A program made the position numbers and the translations under genes. 64,000 bases of DNA, from positions 27,291,729-27,355,728 of the forward strand of contig CM049314.1 of assembly GCA_026874595.1 (NCBI GenBank), given 5' to 3'. The stretch comes from Sipunculus nudus. Lineage: Eukaryota > Annelida > Sipuncula > Golfingiida > Sipunculidae. The notes under the pieces were generated by a model that worked only from the letters and a program-made list of their open reading frames with translations, did not search any database and was not told the DNA's origin. This document shows positions 1 to 64,000 of this stretch, piece by piece; position 1 is the stretch's first letter, and each line of letters begins with the position of its first letter.

Positions 1-173
1 ATACTAGGTGATAACAAGAGTAAAATCACATAATATCGCCCATCAGTGATCACGTTATTTTAGTTTAAATAAATCGTTACAGATGTCAATAGGTCAGCTT
101 TTATCATCTTATATTGTCAAAATGTTGAAAATGTAGCAAAGTGTATCTTCTAATTTTACGAGAATTAGTATTT
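1..173 (+). repeat. Left arm of a ~173 bp terminal-inverted-repeat pair
   Basis: This stretch is the reverse complement, with scattered mismatches, of 8220-8394. Both read ATACT(A/G)GG(T/A)GATAACAAGAG, then AATATCGCCCATCAG, then AAATAAATC(G/A)TTACAGATG, and later AGCAAAGT(G/A)TATCTTCTAATT. The alignment runs without large gaps from window base 1 to about base 173. Because it starts at the first base given, the true outer end and any target-site duplication cannot be seen. It could be one end of an 8.4 kb inverted-repeat transposon, or one of two independent MITE copies in opposite orientation. Confidence 0.75.
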
Positions 174-630
174 CATACAAAAAGAAACAAGGGCTACAGG
201 CCTAATGCGAACCAGTGCAATGGGAAATATACTTCACATAGAATAAATAATGCTTCCATGATAACATGCTTAACCATTGTACGAAAAGTACTTTTCAGGT
301 ATACGTGTGACACGTACATGTACATAACAGGAAGTACTAAACATTTTTAACCAAAGTGCAAGCGCCAATTACACAGCGTCATTCCTGGTATAGTGCCATG
401 GCTATATACAACACAAAACTGATTGTAAATGGCACCACAAGTTTTGTGTATAAGAAAGCCATTCAACATGAATGGACATGCAAAATTCCAGGCAGGTATT
501 ACTCTAAGCTATATGCAAAGATGCATGAAAAAATTGTAGATGGCGCCACAGGTCTTGTACATAACGAAGCTCTCCAAAATGTACAAATATGCCTAATTTT
601 AGGCTGAAATATAAAATCCCAACTGTTTTA
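174..630. repeat. Noncoding; fragment of the GGCGCC repeat family (about 356-605)
   Basis: There is no credible gene here. From about 356 to 605 the sequence resembles the ~143 bp monomers found at 12.8-13.6 kb: a tract like ATGGC(A/G)CCACA, then AAG and CAAGTCTTGT/GTATAAG-type sequence, then TGGACATGC. Two monomer starts are seen, near 429 and 540. The short open frames here match in peptide only because the DNA is repeated. Confidence 0.55.
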
Positions 631-682
631 AAGGATAATTTAGACTTGGTTTAAATTGTATTTATACTGTCTTTGTGTACTC
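631..682 (+). repeat. 5' split direct repeat (A1-like) of the DIRS-like element
   Basis: This 52 bp begins AAGGATAATTTAGAC and ends TTTGTGTACTC. It recurs at 4595-4646 in the same orientation with five substitutions, all transitions or otherwise single-base. Direct rather than inverted ends point to the PAT/Ngaro type instead of classical DIRS1. Confidence 0.7.
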
Positions 683-1346
683 GGGCGTAACGCACCTGCG
701 TTACTCTCGGGCACTTGCGCACTTACCTCCAGTTACTTAGGCCACGTCTTCATGCATTGCTAGCATTTGGCACGTTTGCGCTTGTTAACTGCTTTAAGTG
801 TTGTGGAATTTTCTACACCATTTTTTAGTCAATCTTTCTACTGTATATTTTCTTAACGTCACTTGTTTATATACCAAGAACAGTCGGACAGTGTTTATTT
901 GGGGGCATAGGCCGCCATTGTTGGTTTCCCAAGACGACCATCGTGGTTTAGCCTAAGGAAGACCTAAAATCCGTGGACGCGCTAGGATTACTAAGTGAAA
1001 AGGATGTCTTAGACCTGTCCCTTACGCTTGAAAAGGAAACTTTTAATGGCTGCTATAACGCGTTTAGATAATAGCAGTGTGGAACCCGTGAAAGCGTATG
1101 TAACCCAGTGGAAAGCCAATCTGTAAGGGGACCTGCAAACCAAACAATTCAGGACATCAGGGGACAGAATGCCCATTTAAAATCGGCAGGTAAGGTCTTT
1201 GATGATTTCTTTGCCCAAGAAGCTAATATATCGATCTACTGCAAAAGCAATTCCTAATGAAAGCAATGATCCCTGCCCATACAGCGAGGTACCCAGGGAC
1301 CCTTTAGATCCAAGATCCATTCCGACGGTTAAAGCAAGTAAAAAAT
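683..1346. other. 5' untranslated/leader region of the DIRS-like element
   Basis: I find no recognisable domain between the 5' direct repeat and the gag-like frame. It includes a short inverted-repeat-like tract around 686-715 (GGGCGTAACGCACCTGCGTTAC). The 5' part of gag may lie in the decayed frames from about 1046 (ATGGCTGCTATAACG) onward, but no homology can be named. Confidence 0.4.
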
Positions 1347-1848
1347 GTGCATATCTCAATATATTCACCAGAACGTATCAGGGGCGTAGAAGGGGTTAGG
1401 CTTTGTATGATCAAAGCGGCATATTGGTTAAAGCTGATGACGATCACCCATGCAGTCGTATTACCATGGTCAACAGCAAACTGTCGCCTTGTGTCGCATC
1501 TTCCCCATACTGATGATTTTTATGTTACAGACATGGATTATTATCTGGCTTATACAACACAAATCTATGATCTTGCATCTAAGTATAACTGGGATTCATT
1601 ATTAGACTTTGATTGTCAGTACCGGGAACGTCGAGCAGGGCATGGTTTTAAAATGGGCCCCCTCACAGCGAACATGGAACTGCAACTACTCGGGCAGGCT
1701 AAATACAGACATCGTAAGCCGTTAATTCGTTCAGGCAGCTCCAAAAACCCAGGTAGTGTACAGAAACAATGAAAACCCGAGTGTAGATTGTTTAAAATTC
1801 GGAATGTAAATTGCCCTTTTGGTGATTCGTGTAAATTTCTGCATGTAA
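1347..1848 (+). pseudogene. Gag-like remnant with C-terminal CCCH zinc finger
   Basis: The frame 1347-1772 has no recognisable fold over most of its length but ends in a charged, NPG-containing linker. It is closed by TGA at 1770-1772. Immediately past that stop, in the same frame, is a zinc-finger pattern C-x9-C-x5-C-x3-H, with Cys codons at 1782, 1812 and 1830 and His at 1842. The core reads NCPFGDSCKFLH. A CCCH or CCHC knuckle just upstream of the RT is usual for DIRS-like gag proteins, where it binds the element RNA. The stop between the gag body and the finger looks like decay, although DIRS elements can also use overlapping frames. Confidence 0.6.
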
Positions 1849-2860
1849 ATGATGACTATAGTGGAGCTGGTGCAGAGGAAGGATTTTCCGTCTCAAAAAC
1901 ATATGTAAATACCCAGGTATCGTTAGGGTTAGCACGTTGGGAGCAGTTGTTGCCAAATCAGGACCCAGGCAGACCTTATATTTTGAGTGCGGTACGCGAA
2001 GGCTTCCATATCCTCGACCAGCCCGTTGATGTTATCACAGCCGTTGAGATAGATAATCATAAATCCGCAACTGCGCCCTCTATTGCAAATCGGGTTGAAG
2101 CCCAAATAATAGAAGAGTTGGACAACGGCCAATATCACATTGTGAATAAAGCAACACCTATTGTCTCAGCGTCAGGGACTGTTCCTAAGAAAGGGTCTCC
2201 AAAGTTTCGTTCAATTCATGACTGTAGCAGACTACCGGGGGAGGCGCTTAATGACTTTGCATATAAAGACCCCATCAAATATCAATCAGTTCAAGACGCT
2301 AAAGATCTAGTCACGGTAGGTTCGTTCCTTGCCAAAGTAGATCTCTCCAATGCTTACCGCGTGGTTATAATTCACCCAGAGGAATATGCTGCCACAGGCC
2401 TTACATGGACATTTTTAGGGAATTCGAGACTTACATACATGATTGATAAACGCTTACCCTTCGGTGCTCGCAAATCTGCTCACATTTTCAATGCACTCAC
2501 ACAAGTTGTAAGGCATATTCTTTCCAGCCAGGGTTTCCAAATACTGTGGCCTATCTGGACGATTTTTATATTGTTGTAAAATCCTACGACGAGTGCATGC
2601 GAACAATTAATCAACTCATGCGTGTTCTTCGCTTTTTGGGATTCAGGATCAATTAAAAAAAGGTGAAAGGGCCCAACCAGTGTCTAACATTGCACCTGGA
2701 TAGTCGCTGTATAACAATCTCCCTTCAAAATGACAATGTAATGGAATTGCATGAATCCCTTAATCATATTTACCGCAGAGTCAAACTATCAAAGAAGTCA
2801 CTGATGCGTCTCGCTGGGAAATTGAACTGGGCCACTCAGTGTGCGTATTGAGGTCGTTTT
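1849..2860 (+). pseudogene. DIRS-type reverse transcriptase, frameshifted at the catalytic motif
   Basis: An open frame continuing to 2579 contains the RT fingers/palm: FRSIHDCSRLPGEALND (about 2205-2255), motif A VDLSNAYR with the first catalytic Asp (about 2337-2360), and motif B LPFGARKSAHIF (about 2454-2489). The expected third motif, Tyr-Leu-Asp-Asp (codons 2552-2563), is present but in a different frame, so a frameshift lies between about 2490 and 2550. In that second frame a TAA at 2654-2656 and a TGA at 2849-2851 interrupt the connection segment, where the AGKLNWA signature (about 2810-2830) of the DIRS RT/RNase H junction is still clear. The copy cannot make a full polymerase. Confidence 0.8.
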
Positions 2861-3330
2861 CGTTTACGACGACTCTAGGACAAAATTAAATCTTTGCAAA
2901 AACCATGGCACAAAACGCGCGTAATAATGAAATGAAGTTAGACATTGCTTGCTTGCTAAACTTCATGTAGCACTTTGATGATAAGCCTGCGATGGTGGAT
3001 AACCGCCCTGCTGCGCCTGTCTCCAATGACGCCTGCCGCTGCCTTTTTCAATAGAGATTTTGTTTGTACGAGGTTGGAGCGCGAATTGCCTGTGGCAAGC
3101 GATTTGTGTATTAATTACAAAGAGGCCCTGGAACTTAAACCTGCAGTGCGGAGTTGGGCCCCCTATTGGACAAATAAAAAGAATTTGTCCACAGTGACAA
3201 CAAGTGTGCGGTCTCTATTATAAATAAAGGCAATGCAAAAGACGCAGTTGTCATGAATTCTTTACGAAATATTTTCTGGTATTCTGCTATTTACAAATTC
3301 CGTATTCAAGCCATTTATTATCCCTGACAA
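2861..3330 (+). pseudogene. RNase H domain remnant of the DIRS-like element
   Basis: Three frames together show an RNase H-like region. An NDAC motif that would hold the first catalytic Asp lies near 3025. It is followed in another frame by ELPVASDLCINYKEALEL and APYWTNKK (to about 3180). In a third frame, beginning at about 3188, is HSDNKCAVSIINKG, which carries the later Asp and leads to a TGA at 3324. DIRS RNase H domains show this layout. At least two frame changes and several stops make it nonfunctional. Confidence 0.7.
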
Positions 3331-3432
3331 TGAAACGGCGTCGCTGATGGAACCTCGAGGCTCCATGAGCCGGGGTGTTTACCCCATCTGTTTAGTCTGC
3401 TAAAAAGAACAGTGGTTGTTTAACGCTATTAT

Positions 3433-4334
3433 GTGTGTTTTCAGGGGCGTTGCAGAGGACGCTTGACGAAGAGGTACTTTACTATCTGTAAAATACGTAC
3501 GCTGCTTCAACTGAACGCGTCTACCAGCCACATAGACGCACATATATTGCCTTTTGTGCAGCCATGGGTCGCGACCCTGTTCCAGCAAGCACACACCTAC
3601 CTGTCGTTACGCGGCCTTATTAGCTGGAACACAGAAGTACACAACCGACTGTCAGTGTTTGAATGCTGTACGAATCATGCATTTGAATTTATTTTGCCTA
3701 ATCTCCCAGAAAACAATTTTCAGCTGCTGTCGCTACTTAAAGGCTTGCGCTGATGCCACGGTGATACTCCGTGTAGGAAATTACCTGTTGATCCATATAT
3801 CTTGCGCCGTATGTTATCTCTTTTTGACATATCAACCATTACAGATGCCAATGTGTGGGCTGCTGCTTTACTTATGTTTTTTTTCTATGCTCCGTCGAGG
3901 TAACGTGCTGGCGACCAAAAATACGTTTAATAAGCACAAACACCTCACCAATCAGGACATCACTTGTCATCCCTATGGTTTGGTGGTTCGTATTCGGTGG
4001 ACAAAAACAATTCAGTTCAGGAGCGGAGTATTGGAAATCCCCTTACCGCGATTACAGGGAAATCCCCAATGTCCAGTGCTGGCAGTGTTTAACGCTTTCT
4101 CTAAGACGGCCGGAGCAGCGAGGGAGGGACCGGGTAAAGCTTGGTTCCAACCCCGCTGACTACGCTGGACACAGCTTCCGTCGGGGTGGCGCCTCGCGGG
4201 CTTTCGCATCTGGTGTTAGCGCTGATGTTATTAGAATTATTGGAGACTGGGAATCTTTGGCATATGCTGCATACATTGGTAGTACACAACTGGTTATCCT
4301 ATCTGCAATGCGTTTGATGGTGCAAGATTTGTGA
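3433..4334 (+). pseudogene. DIRS-type tyrosine recombinase (integrase), broken into three frames
   Basis: The N-terminal SAM-like part lies in 3433-3753 (LSLRGLISWNTEVHNRLS ... NFQLLSLLKGLR). After a TGA the same frame continues with a GDTP..KLPVDPYILRRM segment. At the T8-type run near 3876-3885 the frame changes, and the catalytic Arg follows in LRRGNVL (about 3890-3910). A third frame (to 4334) has GHSFRRGGAS with the His (4170-4172) and second Arg (4179-4181), then IGDWES and AYAAYI with the candidate nucleophilic Tyr (4263-4274). The Arg-His-Arg-Tyr tetrad is therefore still readable, but it is split by two frame changes and one stop. The enzyme normally integrates circular cDNA by site-specific recombination. 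Confidence 0.82.
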
Positions 4335-4594
4335 CTTTTATATATTTCTAGCTACTCCCTTTCTCTTTTTCTACCTACCGTCAAACATTTGGATTTGGGG
4401 ACTAGACAAGTAACTACAGTCACTTGATTTTTTATTGTGCAGCATTTTACGTACCTCGGTAATTATATGTCTTTAATGTTATTTATCTTTCAGCGCGATC
4501 TAGTCTGTCATCAACGCGCTTTTATACTGATTTTATTATGGCTGTTAAAGTTAGTAGAGCTCTCCGTATACCCAAAATGTGTTATTGTCAGTAT

Positions 4595-4646
4595 AAGGAT
4601 AATTTAGACCTGGTTTAAATTGTGCTTATACTGTTTTTGTGCACTC
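4595..4646 (+). repeat. 3' split direct repeat (A2-like) of the DIRS-like element
   Basis: This is a same-orientation copy of 631-682 (47 of 52 bases identical), lying 260 bp after the end of the recombinase frame. The true 3' end of the element may extend beyond it if a B2 repeat exists. I did not find a matching B1/B2 pair. Confidence 0.7.
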
Positions 4647-7600
4647 TACCAAGCTGTTTATTGATACAGACAAAATCCTGGCCTGTTGTCAAAACTGTTT
4701 ACACAGACTGAAAGACTCTGGTTTAATGAATTTTAATGCTGGCATGTTCATAATATTTATTGTCGAAAATGTTTAGTCTATTGAAAGTAAAACCAGAATA
4801 CAGATCCTTTTTTTTCGTGCATTTATCTTACACATAAGTTTGATATGGACAACAATTATTTATTTTGCCTGTACACCTCTGCTTTTATACCAAGAGAGTT
4901 CAGTCTTTTACGACAATAAATCTACTAGCTTTGTTTACTAAAGTATTCACAGCTCTTTTATTGAAAAAGGTCAAATAATTCAGCCGAAATCATTTGTCTC
5001 TCTTTGTTCAAAGTTTACTTAAATAAGAATCGTCTTTGTGCAGTGTTTCAGAATCTGAAACAACTGGTTTGTAGAAGAAGGCTAATGCAGCCCTCAGTTT
5101 GCTACTTTGCCACCAGGCCAACTTCAGCTTTCCTTGATCAATGTACTCGGTCTATTCTTATATAACTGAGACAACCCTACCCTAGGATAATTCTTGTGAA
5201 AATTATATCATTCGGCTTGCAGTTTCATCGAAACAGATTTTAATGCAGAAGCTGAAAGGGTTAAAATTAAAAGGTATTTGCCCATAGAAACAGATCAATG
5301 AAGGTGGCGCCACAAAAAGCTCTATCCTACAATATTTGACATATGTCACTGATTTTGGCATAATATTTTGGATACTTACCCCTGCTGTTCCTGAGAAATA
5401 AGGACGGGGTGGGTGAATAATCAAATTTGTTGACTACTACACTAACACATAAATAATCCTTTAAAATATTTCAGTGGTCCCTAACCGCTCTAAACTGCAC
5501 AGGAATGTGTGATGTACACTCCGGATTTCCAGTTGAAGATCTGCTTTTGGCGACACCTACACACAACCATCCCAAGGGGACATGATAAGCAGAGGACATT
5601 ATAAGCATAAGATCTGAAAACACAAATACAGATTACTTATGACGGAATCCAGGATATTCAACAAGTAACTTAATATCTTGAAAACAAACATTACACACAC
5701 TAGCAGTGTTTTGGAGCATTCAAAATGGATGCAAGCATTTAGAAATATCTCCAGAGAAAATATGTTCACTCTTGTATACATGCATATGCCAATACATTTC
5801 CAAGACTTCACATATTTTCACAGTCTCTGTGATGAGAACAAAAACAACATCACACGCATCAACCAAAAATTTTACAAATAAATGAATAGAATTATTCAAC
5901 ATTGTCAAAAGTTCCTTTAGAGTTTCTTTGACGCGAAGTGTAATTAAAATTATTCATTGCATATTAAATTAATATTAACTAGGGTTAAACTTTACGATAT
6001 TATGCTTTATGATTTCGTTAAAGTGCTAGACAGTGGATGAATTTAATAAATTGTAATGTAGTTAATGACCTTAAAATAAACCACATAAATTGAAAAAATA
6101 AACATTACAAATTGGACATTAATAATCAAGGTGTTTATTTTGTTTAGCTAATTAGATTTTTGATTTTCATACTATTAAGGACACATGGGCTTGGTGATTC
6201 AAAGGTGTTGTAACATGGCGCAAAATCAATGATGGGTCATGCACCAGAATTACTCTGATGTTTAAAGCGGCCCTCCTTAAAGAGTAAATATTTTACATGG
6301 TCTATTTCAGATTACTTTTCTTACGCAAATCACGCATGTGTATATTTCATTCACTGCCCAGTAAAAGAATAATCGATTCGATAAAATAAGCACGTCCATA
6401 AAAGGCGGGAAAACATTTTTAATTGGGTCATTTTTCCCCCCAAAAAACTGGTCAATATAACTAAACATTATTCTGTGAAAATGAATCTTATAATATGTCA
6501 TATACACATATTTTAAGACTGCTTTCTTGTCAAGTGGTATCTTATTTATTTTTTATTTTAATCAACCGAGATAGATTTATAGGTTTAAGAGATTATATTT
6601 ATCAGTGACACATATCTATGTTAAAACAAGCATAAAACAAAGTATTCGGCGCTGGTATTTAGTTATCAGCAAAATGCTTGATCAGTAAGCACACAGACGT
6701 TCCAGATTGCTGAGCAATACATTAAGAATTTCTTTTGTCAAGGGACTTCAAAACTGAGAGGTAACAATCATTTAAGAAATTACGGGATTCATTTGCCTCC
6801 AATATTTGATGAGGACATTATTAATTGTTTGAATTGAAAATTTTTTCTCTTTGTTCCGTTTTAGTCGAAACCATACGTTTAACCATGTTGTTTGTTATCC
6901 TAGAATTTGAGTAAATATATTTAGGAAATGTCTAAGTATTCTGGGCATAACCAGACTTGCAAAAAAATAAATTCGCCTACATAACATAGTCTATGCGGTT
7001 AAATGTTTCCATTCATTCCTCAATAAGAGTGGTTCATTATGCACGTTTTGAACATCATCTAGTCTTTAAGACAATTTGTCTTACACATTAATTCATTTAC
7101 CCGGTCCGTCATTCAGTAATCTTTTCATCTATTCATTGTCCAGGCTTTTTGATAAATCTAAAAAGTAGCATTCAAATATTTATCTAAATGTTACATTTTC
7201 CTGTTATATAAAATAATGTATATTCTAATTATTGCTGTTCGTTGATCCATAAAGAGGTTTACCATTGTCCTGTTATAAAAAGCGAAAAGACCTATTTGTA
7301 AATTAATATAATATAAAAAAAAACTTGGTTTAAAAAGTCAAAATATTTTAATATATCTAAAAGTTTGGCGGCAAAGTTTTAAACATCCATTGCCTTTTCC
7401 AGTAAATTAACTATGCTTTTTATTATAATACACACTGTTCAAAAGTTATGAAGCATTCGTTATTAAAAAACGTGTGTCCATGATAATTTAAATACGGCTT
7501 TTGGTGACATTATGGTAAATGAAATTATCTATATTTTCTTTCCCTGTGATTCCTTTTGGCATTTTATTTTTTTTTAATAATTTGTTACAATTTGATCCTA

Positions 7601-8219
7601 TTTTACTGGATAACGAGTGGAGTTAATATATTTATCTCAACAAAAAGGGTCGTTTACAAGAGATCCAATGGGGGCAGTATAAAAAAGTAGTAAAATAAAA
7701 TAGATATAAATATAATTTAAAAAGGTAAGTAAATAATTATCATTAAGTATAGGTCTATACATACATAGAGAGAGAGCGAGAGAGAGCGAATATGCATAAA
7801 GTAGCAATGTGCTAATATTTAAAAATTATATATTGCTTTCTCTTATGTCAAAAAATATTTTTATATTAACACTTAAACATACACCAGGATATAACCTGAA
7901 CAAAAGTATAAAGATATACTAAATATTTTCTATATCAGTTCATTTTTATTTCTGAAAAAAATCATTTGTAAGTCCAAATATCTATTATATTATGGAACTG
8001 ACAAACAAAACAGCTATAGTGTATAAAAAAACAAAACAAAATACATTTAGCTTTGAATATGAAACGTGCATCAAGTGATTTTATACTATTTGCTAGCTAA
8101 AAACATATAAATATACTAAAAAGTAATCAAGCCCTTCCCAATAATGGTCAAGCATTTTGCCTGATGTATATCCCCACTGTACATCGCATTACGATTGTAG
8201 GCCTTGTTATTTTTTAAAT
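4647..8219. other. AT-rich noncoding interior of the inverted-repeat block
   Basis: I see no gene in this 3.6 kb. A fragment of the GGTGGCGCC repeat family sits near 5300-5320. A GA-rich microsatellite lies at about 7766-7790. The remainder (5900-8200 especially) is very AT-rich with stops in all frames; the short open frames at 5203-5908 and 6307-6507 have no recognisable domain. Confidence 0.6.
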
Positions 8220-8394
8220 AAGATCCTGATTTGCGTATAATTAGAAGATATACTTTGCTAGATTTTTCAATACCTTAACAGTATAAGGTGATGAAAGATG
8301 ACCTCTTGACATCTGTAATGATTTATTTGAACTACAACAACGTGATTGCTGATGGGCGATATTAGGTGATTTTGCTCTTGTTATCTCCCAGTAT
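8220..8394 (-). repeat. Right arm of the ~173 bp terminal-inverted-repeat pair
   Basis: This is the reverse complement of 1-173, ending in TTATCTCCCAGTAT at 8381-8394. Similarity stops at 8394, so the outer end of the element is probably there. The sequence beyond (CACATCAAAAG) is unrelated to anything I can see near base 1. Confidence 0.75.
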
Positions 8395-8865
8395 CACATC
8401 AAAAGCCTGAAAATTAATTCGATGAAAATATATCATATTAGTGTCATTATTATATGTATACAGATATGTAAGGCATTCAACACATTGGAATCAATATTTT
8501 TTTTTGCAGTATACATTTATACTCATAGAAATTTTTTTTTTATTATTTAGAATATAAAATAGATCAATATATTAATAATTACCTCATATAATTCATAAAG
8601 ATTTGTTTGAGTATCTGTAGAAAGTTATGATTCGCCATTTCAACAGCACTGGGAAAACATAATGGGGACCAGTCCGATCACGAACCAAATCATTAACAAA
8701 AATTAAATTGTATACCAAAAAAATGCACATAATTTAAAGATGGCCGTCAAAAAGACAATAGCTTGGCATGCTGCACGTCCATCACATTTTTTCATACAGT
8801 TCAGATACCGAAATAACTAAAAACATAATGTCATTTAGTCCCCCAAACTGATAGTCAAAACTGTT
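8395..8865. other. AT-rich noncoding stretch
   Basis: There is no gene, RNA or clear repeat boundary; it contains long A and T runs near 8497-8540. Confidence 0.5.
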
Positions 8866-9284
8866 CTGGCTCATGGACTATCATGACCCAAAATTAATAA
8901 GGTTCATCTCTAATTTGCAGGTCACCTATAAGTGTTAGATGAAAAGTTTAAGATGAAAAGTTGGGCTAAAAATGCATCCACAATCTTTCTAAATAAGGGG
9001 GCTTTGTGACCTTGACCTTTGACCTCATAACCCCCAAATCAATGGAGTTCTTGCGTTAGAGACGGGTCATATATGTCAAAATTGAAACCCATATGTCAAT
9101 CCCATTTGGAGTTTTAATCAGGAAACAAATTTGACGGACACACAGACGGACGGACAGGATGATTGCTGTAAATCCTCTGTTTATTCAAGTGGAATCCTAA
9201 TAATACACAAGGTTTCAAGACACTGTCTAGATTAAACCACAGTTGCAAATCTGACAGTATAAATACAAATTAAAGGAAAACTAG
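8866..9284. repeat. TGACCTTTGACC-module repeat
   Basis: This is a copy of a module that recurs many times in the window: ...AAAATCAA..GGTTC, GGGTCATATAT, AAATTGAAACC, then TGTGACCTTGACC followed by TTTGACCT, ending in ACGGAC-type tetranucleotides (9133-9160). It carries TGACCTTTGACCT at 9013-9025. Noncoding. Confidence 0.65.
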
Positions 9285-9760
9285 GGACCCATGGGTCTCG
9301 ACGCTCAGCTGCATATGTCTATAAGTATATATGTTTGTGAGGTTTTCCAAAATATTGGTCCTGTGATCAGTTTGAAGCCAACATGTCTACCCAAACTGGA
9401 GTAATCATCCATTAACTAATTTGTGAATGGATGGGCCCTGTTACCTTAACCTTTGACCTTATGACCCCAAAACCAAACGGAAACTTCCCCTATTTGCAGG
9501 TGCACCACATGTTGATAATGTCAGCTGAGCTAAAACTTCATAGAAAATTGTCACATTTATACCCAACCACTTTAGCAAATATATCTAATCTGTCGTTCCG
9601 TCACATCTAGTTTAACATACCTGGATATTAAGTTACAAGTTTCTAGGCCTAGCAGTTAAGATTTGTTCTCTGCTAATGGACTGCCGGACAAACGGACGGG
9701 CTATGGACAAAGCGCCATTCCTAAATTTCAGTTGACTTTCAGTCAGCTGAGTATAAGAAA
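9285..9760. repeat. CAGCTG-bounded repeat copy with internal TGACC module
   Basis: It starts at GGGACCCATGGGTCTCGACG with the motif GCTCAGCTG (about 9302) and ends at the inverted form TCAGTCAGCTGAG (about 9738-9751). Inside are a TGACC module and the tract that includes TTTCTAGG..CAGC.GTTA.GATTTG and GACGG. The start sequence recurs near 10754, 12693 and 59715; the end sequence recurs near 12530, 15592, 20127, 58861 and 60027. Confidence 0.6.
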
Positions 9761-10750
9761 CATAGGTGACGCCAACCCTGTTCAGGAACTGAAAATAATA
9801 TGATCATGAGCAATAAACACACCGCATTTTACATAAAACCACGGCTGATAATTCCTCTATTGAGATGATTGATATTTACGAAAAAAATGGTCATTACGCT
9901 CAGCCGAATTTCATATACAGGTGATGCATGAGTTAATTGTTGATGTTATCATCTGTTGAAAATATTTTATCAGGGACCTTAACCAATGGGTCGAAAGATA
10001 TCGAGTGTGCTCAAAAGTATGGTTGCCTGAGCGCTAAGGTTTCCAGGATCATTGTACCAGTATCGAGTAAGAAGTTTCAACGTCAAAACCCTACAGCTTC
10101 TGTCAATCTAATTTACTGGTTACACAAATCATGGTCTTTCACATAGTTCACAGAATATAGATTTCAGAAAGCTTATTTTGGATATCAAGGAAACATTACA
10201 TGGACCTCCCTTTACATTATGAAAGACATTTCTAGATCTACCAGTTCAGATTGTTGCGCTGTCTGACTTCTGGTTGCTTATAATTAGGTATTATGCCATT
10301 AGCTCAAAGAATATAGGTCACAGTTACCTATTAACCTATTATTCAAAGAAGGTCCGCCAAGGACTTCCTGGATATCATATTAGAAGGTACTTGGTCCAAT
10401 AGTTAAGCTTTCTGGTCTGTCTGACTGTAATATCATTTTACCAGTGACTTGCAGAATATAGGTCACTATGTCCTACTTTTATGTTAAAACATTGCCCTGA
10501 ACCTGCCTGCATATTACGTTAGACGATTATACGCCTAATGTATACAATTTATGAACTGTCTGGAAAAGGAGGCTTTTAATCATATTTTTGGTCCATACTT
10601 CACTTCAAACTATTGGTCACTGTGACATAATTTTAAGTTTACTTTGAGATTTTCCTAGGACCTCCCTGGATGCACAGTTAGAAGCTCTAACAGTAACGAG
10701 TTTTGCCAGATTAATTGTAGGAATGCTTCATTTGAAGGTCTCAAAATTAT
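9761..10750. repeat. Degenerate tandem repeats, noncoding
   Basis: Imperfect units recur at roughly 150-165 bp through 10140-10740. Each has an AGAATATAGGTCAC-like tract followed by GGACCTCCCTGGAT-like and TTAGAAG-like tracts. The 69-codon open frame at 9937-10146 has no recognisable domain and lies partly in this repeat. Confidence 0.5.
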
Positions 10751-12180
10751 AACTAGGGACCCATGGGTCTCGACGCTCAGCTGCATTTGTCGATAAGGAT
10801 ATATGTTTATGAGGTTTTCCAAAATATTGATCCTGTGATCAGTTTGGAGCCAACCTGTCCACCCAAACTGGAGTTATCATCCATAAACTAATTTGTGAAT
10901 GGATGGGCCCTGTGACCTGAACCTTTGACCTTATTGCCCCAAAATCAAAAGGAAACTTCACCTATTGGCAGGTGACCATATGTTGATGATGAAAGGATTG
11001 AGATGAAATGGTTGGCTAAAAATGCATCCACAATCTTTCTAAAGCAGTGGGTCCTGTGACCTTGACCTTTGATCTCATGACCCCAGAATCAACAGTTCTT
11101 AATTAAGTGGTGGGCCATATATAAGTCAAGTTTGAAACCAATATTTCAAACCAAACTGGTGTTATCATTTGGAAACTAATATCTGGATTGATGGCCACCA
11201 TGACCTTGACCTTGTGACCCTAAAATCCATGTTACTTCCACTATAGGCAGGTGAGCAACATCTGGGACGTAGAATGTTTGGGACAGAAAGTTTGGCTAAA
11301 AATACATCAACAATCTTTTTAAGATAGTGACCTTGACCATTGGCCTTATGACCACAAAATCAAAAGGGTTCTTACTTTATTGGTGGGTCATATATAAGTC
11401 AAAATTGAAACCAATATGTCAATCCGAACTGGAGTTATCATCCAGAAACTAATATGTGGACAGACGGGCACCTGTGACGATGACCTTTGACCTTGTGACC
11501 CCAAAATCAATCAGTTTCTTCCCCTATTGGCAGCTCAGCTATATGTGCAAGATCGAAGGTTTGGGATGAAAAGTTTGGCTTCAAATGCATATGGATTCTT
11601 TTTCAAGAAATAAGTCCTGTGACAATGACCTTTGACCGTTGGACCCCAAAATCCTCACGGTTCTTACTTTAGTGGTGAGTCATATTAGTTAAGTTTGAAA
11701 TCAATATGTCAAACTAAACTGGAGTTATCATCTGGAAACTAATTTGTGATCAGATGGCCCCTGTGACCTTGATCTTTGACCATATGTGACCCCAAATTCA
11801 TTTATGCTCTCCCCATACTGGCAAGTCAGGTAAATATGCAAAATGGAAAGTTTGGGATGAAAAGCTTGGCTTAAAATGCAGCCAAAATCTTTTTAAAAAA
11901 GTGGGTCATGTGACCTTGACCTTAGCCCTCATGACCCCAAAATCATATAGGTTCTTGCTTTAGTGGTGGGCCATAAGTAAGTCAGGTTTGAAATCCATGT
12001 GTCAATACAACCTAGAGTTATCATCTTAAAACAAATTTGTGTGGATGGACGGATGGACAGACGCACAGACAAACAGACAGACAGGGTGATAACTATATGG
12101 CATCCACATGTGATCAATAAACACACCTGGTTTTGGGAAACTAGATGTAATTAGAGCTGAGAAACTGACATGATTGTTGT
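10751..12180. repeat. Tandem TGACC-module array (period about 400 bp, two modules per period)
   Basis: Alternating blocks read GGTTCTTACTTTAGTGGTGG, ACTGGAGTTATCATC, GTGACCTTGACC followed by TTTGACC, ATGACCCCAAAATCA, CCCCTATTGGCAGGT and GGATGAAAAGTTTGGCT. Near-perfect TGACCTTTGACC motifs occur at about 11481 and 11626, with degenerate ones at 10918, 11060, 11205, 11765 and 11905. The array ends in a GACGGA/CAGACAGA tetranucleotide tract (12045-12085). Confidence 0.65.
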
Positions 12181-12690
12181 CATTTTATAGTAAAAAAAAA
12201 ATTAAAAATATTGGTTAAAATAACAAAAAATACAGGTGGCGCCACCACTATTTGGGAACTGACAAAACTAATCATTGTCAATATTCAAGGCAAGATTCAT
12301 GACAATCCATGCATTAATTATCAAGATATCGGAGGTTTTCTATTATATTTTTGATTATTCTGCGGGGGTACTTTCAAGCGCCATAGACCTAATTTCAGGT
12401 TTCCAAGAAGACTTTTTATTGACCTCCCTGGATAGTCACTTAGAAGTTTCTAGGTTCAGCGGTTACGATTTGTGCCCTGCTAACGGACGGACGACGGACA
12501 AAGCGCCGTTCCTTTACCTCAGTTGACTTACTGTCAGCTGAGCTAAAAATACTGGTGGCGCCACCCGTCTTCAAGAACTGTGGAAACCAGTCATAATCAA
12601 TAAATACAAGGTTTTGGGACACCAGATTAAACTACATTTGAGAAACTGACATTATTGCTGTCATGTGATGGTCTCAAAAACAGGGAAAAT
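12181..12690. repeat. GGTGGCGCCACC repeat copies and 3' hairpin
   Basis: The palindrome GGTGGCGCCACC occurs near 12237 and 12554. Between them is the conserved tail: TTTCAGGTTTCCAAG, GACCTCCCTGGAT, AGCGGTTACGATTTGTGCCC, a GGACGGACGACGGACAAAG tract, and the hairpin end TCAGTTGACTTACTGTCAG (about 12520-12544). Noncoding. Confidence 0.6.
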
Positions 12691-13580
12691 TAGGGACCCA
12701 TGGGTGTAGACGCTCAGCTGAATATGTCTATGTATAAGGATAGGTGTATGAGCTTTTTCAAAACTGGTGGTCCATGGTCCATGACGCTCAGCTGAATTCA
12801 AGTAATGTTGAACAATGAGCAAAATGACTGCCAGAGTGCTTAAAACATCATGAATTTTGTGAAGAGTCCTTAGAAATGTCAGGTTTATGAGAAAACTCTC
12901 CAAGACAAGATTGACATGCCAAATTTCAGACCAATATCTTGAACTACTCCTAAGATATGAGCAATTTTCACCCAAAGCAAATGTAGGCATGCAGATGGCA
13001 TCACAAGTCTTGAATACAAGATGGAGGAGTCCAAGGTCTATGGGTATGCACCAATTCAGGCCAATGCAGCGAATCACTCCTCAGAAAAGGACATTTATTT
13101 ATTCTATAAAAACCGAGAAGGTAGGTGGCGCCACCTGTATGGTTTACGAGAAAACTTTCCAAGACGGATGGACATGCCACATTTCAGACCAATATCTTGA
13201 ACCATTCCTGAAATATGAGCAATTTTCACCAAAAGCAAACAAACCGATGGACGCCAAGCGAAAACGACTGCAGATGGCGCCGCTCATCTTGTTTACGAGA
13301 TGTAGGTGTTGAGGATCTATGAACATGTACAATTTTAACCCAATATATTGAAGAACCACTGAGACAAACAGATGGCAAATGCATAGATGGACACTACGAA
13401 AATTGTATTGTAGGTGGCGCCACCAGTCGCAATTATGAGATAGAGAGAACCAAGATCTATGGACATGCAAACTTTCAGCACAATACATTGAGCTACTCTT
13501 GAGATATGGGCTGTCATCTAAAAGACCCCCAGATTTGTACTGCACAGAAAGAACTGCTGGTTGTACCACCTGTCTCTGTT
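12691..13580. repeat. Tandem array of ~143 bp GGCGCC monomers
   Basis: Monomer landmarks ATGGCATCAC (about 12991), GTGGCGCCAC (about 13127), ATGGCGCCGC (about 13270) and GTGGCGCCAC (about 13414) are spaced about 136-144 bp apart. Each is followed by GTTTACGAGA-like sequence, then GG..CATGCC..TTTCAGACCAATAT and CTTGAAC.A.TCCTGA.ATATGAGC. The period is not a multiple of three and both strands carry open frames, so these are not coding repeats. Related fragments lie at 356-605 and near 5300. Confidence 0.65.
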
Positions 13581-13599
13581 ATGCACAACAACATATGTA

Positions 13600-15604
13600 A
13601 AGGAACATCTTTGCTGGGTTTCGGAAAGATTGGTTTAACGGTCTTTGAGGAGTTCTCTGGAAACTAACGCAGAGTTTTTGTATCACATTTTTAATTATTC
13701 TGGGGGGTATTTACGAGCCCCATAGCTCGGAGGATATGGGTAAGAGAGACTGTATTTCAGATTTCCATAGAGACTTTTATGGACCTGCTTTGATGTCATG
13801 TTAGAAGATTCAAGGTCCAGTTGTTATGATTTGTGCCCTTTACTAGAAGGCAGCTACTTTGAAGGTATCAAAAATACAGAAAACAAATCGTAAAAATTAG
13901 AAAAATACACATGGCGCCACCAGTTTGCAGGAACTGATGACACACTCCATTATCAATATTCATGCAAAGAATAATGGTGATCAAGGAAGTAATAATTCAG
14001 ATACTGAAGCTTTTGTATCAATTTTTTTATTATTCTGGGGGGTAGTTTCAAGACCCATAGCTCAGAGGATATGGGTAACAGTGACCTAATTTCAGGTTTC
14101 CAAGTAGATATTTCATGGACCTCCCTTGATGTAATGTAAGAATATTCCAGGTCTAGCAGTTAAGATTTGTGCCTTGTTAACAGATGACAGCTTCTTTGAA
14201 GGTATCAAAAATAGAGAAAAAAATTCGTAAAAATTAGAAAAATACAGGTGGCACCACCAGTTTGACGGACGGAACACTCCATGATCAATATTCATGCAAA
14301 GAATCATGGTGATCAATACATTAGTTGTCAAGATAGTGCAGCTTTGGTATCAACATTTTTAATTATTCAGGGGGGTACTTCTGAGCCCTATGGCTCAGAG
14401 GATATGATTAACCGAGACTTAATTTCAGGTTTTCAAAGAGATTTTTCAATGATCTCTCTGGATATCAAGTTAGTAGATTCAAGGTGGAATAGTTACAATT
14501 TGTGCCTTGTTAATAGAACAGCACTTCTTTGAAGATCCCAAAAATAGAAAAAAAACACATAAAAATTCGACAAAAGCCATGTGGCACCACCAGTTTAAAG
14601 GAATGAAACACTCCATGATGAATACCACTGCAAAAAATCAGGGTGATCAATGCATCAGTTGTCCAGATAGTGAAGCTTTTGTATCAAATTATTATTTATT
14701 CTGACAGGTATTGATCAGCTCCACAGCTCAGAGGATATGAGTAACAGTGACCTAATTTCAGGTTTCAAAGGAGATATTTTATGGTCCTCTCTGGATGTCA
14801 AGTTTGAAGATTCCAGATCCAGCGGTTACGATTTGTGCCCTGTTGACAGATGACAGCTTCTTTGAAACTATCAAACATAGAGAAAAACAGTCGTAAAAAT
14901 TAGAAAAAGTACAGGTGGCGCTACCAGTTTGCAGGAACTGATGTAACACTCCATGATCAATATTCATGCAAAAAAAAAAATCATGGTGGTCAAGGCATTA
15001 GTTTATTCAGGTACTGAAGTTTTTGTATCAAATTGTTTATTATTCTGGGGGGTGCTTTCGAGACCCATAGCTCTGAGAATATGGGTAACAGAGACTTAAT
15101 TTCAGGTTTACAAGGAGATTTTTCATGGAATTCCCTTGATGTTAAGTTAAAAGATTCCAGGTCTAGCGGTAACAATTTGTGCCCTGTTGACAAATGACAG
15201 CTTCTTTGAAACTATCAAAAATAGAGAAAAAAAAATCGTAAAAATTATAAAAAGTACAGGTGGCGCCACCAGTTTGCATGAACTGATAGAACACTCCATG
15301 ATCAATATTCATGCAAAAAATCATGGTAATCAAGGCAGTAGTTATTCAGGTACTGAAGGTTTTGTATCAAATTGTTTCTTATTCTGGGCGGTACTTTCGA
15401 GACCCATAGCTCGGAGAACACGGGTAACAGAGACCTAATTTCAGGTTTCCAAAGAGATTTTTCATAGACCTCCCTTGAGTTAGAAGATTCCAGGTCCAGC
15501 GGTTACGATTTGTGCCCTGTTAACGGTCGGACGGACGGCCGGACAGACGGAAGACGGACGAAGAGTGATCGCTACAGCTCAGATGACTTTCAGTCAGCTG
15601 AGCT
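13600..15604. repeat. Tandem array of ~337 bp units ending in a hairpin
   Basis: The GGTGGC(G/A)CCACC core recurs at about 13911, 14248, 14581, 14915 and 15260 (spacings about 333-345 bp). Each unit has the same order: CATGATCAATATTCATGCAA, TTATTCTGGGGGGTA, CCCATAGCTC, TAATTTCAGGTTTCCAA, CATGGACCTCCCTTGAT, GATTCCAGGTC, GTTACGATTTGTGCCCTGTT, then GACAGCTTCTTTGAA in place of the GGACGG tail. The last unit keeps the full tail (GGACGGACGG, AAGAGTGATCGCTA) and ends in a 13 bp stem, 3-base loop hairpin at 15576-15604. Noncoding. Confidence 0.7.
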
Positions 15605-16085
15605 TATAAAGGTCATGTGATCAGTTTGATGCCAACTTGTCTACCCAAACTCAAGGGTATCATCCAGAACTAATTTGTGAAGAGTCGGACCATGTGACCT
15701 TGACCTTTGACCAAGTAACCTCAAATACAAAAGGAACCTTCCCTATTGGCAGGTGTGCCACGTAGAAGATGAAAGGTTTGGGGTGAAAAGTTTGGCTTAA
15801 AATCAATTCACAATCTTTCTAAAGAATTGGGTCCTGTGACCCTGACCTTTGACCTCATAACCCCAAAATCGACAGGGTTCTTACATTAGAGGTAGGCCAT
15901 ATATATGTCAAGTTTGAAATCAATGTATCAATCCAAACTGGAGTTACCATCCGGAGACAATTATGCGGACCCTGTGACCTTGACCTTTGACCTTCAGACC
16001 CCAAAATCAATCAGGTTCTTCCGCTATTGCAAGATCAGCTATGTGTGCAAGATTGAAGGTTTGGGATGAATAGTTAGGCTTTTGT
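15605..16085. repeat. TGACC-module array continued
   Basis: Three TGACCTTTGACC motifs lie at about 15700, 15843 and 15980, in the same surrounding module as at 10.75-12.1 kb. The repeat similarity fades after about 16080. Confidence 0.6.
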
Positions 16086-17534
16086 TTTTTAAACATAATC
16101 CGGCTGCTTCTAGTATGTAACAACAGTTGTTACTATTGAGCAATTCTACAACTTACTCAGAGGTTAAACAACGTGGGTAGGTGCAGTACAATTGCATTAT
16201 CAAACGTGAATAGTCCCGGTTAATTAAGTATTGTTTACACCCTGCGGTCATGGTACTCGATCAGTCGTCCGTGGTATGTACCCGGTAACCCGGAGGTTGT
16301 AAAGCGGGATGAAGATTGCGCTGCAAACCTGTACTTTATCAATAGTAAACATTTAAATTTGATACAAAATTATTTACCTATGTATAATGATTTTCGCAAA
16401 AAAAAAATTGAACCGCGCTAATACTGCTGAATGAAAAAACTGGAAAATTCAGACACGCCAAATTAACAGTAGGTCAAGATGGTCAAATATTGTGTTTCAA
16501 AATAGATTTTTCACGGACCTCCCTTGATTTTATTCTTCTGGTGAAACGAGTCATAACCAGTATTCAAGGCGAGATTCATAGCAATCCATGCATTTATTAT
16601 TGAGATACATGAGATTCTGTTTCATATTTTTTTTTATAATTATACTAGGGTAACGAATCACGCCCTATAACTCGGACAAAATAGTTTACAGTAACATAAT
16701 TAAAGGTTTAACTTCAAAGAAGATTTTTCATGGACATGGATGCTAAGTAACAGATTTCTAGGTAAAACGGTTAAGATTTGCGCCCTGTTAATGGGAGGAA
16801 CAGACAGACATGAGTAATCGCTTTGGTCATAGACAATAAGTGATCACTATAGCTCAGGTGAATAATAGTCAGATAAGCTAAACAAATAAATAAAGATTCA
16901 CAAATTCATGTGGCTCCACCAGTCTTCAGTAGCTACTGAAACGGTCAGTGATCAACATATAAAGTATTAATTATACCGATCAATGCATTTATTTTTGAGA
17001 TACCGGAGCTTAATTGCACAAACTGGCGAATTAATAGAAAAATAGGACAAAGTGACCTATCTTCGATTTACCAGGAGATCTTGAAGGACGAGTTTTATCC
17101 TGTTGACGGGCGTTCGAAGGACCAAGCAGACAAAAGGTGATCGCTTTAGCTCAGATGAACTACAGTCACTTGAGCAAAATAATCAAGGGTTATAGGAAAG
17201 AGACTTTTTTAAATGCTTTACAAAAGAAATGAAATGAAGTACAGTATTCTGCATTTTTTTTTATCAAATTGATATATAAGACGTTTCCTATATTTCTATG
17301 GTACAAGGCTCTCACATTGATACCGGTTTTGATACAAGTGTGACCATTAAAACCAGTCTGGATGTGTTATATTTATATTTAATAAAGTTTACCATTAACA
17401 TATAGCGCTCCGCTCATGCCGAAGGTTCACACCCATCTGACATCTAAATATTTCTTTTTACCTAAAACACTGTTTAATAAGACGGCATGCACTAATAGAA
17501 TATGCAGTGTCAGCAAGGATGGCCATTATCAGGA
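16086..17534. repeat. Mostly unrecognised; two decayed copies of the hairpin-ended repeat
   Basis: 16086-16460 shows nothing recognisable. From 16495 to about 17180 two decayed copies of the family are visible through TTTTTCACGGACCTCCCTTG (16505), GTTAAGATTTGCGCCCTGTT (16770), and hairpin-like ends at about 16850-16880 and 17148-17175. 17180-17534 holds no gene that I can support. Confidence 0.45.
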
Positions 17535-17717
17535 TGCAATCTGTATAACCTCGCCTTATGACAACCCTACAATTGCGACCACCCCCACAATAACGACCAC
17601 TTTTCGTGGTCCCGAATATATGATCTAGGTATTTTAAAACTTCACAAATACGACCATCCCGGAATTACGACCATTTTAGTCAGTCCCTAAGGTGGTTGTA
17701 GTTGTGGGGTCTCACTG
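17535..17717 (-). mobile_element. Possible pogo/Tigger-like DNA transposon end
   Basis: Read on the minus strand, the segment starts CAGTGAGACCCCACAACTAC and contains repeated GGTCGTA/GTGGTCGTT motifs (ACGACCA on plus). It abuts a TATATA tract at 17718. Starting with CAGT next to a TA target, with tandem GGTCGT-type motifs, is reminiscent of pogo/Tigger-type terminal regions. No transposase is seen, and the other end is not obvious. Confidence 0.35.

Positions 17718-17771
<54 letters not shown>
17718..17771. repeat. TA dinucleotide microsatellite
   Basis: About 54 bp of nearly pure TA, with one GTATATA interruption, follows directly after the pogo-like end. Confidence 0.9.
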
Positions 17772-17772
<1 letters not shown>

Positions 17773-17998
17773 GCAATATAGTCATATCAAATATTCAATG
17801 TGTAAAACAGATATGGTCATGATCATTGTTTAAATCAATTAAACAGTACAGCTTAAATAACATATCAGCGAACCCACAAAACGGGATATACTTGAAGGCC
17901 TACAGCTGTACATCATGTTATCCTATCTGGTTTAGAGAACATTGTTCCTAGAATAAATGAATGAAAATTCATAGAAATTAGAATATATGAGCATATAC

Positions 17999-18235
17999 CT
18001 TTTTTATTCTTATCGCATCGAACATTCACCCAGAACTCTGTTCCTTGGAGTTTTTCATTCACCGTGGACCGATGCGTCTCTGGTACAGAAATATTTGCCA
18101 TCTGTAATCTGCGAGAGCCGCACATCGTTTTTGCTGTGTTCCAAGTTAAGAGTTTCTTGAAAAACACCAGGCATCTTCCGTTTACTTCCAAGCAAGAATC
18201 TCGAAGGTAGCCCATGGAATGGCACTCTGTGCATC
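17999..18235 (-). CDS. Candidate internal exon of a C-type-lectin-like domain protein
   Basis: On the minus strand an open frame reads SCLEVNGRCLVFFKKLLTW, then NTAKTMCGSRRLQMANISVP and EFWVNVRCDKNKKG. The pattern C-x6-C, then W-x2-A-x3-C-x6-L-x-A-x-I resembles the N-terminal half of C-type lectin-like domains, which bind carbohydrate or protein outside the cell. A donor AAAAAAG|GTATATGC falls right after the Lys-Lys codons (17998/17999). An acceptor TTTCTTTTCGGTTAAG|GATGC gives exon start 18235; an alternative acceptor CACAG would start it at 18226. Either way both ends are phase 1, as in shuffled extracellular modules. No partner exon was found in the window, so it may belong to a larger gene or be an orphan pseudo-exon. 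Confidence 0.45.
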
Positions 18236-20296
18236 CTTAACCGAAAAGAAACAATTTCAGATGGCACATTGACTGAGATGTTGAATGTTGAATTTTGAAT
18301 ATCTTTATCCTGGAAATGAAGGCCTCAGGCCCATAGATCCAAGATATATACATACATAATACGTAATACCTGGTCACGTGAAAATAATAATAAATGATAA
18401 AGCCAAGTAAATAGATAAATAATACCATGTATATAGTTTTAAAAATACTCAGTTATTTTATACAAAATATTGACAGAAATAACCTTTAAATCAACTGAAA
18501 AAAGTTAAATGTTTTCCTTGAAATTCTTGTTGAACAGAATTGATACAAAATGTATTTGAATATAAAAAAATAAACTGAAAAAAGTATCATAAATAACATT
18601 GTTTTGCCAATAAAAATTATTTTACCTACAGACAATGTACTTTAAATATGTCATACCATATAGCTTATATACATATATTTGAAATTTTTATAGGATAGAA
18701 GTTATGTAGATTCCAGGTAAAGTTAAATACCTGGATGACAAATTGAACAAATGTCTTTAGTATTAACGAGTCTTGCTAAACTAATTCTATAGATCTTGTT
18801 TGGAACTGCTGATAAATATAATTAGTGTTAAGTAATTTTTTTAAAGATAGCGTATTTCTTCAATCTTCCATTATAGGCTATGTGCAAGTGGGGGTCATAG
18901 TGCACCTCCCATGTGATTTACTCTATTGGGTATTTTCATGTAGCCCTAGGTCTAACAAGTCAGACAATTGATATTGCCAGCAAAAAAAAAAAAAAAAAAA
19001 AATTGGGATGGAAGATACCCCCATAGACTTTTTAACCACGCCTACTTTTACAGCCGGAGGCAGATAATTAGGGGCATGAAAAATTCAAACAGCCCTAACC
19101 TTGCAACTCTTCATAAAAATATTTCGAAGGACCATTTAAAATGTTTGCCTTGACAAGATCTACAAGTCCATGCAAACGATATGCAAATTTATTCTGTGAA
19201 AAGGTCACCACAGGTCAGAAGGTCACAAACATTGACCTTTACCTATAATTTCTCGCATTATCAGGGTTTATTTATCGCCAAGACCAGATAACACTTTTTA
19301 TTTAATTAATTAAAATGAAGGTTTACATGTGCTTTTTAATACCTGGAGTAAATAAAAAAAGATAGATAAAGTGATTACCCCGCGGTATGTGAGATATTTC
19401 TGCACTATTACATACATTTTGTACGTATTGCTGAATGTGCCGAATGGGGAGTAAGGCAAAATCTTGCAAGTGGTACTTTGGGATGTATCACTGAATCTTT
19501 GCAAATGACCACAAAAGATTATATATTTGAGTTCATTTATAAAATGAAACATAAATTATGCAAATATTTTCATTGAAGAGTTAGTTGTCAAAAGTAAACA
19601 AAGGTTGACCCTACCAACACCATGGCTGTTTGTTACACAGTTATTAAGCGTGCCATGAAATTTTAATATTGAAACAAATGTTTCACTCTATCTCTCAATT
19701 AATATATTTCAAGAAAACATTCATCCTAATTCTTACCGGTTTGTATCTTATTTCATGACATGATATATGTACTTAGATAGTTTTCACTGGTTCATTGATT
19801 TCTGTTAACGTAAAACCCCCAATTTCAAATTGACAAGTAACAGCCAACGTCTTAATTTTTTTGCATAAATACTCTAATATCGCATATATCCATTTCTGTC
19901 AATAGTATACAATATATTACTTATTATAATTCATAAAAAAATTGATAATTAATTCTCTAATTAACTAGAGGACATGTTTTTTGTGACACAAAAACAACTA
20001 TATGTCTCCCCTCACTACTTGCCTCACTTTCCCAAATTTAAGGGAAAAAATGGACCCCTTCAAAAGTAAGGAATAACTAAAATCCTGGATTTCTAAAGAT
20101 TTTACCTTGTTTGATGATGACTTACAGTCAGCTGAGCTAAAAACTCTCTGACAGGTTGGCACTCTATCTAACCGTTACACTTGTTTCTAATGTTGACTCT
20201 CTAATCAAATCATTTTCTGTTTGAGAAAATGTCTTTCTGACTTACTGCCTGACTGCCAGGCAGTTTGTCTAATTAGTATTGGAGCAACTGCATAGT
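18236..20296. other. AT-rich noncoding region
   Basis: I see no supportable gene. A 21-base A run at 18982-19002 could be a retroposon tail, but no SINE or LINE body is recognisable. The 80-codon minus frame at 19310-19552 has no domain. At 20118-20142 there is a lone copy of the hairpin end (TGACTTACAGTCAGCTGAGC) of the repeat family seen at 9-16 kb. Confidence 0.5.
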
Positions 20297-21045
20297 CTTT
20301 TAAAAATACAAAAACACTGCCAGTGGGGTTGCCAGTCAGGCAGACTACCACAGATAGTCTGTAGATAGCCAGATTAAACAGTCAGATAAACCTTCACAAA
20401 GCTTGTAAGGCAGTAACTGAAATCTGACTTGATTCTGACTAGCTCTGCTTGCAAACCATTCCCACTACCTGGCATTTGCTTGATTAGTTAGCTTGTTCTC
20501 TGGGAGGATATATACCATATAGTCAGATTGATGACTATAGCTCTAGCTCTAGCATTTATATATTGTTGAACACAGGAGACGCCGTCTTATGGATTACAAG
20601 TCTGGTAATTAGAAAATAAATGACCACCTGTCGACCAGAAACGACAGCTCTTGGACTAACAGAATGTAAGGTAAATAATCAAACAGACTGAACGCCATTA
20701 GAGGTATGGTCATTAATCTGACTATCAGGCAAGTATCCTCCCAGAGACAGCTAACCAATCAGGCAAATAGGCCTCCAAGGAACTCGGTCAGAATGCCTGT
20801 CTAGTGACAAAACACCAGATAATTAATAAATATATCAAACAGGCTGGCCGTTATAGAGCTGGTCAATCAGAAAGACTATGACAGATGAACAGCTAGAGGT
20901 TTGCCACCAGAGCTAGTCAGAATCAAGTCAGATGTAAGTGACTGCCTGAAAAGCTTTGTGAAGGTGTGACTGTCTTATCTGACTATCTACTATCTGTGGT
21001 AATCTAACTGACTGAAACCAAAATGGCAGTGTTTCTGTATTTTTA
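20297..21045. repeat. Large imperfect palindrome (foldback) spanning the left edge of the tandem array
   Basis: The left arm (about 20297-20550) and right arm (about 20690-21045) are inverted copies. Both contain, in one or the other orientation, AAAAATACA(A/G)AAACACTGCCA, CCACAGATAGT, CCTTCACAAAGCTT, ATCTGACTTGATTCTGACTA, TCTCTGGGAGGATA and ATAGTCAGATT(G/A)ATGAC. The right arm has an extra ~110-130 bp. The right arm is repeated in all five array units; the left arm is single-copy because the array begins in the loop at 20547. Confidence 0.75.
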
Positions 21046-21099
21046 ATGGAGTTATAAGATCAGTTTCATTGTTTGAGATTCGGAATTTGTCTAATGTTC

Positions 21100-22369
21100 T
21101 GTATTTTTCTTTTTTGCTTACCACTGGTTTCTTTTTCATATGTCTGTTTTGCTATGTACTGAAAGAAATGTTGCAATAGAGAAGCATTATTTTCAATATC
21201 ATTTAATATATGATTTTGAAAAATGTTAATTTTATTTAAAACATATTGGTCCTGTAAAGGTTAGTAATTAGTGTTTTTTTTTATATTGGTTCCATTCTAT
21301 TATATCTTCTGCTATGATAGTTTGATTTATATAAATTCAATTTCAAATGTTGCAGTAACTGGGAAATGATCAGATGTGTCATCATGTAAAACCTCAAAAG
21401 ATTTAAGTTTATTTAAATTCTCGGAACTGTCTACAGTATAATAAATTAGTGATGTCCCTTTGGATTAGATATATGTAAAGTTTACATCTGTATCTGATGC
21501 AACATTTAAGGTATGAACAATTTATACACAATTCTTTAAGTGAGTGCCCAAATTTATTAATAACTTTATCTTTAGTTTTTCTTGGAGAAATAAAATCTCC
21601 CACATATTAATTTATTGATAAAAGTTTTTAAGTTGTCACTTCTAAATAGCCTTTTAGATTTCCTAGCATTTAAATCTCCATTATTATCAAGTCTAGCTGT
21701 CCATGTGTTTCTAACAGTTCTGTTGTTAAGATCATTTCAAGTCTTTTAATCCCATATGTTGTGCCCAATTTATAATTATATAACAGAATACTCAGGTGCG
21801 ATGTATGCAGAAAAAAAAACAATATTTTATACAAAGCCCTTATTCTTCACCATTTAAGATAATAATAAATATATCAGTAAACTTTGTCATGACAGGCATA
21901 ATATATTGTGTTAACTTTTGTTTTATATTCACAATAACTCCTTCCTTTAAATCTGTACGAATACTAGAGTATCTTTTGTAACCCAAGATATCACCAATAA
22001 ATTGTTTGTCTGATATAGCCCAATTTATAATTATATATAACAGAATACTCAGGTGCGATGTATGCAGAAAAAAAAACAATATTTTATACAAAGCCCTTAT
22101 TCTTCACAATTTAAGATAATAATAAATATATCAGTAAACTTTGTCATGACAGGCATAATATATTGTGTTAACTTTTGTTTTATATTCACAATAACTCCTT
22201 CCTTTAAATCTGTACGAATACTAGAGTATCTTTGGTAACCCAAGATATCACCAATAAATTGTTTGTCTGATATAGCCCATGTTTCAGTTATGACAATCAT
22301 ATCATATTGTGAAATTGTATGTCTGAAATTAAAATCATCTTCAGCTGTATTTAAACCTTGAATAATCAT
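21100..22369 (-). pseudogene. Degenerate endonuclease/exonuclease/phosphatase-type (retroelement AP-endonuclease) domain, unit 1
   Basis: On the minus strand, beginning at 22369, the frame reads MIIQGLN, then SQYDMIVITETWAISD, then LGYQRYSSIRTDLKEGVIV. This matches the N-terminal part of the endonuclease domain of non-LTR retrotransposons and Helentrons (the N-x-x-G-L, then D-x-x-x-x-T-E-T-W, then GY..YR pattern). Further along come GDFISPRKTKDKVINKFGHSL (21603 downward) and TSDHFPVTATF (about 21345-21380), the Ser-Asp-His motif that ends the fold. Metal-binding Glu and the SDH motif are visible, but the frame is broken by stops and by a tandem 257 bp duplication of the early part (21764-22018/22019-22275). 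No reverse transcriptase or Rep/helicase follows in the unit. Confidence 0.7.
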
Positions 22370-22928
22370 AAAATCATTTCAGTGTCAAATTTTGTCCTTT
22401 TATAGCTATATTGTTTCCCTTCAACTTACCTTTATTATCAAAATGGTCAGTAGAACAAGGGTGACTCAGATATCGACTGAGATGTAAACAGAATGAAATA
22501 CCACTGTTATAAAGTAAGAACGATTAAAATGAAATTTGTTTTATTTTATGTAGTCTATAATATGTATTAACATATTTTACATCATATTTTTATATATGTT
22601 AAGGTTTCTTATAACCGATAGCGTCAATTAGGCTTAATTCTGGTTTTTGAGAAATAATTATGATTATAATTATAATTAAAGATCTTAATATTATCAGAGG
22701 CGTAATTTCCTTTTGCACTCTCGCAGTGGGTGAGGGAGGGTGTCCCTCTTCCTCAATGCAAGAATATCGATGATTTTCTTTAAAAAATTCAGAAATTTAG
22801 AAGGAATGTTGGTATAAAATAACGGACTAATCTCGCTTCAGAAACAAAGAACAAATAAAAGTGTCGAACCTCGAAATACTTAGGGGGCAAATGTCTCCTG
22901 AGAAGCAGACATGGGTCGAATACAGAAG

Positions 22929-23060
22929 AAATGTTTTCGAATACGAATACAGCAGGGTACACGAATACGAATACGAATACAAATACTCCAAAACAAAAAT
23001 GTATCCGAATACGAATGCGAATCCATATACAAATGTATTCATGAATATCAATATGAATAC
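22929..23060. repeat. GAATAC hexamer block (first of two per unit)
   Basis: Imperfect GAATAC/GAATAT hexamers are interspersed with short unique runs. The repeat gives Tyr/Glu-rich or Arg/Ile-rich open frames on both strands, which are low-complexity shadows. Equivalent blocks begin near 30265, 37586, 44751 and 51923. Confidence 0.75.
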
Positions 23061-23749
23061 AAAATATTCATGCAAGTGTTTGAGGAGATTTGATGCGGTT
23101 TTCCAGTAGCTGAAATCTGTGCAGCAGAATACATGCATTAAGCTTTATGCGATCCATTGGTACAATCTTGCAGGTCAAAATGATCATGAATCACTGACAT
23201 CTTGGCAGGTGATGCCATACTGATTACTGTTCTACAATATCCCTGATAGACAGCAGATCACAGTGTGCATTAGAAACTGAAAATTGTATCTGACTCATGT
23301 CAGAGAATATATAAGGGTAGTCAGGTAAAGACATGTTGATTAGCTCACATGAACTGCTTAGACTTAATTAATTAATAGTACAGACAGCCAGAGTTAGTCA
23401 CAGTACAAGCCTGAACTGCTTGTATTGCTAACGCATGAATTCCTCAGTTTGGCTTAGACGTTAGGGTGAACAGTAACCAAATTTGAAGCTTCAGTAAGAA
23501 GTTCAGCAAGCAATGTCTTGTACATACACATGACAGAATATACACATTAATATTAATTTAATATCAATAAAGTAAAAAATGTAAAAATGTGTAAATAAGA
23601 TTGTTAGTGTGCATGTTTTAGGAGGTTCCGAATCAATCACTATTGAAATAATTGCCAATTTTTCCAAATGGATAAAGGACAAGAGGCAAACATCATTAAT
23701 GTCTACTGCATGTATTCATGTAAAGTATTCATGAATGTGAATACTTCTG

Positions 23750-23880
23750 CAATATATTTGAATATGAATACTAATACTTTTGAACTTTTTACAAATGTAT
23801 TCGAATACGAATACGAATACTGAAAATACCTGTATTCGAATGCAACATACGAATACGAACACTGATATACGAACTTCTTA
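23750..23880. repeat. GAATAC hexamer block (second of two per unit)
   Basis: This second block includes the palindrome GTATTCGAATAC followed by tandem GAATAC. It is separated from the first block by ~0.7 kb (units 1 and 2) or ~0.53 kb (units 3-5, which have the deletion). Equivalents begin near 31086, 38254, 45419 and 52591. Confidence 0.7.
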
Positions 23881-24830
23881 TATCCGCCGCTAGTTATTTT
23901 ACAATGAAACTTACAGTCAAGGTTTGAATTTTCCATGAAATTTCCATGAATTATTTAATTTGTGCCCTAATATCTCGGTTTCACAATGCAACGAAATGAG
24001 TTATTCATACTGTATCATTAGACATAGTTTTAAATTTATTCATGAAAAATTACATATTGTCACACTTTTTTCGTAAATAACTCGCACTTTACAAATTGAA
24101 ATTAGCGTCTACTTTTGTGATAAAATAACATTTTATTTTAACAACATGGTGATTTAAATGTATGTGTGGAGATTTTATGGTGTGTCACCTTTGGTCAGAA
24201 ATGATTACTGCTCAACATTCCGATCCTTCACAGTTTTTGTCCACTTAAAAACTGTAGTTGGTATACTCATTACAAGGAACAAAAATGGTTGGTAATTGTG
24301 ATTACACCCTATCCTTTGTAACACTCTTTGGCATATTTTACTCCTGTATTTGATATTATCAGATATTATTCTGATATAATATATATAAGATATGTAACTG
24401 TGGTTATCATATACCACTCTTTATCATAATGTGATATATATTAGCTAGATGACTTCACATTTTAATGTTTTGTTTAATCAAAAGTTTTCCTTTAAATCAA
24501 TTCTGCTTTGTACATAAGCAAATATGTAGTTATATGAGTTGTTAAATAGTATACATAATTCATTATATTTAAGAGTGTGGATATTCCAATCATGTGATTC
24601 TGGTAACCCCTCACCGGTTTGTATTATTTATTTTAATAGTACGTTTTATAAATAGCCTAGGAACATGCATAAAATTTACTCAAATGTAGTCAGTTATACT
24701 ATCTGGCAATGTTTGTTTCAACTGTAATGAGATATGCGAAACAAAACATAATGGCATATTGATTCAGTCGAACTTTTGTAACATCTTTCTAGGGACTGGC
24801 CAATGTGCCTTGAGGAAGTATATTAGCCAT

Positions 24831-25755
24831 TGTTTGTGAAAATAGGACCAATATTACAAAGTTATGAGGGAAATAAGATTTTGACTGGTTTTGATCACCT
24901 TGCCCTTGACTATTAACGTCTATAAAATACACATACAGTGTCCAGAAATCGTTCCGATATATGATACGTGTAAGTAAAAAGTGAATCTGGCAAAACTATG
25001 GCCTGTAGAATGCTATATGTCAAGTACAAAAACCAACAAGCAGCCGAAATTGAGAACTACTGACAAACAGACAGACATACTGACAACGTGACACTTCAGA
25101 GACAACAGGTGACTAGACCAGATTATGGAGATGACCCAGAGAAAGAAAATGAACTATAGCTTGTGAAAATAGGACCAATAATGACAGTGTTATGAGGAAA
25201 ATAAGATTCTTGTGTGTTTTGATCACCTTGGACTTTGGCCTATTTAAATAATTTACATATGACTTCTAGAGAACATTCGTATATAAGACGCATGAACCAG
25301 CCAGCAGGCGTTATTGAGGATAGCTGACAAACAGATAGACATACTGACAAAGTGACCCAAAGCAGAAGGCAGTTGACTGGACAATTTTATGTAGAATACG
25401 AAAAGGAAGCAAAGGAATAATGGTTTGTGAAAATAGGACCAAGATTGACAAGTTATGAGGAAAATCACATTTTGATGTGTTAAAGTGACTTTGCCTTTGA
25501 CCTTTGACCTATTTGGATAATATACATAGGACTTTCAGAAATCATCCTTGTATACATAATGTGAAAGTTAAAAATTGATTTTTGTTGAACTTTTGGCTGT
25601 AGATTACTAATAGTAAGATGCAAGAACCCGCACGCAAGCAAAATTGAGGACACTTGACAGACAGACAGGCATACTGACAAAGTGACACAATATTGAGACA
25701 AATCGACTTATCCAGGTTATGGAGAAGACCCAGGAGAACAAAATGCTCTATAGTT
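24831..25755. repeat. Nested three-copy ~270-330 bp tandem repeat inside each unit
   Basis: TTTGTGAAAATAGGACCAA-like starts occur near 24834, 25161 and 25435. Each is followed by GTTATGAGG.AAAT.AGATTT, GATCACCTTG-like sequence, then AGACAGACATACTGACAA and GTGACAC-like sequence. A TGACCTTTGACCT motif lies at 25498. The same block recurs near 32166, 39334, 46499 and 53674. Small minus-strand frames here are repeat shadows. Confidence 0.65.
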
Positions 25756-26868
25756 TATGTAGGCAAGTTTATACCTTTGGAGATTTGGATTAACAATGAT
25801 ATGTTGCAGTGTTTCGCGTCCAGCGCCCCCTAGTGGCCATGTTGATAAAAATGAAAAAAATATGTTCGAGCAACAAGTGTAGGACTTATGGTATGTCTGT
25901 TTCAAAATGTTTCCTGCAAAACTGTGATCCCCTACTCAGGATTAATTAAATCTCGAAAAATCTCGTTTGACGAGATATCGTACGGGATATTTCAAGACTT
26001 GTGATAAAATCTTGTAAAACTAAATAAACGTTACCTAAGGCAAAAAAGACTAGACCACTCTAGCTGAAAAACTGACAAAGTAAGAAAACTTAGACTTTTT
26101 CCCCTAATTGCGTAACCATGGTTAGAGCAGAAAGGAAACACACCAGAAGGAAACACTTGGAAAAACAAAGAAAATGAGCTATTTTTGAAGTAGATACTAC
26201 AAAGGGTGACACAGATATGAAGAAAAAGCCGTTTTGACGACCTTTGCCGTTGACCTATATTGACCAAAAACAATGAGCTTCCAGGGCTTTTAGTTTTCCA
26301 TCATCCCTGTTAGTTTAAAAGCGATTGCTGCAAAATTGTGGCATGTAGGGTCGTGACAAACAAACACAAATACACACACCCATAAACAAACAAACACACA
26401 GACATATGCAATTGACCATCAAGCTTGCCGAAATCCAAGATTCTGGCAAGCGAATATCGCATATATTTCTTACAAAATACCATAACACATGATCCAGGAG
26501 GGTAAAACTACAAATATGTTTTTGCGTGGCGTCCACCCATGCTTCTTAAAATCACTCTTATTTCAAGAATGGATTTCGGAGTGCATTTTTTTCCGTCCAT
26601 ACTGTATAAGGATAATAGCTGTATAAGGACTTGGAGCAAACTAACATTTCGCTCATGCACATATCTAATGCGAGGTTTGATGTATCGGCCCGATTATTTT
26701 CGTGTACACAATTCTTGGACAGCTTTATCTGGTGTAAAACTGGTTGTGCCATCAATACCTGCTTCATTTTTCGTCTGTCCGAGGAACCGTTTCGGGTGAA
26801 AATCACATCGCAGGAACGGTTTTATGTACTGATATATGTACTGATATGAACACGAAACCGTCTACATA

Positions 26869-26907
<39 letters not shown>

Positions 26908-26920
26908 TTATATAATGAAA
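26869..26920. repeat. TA microsatellite upstream of the 107 bp hairpin, unit 1
   Basis: This is TATATA-rich DNA with an ATACATAT interruption. Its length varies among units (equivalents near 34204, 41371, 48537 and 55711). Confidence 0.85.
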
Positions 26921-26943
26921 TAACCCTGTTTATCTGAGGTATA

Positions 26944-27050
26944 AGTGTAGGTAAAGAGTAAGAGTGACGCCTGACCACCTGACGAATAACGCTTCTAAAG
27001 CTATTGTGTTAGTCACATAAAAGGCGTCACTCATTCTCTTTACCTACACT
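26944..27050. repeat. 107 bp hairpin (MITE-like) flanked by TA microsatellites, unit 1
   Basis: The first 29 bases (AGTGTAGGTAAAGAG, then TAAGAGTGACGCCT) are an inverted copy of the last 29 with two mismatches, giving a long stem with a ~49-base loop. TA microsatellites lie on both sides. It has the form of a miniature inverted-repeat element inserted in TA, or of a precursor-like RNA hairpin. No transposase is linked to it. Confidence 0.75.
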
Positions 27051-27052
27051 AC

Positions 27053-27112
<60 letters not shown>

Positions 27113-27137
27113 TACACTTTATATATATATATATATA
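27051..27137. repeat. TA microsatellite downstream of the hairpin, unit 1
   Basis: Two TA tracts are separated by ACTACACTTTA. The ACTACACTT echoes the hairpin end, which suggests microsatellite expansion within an older inverted repeat. Length differs in every unit. Confidence 0.85.
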
Positions 27138-28434
27138 AACAATGGAATTAAAAGAATTAACCCATAGGCCATAACGCTGCAACAGACACCCAAAGGCACT
27201 AATAGATGTACATCTAAGTAAATATATGCGTTGTCCTAAGGAGAGTAGGAGAAAGGAGGTAGATCGTATGTAGCTTTATGGCATAAACCACTGTTTAAAA
27301 TTTCAAGGCAATGGCACGAACGTTTTTTCAGATTGTACTGGCGATAGGAAAACTAACATTGCTGCCATGCAATGGGGTTTTGCACATATGGCAGGTGTGC
27401 AATTCTTACATAAATACTAAAATATTCTCCAATAAAAATGTAAAATCCAAATCAATACCCTTAATTGTTAAGCAATACCCTTAATTGTTCTTCAGACAAG
27501 GCACATGAACAGAGTTTTGGTGTCCAATATTATTTTTTCCAACGGGTATGAAATAAGATAATACTAATCTTCTTCTACTGGCCAATAATTTTATATGACT
27601 CGACAGCAACGCTGGAACCAATTAAAAGATGAAAATGAAAAGAAAATCTTAGATCCCTGTCAAGTAGATATAAAGGATTCCTGAAGGATGTCAAACTTGA
27701 TAGCACACATGCCCTATATTGTTCCTGTATCACATCAATCTTAAGAACAATCACTTGAACGATTAACTAGAAAAGGAACCACATATAGATCATGTTGAAA
27801 TGTTGATGGGTCTCAGTTTGAAAAGCTCACGTACTTTGGTGGAGGCACATCATTGTTTAATGTATGTGCTAGAGAAAATGCTCTAGCATTTATATATTGT
27901 TGAACACAGGAGACGCCGTCTTATGGATTACAAGTCTGGTAATTAGAAAATAAATGACCACCTGTCGACCAGAAACGACAGCTCTTGGACTAACAGAATG
28001 TAAGGTAAATAATCAAACAGACTGAACGCCATTAGAGGTATGGTCATTAATCTGACTATCAGGCAAGTATCCTCCCAGAGACAGCTAACCAATCAGGCAA
28101 ATAGGCCTCCAAGGAACTCGGTCAGAATGCCTGTCTAGTGACAAAACACCAGATAATTAATAAATATATCAAACAGGCTGGCCGTTATAGAGCTGGTCAA
28201 TCAGAAAGACTATGACAGATGAACAGCTAGAGGTTTGCCACCAGAGCTAGTCAGAATCAAGTCAGATGTAAGTGACTGCCTGAAAAGCTTTGTGAAGGTG
28301 TGACTGTCTTATCTGACTATCTACTATCTGTGGTAATCTAACTGACTGAAACCAAAATGGCAGTGTTTCTGTATTTTTAATGGAGTTATAAGATCAGTTT
28401 CATTGTTTGAGATTCGGAATTTGTCTAATGTTCT

Positions 28435-29705
28435 GTATTTTTCTTTTTTGCTTACCACTGGTTTCTTTTTCATATGTCTGTTTTGCTATGTACTGAAAGA
28501 AATGTTGCAATAGAGAAGCATTATTTTCAATATCATTTAATATATGATTTTGAAAAATGTTAATTTTATTTAAAACATATTGGTCCTGTAAAGGTTAGTA
28601 ATTAGTGTTTTTTTTTTATATTGGTTCCATTCTATTATATCTTCTGCTATGATAGTTTGATTTATATAAATTCAATTTCAAATGTTGCAGTAACTGGGAA
28701 ATGATCAGATGTGTCATCATGTAAAACCTCAAAAGATTTAAGTTTATTTAAATTCTCGGAACTGTCTACAGTATAATAAATTAGTGATGTCCCTTTGGAT
28801 TAGATATATGTAAAGTTTCCATCTGTATCTGATGCAACATTTAAGGTATGAACAATTTATACACAATTCTTTAAGTGAGTGCCCAAATTTATTAATAACT
28901 TTATCTTTAGTTTTTCTTGGAGAAATAAAATCTCCCACATATTAATTTATTGATAAAAGTTTTTAAGTTGTCACTTCTAAATAGCCTTTTAGATTTCCTA
29001 GCATTTAAATCTCCATTATTATCAAGTCTAGCTCTCCATGTGTTTCTAACAGTTCTGTTGTTAAGATCATTTCAAGTCTTTTAATCCCATATGTTGTGCC
29101 CAATTTATAATTATATAACAGAATACTCAGGTGCGATGTATGCAGAAAAAAAAACAATATTTTATACAAAGCCCTTATTCTTCACCATTTAAGATAATAA
29201 TAAATATATCAGTAAACTTTGTCATGACAGGCATAATATATTGTGTTAACTTTTGTTTTATATTCACAATAACTCCTTCCTTTAAATCTGTACGAATACT
29301 AGAGTATCTTTGGTAACCCAAGATATCACCAATAAATTGTTTGTCTGATATAGCCCAATTTATAATTATATATAACAGAATACTCAGGTGCGATGTATGC
29401 AGAAAAAAAAAACAATATTTTATACAAAGCCCTTATTCTTCACAATTTAAGATAATAATAAATATATCAGTAAACTTTGTCATGACAGGCATAATATATT
29501 GTGTTAACTTTTGTTTTATATTCACAATAACTCCTTCCTTTAAATCTGTACGAATACTAGAGTATCTTTGGTAACCCAAGATATCACCAATAAATTGTTT
29601 GTCTGATATAGCCCATGTTTCAGTTATGACAATCATATCATATTGTGAAATTGTATGTCTGAAATTAAAATCATCTTCAGCTGTATTTAAACCTTGAATA
29701 ATCAT
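28435..29705 (-). pseudogene. Degenerate endonuclease domain, unit 2
   Basis: This has the same layout as in unit 1. The duplication copies are at 29099-29353 and 29354-29611. It differs from unit 1 by a few bases, for example Trp replacing Cys in the segment read as CCIRYR(C/W)KLYI. The same TETW and SDHFP landmarks are present, and it is broken in the same way. Confidence 0.68.
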
Positions 29706-32700
29706 AAAATCATTTCAGTGTCAAATTTTGTCCTTTTATAGCTATATTGTTTCCCTTCAACTTACCTTTATTATCAAAATGGTTAGTAGAACAAGGGTGA
29801 CTCAGATATCGACTGAGATGTAAACAGAATGAAATACCACTGTTATAAAGTAAGAACGATTAAAATGAAATTTGTTTTATTTTATGTAGTCTATAATATG
29901 TATTAACATATTTTACATCATATTTTTATATATGTTAAGGTTTCTTATAACCGATAGCGTCAATTAGGCTTAATTCTGGTTTTTGAGAAATAATTATGAT
30001 TATAATTATAATTAAAGATCTTAATATTATCAGAGGCGTAATTTCCTTTTGCACTCTCGCAGTGGGTGAGGGAGGGTGTCCCTCTTCCTCAATGCAAGAA
30101 TATCGATGATTTTCTTTAAAAAATTCAGAAATTTAGAAGGAATGTTGGTATAAAATAACGGACTAATCTCGCTTCAGAAACAAAGAACAAATAAAAGTGT
30201 CGAACCTCGAAATACTTAGGGGGCAAATGTCTCCTGAGAAGCAGACATGGGTCGAATACAGAAGAAATGTTTTCGAATACGAATACAGCAGGGTACACGA
30301 ATACCAATACGAATACAAATACTCCAAAACAAAAATGTATCCGAATACGAATGCGAATCCATATACAAATGTATTCATGAATATCAATATGAATACAAAA
30401 TATTCATGCAAGTGTTTGAGGAGATTTGATGCGGTTTTCCAGTAGCTGAAATCTGTGCAGCAGAATACATGCATTAAGCTTTATGCGATCCATTGGTACA
30501 ATCTTGCAGGTCAAAATGATCATGAATCACTGACATCTTGGCAGGTGATGCCATACTGATTACTGTTCTACAATATCCCTGATAGACAGCAGATCACAGT
30601 GTGCATTAGAAACTGAAAATTGTATCTGACTCATGTCAGAGAATATATAAGGGTAGTCAGGTAAAGACATGTTGATTAGCTCACATGAACTGCTTAGACT
30701 TAATTAATTAATAGTACAGACAGCCAGAGTTAGTCACAGTACAAGCCTGAACTGCTTGTATTGCTAACGCATGAATTCCTCAGTTTGGCTTAGACGTTAG
30801 GGTGAACAGTAACCAAATTTGAAGCTTCAGTAAGAAGTTCAGCAAGCAATGTCTTGTACATACACATGACAGAATATACACATTAATATTAATTTAATAT
30901 CAATAAAGTAAAAAATGTAAAAATGTGTAAATAAGATTGTTAGTGTGCATGTTTTAGGAGGTTCCGAATCAATCACTATTGAAATAATTGCCAATTTTTC
31001 CAAATGGATAAAGGACAAGAGGCAAACATCATTAATGTCTACTGCATGTATTCATGTAAAGTATTCATGAATGTGAATACTTCTGCAATATATTTGAATA
31101 TGAATACTAATACTTTTGAACTTTTTACAAATGTATTCGAATACGAATACGAATACTGAAAATACCTGTATTCGAATGCAACATACGAATACGAACACTG
31201 ATATACGAACTTCTTATATCCGCCGCTAGTTATTTTACAATGAAACTTACAGTCAAGGTTTGAATTTTCCATGAAATTTCCATGAATTATTTAATTTGTG
31301 CCCTAATATCTCGGTTTCACAATGCAACGAAATGAGTTATTCATACTGTATCATTAGACATAGTTTTAAATTTATTCATGAAAAATTACATATTGTCACA
31401 CTTTTTTCATAAATAACTCGCACTTTACAAATTGAAATTAGCGTCTACTTTTGTGATAAAATAACATTTTATTTTAACAACATGGTGATTTAAATGTATG
31501 TGTGGAGATTTTATGGTGTGTCACCTTTGGTCAGAAATGATTACTGCTCAACATTCCGATCCTTCACAGTTTTTGTCCACTTAAAAACTGTAGTTGGTAT
31601 ACTCATTACAAGGAACAAAAATGGTTGGTAATTGTGATTACACCCTATCCTTTGTAACACTCTTTGGCATATTTTACTCCTGTATTTGATATTATCAGAT
31701 ATTATTCTGATATAATATATATAAGATATGTAACTGTGGTTATCATATACCACTCTTTATCATAATGTGATATATATTAGCTAGATGACTTCACATTTTA
31801 ATGTTTTGTTTAATCAAAAGTTTTCCTTTAAATCAATTCTGCTTTGTACATAAGCAAATATGTAGTTATATGAGTTGTTAAATAGTATACATAATTCATT
31901 ATATTTAAGAGTGTGGATATTCCAATCATGTGATTCTGGTAACCCCTCACCGGTTTGTATTATTTATTTTAATAGTACGTTTTATAAATAGCCTAGGAAC
32001 ATGCATAAAATTTACTCAAATGTAGTCAGTTATACTATCTGGCAATGTTTGTTTCAACTGTAATGAGATATGCGAAACAAAACATAATGGCATATTGATT
32101 CAGTCGAACTTTTGTAACATCTTTCTAGGGACTGGCCAATGTGCCTTGAGGAAGTATATTAGCCATTGTTTGTGAAAATAGGACCAATATTACAAAGTTA
32201 TGAGGGAAATAAGATTTTGACTGGTTTTGATCACCTTGCCCTTGACTATTAACGTCTATAAAATACACATACAGTGTCCAGAAATCGTTCCGATATATGA
32301 TACGTGTAAGTAAAAAGTGAATCTGGCAAAACTATGGCCTGTAGAATGCTATATGTCAAGTACAAAAACCAACAAGCAGCCGAAATTGAGAACTACTGAC
32401 AAACAGACAGACATACTGACAACGTGACACTTCAGAGACAACAGGTGACTAGACCAGATTATGGAGATGACCCAGAGAAAGAAAATGAACTATAGCTTGT
32501 GAAAATAGGACCAATAATGACAGTGTTATGAGGAAAATAAGATTCTTGTGTGTTTTGATCACCTTGGACTTTGGCCTATTTAAATAATTTACATATGACT
32601 TCTAGAGAACATTCGTATATAAGACGCATGAACCAGCCAGCAGGCGTTATTGAGGATAGCTGACAAACAGATAGACATACTGACAAAGTGACCCAAAGCA

Positions 32701-34205
32701 GAAGGCAGTTGACTGGACAATTTTATGTAGAATACGAAAAGGAAGCAAAGGAATAATGGTTTGTGAAAATAGGACCAAGATTGACAAGTTATGAGGAAAA
32801 TCACATTTTGATGTGTTAAAGTGACTTTGCCTTTGACCTTTGACCTATTTGGATAATATACATAGGACTTTCAGAAATCATCCTTGTATACATAATGTGA
32901 AAGTTAAAAATTGATTTTTGTTGAACTTTTGGCTGTAGATTACTAATAGTAAGATGCAAGAACCCGCACGCAAGCAAAATTGAGGACACTTGACAGACAG
33001 ACAGGCATACTGACAAAGTGACACAATATTGAGACAAATCGACTTATCCAGGTTATGGAGAAGACCCAGGAGAACAAAATGCTCTATAGTTTATGTAGGC
33101 AAGTTTATACCTTTGGAGATTTGGATTAACAATGATATGTTGCAGTGTTTCGCGTCCAGCGCCCCCTAGTGGCCATGTTGATAAAAATGAAAAAAATATG
33201 TTCGAGCAACAAGTGTAGGACTTATGGTATGTCTGTTTCAAAATGTTTCCTGCAAAACTGTGATCCCCTACTCAGGATTAATTAAATCTCGAAAAATCTC
33301 GTTTGACGAGATATCGTACGGGATATTTCAAGACTTGTGATAAAATCTTGTAAAACTAAATAAACGTTACCTAAGGCAAAAAAGACTAGACCACTCTAGC
33401 TGAAAAACTGACAAAGTAAGAAAACTTAGACTTTTTCCCCTAATTGCGTAACCATGGTTAGAGCAGAAAGGAAACACACCAGAAGGAAACACTTGGAAAA
33501 ACAAAGAAAATGAGCTATTTTTGAAGTAGATACTACAAAGGGTGACACAGATATGAAGAAAAAGCCGTTTTGACGACCTTTGCCGTTGACCTATATTGAC
33601 CAAAAACAATGAGCTTCCAGGGCTTTTAGTTTTCCATCATCCCTGTTAGTTTAAAAGCGATTGCTGCAAAATTGTGGCATGTAGGGTCGTGACAAACAAA
33701 CACAAATACACACACCCATAAACAAACAAACACACAGACATATGCAATTGACCATCAAGCTTGCCGAAATCCAAGATTCTGGCAAGCGAATATCGCATAT
33801 ATTTCTTACAAAATACCATAACACATGATCCAGGAGGGTAAAACTACAAATATGTTTTTGCGTGGCGTCCACCCATGCTTCTTAAAATCACTCTTATTTC
33901 AAGAATGGATTTCGGAGTGCATTTTTTTCCGTCCATACTGTATAAGGATAATAGCTGTATAAGGACTTGGAGCAAACTAACATTTCGCTCATGCACATAT
34001 CTAATGCGAGGTTTGATGTATCGGCCCGATTATTTTCGTGTACACAATTCTTGGACAGCTTTATCTGGTGTAAAACTGGTTGTGCCATCAATACCTGCTT
34101 CATTTTTCGTCTGTCCGAGGAACCGTTTCGGGTGAAAATCACATCGCAGGAACGGTTTTATGTACTGATATATGTACTGATATGAACACGAAACCGTCTA
34201 CATAA

Positions 34206-34252
<47 letters not shown>

Positions 34253-34281
34253 ATGAAATAACCCTGTTTATCTGAGGTATA

Positions 34282-34387
34282 AGTGTAGGTAAAGAGTAAG
34301 AGTGACGCCTGACCACCTGACGAATAACGCTTCTAAAGCTATTGTGTTAGTCACATAAAAGGCGTCACTCATTCTCTTTACCTACAC

Positions 34388-34388
<1 letters not shown>
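34282..34388. repeat. 107 bp hairpin, unit 2
   Basis: Same length and stem as in unit 1, flanked by TA tracts. Confidence 0.75.
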
Positions 34389-34435
<47 letters not shown>

Positions 34436-35756
34436 TACACTTTATATATATATATATATAAACAATGGAATTAAAAGAATTAACCCATAGGCCATAACGC
34501 TGCAACAGACACCCAAAGGCACTAATAGATGTACATCTAAGTAAATATATGCGTTGTCCTAAGGAGAGTAGGAGAAAGGAGGTAGATCGTATGTAGCTTT
34601 ATGGCATAAACCACTGTTTAAAATTTCAAGGCAATGGCACGAACGTTTTTTCAGATTGTACTGGCGATAGGAAAACTAACATTGCTGCCATGCAATGGGG
34701 TTTTGCACATATGGCAGGTGTGCAATTCTTACATAAATACTAAAATATTCTCCAATAAAAATGTAAAATCCAAATCAATACCCTTAATTGTTAAGCAATA
34801 CCCTTAATTGTTCTTCAGACAAGGCACATGAACAGAGTTTTGGTGTCCAATATTATTTTTTCCAACGGGTATGAAATAAGATAATACTAATCTTCTTCTA
34901 CTGGCCAATAATTTTATATGACTCGACAGCAACGCTGGAACCAATTAAAAGATGAAAATGAAAAGAAAATCTTAGATCCCTGTCAAGTAGATATAAAGGA
35001 TTCCTGAAGGATGTCAAACTTGATAGCACACATGCCCTATATTGTTCCTGTATCACATCAATCTTAAGAACAATCACTTGAACGATTAACTAGAAAAGGA
35101 ACCACATATAGATCATGTTGAAATGTTGATGGGTCTCAGTTTGAAAAGCTCACGTACTTTGGTGGAGGCACATCATTGTTTAATGTATGTGCTAGAGAAA
35201 ATGCTCTAGCATTTATATATTGTTGAACACAGGAGACGCCGTCTTATGGATTACAAGTCTGGTAATTAGAAAATAAATGACCACCTGTCGACCAGAAACG
35301 ACAGCTCTTGGACTAACAGAATGTAAGGTAAATAATCAAACAGACTGAACGCCATTAGAGGTATGGTCATTAATCTGACTATCAGGCAAGTATCCTCCCA
35401 GAGACAGCTAACCAATCAGGCAAATAGGCCTCCAAGGAACTCGGTCAGAATGCCTGTCTAGTGACAAAACACCAGATAATTAATAAATATATCAAACAGG
35501 CTGGCCGTTATAGAGCTGGTCAATCAGAAAGACTATGACAGATGAACAGCTAGAGGTTTGCCACCAGAGCTAGTCAGAATCAAGTCAGATGTAAGTGACT
35601 GCCTGAAAAGCTTTGTGAAGGTGTGACTGTCTTATCTGACTATCTACTATCTGTGGTAATCTAACTGACTGAAACCAAAATGGCAGTGTTTCTGTATTTT
35701 TAATGGAGTTATAAGATCAGTTTCATTGTTTGAGATTCGGAATTTGTCTAATGTTC

Positions 35757-37026
35757 TGTATTTTTCTTTTTTGCTTACCACTGGTTTCTTTTTCATATGT
35801 CTGTTTTGCTATGTACTGAAAGAAATGTTGCAATAGAGAAGCATTATTTTCAATATCATTTAATATATGATTTTGAAAAATGTTAATTTTATTTAAAACA
35901 TATTGGTCCTGTAAAGGTTAGTAATTAGTGTTTTTTTTTATATTGGTTCCATTCTATTATATCTTCTGCTATGATAGTTTGATTTATATAAATTCAATTT
36001 CAAATGTTGCAGTAACTGGGAAATGATCAGATGTGTCATCATGTAAAACCTCAAAAGATTTAAGTTTATTTAAATTCTCGGAACTGTCTACAGTATAATA
36101 AATTAGTGATGTCCCTTTGGATTAGATATATGTAAAGTTTCCATCTGTATCTGATGCAACATTTAAGGTATGAACAATTTATACACAATTCTTTAAGTGA
36201 GTGCCCAAATTTATTAATAACTTTATCTTTAGTTTTTCTTGGAGAAATAAAATCTCCCACATATTAATTTATTGATAAAAGTTTTTAAGTTGTCACTTCT
36301 AAATAGCCTTTTTGATTTCCTAGCATTTAAATCTCCATTATTATCAAGTCTAGCTCTCCATGTGTTTCTAACAGTTCTGTTGTTAAGATCATTTCAAGTC
36401 TTTTAATCCCATATGTTGTGCCCAATTTATAATTATATAACAGAATACTCAGGTGCGATGTATGCAGAAAAAAAAACAATATTTTATACAAAGCCCTTAT
36501 TCTTCACCATTTAAGATAATAATAAATATATCAGTAAACTTTGTCATGACAGGCATAATATATTGTGTTAACTTTTGTTTTATATTCACAATAACTCCTT
36601 CCTTTAAATCTGTACGAATACTAGAGTATCTTTGGTAACCCAAGATATCACCAATAAATTGTTTGTCTGATATAGCCCAATTTATAATTATATATAACAG
36701 AATACTCAGGTGCGATGTATGCAGAAAAAAAAACAATATTTTATACAAAGCCCTTATTCTTCACAATTTAAGATAATAATAAATATATCAGTAAACTTTG
36801 TCATGACAGGCATAATATATTGTGTTAACTTTTGTTTTATATTCACAATAACTCCTTCCTTTAAATCTGTACGAATACTAGAGTATCTTTGGTAACCCAA
36901 GATATCACCAATAAATTGTTTGTCTGATATAGCCCATGTTTCAGTTATGACAATCATATCATATTGTGAAATTGTATGTCTGAAATTAAAATCATCTTCA
37001 GCTGTATTTAAACCTTGAATAATCAT
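35757..37026 (-). pseudogene. Degenerate endonuclease domain, unit 3
   Basis: This is the same domain remnant as in units 1 and 2. The duplication copies are at 36421-36675 and 36676-36932. Confidence 0.68.
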
Positions 37027-40000
37027 AAAATCATTTCAGTGTCAAATTTTGTCCTTTTATAGCTATATTGTTTCCCTTCAACTTACCTTTATTATCAAAA
37101 TGGTTAGTAGAACAAGGGTGACTCAGATATCGACTGAGATGTAAACAGAATGAAATACCACTGTTATAAAGTAAGAACGATTAAAATGAAATTTGTTTTA
37201 TTTTATGTAGTCTATAATATGTATTAACATATTTTACATCATATTTTTATATATGTTAAGGTTTCTTATAACCGATAGCGTCAATTAGGCTTAATTCTGG
37301 TTTTTGAGAAATAATTATGATTATAATTATAATTAAAGATCTTAATATTATCAGAGGCGTAATTTCCTTTTGCACTCTCGCAGTGGGTGAGGGAGGGTGT
37401 CCCTCTTCCTCAATGCAAGAATATCGATGATTTTCTTTAAAAAATTCAGAAATTTAGAAGGAATGTTGGTATAAAATAACGGACTAATCTCGCTTCAGAA
37501 ACAAAGAACAAATAAAAGTGTCGAACCTCGAAATACTTAGGGGGCAAATGTCTCCTGAGAAGCAGACATGGGTCGAATACAGAAGAAATGTTTTCGAATA
37601 CGAATACAGCAGGGTACACGAATACCAATACGAATACAAATACTCCAAAACAAAAATGTATCCGAATACGAATGCGAATCCATATACAAATGTATTCATG
37701 AATATCAATATGAATACAAAATATTCATGCAAGTGTTTGAGGAGATTTGATGCGGTTTTCCAGTAGCTGAAATCTGTGCAGCAGAATACATGCATTAAGC
37801 TTTATGCGATCCATTGGTACAATCTTGCAGGTCAAAATGATCATGAATCACTGACATCTTGGCAGGTGATGCCATACTGATTACTGTTCTACAATATCCC
37901 TGATAGACAGCAGATCACAGTGTGCATTAGAAACTGAAAATTGTATCTGACTCATGTCAGAGAATATATAAGGGTAGTCAGGTAAAGACATGTTGATTAG
38001 CTCACATGAACTGCTTAGACTTAATTAATTAATAGTACAGACAGCCAGAGTTAGTCACAGTACAAGTACAATAAAGTAAAAAATGTAAAAATGTGTAAAT
38101 AAGATTGTTAGTGTGCATGTTTTAGGAGGTTCCGAATCAATCACTATTGAAATAATTGCCAATTTTTCCAAATGGATAAAGGACAAGAGGCAAACATCAT
38201 TAATGTCTACTGCATGTATTCATGTAAAGTATTCATGAATGTGAATACTTCTGCAATATATTTGAATATGAATACTAATACTTTTGAACTTTTTACAAAT
38301 GTATTCGAATACGAATACGAATACTGAAAATACCTGTATTCGAATGCAACATACGAATACGAACACTGATATACGAACTTCTTATATCCGCCGCTAGTTA
38401 TTTTACAATGAAACTTACAGTCAAGGTTTGAATTTTCCATGAAATTTCCATGAATTATTTAATTTGTGCCCTAATATCTCGGTTTCACAATGCAACGAAA
38501 TGAGTTATTCATACTGTATCATTAGACATAGTTTTAAATTTATTCATGAAAAATTACATATTGTCACACTTTTTTCGTAAATAACTCGCACTTTACAAAT
38601 TGAAATTAGCGTCTACTTTTGTGATAAAATAACATTTTATTTAACAACATGGTGATTTAAATGTATGTGTGGAGATTTTATGGTGTGTCACCTTTGGTCA
38701 GAAATGATTACTGCTCAACATTCCGATCCTTCACAGTTTTTGTCCACTTAAAAACTGTAGTTGGTATACTCATTACAAGGAACAAAAATGGTTGGTAATT
38801 GTGATTACACCCTATCCTTTGTAACACTCTTTGGCATATTTTACTCATGTATTTGATATTATCAGATATTATTCTGATATAATATATATAAGATATGTAA
38901 CTGTGGTTATCATATACCACTCTTTATCATAATGTGATATATATTAGCTAGATGACTTCACATTTTAATGTTTTGTTTAATCAAAAGTTTTCCTTTAAAT
39001 CAATTCTGCTTTGTACATAAGCAAATATGTAGTTATATGAGTTGTTAAATAGTATACATAATTCATTATATTTAAGAGTGTGGATATTCCAATCATGTGA
39101 TTCTGGTAACCCCTCACCGGTTTGTATTATTTATTTTAATAGTACGTTTTATAAATAGCCTAGGAACATGCATAAAATTTACTCAAATGTAGTCAGTTAT
39201 ACTATCTGGCAATGTTTGTTTCAACTGTAATGAGATATGCGAAACAAAACATAATGGCATATTGATTCAGTCGAACTTTTGTAACATCTTTCTAGGGACT
39301 GGCCAATGTGCCTTGAGGAAGTATATTAGCCATTGTTTGTGAAAATAGGACCAATATTACAAAGTTATGAGGGAAATAAGATTTTGACTGGTTTTGATCA
39401 CCTTGCCCTTGACTATTAACGTCTATAAAATACACATACAGTGTCCAGAAATCGTTCCGATATATGATACGTGTAAGTAAAAAGTGAATCTGGCAAAACT
39501 ATGGCCTGTAGAATGCTATATGTCAAGTACAAAAACCAACAAGCAGCCGAAATTGAGAACTACTGACAAACAGACAGACATACTGACAACGTGACACTTC
39601 AGAGACAACAGGTGACTAGACCAGATTATGGAGATGACCCAGAGAAAGAAAATGAACTATAGCTTGTGAAAATAGGACCAATAATGACAGTGTTATGAGG
39701 AAAATAAGATTCTTGTGTGTTTTGATCACCTTGGACTTTGGCCTATTTAAATAATTTACATATGACTTCTAGAGAACATTCGTATATAAGACGCATGAAC
39801 CAGCCAGCAGGCGTTATTGAGGATAGCTGACAAACAGATAGACATACTGACAAAGTGACCCAAAGCAGAAGGCAGTTGACTGGACAATTTTATGTAGAAT
39901 ACGAAAAGGAAGCAAAGGAATAATGGTTTGTGAAAATAGGACCAAGATTGACAAGTTATGAGGAAAATCACATTTTGATGTGTTAAAGTGACTTTGCCTT

Positions 40001-41371
40001 TGACCTTTGACCTATTTGGATAATATACATAGGACTTTCAGAAATCATCCTTGTATACATAATGTGAAAGTTAAAAATTGATTTTTGTTGAACTTTTGGC
40101 TGTAGATTACTAATAGTAAGATGCAAGAACCCGCACGCAAGCAAAATTGAGGACACTTGACAGACAGACAGGCATACTGACAAAGTGACACAATATTGAG
40201 ACAAATCGACTTATCCAGGTTATGGAGAAGACCCAGGAGAACAAAATGCTCTATAGTTTATGTAGGCAAGTTTATACCTTTGGAGATTTGGATTAACAAT
40301 GATATGTTGCAGTGTTTCGCGTCCAGCGCCCCCTAGTGGCCATGTTGATAAAAATGAAAAAAATATGTTCGAGCAACAAGTGTAGGACTTATGGTATGTC
40401 TGTTTCAAAATGTTTCCTGCAAAACTGTGATCCCCTACTCAGGATTAATTAAATCTCGAAAAATCTCGTTTGACGAGATATCGTACGGGATATTTCAAGA
40501 CTTGTGATAAAATCTTGTAAAACTAAATAAACGTTACCTAAGGCAAAAAAGACTAGACCACTCTAGCTGAAAAACTGACAAAGTAAGAAAACTTAGACTT
40601 TTTCCCCTAATTGCGTAACCATGGTTAGAGCAGAAAGGAAACACACCAGAAGGAAACACTTGGAAAAACAAAGAAAATGAGCTATTTTTGAAGTAGATAC
40701 TACAAAGGGTGACACAGATATGAAGAAAAAGCCGTTTTGACGACCTTTGCCGTTGACCTATATTGACCAAAAACAATGAGCTTCCAGGGCTTTTAGTTTT
40801 CCATCATCCCTGTTAGTTTAAAAGCGATTGCTGCAAAATTGTGGCATGTAGGGTCGTGACAAACAAACACAAATACACACACCCATAAACAAACAAACAC
40901 ACAGACATATGCAATTGACCATCAAGCTTGCCGAAATCCAAGATTCTGGCAAGCGAATATCGCATATATTTCTTACAAAATACCATAACACATGATCCAG
41001 GAGGGTAAAACTACAAATATGTTTTTGCGTGGCGTCCACCCATGCTTCTTAAAATCACTCTTATTTCAAGAATGGATTTCGGAGTGCATTTTTTTCCGTC
41101 CATACTGTATAAGGATAATAGCTGTATAAGGACTTGGAGCAAACTAACATTTCGCTCATGCACATATCTAATGCGAGGTTTGATGTATCGGCCCGATTAT
41201 TTTCGTGTACACAATTCTTGGACAGCTTTATCTGGTGTAAAACTGGTTGTGCCATCAATACCTGCTTCATTTTTCGTCTGTCCGAGGAACCGTTTCGGGT
41301 GAAAATCACATCGCAGGAACGGTTTTATGTACTGATATATGTACTGATATGAACACGAAACCGTCTACATA

Positions 41372-41408
<37 letters not shown>

Positions 41409-41444
41409 TTATATAATGAAATAACCCTGTTTATCTGAGGTATA

Positions 41445-41550
41445 AGTGTAGGTAAAGAGTAAGAGTGACGCCTGACCACCTGACGAATAACGCTTCTAAA
41501 GCTATTGTGTTAGTCACATAAAAGGCGTCACTCATTCTCTTTACCTACAC

Positions 41551-41551
<1 letters not shown>
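41445..41551. repeat. 107 bp hairpin, unit 3
   Basis: Same length and stem as in unit 1, flanked by TA tracts. Confidence 0.75.
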
Positions 41552-41602
<51 letters not shown>

Positions 41603-42921
41603 TACACTTTATATATATATATATAAACAATGGAATTAAAAGAATTAACCCATAGGCCATAACGCTGCAACAGACACCCAAAGGCACTAATAGATGTACA
41701 TCTAAGTAAATATATGCGTTGTCCTAAGGAGAGTAGGAGAAAGGAGGTAGATCGTATGTAGCTTTATGGCATAAACCACTGTTTAAAATTTCAAGGCAAT
41801 GGCACGAACGTTTTTTCAGATTGTACTGGCGATAGGAAAACTAACATTGCTGCCATGCAATGGGGTTTTGCACATATGGCAGGTGTGCAATTCTTACATA
41901 AATACTAAAATATTCTCCAATAAAAATGTAAAATCCAAATCAATACCCTTAATTGTTAAGCAATACCCTTAATTGTTCTTCAGACAAGGCACATGAACAG
42001 AGTTTTGGTGTCCAATATTATTTTTTCCAACGGGTATGAAATAAGATAATACTAATCTTCTTCTACTGACCAATAATTTTATATGACTCGACAGCAACGC
42101 TGGAACCAATTAAAAGATGAAAATGAAAAGAAAATCTTAGATCCCTGTCAAGTAGATATAAAGGATTCCTGAAGGATGTCAAACTTGATAGCACACATGC
42201 CCTATATTGTTCCTGTATCACATCAATCTTAAGAACAATCACTTGAACGATTAACTAGAAAAGGAACCACATATAGATCATGTTGAAATGTTGATGGGTC
42301 TCAGTTTGAAAAGCTCACGTACTTTGGTGGAGGCACATCATTGTTTAATGTATGTGCTAGAGAAAATGCTCTAGCATTTATATATTGTTGAACACAGGAG
42401 ACGCCGTCTTATGGATTACAAGTCTGGTAATTAGAAAATAAATGACCACCTGTCGACCAGAAACGACAGCTCTTGGACTAACAGAATGTAAGGTAAATAA
42501 TCAAACAGACTGAACGCCATTAGAGGTATGGTCATTAATCTGACTATCAGGCAAGTATCCTCCCAGAGACAGCTAACCAATCAGGCAAATAGGCCTCCAA
42601 GGAACTCGGTCAGAATGCCTGTCTAGTGACAAAACACCAGATAATTAATAAATATATCAAACAGGCTGGCCGTTATAGAGCTGGTCAATCAGAAAGACTA
42701 TGACAGATGAACAGCTAGAGGTTTGCCACCAGAGCTAGTCAGAATCAAGTCAGATGTAAGTGACTGCCTGAAAAGCTTTGTGAAGGTGTGACTGTCTTAT
42801 CTGACTATCTACTATCTGTGGTAATCTAACTGACTGAAACCAAAATGGCAGTGTTTCTGTATTTTTAATGGAGTTATAAGATCAGTTTCATTGTTTGAGA
42901 TTCGGAATTTGTCTAATGTTC

Positions 42922-44191
42922 TGTATTTTTCTTTTTTGCTTACCACTGGTTTCTTTTTCATATGTCTGTTTTGCTATGTACTGAAAGAAATGTTGCAATA
43001 GAGAAGCATTATTTTCAATATCATTTAATATATGATTTTGAAAAATGTTAATTTTATTTAAAACATATTGGTCCTGTAAAGGTTAGTAATTAGTGTTTTT
43101 TTTTATATTGGTTCCATTCTATTATATCTTCTGCTATGATAGTTTGATTTATATAAATTCAATTTCAAATGTTGCAGTAACTGGGAAATGATCAGATGTG
43201 TCATCATGTAAAACCTCAAAAGATTTAAGTTTATTTAAATTCTCGGAACTGTCTACAGTATAATAAATTAGTGATGTCCCTTTGGATTAGATATATGTAA
43301 AGTTTCCATCTGTATCTGATGCAACATTTAAGGTATGAACAATTTATAAACAATTCTTTAAGTGAGTGCCCAAATTTATTAATAACTTTATCTTTAGTTT
43401 TTCTTGGAGAAATAAAATCTCCCACATATTAATTTATTGATAAAAGTTTTTAAGTTGTCACTTCTAAATAGCCTTTTAGATTTCCTAGCATTTAAATCTC
43501 CATTATTATCAAGTCTAGCTCTCCATGTGTTTCTAACAGTTCTGTTGTTAAGATCATTTCAAGTCTTTTAATCCCATATGTTGTGCCCAATTTATAATTA
43601 TATAACAGAATACTCAGGTGCGATGTATGCAGAAAAAAAAACAATATTTTATACAAAGCCCTTATTCTTCACCATTTAAGATAATAATAAATATATCAGT
43701 AAACTTTGTCATGACAGGCATAATATATTGTGTTAACTTTTGTTTTATATTCACAATAACTCCTTCCTTTAAATCTGTACGAATACTAGAGTATCTTTGG
43801 TAACCCAAGATATCACCAATAAATTGTTTGTCTGATATAGCCCAATTTATAATTATATATAACAGAATACTCAGGTGCGATGTATGCAGAAAAAAAAACA
43901 ATATTTTATACAAAGCCCTTATTCTTCACAATTTAAGATAATAATAAATATATCAGTAAACTTTGTCATGACAGGCATAATATATTGTGTTAACTTTTGT
44001 TTTATATTCACAATAACTCCTTCCTTTAAATCTGTACGAATACTAGAGTATCTTTGGTAACCCAAGATATCACCAATAAATTGTTTGTCTGATATAGCCC
44101 ATGTTTCAGTTATGACAATCATATCATATTGTGAAATTGTATGTCTGAAATTAAAATCATCTTCAGCTGTATTTAAACCTTGAATAATCAT
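42922..44191 (-). pseudogene. Degenerate endonuclease domain, unit 4
   Basis: This is the same domain remnant. The duplication copies are at 43586-43840 and 43841-44097. It carries a private Cys-to-Phe change in the segment read as SLKELFINCS. Confidence 0.68.
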
Positions 44192-47100
44192 AAAATCATT
44201 TCAGTGTCAAATTTTGTCCTTTTATAGCTATATTGTTTCCCTTCAACTTACCTTTATTATCAAAATGGTTAGTAGAACAAGGGTGACTCAGATATCGACT
44301 GAGATGTAAACAGAATGAAATACCACTGTTATAAAGTAAGAACGATTAAAATGAAATTTGTTTTATTTTATGTAGTCTATAATATGTATTAACATATTTT
44401 ACATCATATTTTTATATATGTTAAGGTTTCTTATAACCGATAGCGTCAATTAGGCTTAATTCTGGTTTTTGAGAAATAATTATGATTATAATTATAATTA
44501 AAGATCTTAATATTATCAGAGGCGTAATTTCCTTTTGCACTCTCGCAGTGGGTGAGGGAGGGTGTCCCTCTTCCTCAATGCAAGAATATCGATGATTTTC
44601 TTTAAAAAATTCAGAAATTTAGAAGGAATGTTGGTATAAAATAACGGACTAATCTCGCTTCAGAAACAAAGAACAAATAAAAGTGTCGAACCTCGAAATA
44701 CCTAGGGGGCAAATGTCTCCTGAGAAGCAGACATGGGTCGAATACAGAAGAAATGTTTTCGAATACGAATACAGCAGGGTACACGAATACGAATACGAAT
44801 ACAAATACTCCAAAACAAAAATGTATCCGAATACGAATGCGAATCCATATACAAATGTATTCATGAATATCAATATGAATACAAAATATTCATGCAAGTG
44901 TTTGAGGAGATTTGATGCGGTTTTCCAGTAGCTGAAATCTGTGCAGCAGAATACATGCATTAAGCTTTATGCGATCCATTGGTACAATCTTGCAGGTCAA
45001 AATGATCATGAATCACTGACATCTTGGCAGGTGATGCCATACTGATTACTGTTCTACAATATCCCTGATAGACAGCAGATCACAGTGTGCATTAGAAACT
45101 GAAAATTGTATCTGACTCATGTCAGAGAATATATAAGGGTAGTCAGGTAAAGACATGTTGATTAGCTCACATGAACTGCTTAGACTTAATTAATTAATAG
45201 TACAGACAGCCAGAGTTAGTCACAGTACAAGTACAATAAAGTAAAAAATGTAAAAATGTGTAAATAAGATTGTTAGTGTGCATGTTTTAGGAGGTTCCGA
45301 ATCAATCACTATTGAAATAATTGCCAATTTTTCCAAATGGATAAAGGACAAGAGGCAAACATCATTAATGTCTACTGCATGTATTCATGTAAAGTATTCA
45401 TGAATGTGAATACTTCTGCAATATATTTGAATATGAATACTAATACTTTTGAACTTTTTACAAATGTATTCGAATACGAATACGAATACTGAAAATACCT
45501 GTATTCGAATGCAATATACGAATACGAACACTGATATACGAACTTCTTATATCCGCCGCTAGTTATTTTACAATGAAACTTACAGTCAAGGTTTGAATTT
45601 TCCATGAAATTTCCATGAATTATTTAATTTGTGCCCTAATATCTCGGTTTCACAATGCAACGAAATGAGTTATTCATACTGTATCATTAGACATAGTTTT
45701 AAATTTATTCATGAAAAATTACATATTGTCACACTTTTTTCGTAAATAACTCGCACTTTACAAATTGAAATTAGCGTCTACTTTTGTGATAAAATAACAT
45801 TTTATTTAACAACATGGTGATTTAAATGTATGTGTGGAGATTTTATGGTGTGTCACCTTTGGTCAGAAATGATTACTGCTCAACATTCCGATCCTTCACA
45901 GTTTTTGTCCACTTAAAAACTGTAGTTGGTATACTCATTACAAGGAACAAAAATGGTTGGTAATTGTGATTACACCCTATCCTTTGTAACACTCTTTGGC
46001 ATATTTTACTCATGTATTTGATATTATCAGATATTATTCTGATATAATATATATAAGATATGTAACTGTGGTTATCATATACCACTCTTTATCATAATGT
46101 GATATATATTAGCTAGATGACTTCACATTTTAATGTTTTGTTTAATCAAAAGTTTTCCTTTAAATCAATTCTGCTTTGTACATAAGCAAATATGTAGTTA
46201 TATGAGTTGTTAAATAGTATACATAATTCATTATATTTAAGAGTGTGGATATTCCAATCATGTGATTCTGGTAACCCCTCACCGGTTTGTATTATTTATT
46301 TTAATAGTACGTTTTATAAATAGCCTAGGAACATGCATAAAATTTACTCAAATGTAGTCAGTTATACTATCTGGCAATGTTTGTTTCAACTGTAATGAGA
46401 TATGCGAAACAAAACATAATGGCATATTGATTCAGTCGAACTTTTGTAACATCTTTCTAGGGACTGGCCAATGTGCCTTGAGGAAGTATATTAGCCATTG
46501 TTTGTGAAAATAGGACCAATATTACAAAGTTATGAGGGAAATAAGATTTTGACTGGTTTTGATCACCTTGCCCTTGACTATTAACGTCTATAAAATACAC
46601 ATACAGTGTCCAGAAATCGTTCCGATATATGATACGTGTAAGTAAAAAGTGAATCTGGCAAAACTATGGCCTGTAGAATGCTATATGTCAAGTACAAAAA
46701 CCAACAAGCAGCCGAAATTGAGAACTAATGACAAACAGACAGACATACTGACAACGTGACACTTCAGAGACAACAGGTGACTAGACCAGATTATGGAGAT
46801 GACCCAGAGAAAGAAAATGAACTATAGCTTGTGAAAATAGGACCAATAATGACAGTGTTATGAGGAAAATAAGATTCTTGTGTGTTTTGATCACCTTGGA
46901 CTTTGGCCTATTTAAATAATTTACATATGACTTCTAGAGAACATTCGTATATAAGACGCATGAACCAGCCAGCAGGCGTTATTGAGGATAGCTGACAAAC
47001 AGATAGACATACTGACAAAGTGACCCAAAGCAGAAGGCAGTTGACTGGACAATTTTATGTAGAATACGAAAAGGAAGCAAAGGAATAATGGTTTGTGAAA

Positions 47101-48536
47101 ATAGGACCAAGATTGACAAGTTATGAGGAAAATCACATTTTGATGTGTTAAAGTGACTTTGCCTTTGACCTTTGACCTATTTGGATAATATACATAGGAC
47201 TTTCAGAAATCATCCTTGTATACATAATGTGAAAGTTAAAAATTGATTTTTGTTGAACTTTTGGCTGTAGATTACTAATAGTAAGATGCAAGAACCCGCA
47301 CGCAAGCAAAATTGAGGACACTTGACAGACAGACAGGCATACTGACAAAGTGACACAATATTGAGACAAATCGACTTATCCAGGTTATGGAGAAGACCCA
47401 GGAGAACAAAATGCTCTATAGTTTATGTAGGCAAGTTTATACCTTTGGAGATTTGGATTAACAATGATATGTTGCAGTGTTTCGCGTCCAGCGCCCCCTA
47501 GTGGCCATGTTGATAAAAATGAAAAAAATATGTTCGAGCAACAAGTGTAGGACTTATGGTATGTCTGTTTCAAAATGTTTCCTGCAAAACTGTGATCCCC
47601 TACTCAGGATTAATTAAATCTCGAAAAATCTCGTTTGACGAGATATCGTACGGGATATTTCAAGACTTGTGATAAAATCTTGTAAAACTAAATAAACGTT
47701 ACCTAAGGCAAAAAAGACTAGACCACTCTAGCTGAAAAACTGACAAAGTAAGAAAACTTAGACTTTTTCCCCTAATTGCGTAACCATGGTTAGAGCAGAA
47801 AGGAAACACACCAGAAGGAAACACTTGGAAAAACAAAGAAAATGAGCTATTTTTGAAGTAGATACTACAAAGGGTGACACAGATATGAAGAAAAAGCCGT
47901 TTTGACGACCTTTGCCGTTGACCTATATTGACCAAAAACAATGAGCTTCCAGGGCTTTTAGTTTTCCATCATCCCTGTTAGTTTAAAAGCGATTGCTGCA
48001 AAATTGTGGCATGTAGGGTCGTGACAAACAAACACAAATACACACACCCATAAACAAACAAACACACAGACATATGCAATTGACCATCAAGCTTGCCGAA
48101 ATCCAAGATTCTGGCAAGCGAATATCGCATATATTTCTTACAAAATACCATAACACATGATCCAGGAGGGTAAAACTACAAATATGTTTTTGCGTGGCGT
48201 CCACCCATGCTTCTTAAAATCACTCTTATTTCAAGAATGGATTTCGGAGTGCATTTTTTTCCGTCCATACTGTATAAGGATAATAGCTGTATAAGGACTT
48301 GGAGCAAACTAACATTTCGCTCATGCACATATCTAATGCGAGGTTTGATGTATCGGCCCGATTATTTTCGTGTACACAATTCTTGGACAGCTTTATCTGG
48401 TGTAAAACTGGTTGTGCCATCAATACCTGCTTCATTTTTCGTCTGTCTGAGGAACCGTTTCGGGTGAAAATCACATCGCAGGAACGGTTTTATGTACTGA
48501 TATATGTACTGATATGAACACGAAACCGTCTACATA

Positions 48537-48573
<37 letters not shown>

Positions 48574-48609
48574 TTATATAATGAAATAACCCTGTTTATC
48601 TGAGGTATA

Positions 48610-48715
48610 AGTGTAGGTAAAGAGTAAGAGTGACGCCTGACCACCTGACGAATAACGCTTCTAAAGCTATTGTGTTAGTCACATAAAAGGCGTCACTCAT
48701 TCTCTTTACCTACAC

Positions 48716-48716
<1 letters not shown>
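48610..48716. repeat. 107 bp hairpin, unit 4
   Basis: Same length and stem as in unit 1; the downstream TA tract is longer here. Confidence 0.75.
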
Positions 48717-48775
<59 letters not shown>

Positions 48776-50093
48776 TACACTTTATATATATATATATAAA
48801 CAATGGAATTAAAAGAATTAACCCATAGGCCATAACGCTGCAACAGACACCCAAAGGCACTAATAGATGTACATCTAAGTAAATATATGCGTTGTCCTAA
48901 GGAGAGTAGGAGAAAGGAGGTAGATCGTATGTAGCTTTATGGCATAAACCACTGTTTAAAATTTCAAGGCAATGGCACGAACGTTTTTTCAGATTGTACT
49001 GGCGATAGGAAAACTAACATTGCTGCCATGCAATGGGGTTTTGCACATATGGCAGGTGTGCAATTCTTACATAAATACTAAAATATTCTCCAATAAAAAT
49101 GTAAAATCCAAATCAATACCCTTAATTGTTAAGCAATACCCTTAATTGTTCTTCAGACAAGGCACATGAACAGAGTTTTGGTGTCCAATATTATTTTTTC
49201 CAACGGGTATGAAATAAGATAATACTAATCTTCTTCTACTGACCAATAATTTTATATGACTCGACAGCAACGCTGGAACCAATTAAAAGATGAAAATGAA
49301 AAGAAAATCTTAGATCCCTGTCAAGTAGATATAAAGGATTCCTGAAGGATGTCAAACTTGATAGCACACATGCCCTATATTGTTCCTGTATCACATCAAT
49401 CTTAAGAACAATCACTTGAACGATTAACTAGAAAAGGAACCACATATAGATCATGTTGAAATGTTGATGGGTCTCAGTTTGAAAAGCTCACGTACTTTGG
49501 TGGAGGCACATCATTGTTTAATGTATTTGCTAGAGAAAATGCTCTAGCATTTATATATTGTTGAACACAGGAGACGCCGTCTTATGGATTACAAGTCTGG
49601 TAATTAGAAAATAAATGACCACCTGTCGACCAGAAACGACAGCTCTTGGACTAACAGAATGTAAGGTAAATAATCAAACAGACTGAACGCCATTAGAGGT
49701 ATGGTCATTAATCTGACTATCAGGCAAGTATCCTCCCAGAGACAGCTAACCAATCAGGCAAATAGGCCTCCAAGGAACTCGGTCAGAATGCCTGTCTAGT
49801 GACAAAACACCAGATAATTAATAAATATATCAAACAGGCTGGCCGTTATAAAGCTGGTCAATCAGAAAGACTATGACAGATGAACAGCTAGAGGTTTGCC
49901 ACCAGAGCTAGTCAGAATCAAGTCAGATGTAAGTGACTGCCTGAAAAGCTTTGTGAAGGTGTGACTGTCTTATCTGACTATCTACTATCTGTGGTAATCT
50001 AACTGACTGAAACCAAAATGGCAGTGTTTCTGTATTTTTAATGGAGTTATAAGATCAGTTTCATTGTTTGAGATTCGGAATTTGTCTAATGTT

Positions 50094-51363
50094 CTGTATT
50101 TTTCTTTTTTGCTTACCACTGGTTTCTTTTTCATATGTCTGTTTTGCTATGTACTGAAAGAAATGTTGCAATAGAGAAGCATTATTTTCAATATCATTTA
50201 ATATATGATTTTGAAAAATGTTAATTTTATTTAAAACATATTGGTCCTGTAAAGGTTAGTAATTAGTGTTTTTTTTATATTGGTTCCATTCTATTATATC
50301 TTCTGCTATGATAGTTTGATTTATATAAATTCAATTTCAAATGTTGCAGTAACTGGGAAATGATCAGATGTGTCATCATGTAAAACCTCAAAAGATTTAA
50401 GTTTATTTAAATTCTCGGAACTGTCTACAGTATAATAAATTAGTGATGTCCCTTTGGATTAGATATATGTAAAGTTTCCATCTGTATCTGATGCAACATT
50501 TAAGGTATGAACAATTTATACACAATTCTTTAAGTGAGTGCCCAAATTTATTAATAACTTTATCTTTAGTTTTTCTTGGAGAAATAAAATCTCCCACATA
50601 TTAATTTATTGATAAAAGTTTTTAAGTTGTCACTTCTAAATAGCCTTTTAGATTTCCTAGCATTTAAATCTCCATTATTATCAAGTCTAGCTCTCCATGT
50701 GTTTCTAACAGTTCTGTTGTTAAGATCATTTCAAGTCTTTTAATCCCATATGTTGTGCCCAATTTATAATTATATAACAGAATACTCAGGTGCGATGTAT
50801 GCAGAAAAAAAAACAATATTTTATACAAAGCCCTTATTCTTCACCATTTAAGATAATAATAAATATATCAGTAAACTTTGTCATGACAGGCATAATATAT
50901 TGTGTTAACTTTTGTTTTATATTCACAATAACTCCTTCATTTAAATCTGTACGAATACTAGAGTATCTTTGGTAACCCAAGATATCACCAATAAATTGTT
51001 TGTCTGATATAGCCCAATTTATAATTATATATAACAGAATACTCAGGTGCGATGTATGCAGAAAAAAAAACAATATTTTATACAAAGCCCTTATTCTTCA
51101 CAATTTAAGATAATAATAAATATATCAGTAAACTTTGTCATGACAGGCATAATATATAATGTTAACTTTTGTTTTATATTCACAATAACTCCTTCCTTTA
51201 AATCTGTACGAATACTAGAGTATCTTTGGTAACCCAAGATATCACCAATAAATTGTTTGTCTGATATAGCCCATGTTTCAGTTATGACAATCATATCATA
51301 TTGTGAAATTGTATGTCTGAAATTAAAATCATCTTCAGCTGTATTTAAACCTTGAATAATCAT
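50094..51363 (-). pseudogene. Degenerate endonuclease domain, unit 5
   Basis: This is the same domain remnant. The duplication copies are at 50758-51012 and 51013-51269. Private changes lie in the duplicated part (RTDLNEG in one copy; a TATATAATG variant for TATATTGTG in the other). Confidence 0.68.
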
Positions 51364-54300
51364 AAAATCATTTCAGTGTCAAATTTTGTCCTTTTATAGC
51401 TATATTGTTTCCCTTCAACTTACCTTTATTATCAAAATGGTTAGTAGAACAAGGGTGACTCAGATATCGACTGAGATGTAAACAGAATGAAATACCACTG
51501 TTATAAAGTAAGAACGATTAAAATGAAATTTGTTTTATTTTATGTAGTCTATAATATGTATTAACATATTTTACATCATATTTTTATATATGTTAAGGTT
51601 TCTTATAACCGATAGCGTCAATTAGGCTTAATTCTGGTTTTTGAGAAATAATTATGATTATAATTATAATTAAAGATCTTAATATTATCAGAGGCGTAAT
51701 TTCCTTTTGCACTCTCGCAGTGGGTGAGGGAGGGTGTCCCTCTTCCTCAATGCAAGAATATCGATGATTTTCTTTAAAAAATTCAGAAATTTAGAAGGAA
51801 TGTTGGTATAAAATAACGGACTAATCTCGCTTCAGAAACAAAGAACAAATAAAAGTGTCGAACCTCGAAATACTTAGGGGGCAAATGTCTCCTGAGAAGC
51901 AGACATGGGTCGAATACAGAAGAAATGTTTTCGAATACGAATACAGCAGGGTACACGAATACGAATACGAATACAAATACTCCAAAACAAAAATGTATCC
52001 GAATACGAATGCGAATCCATATACAAATGTATTCATGAATATCAATATGAATACAAAATATTCATGCAAGTGTTTGAGGAGATTTGATGCGGTTTTCCAG
52101 TAGCTGAAATCTGTGCAGCAGAATACATGCATTAAGCTTTATGCGATCCATTGGTACAATCTTGCAGGTCAAAATGATCATGAATCACTGACATCTTGGC
52201 AGGTGATGCCATACTGATTACTGTTCTACAATATCCCTGATAGACAGCAGATCACAGTGTGCATTAGAAACTGAAAATTGTATCTGACTCATGTCAGAGA
52301 ATATATAAGGGTAGTCAGGTAAAGACATGTTGATTAGCTCACATGAACTGCTTAGACTTAATTAATTAATAGTACAGACAGCCAGAGTTAGTCACAGTAC
52401 AAGTACAATAAAGTAAAAAATGTAAAAATGTGTAAATAAGATTGTTAGTGTGCATGTTTTAGGAGGTTCCGAATCAATCACTATTGAAATAATTGCCAAT
52501 TTTTCCAAATGGATAAAGGACAAGAGGCAAACATCATTAATGTCTACTGCATGTATTCATGTAAAGTATTCATGAATGTGAATACTTCTGCAATATATTT
52601 GAATATGAATACTAATACTTTTGAACTTTTTACAAATGTATTCGAATACGAATACGAATACTGAAAATACCTGTATTCGAATGCAACATACGAATACGAA
52701 CACTGATATACGAACTTCTTATATCCGCCGCTAGTTATTTTACAATGAAACTTACAGTCAAGGTTTGAATTTTCCATGAAATTTCCATGAATTATTTAAT
52801 TTGTGCCCTAATATCTCGGTTTCACAATGCAACGAAATGAGTTATTCATACTGTATCATTAGACATAGTTTTAAATTTATTCATGAAAAATTACATATTG
52901 TCACACTTTTTTCGTAAATAACTCGCACTTTACAAATTGAAATTAGCGTCTACTTTTGTGATAAAATAACATTTTATTTAACAACATGGTGATTTAAATG
53001 TATGTGTGGAGATTTTATGGTGTGTCACCTTTGGTCAGAAATGATTACTGCTCAACATTCCGATCCTTCACAGTTTTTGTCCACTTAAAAAAAACTGTAG
53101 TTGGTATACTCATTACAAGGAACAAAAATGGTTGGTAATTGTGATTACACCCTATCCTTTGTAACACTCTTTGGCATATTTTACTCATGTATTTGATATT
53201 ATCAGATATTATTCTGATATAATATATATAAGATATGTAACTGTGGTTATCATATACCACTCTTTATCATAATGTGATATATATTAGCTAGATGACTTCA
53301 CATTTTAATGTTTTGTTTAATCAAAAGTTTTCCTTTAAATCAATTCTGCTTTGTACATAAGCAAATATGTAGTTATATGAGTTGTTAAATAGTATACATA
53401 ATTCATTATATTTAAGAGTGTGGATATTCCAATCATGTGATTCTGGTAACCCCTCACCGGTTTGTATTATTTATTTTAATAGTACGTTTTATAAATAGCC
53501 TAGGAACATGCATAAAATTTACTCAAATGTAGTCAGTTATACTATCTGGCAATGTTTGTTTCAACTGTAATGAGATATGCGAAACAAAACATAATGGCAT
53601 ATTGATTCAGTCGAACTTTTGTAACATCTTTCTAGGGACTGGCCATTGTGCCTTGAGGAAGTATATTAGCCATTGTTTGTGAAAATAGGACCAATATTAC
53701 AAAGTTATGAGGGAAATAAGATTTTGACTGGTTTTGATCACCTTGCCCTTGACTATTAACGTCTATAAAATACACATACAGTGTCCAGAAATCGTTCCGA
53801 TATATGATACGTGTAAGTAAAAAGTGAATCTGGCAAAACTATGGCCTGTAGAATGCTATATGTCAAGTACAAAAACCAACAAGCAGCCGAAATTGAGAAC
53901 TACTGACAAACAGACAGACATACTGACAACGTGACACTTCAGAGACAACAGGTGACTAGACCAGATTATGGAGATGACCCAGAGAAAGAAAATGAACTAT
54001 AGCTTGTGAAAATAGGACCAATAATGACAGTGTTATGAGGAAAATAAGATTCTTGTGTGTTTTGATCACCTTGGACTTTGGCCTATTTAAATAATTTACA
54101 TATGACTTCTAGAGAACATTCGTATATAAGACGCATGAACCAGCCAGCAGGCGTTATTGAGGATAGCTGACAAACAGATAGACATACTGACAAAGTGACC
54201 CAAAGCAGAAGGCAGTTGACTGGACAATTTTATGTAGAATACGAAAAGGAAGCAAAGGAATAATGGTTTGTGAAAATAGGACCAAGATTGACAAGTTATG

Positions 54301-55711
54301 AGGAAAATCACATTTTGATGTGTTAAAGTGACTTTGCCTTTGACCTTTGACCTATTTGGATAATATACATAGGACTTTCAGAAATCATCCTTGTATACAT
54401 AATGTGAAAGTTAAAAATTGATTTTTGTTGAACTTTTGGCTGTAGATTACTAATAGTAAGATGCAAGAACCCGCACGCAAGCAAAATTGAGGACACTTGA
54501 CAGACAGACAGGCATACTGACAAAGTGACACAATATTGAGACAAATCGACTTATCCAGGTTATGGAGAAGACCCAGGAGAACAAAATGCTCTATAGTTTA
54601 TGTAGGCAAGTTTATACCTTTGGAGATTTGGATTAACAATGATATGTTGCAGTGTTTCGCGTCCAGCGCCCCCTAGTGGCCATGTTGATAAAAATGAAAA
54701 AAATATGTTCGAGCAACAAGTGTAGGACTTATGGTATGTCTGTTTCAAAATGTTTCCTGCAAAACTGTGATCCCCTACTCAGGATTAATTAAATCTCGAA
54801 AAATCTCGTTTGACGAGATATCGTACGGGATATTTCAAGACTTGTGATAAAATCTTGTAAAACTAAATAAACGTTACCTAAGGCAAAAAAGACTAGACCA
54901 CTCTAGCTGAAAAACTGACAAAGTAAGAAAACTTAGACTTTTTCCCCTAATTGCGTAACCATGGTTAGAGCAGAAAGGAAACACACCAGAAGGAAACACT
55001 TGGAAAAACAAAGAAAATGAGCTATTTTTGAAGTAGATACTACAAAGGGTGACACAGATATGAAGAAAAAGCCGTTTTGACGACCTTTGCCGTTGACCTA
55101 TATTGACCAAAAACAATGAGCTTCCAGGGCTTTTAGTTTTCCATCATCCCTGTTAGTTTAAAAGCGATTGCTGCAAAATTGTGGCATGTAGGGTCGTGAC
55201 AAACAAACACAAATACACACACCCATAAACAAACAAACACACAGACATATGCAATTGACCATCAAGCTTGCCGAAATCCAAGATTCTGGCAAGCGAATAT
55301 CGCATATATTTCTTACAAAATACCATAACACATGATCCAGGAGGGTAAAACTACAAATATGTTTTTGCGTGGCGTCCACCCATGCTTCTTAAAATCACTC
55401 TTATTTCAAGAATGGATTTCGGAGTGCATTTTTTTCCGTCCATACTGTATAAGGATAATAGCTGTATAAGGACTTGGAGCAAACTAACATTTCGCTCATG
55501 CACATATCTAATGCGAGGTTTGATGTATCGGCCCGATTATTTTCGTGTACACAATTCTTGGACAGCTTTATCTGGTGTAAAACTGGTTGTGCCATCAATA
55601 CCTGCTTCATTTTTCGTCTGTCCGAGGAACCGTTTCGGGTGAATATCACATCGCAGGAACGGTTTTATGTACTGATATATGTACTGATATGAACACGAAA
55701 CCGTCTACATA

Positions 55712-55744
<33 letters not shown>

Positions 55745-55780
55745 TTATATAATGAAATAACCCTGTTTATCTGAGGTATA

Positions 55781-55886
55781 AGTGTAGGTAAAGAGTAAGA
55801 GTGACGCCTGACCACCTGACGAATAACGCTTCTAAAGCTATTGTGTTAGTCACATAAAAGGCGTCACTCATTCTCTTTACCTACAC

Positions 55887-55887
<1 letters not shown>
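55781..55887. repeat. 107 bp hairpin, unit 5
   Basis: Same length and stem as in unit 1, with a shorter upstream TA tract. Confidence 0.75.
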
Positions 55888-55942
<55 letters not shown>

Positions 55943-56710
55943 TACACTTTATATATATATATATATAAACAATGGAATTAAAAGAATTAACCCATAGGCC
56001 ATAACGCTGCAACAGACACCCAAAGGCACTAATAGATGTACATCTAAGTAAATATATGCGTTGTCCTAAGGAGAGTAGGAGAAAGGAGGTAGATCGTATG
56101 TAGCTTTATGGCATAAACCACTGTTTAAAATTTCAAGGCAATGGCACGAACGTTTTTTCAGATTGTACTGGCGATAGGAAAACTAACATTGCTGCCATGC
56201 AATGGGGTTTTGCACATATGGCAGGTGTGCAATTCTTACATAAATACTAAAATATTCTCCAATAAAAATGTAAAATCCAAATCAATACCCTTAATTGTTA
56301 AGCAATACCCTTAATTGTTCTTCAGACAAGGCACATGAACAGAGTTTTGGTGTCCAATATTATTTTTTCCAACGGGTATGAAATAAGATAATACTAATCT
56401 TCTTCTACTGACCAATAATTTTATATGACTCGACAGCAACGCTGGAACCAATTAAAAGATGAAAATGAAAAGAAAATCTTAGATCCCTGTCAAGTAGATA
56501 TAAAGGATTCCTGAAGGATGTCAAACTTGATAGCACACATGCCCTATATTGTTCCTGTATCACATCAATCTTAAGAACAATCACTTGAACGATTAACTAG
56601 AAAAGGAACCACATATAGATCATGTTGAAATGTTGATGGGTCTCAGTTTGAAAAGCTCACGTACTTTGGTGGAGGCACATCATTGTTTAATGTATGTGCT
56701 AGAGATAATG

Positions 56711-57190
56711 TGATATAGCCCCTTACAGCTAAATTAAATTTTGGCAGGTTTAATTTTGTCAGCACATGGACCAAATTTCAGCTGCAAATTTAAATAAACT
56801 AGAACGTTTTTGGTTGCAGGGCAAAAATATAACCCCCCCCCCCCTTATTGGCCATTCCAAAACATGAGGCGAATAAGCACTATCTCAACACAATGATTTT
56901 AGATTTCAGCAGATATGACCTTGAAGATCTTAGTCAATGTCAACGCTTCGAACTTACAGAGTCTGGCAGAATGATCTGGTGTATCAAATTTGAAGAAAAA
57001 AATCTTCAGTACTTATAAAATTATGGGGGCCACAATAATCCTAGAATTGCATAAATTTGACCTTGTAGATCAATGTCATATTCACCAGTACCAGAAAAAT
57101 TCCGAGAACTGGGTTAAAATAATTTGTGTGTCGAATCTGAGGGGAAAATCCGCGATACATAATAAGTGATTGTGTGCTCAAGACACCAAG
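56711..57190. other. Noncoding right flank of the array
   Basis: There is no gene. A 12-base C run lies at 56833-56844. From about 56880 the sequence (ATGACCTTGAAGATC, AATTTGAAGA) faintly resembles the TGACC modules. Confidence 0.45.
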
Positions 57191-58873
57191 TGACCCATTT
57201 GTCATGACGCTCAGCCGACTGACATGTTGACAATATGTCCTTGCACAGACAACTTATTAAGATAATGTAGGTGGCATCATTTTTCATCTATATTAGCTTT
57301 CTTTCATCAAGACCCATTAGAACAACAAATTTGATGACAATCCAGCCTGCCTTTCCTGAGGTAACCGACAATTTGTGTGTATATTGCATTATTTCTGGGG
57401 TGCTCAAACACACCCCAAAACTCTACGAATATAGGTCACAATGACCGAATTTCAGGTTCCAGGTTTTTGAGGAACTCTCAGGATGTCAAGTTAGACGATT
57501 CTGGGCCCAATTGTTAAGATTTGTGCCCAACTTTGGTATCGAATTTTCAATTATTCTGAGAGGTGCTTATAAGCCCCATAGTTCAGAAAATATGGGTAAC
57601 AGAGACCTAAATTCACGTTTCTCAGGAGACTTTTCATGGACCTTCTTGGGTTTTAGGATAGAAGATTCCAGGTCCAATGTTTATGATTTGTGCCCTGCTC
57701 TCAAATTTTTAATAAAAATAAAAAAAAAAAAAATACAGGTGGCGCCACCCGTCTGCAGAATCTGATGAAACATTCCATGACCAATATCCATGCAAAGACG
57801 CATGGTGACCAATGCATTAGTTTTTTAGATACTTGAGCTTTTTTATAAAATTTTCTGTTATTCTGGGGGGGGGGGGGTACTCAAACACACCCCAAAACTC
57901 TGCGAATATAGGTCACAATGACCGAATTTCAGTTTCAGGTTTTTTAGGAACTCTCAGGATGTCAAGTTAGACGATTCTGGGCCCAATTGTTAAGATTTGT
58001 GCCCAACTTTGGTATCCAATTTTCAATTATTCTGAGAGGTGCTTATAAGCCCCATAGCTCAGAAAATATGGGTAACAGAGACCTAAATTCACGTTTCTAA
58101 GGATACTTTTCATGGACCTTCTTGGGTTTTAGGATAGAAGATTCCAGGTCCAATGTTTATGATTTGTGCCCTGCTCTCAAATTTTTAATAAAATTTAAAA
58201 AAAAAAAGATACAGGTGGCGCCATCCGTCTGCAGAATCTGATGAAACATTCCATGACCAATATCCATGCAAAGACGCATGGTGACCAATGCATTAGTTTT
58301 TTAGATACTTGAGCTTTTGTATAAAATTTTCTGTTATTCTGGGGGGGGGGGGGGTACTTGAAAACCCCATAGCTCACAGGTTTTGGGTAACAGAGACCTA
58401 ATTCAAGGTTTCCAAGGAGATTTTAGATGGGCCTCCGTGCATTTAAAGACAGAAGATTCAAGGTCGAGCGGTTACGATTTGTGCCCTGTTAACAGATGAC
58501 GGCATATTTTAAGGTTTCGTAATAGATTAAAAAAATACAGGTTGCGCCATCAGTCTGATAAAGTTGATGAAATGCTCCATGATCAATATCCATGCAAAAA
58601 ATCATGGTGATCTATGCATTAGTTGTTCAGATACTAGAGCTTTCGTATCAAATTTTTCATTATTCTGGTGCGTACTTCGAAGACCCATAACTTAAAGGAC
58701 ATTGGTAACAGAGACCTTATTCCAGGTTTCCCAGGAGATTTTTTATGGACCTCTCTGGATTTTAAGGAGATTCGGGTCCAGTGGTTACCAGTGGTTTGTG
58801 CGGCCAGATGGCCGTACGGACGACGGACAAAGAGTGATCGCTAAAGCTTAGATGACTTTCAGTCAGCTGAGCT
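57191..58873. repeat. Tandem copies of the GGTGGCGCCACC / hairpin-ended repeat
   Basis: The copy starts with ATGACGCTCAGCCGACTGAC (about 57205). GGTGGCGCCA cores lie near 57739, 58215 and (decayed) 58541. Two near-identical ~476 bp units span about 57410-57885 and 57886-58360, each containing a G-run (near 57866 and 58341) and the order seen at 13.6-15.6 kb. The tract ends with a GGCCGTACGGACGACGGAC-like tail and a hairpin at 58845-58873 (AGCTTAGATGACT, TTC, AGTCAGCTGAGCT). The 84-codon frame at 57511-57765 is a repeat shadow. Confidence 0.65.
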
Positions 58874-60045
58874 AAAAACTATAATTTGGCTTACTTGCTC
58901 TTAAAGATCTTGGTCAAGTCATCGGTTTAAGACTTCGCCCAAGAATTCGGTAGGATCATTTTGTTTTTAACTGTGGATTTGCCATCGAGTGAATTTCAAA
59001 GATTCTACTTACGAAGGATAAGATCTGGGGTCTGTTATCGGAGAGACGGTCAGACGACAGAGGGATAAGCGACGGATAAAAGGCGATCGCTATATTTCAG
59101 GTGACTTTAGGGCAGGTGAGCTAAGGATCCTTTTATAAATATGGGGGAATCTGAACAGTTTTTTTTATGTTTATGGAATGAATATATTAGATCAGATTGA
59201 AATGATAATTTAATTGAAAATATATTCAATATCAATAAAAATAATGAAATTTAATTAAAATTCAAGAAAGTTCGCTTTAGAGTAGTCTCACGAGGAAAAG
59301 GATTCTTCAGGTAAAAAAAATATAGCAAGGATTGCAAACTGTGACATTTTCTTTGCTGCTGTTGTTCTATACCACAGCAACAGGTACGCATGTGAAACAA
59401 GTTGAGATCGTGAAAAAGCATTATTGACTGTTTACCCCAAGAGATGAAGATATTTTAAACAAAAAGCTTGGTCCTATGGGGATCCTTAAAATCCTATTTA
59501 AACCTAAATTTCAAATAATCTACCTTATTTTGCGTTTTAATAAATCATCAAATGATAAAATTCTGTAGGACCTACCAGTTAGTAGGATGCACAACACAGG
59601 ACTCGAGTCATATAACATTGAAATCAACTTCATCCTTGAACTCTTTGTCACATCAGCTGCAACTATGATTATGAAAATGCATCTGTATTTATTACGCGAG
59701 CAAGACGAACAAGTGACCCAGGGGCCATGACGCTCAGCTGACTGGGAAGAGATTCGCAAAAGGACCAAAACTAATACAGAATTTCCGCCTGTGGCCATAA
59801 CGCTCTCATAGTGTTACTTGAACAATGGGTAGAGAGAGTGGTCAAAATCAAGTTTTTTGCCCGTATTCCTAAGGAATTAGGGAACAGTGATCTTATATAA
59901 GATTTCCAAGAATATTTAATCAGAATATCCTTAGATGCGAAGTTTGAAGTTTTTAAGTCAAACGTGTATCAATCTGACATATAGGGTTAACACATAATGC
60001 TCAGTCACAGTGATATATTGACCTTTCAGTCAGCTGAGTTTAAAT
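58874..60045. repeat. Decayed repeat copies; otherwise noncoding
   Basis: 58990-59130 is a decayed tail with GACGG and GGTGAGCTAAGG. 59130-59690 is AT-rich with nothing recognised. 59715-60045 is a short copy bounded by CCATGACGCTCAGCTGACTG and TTTCAGTCAGCTGAG. The 92-codon minus frame at 59520-59798 crosses this copy and is not a gene. Confidence 0.5.
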
Positions 60046-60424
60046 AACCGGCAAACGTTTTAACATAATTCATCTGTATAGGCTTTACAAATAAATAAAT
60101 ATAGGTACTGTGTTTACTTGTTTCCTCCACATCGCACTTGTTAATGTTAGAATGAACATATTCATCCGACAGGTAAAGAAGGGAAAGAAATGTGCTGGTA
60201 AATTCATTAAAAGTATCCTAGTTGTGTGTCAGCTCCACGTTTTGCCATTATGTATACCAACATGTCCCTGTTCTATTTATATCGCAACTTCCTGGTTTTA
60301 AGCAAGATGATATATTGAAAGCAGCTAGCTTATCGGAAGTCAGCATATCCTGGAGTGAAACCGCTGCAGTTACCTTTCCAATCATGCAATCGTCTGAGCT
60401 AGCAGAATCGGAATATATATAATC

Positions 60425-60538
60425 ATGGATAAGCGGAAGTTCCTCGCCACGCTGTATTTCACATTTTTGATGATTTTCAACCATTTTTCAGTAGGCAATA
60501 ACTGGTATACGTGTGAAACCACAGATGGCTGTATTTGA
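60425..60538 (+). pseudogene. Signal peptide and first cysteines of the LRR-Ig protein, ended by in-frame TGA
   Basis: An ATG at 60425 opens a frame of 37 codons that is in phase with the LRR-Ig body starting at 60545. It encodes a basic start (DKRK), a hydrophobic stretch (FLATLYFTFLMIF) typical of a signal peptide, and then WYTCETTDGC, which looks like the start of an N-terminal cysteine cap of an LRR domain. TGA at 60536-60538 ends it just seven bases before the next ATG at 60545. A signal peptide exactly in frame and adjacent argues that 60425 is the ancestral start. Confidence 0.65.
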
Positions 60539-60544
60539 CAAAGT

Positions 60545-61729
60545 ATGCCTGGATGGACTGGAATACTAAGTGTTAAAGTTTTGGAAGAACTGGCGGTCCT
60601 GACAACGATGAACCTGTCGTATTGTGGTGTGCTCTCACTAGGAAAAAATGCCTTTCCATCGGAGGTGTCGGTAAAATATTTAAATCTGTCTTCTAATTGT
60701 ATTGAAAGAATCGCCAAAGGCCAACTCCTAAAACTAAATACACTGTATGAGTTGTACATGGACAGGAATAAAATAGAGGTTATCGAACGGGGTGCATTCC
60801 AAAATCTGACAGAATTATTGATTTTGGATCTGAGTCACAACAATCTCACCGAACTCATATATGAGACATTTAAAGGACTGGACAATCTGCAGTGCCTAAA
60901 TCTGGGTCATAACCAGTTGACTTACTTTACATCAGATCATTATACCGTATTGCCAAGACTGGCCACACTTCGTCTCCCACATAACAATATAAAGGGGGTA
61001 GAAGACAAAACCATCTTGCCGGAGTCTCTTGATTTGCTTGATCTCACAGCGAACAAGCTTCATGGTGTCCCCTATTTTCAGTCATGTAGCGCGACCATTA
61101 CCTTGATGGATAATGATATCCACTGTGGTTGTTTAATTCGAAACATCACTTTTCATCACTCAGACAACTGTAGGATGCAATTTAAATGTTCCTCACCCGC
61201 GCATTTCGGACAGGTTATACCAGACGTGAAAATCAGTTACAGTTACTATGGGTGTAAGAAGCTTAATGTGATTAATGTATCCAGCGTAGAGGTAAACGAC
61301 CTTCTAAGGACCTCGGACTTGATTAATTATATTGGCTTCTGCAGCATTTCTGCTCCACACCTTGACTTCAACGGCACTCACATCAGCTGTTGGGGATCTG
61401 CTAACCCGGCTCCTGTGTTAACACTGTACAAATCTGGGAGGCTAGTATGGTCAGAGGCTCCAAGCAGTGACGAACCTGGTGTCACGTACTTGTCAAGATT
61501 GACAAATCCTTCCCAAGGTAACTATACTTGTGTAGCCAGAAATAAAATCACCTTGGTGGCATTTAATGTCACAATCACCATCAGAAAGGACACCGGATAC
61601 AACTTGATAAAAAATACGAACCAATCTGTTAGCAGCACCGAACATTTAGTTATTATCATGGGAACTATGTGTGTTATAGGGACGAGTTGCCTTTGTTTAA
61701 TATCACTTTATAAATATATTGCTATGTAA
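60545..61729 (+). CDS. Leucine-rich repeat and immunoglobulin domain transmembrane protein (body)
   Basis: This is a 394-codon single-exon frame. About five to six LRRs of the LxxLxLxxNxLxxI type span residues 20-185 (YLNLSSNCIERI, LDLSHNNLTEL, LNLGHNQLTYF, LRLPHNNIKGV, LDLTANKLHGV). A C-terminal cap follows at 188-237 (Cys194, Cys196, Cys209, Cys215, Cys237). An Ig-like domain lies at about 266-346 with Cys282 and Cys329 in the GNYTC context. A membrane helix at about 367-389 leaves only a few cytoplasmic residues. Several N-glycosylation sequons are visible. This architecture is that of LRRIG-type cell-surface receptors, which in animals serve adhesion, neural wiring or pathogen recognition. 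Without cytoplasmic signalling motifs it would need a partner. Starting at 60545 it lacks a signal peptide; the natural one lies upstream beyond an in-frame TGA, so this may be a recently disabled gene. Confidence 0.8.
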   Translation: MPGWTGILSVKVLEELAVLTTMNLSYCGVLSLGKNAFPSEVSVKYLNLSSNCIERIAKGQLLKLNTLYELYMDRNKIEVIERGAFQNLTELLILDLSHNNLTELIYETFKGLDNLQCLNLGHNQLTYFTSDHYTVLPRLATLRLPHNNIKGVEDKTILPESLDLLDLTANKLHGVPYFQSCSATITLMDNDIHCGCLIRNITFHHSDNCRMQFKCSSPAHFGQVIPDVKISYSYYGCKKLNVINVSSVEVNDLLRTSDLINYIGFCSISAPHLDFNGTHISCWGSANPAPVLTLYKSGRLVWSEAPSSDEPGVTYLSRLTNPSQGNYTCVARNKITLVAFNVTITIRKDTGYNLIKNTNQSVSSTEHLVIIMGTMCVIGTSCLCLISLYKYIAM

Positions 61730-64000
61730 AAAAAAAACATCGATACTGATTTCCTCCGATAAGTGTAGCTACAAAAATGATCAGCACACAGAATAATTAA
61801 GTATGAACTCTATCGTGGTATCTTTGTTTTAGAATAACAATATTATATGAGAAAACGTCATTTTAGACGGCAGTTTGGATGGTGTACATTGGATAAGACA
61901 TATGCTTCTTCTTTTGAGGTATAAATGTTATCAATTACATATACTTTCTCTCTGTTTCTCAATCTCACGACTGTGACCAATTCTTAACTGTACCTGATGG
62001 TACACATCTTGTATGACATAAGGGTGTTTGATATACAAGCCATTTTTTGCAATATGATAAAAACCACCACAATATTCTGGAGTATCAACAATAAGAATGG
62101 TAATCGGGTTATCTTTTATTTAGTCATGATAATTAAAGTAACATGTTTGCTCTATTAACAGAGCTAGATTAACACAAGCGATAAGTAAACAGTAATTCCA
62201 TATGTTTAAGGTGTAGCACTGTCAGAGGATAATCTGTATACTTTATTATGATTCATGTTACAGTGGTACATAATCTTGACTTGACTTAGAGTATACTCGT
62301 AACAGGTGAAAGAATACCGACAATGAAGTACTCCCGTGTCATTAATAAATCAAAAAGTTCATCTAAAACTAGCGAATTGGATTGCAAGCATATTGAATAG
62401 TGACATAGCATATGTCGCCGCCTGTTGGTGCTACCTGGTATTAAAGTACAATGAGAAAGATTAAATTCATTACCTTTAAGTACCTATTGAACTTTAAAGT
62501 TCCTATTTATGGTTGAAACAACTAGGCCTGCATATATAACACAGCTTAAGTAAAGTATAGACCAAGTTAGGAAGACATTTCCTGATATGGGTATTTATAC
62601 TCCTCCTGAAAACGCAGTGTCACTGGCAACAGGCGGTTTTTAAATATAGGCGACCAGCCCTGTACAAACATCCTCCTTCGTGATATTATATGTGTACTGA
62701 CATGGGGCAACAATCTCCCTGTAGTATTTGTGTGACCTCAATTATCCAAGCGTATTTATGATGATGATGACTATTTTAAGTTTTCGTAGAAGAAGTAGTA
62801 TTATTAGTAGTAGCAGAAGTATTATTAATGCATAGAGGGTACTTCTAAAATAGAGCCTAATAGATATGAAAAGTGTCTTTATTATTATATATGAGGTACT
62901 CAATTTTGCTGCCTGCAATACAAAGAAAACATTCTTCTATAAATAGAGACTAGCAACGTGACTATGACCTTGTTTCCACTGTATGTATATATATATGTTG
63001 GTATTGATTATGAAAATATATGTCAGTTATATCAGGTCAACAACTGAGCTCGTTCGAGTGTATAGTTTGCTGTTCAAGTAAAATTGATACCTTGCCATGG
63101 GAAACATGTTCTTCTATGTATAATTATTTCTCTATCAACAAGCTCTAACAGTCATGACTTTTTACGAAAAAAGATGAAAGACAATGATCATAATTTTTAT
63201 ACTTATATATTTAATCAAATTATTTACTATGAAGCTTTTAATGCATGCTAATGATATCCTGAACATAAAGCTATTATGTGAATACATGTGATAAATATAT
63301 TTTTTATTGAGAATAAATACGTCTGGTGCTGAACAACTTATTTTCTGATTTTGCGTTCTTTCTGTAAGGAGTCGTATAAAAAATAAACGACACAGGAAAA
63401 AAAAAACAAACATAACTTCAAATACAATTAAACCCACACCTAAGCATTATAAAAAGAAATCGATAACAACAAATTATATTCAAGAAATGGGTTTAGGTGC
63501 ATTCCATTGTGTGTGACTATCGTGAATGAATGTTGCTAATATCGGTTGAAATTTATAATCACAGTTTCTCAAACCTCTAATGTGTCTCATCATTTCACCC
63601 AAAATATATAAAATATCATTTAACTCATTATACAAAAAAAAACTTCCATAAAGGGAGGAGGGTAAAAGTTGATAAACAGCTAAGAAGCAAAATAGTACCA
63701 TTCGGACTCATATGTCATCTACTTCAGTTGAAATATACAACAACAGAAATGTAACATATATATAATCACAACAGTACATTAGGCATGGACGGACTGTCAA
63801 TATGTAAAGCCGATTAATATCACCCAGAATTAAAGTAGAACTCAAAATGTCAGCTGATGGTGTCAGTGCATGAAGGGCAGCATGAATGAAAATAATTCAA
63901 AGGTAAAAGGGACATAATGCATAACAACAATGTATATGCAAATGATACCTCAAAACAGCTTGTGGGATCCAGGTATAAGCATATACTTGAGTAATGTGAA
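61730..64000. other. AT-rich 3' flank, no gene recognised
   Basis: The stop codon of the LRR-Ig frame is followed at once by a nine-to-ten base A run. An AATAAA lies at 62344-62349 but is far for a polyadenylation signal. A GAT/AGT trinucleotide-rich tract is at about 62758-62830. The minus frames at 63162-63437 and 63480-63701 are AT-driven and show no domain. Confidence 0.5.

Follow-up and report, generated by a model that had tools for sequence, protein, structure and literature searches.

Introduction

The natural tandem arrays of CUP1 in yeast arose from one-copy strains (Zhao et al. 2014, PMC4232551). Their repeat joints have either no homology or up to 3 bp of it, and changes in copy number are described in that paper as unequal crossover. 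Kilobase units in one tandem block also make up human macrosatellites, among them DXZ4 and D4Z4, and a 7.3 kb tRNA repeat at 1q23.3, for which 9-43 units per allele and CTCF binding are reported (PMC3218863, PMC3018141, PMC4041453).

The tandem array of Sipunculus nudus described here resembled CUP1 in having a known one-copy state and very short homology at the new joint, 1 bp with one flank and 0 bp with the other, as against up to 3 bp in the CUP1 joints that the yeast report treats. It differed from CUP1, whose unit bears a gene and measures 1998 bp in the type 1 array of that report, in that its 7.2 kb unit was without an evident gene and was found in an animal. Like the macrosatellites, it was built of a kilobase head-to-tail unit confined to one or few loci, as judged from the roughly one half of the unit that was searched in the genome; unlike them, it had five units in the assembly and not tens of copies. 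The array is small and young, resembles a macrosatellite and belongs to a kind already known; by itself it is an ordinary structural variant.

Array structure and unit content

The window, that is, the whole 64,000-nucleotide stretch analysed (C9:27291729-27355728), had a G+C content of 34.7% by base counts, and genome searches covered an assembly of 1,426,538,692 bases in 153 contigs. A blastn comparison of the window with unit 3, together with an alignment of all units, resolved positions 20547-56710 into five whole head-to-tail units on the plus strand: unit 1 at 20547-27880 (7334 bp), unit 2 at 27881-35203 (7323 bp), unit 3 at 35204-42368 (7165 bp), unit 4 at 42369-49541 (7173 bp) and unit 5 at 49542-56710 (7169 bp). 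The preliminary description had given the same starts and end, with the five lengths as periods, and the alignment found all of them exact. The left flank and the unit ends agreed over 1 bp and the right flank and the unit starts over 0 bp; the array therefore comprised exactly five whole units.

Units 1, 2, 4 and 5 matched unit 3 in long blastn pieces that were 99.58-99.90% identical, which is not a chance resemblance. Raw pairwise substitutions among the five units numbered 7-17. Without the columns of an AT-rich microsatellite, at unit positions 6330-6580, and a further two columns next to the 153-bp gap, 4-13 substitutions were left over about 6.9-7.1 kb, with a mean of 0.136%. The earlier impression of almost no divergence was correct, yet each unit could be told from the others. 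The largest indel was a stretch of 153 bp in the alignment, present in unit 1 (23410-23564) and unit 2 (30746-30900) and absent from units 3-5.

The expectation that the unit holds no intact gene was borne out. The longest stop-to-stop frame per unit was 105 aa, and none of the ten longest unit 3 frames, from 16 of at least 70 aa, had a Pfam family above the cut-off (best E 0.16, below it); a protein-coding unit was set aside on these grounds. An RNA gene was likewise rejected, with zero Rfam matches at the gathering score and zero tRNAs by ARAGORN. A 257-bp direct repeat in two copies (21763-22279 in unit 1) recurred in all units, microsatellites were also part of the unit, and dispersed repeats were located by the genome search at about 2356-3185 and 5397-5764 of unit 3. 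By eye, the minus strand at about 21340-22378 resembled a remnant of a LINE endonuclease, for which Pfam gave no confirmation. A short inverted-repeat element, GTGTAGGTAAAGAG...CTCTTTACCTACAC, was also seen by eye at 26945-27049 and in the other units, adjoining AT microsatellites.

The genome search covered about half of the unit (positions 1-497, 2001-3597 and 5397-6697 of unit 3, and the final 211 bp of unit 5). For this half, near-identical copies were found only in the array and at one further place, which holds a single copy. The remaining matches were 66-92% identical, save a 48-base microsatellite, and most were partial; eleven spanned all of unit positions 1-497, at 76-77%. The searched parts are pieces of old dispersed repeats together with stretches unique to the array and the one-copy place. 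As no transposon ends coincided with both unit ends either, the earlier proposal that the unit is a composite transposon cluster was not upheld.

A one-copy counterpart on the same contig

Six matches to bases 1-497 of unit 3 were found in the genome at 100% identity (rounded), namely the five array units and one at C9:28094220. Alignment of this latter place, C9:28094220-28101537, 0.78 Mb downstream on the same contig, revealed exactly one unit between the same flanks. Its surroundings aligned collinearly, on the same strand, with the window and 10 kb of sequence beyond either end; the exceptions were the extra units and one block of 4.1 kb. This block, at about 13889-18000 of the window, included most of a 333-bp tandem repeat (13676-15524) and was absent from the second place. 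Counted in three long aligned blocks outside the unit, with repeat-to-repeat alignments left out, the flanks of the two places differed by 149 substitutions in 43,684 sites (0.341%). The joint between the left flank (L) and the unit (X) was identical at both places, and the sequence across the right break point, at 56710/56711 between X and the right flank (R), was continuous in the one-copy place, bar one substitution per side within 15 bp. With these same outer joints, the second place therefore supplied the one-copy state and fixed both break points to 1 bp.

Each array unit differed from the one-copy unit by 13-18 substitutions in about 6.9-7.1 kb, with a mean of 0.218%. At the flank rate, 24.1 substitutions were expected for 7,078 sites, and the Poisson lower tails of the observed counts ranged from 0.010 to 0.12; unit and flank rates may therefore differ. 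The array appears to be young rather than brand-new, because the mean divergence among its units was about 60% of the mean divergence from the one-copy unit. Ten substitutions relative to the one-copy unit were common to all five units, a number not above that expected on the one-copy branch alone at the flank rate (half of 24.1), and the array may therefore have an age close to that of the divergence between the two places.

Origin of the array

The contig carries L-X-R at one place and L-X5-R, with identical outer joints, in the window, and from this arrangement we infer the route by which the array was born. Most probably it is a real tandem segmental duplication, in which L-X-R became X-X by a joining event with at most 1 bp of homology and the array then grew to five units by unequal exchange. 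In the L-X-R ancestor, the right end of X would have been joined to the left end of X by end joining, or by a template switch at a replication fork, with 1 bp of homology at the resulting X-X joint according to the alignment (left flank 1 bp, right flank 0 bp). The X copies would then have mispaired and exchanged unequally until five were present. Expansion at the window place is a simpler reading than loss of units at the other place.

The preliminary description had offered two origins, and part of each could be retained. Recent unequal exchange, proposed for the birth of a macrosatellite, can enlarge an array by homologous recombination, but homology at the first joint is limited to 1 bp, and the first duplication was therefore more likely non-homologous or replication-based. 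The alternative, replication-based amplification, accordingly fits the first step; its transposon-cluster form was not borne out.

The variants among the units bear on their later history. Across units 1-5, site 2423 reads GCCGG, site 3798 CCAAA and site 7035 GGAAA; between site 2423, a single site in a simple-repeat-like stretch, and each of the other two, all four combinations occur. When the units were cut out of phase at 2600, the best of nine cuts tried, a neighbouring pair differed by 3 raw substitutions, against 7 in the closest in-phase pairs; after filtering, the closest in-phase pair differed by 4. Both observations would suit unequal exchange, on the strength of few sites. The absence of the 153-bp stretch from units 3-5 is derived, because the one-copy unit has the stretch and nine dispersed relatives, among the matches listed, carry 160-176 extra bases there; one lineage of units would thus have lost 153 bp.

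Probable segmental duplications around the array

Receptor gene families form segmental-duplication clusters, and the surroundings of the array were of a similar appearance. An uninterrupted 394-aa frame on the plus strand at 60545-61729 of the window was assigned LRR and Ig domains by a domain scan, and the best 60 of its 318 solved-chain matches included, at their head, an animal growth-factor-binding subunit and Toll-like receptors. A genome search with this frame recovered 21 matches, a count that includes the frame itself and partial hits, and every one of them lay on C9 at 27.09-28.69 Mb. These matches and the paired blocks of several ages described below are like a receptor-family cluster; unlike the genes of such a cluster, the array unit itself carries no LRR-Ig frame. 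Elsewhere in the window, positions 1308-4334 held broken retroelement-like frames. These showed a CCCH zinc finger, a weak match to reverse transcriptase (Pfam E 0.037, under the cut-off) and a motif that by eye we take to be tyrosine-recombinase-like, which would make the element DIRS-like. Besides the 333-bp tandem repeat, there were others at 10864-12041 (291 bp) and 57397-58358 (476 bp), and pieces of the 333-bp and 476-bp repeats matched each other at 72-79%.

How far the large duplication reaches was gauged from spot samples. Pairs between the two blocks were 98.9% identical at 27,212,001, 99.6% at 27,241,729, 99.8% at 27,261,729, 99.3% at 27,405,001 and 98.8% at 27,465,001, while 27,185,422-27,189,000 paired at 96.0% and the sequence just before it at 91.1%. 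The spot at 27,765,001 is a high-copy repeat; among the best 40 of its 9570 candidates there was no near-identical match, and those found were inverted ones on C9 at 89-90% and dispersed ones at up to 86%. Among matches of at least 250 bases, the expected pairs 27,563,500/28,318,110 and 27,765,001/28,518,110 gave no match.

On sequence grounds the one-copy place may be either a collinear paralogue or an uncollapsed allele. If it were the other allele, retained as a haplotig, the array would be a 1-versus-5 copy polymorphism of one individual, which we regard as a real but tentative possibility; it concerns the identity of the second place, and the route of birth of the array would be the same. 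Although the 0.34% of flank substitutions would suit alleles, as would two consecutive blocks in the same orientation, the first block ends and the second begins within about 1 kb (27,967,454 to 27,968,444), inside an 8 kb stretch without N, and identity, 91-96% at one edge, reaches 99.8% in mid-block. Other pieces pair at different offsets, of 572 kb (97.0% and 98.2%) and, within the second block, of 135 kb (90-96%), and the spot at 27,181,729 has its single match above 80% at 28,679,116 (94%). This pattern resembles a duplication cluster of several ages, but very different haplotypes could imitate it. Our reading of the surroundings is that segmental duplications of different ages are clustered here; the alternative is a haplotype left uncollapsed in a species of very high variability. 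As a tandem segmental duplication, the array would be a neutral passenger in this active cluster with its LRR-Ig genes, no product of it being visible in the DNA.

Assembling five long units that are nearly identical is difficult, and a shorter array, or a single unit, might have been inflated by the assembler. We consider such an artefact improbable, given that the units are 4-13 substitutions apart and differ by indels as well, that some variants are common to units 3-5 or to units 1-2 while others are private, and that the outer joints agree with the ones at the second place. Simple stuttering of the assembler is unlikely because no two units are the same and adjacent units have variants in common.

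A mobile element multiplying head to tail, as a rolling-circle Helitron or as a terminal-inverted-repeat element inserted as a concatemer, is very improbable: the unit ends do show an 8-bp inverted match (CTCTAGCA/TGCTAGAG), but 41 of 4000 random flank-position pairs equalled it, zero transposases or replicases were found among the ten unit 3 frames scanned, near-identical copies of the searched half were restricted to the two places, and no empty L-R site was present among the best 40 of 3246 candidates. The two forms of this idea were rejected separately. Helitrons have 5' TC and 3' CTRR ends, and both were absent from the units, which start with CTCTAG and end with AATG. For a terminal-inverted-repeat transposon, only the 8-bp match was found, no transposase was present in the ten frames, and the end of L and the start of R had no common repeat. 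The 8-bp inverted match is weak evidence, and a 6-bp direct match was common, seen in 690 of 4000 random flank-position pairs.

Break points and the fold-back repeat

For the tandem segmental duplication that we favor, the position of the left break point (20546/20547, movable by 1 bp) is of particular relevance. It lies at a fold-back repeat, the left arm of which (20300-20545, minus strand) is outside the array and consists of two inverted pieces, 20300-20457 and 20474-20545, that match parts of 20699-21046 at 82% and 83%. The latter interval is the right arm (plus strand), which lies within unit 1 and recurs in each unit. As single-stranded DNA, 20290-21060 was predicted to fold at -187.6 kcal/mol, against a shuffle mean of -79.2 (sd 6.6, n=20; z -16.5), and 0 of 20 shuffles folded as well. 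In a separate fold, 192 of the 246 left-arm bases were paired with the right arm, the innermost pair being 20545-20699. The break adjoins this pair, and therefore the left break lies at the edge between the predicted stem and loop. The right break had no notable fold (z -0.64, with 55 of 200 shuffles as good).

The left end of X, at the edge of the hairpin loop, would be a likely site of stalling or breakage, and it is plausible from the predicted fold that the hairpin triggered the break or template switch, a coincidence that was noticed post hoc. Relatives of the fold-back repeat occurred on many contigs at 66-88% identity among the best 40 of 100 candidates. That this dispersed family seeds tandem amplification, with a joint at the exact stem/loop edge and one arm left outside the array, so that each member would be a latent array start, is an idea that we put forward as doubtful.

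Conclusions

The same assembly contained a young array of kilobase units together with its one-copy state, with base-exact break points, one of them at a hairpin edge, and the first step of array birth is thereby made testable. The dispersed fold-back family offers a genome-wide test of hairpin seeding.
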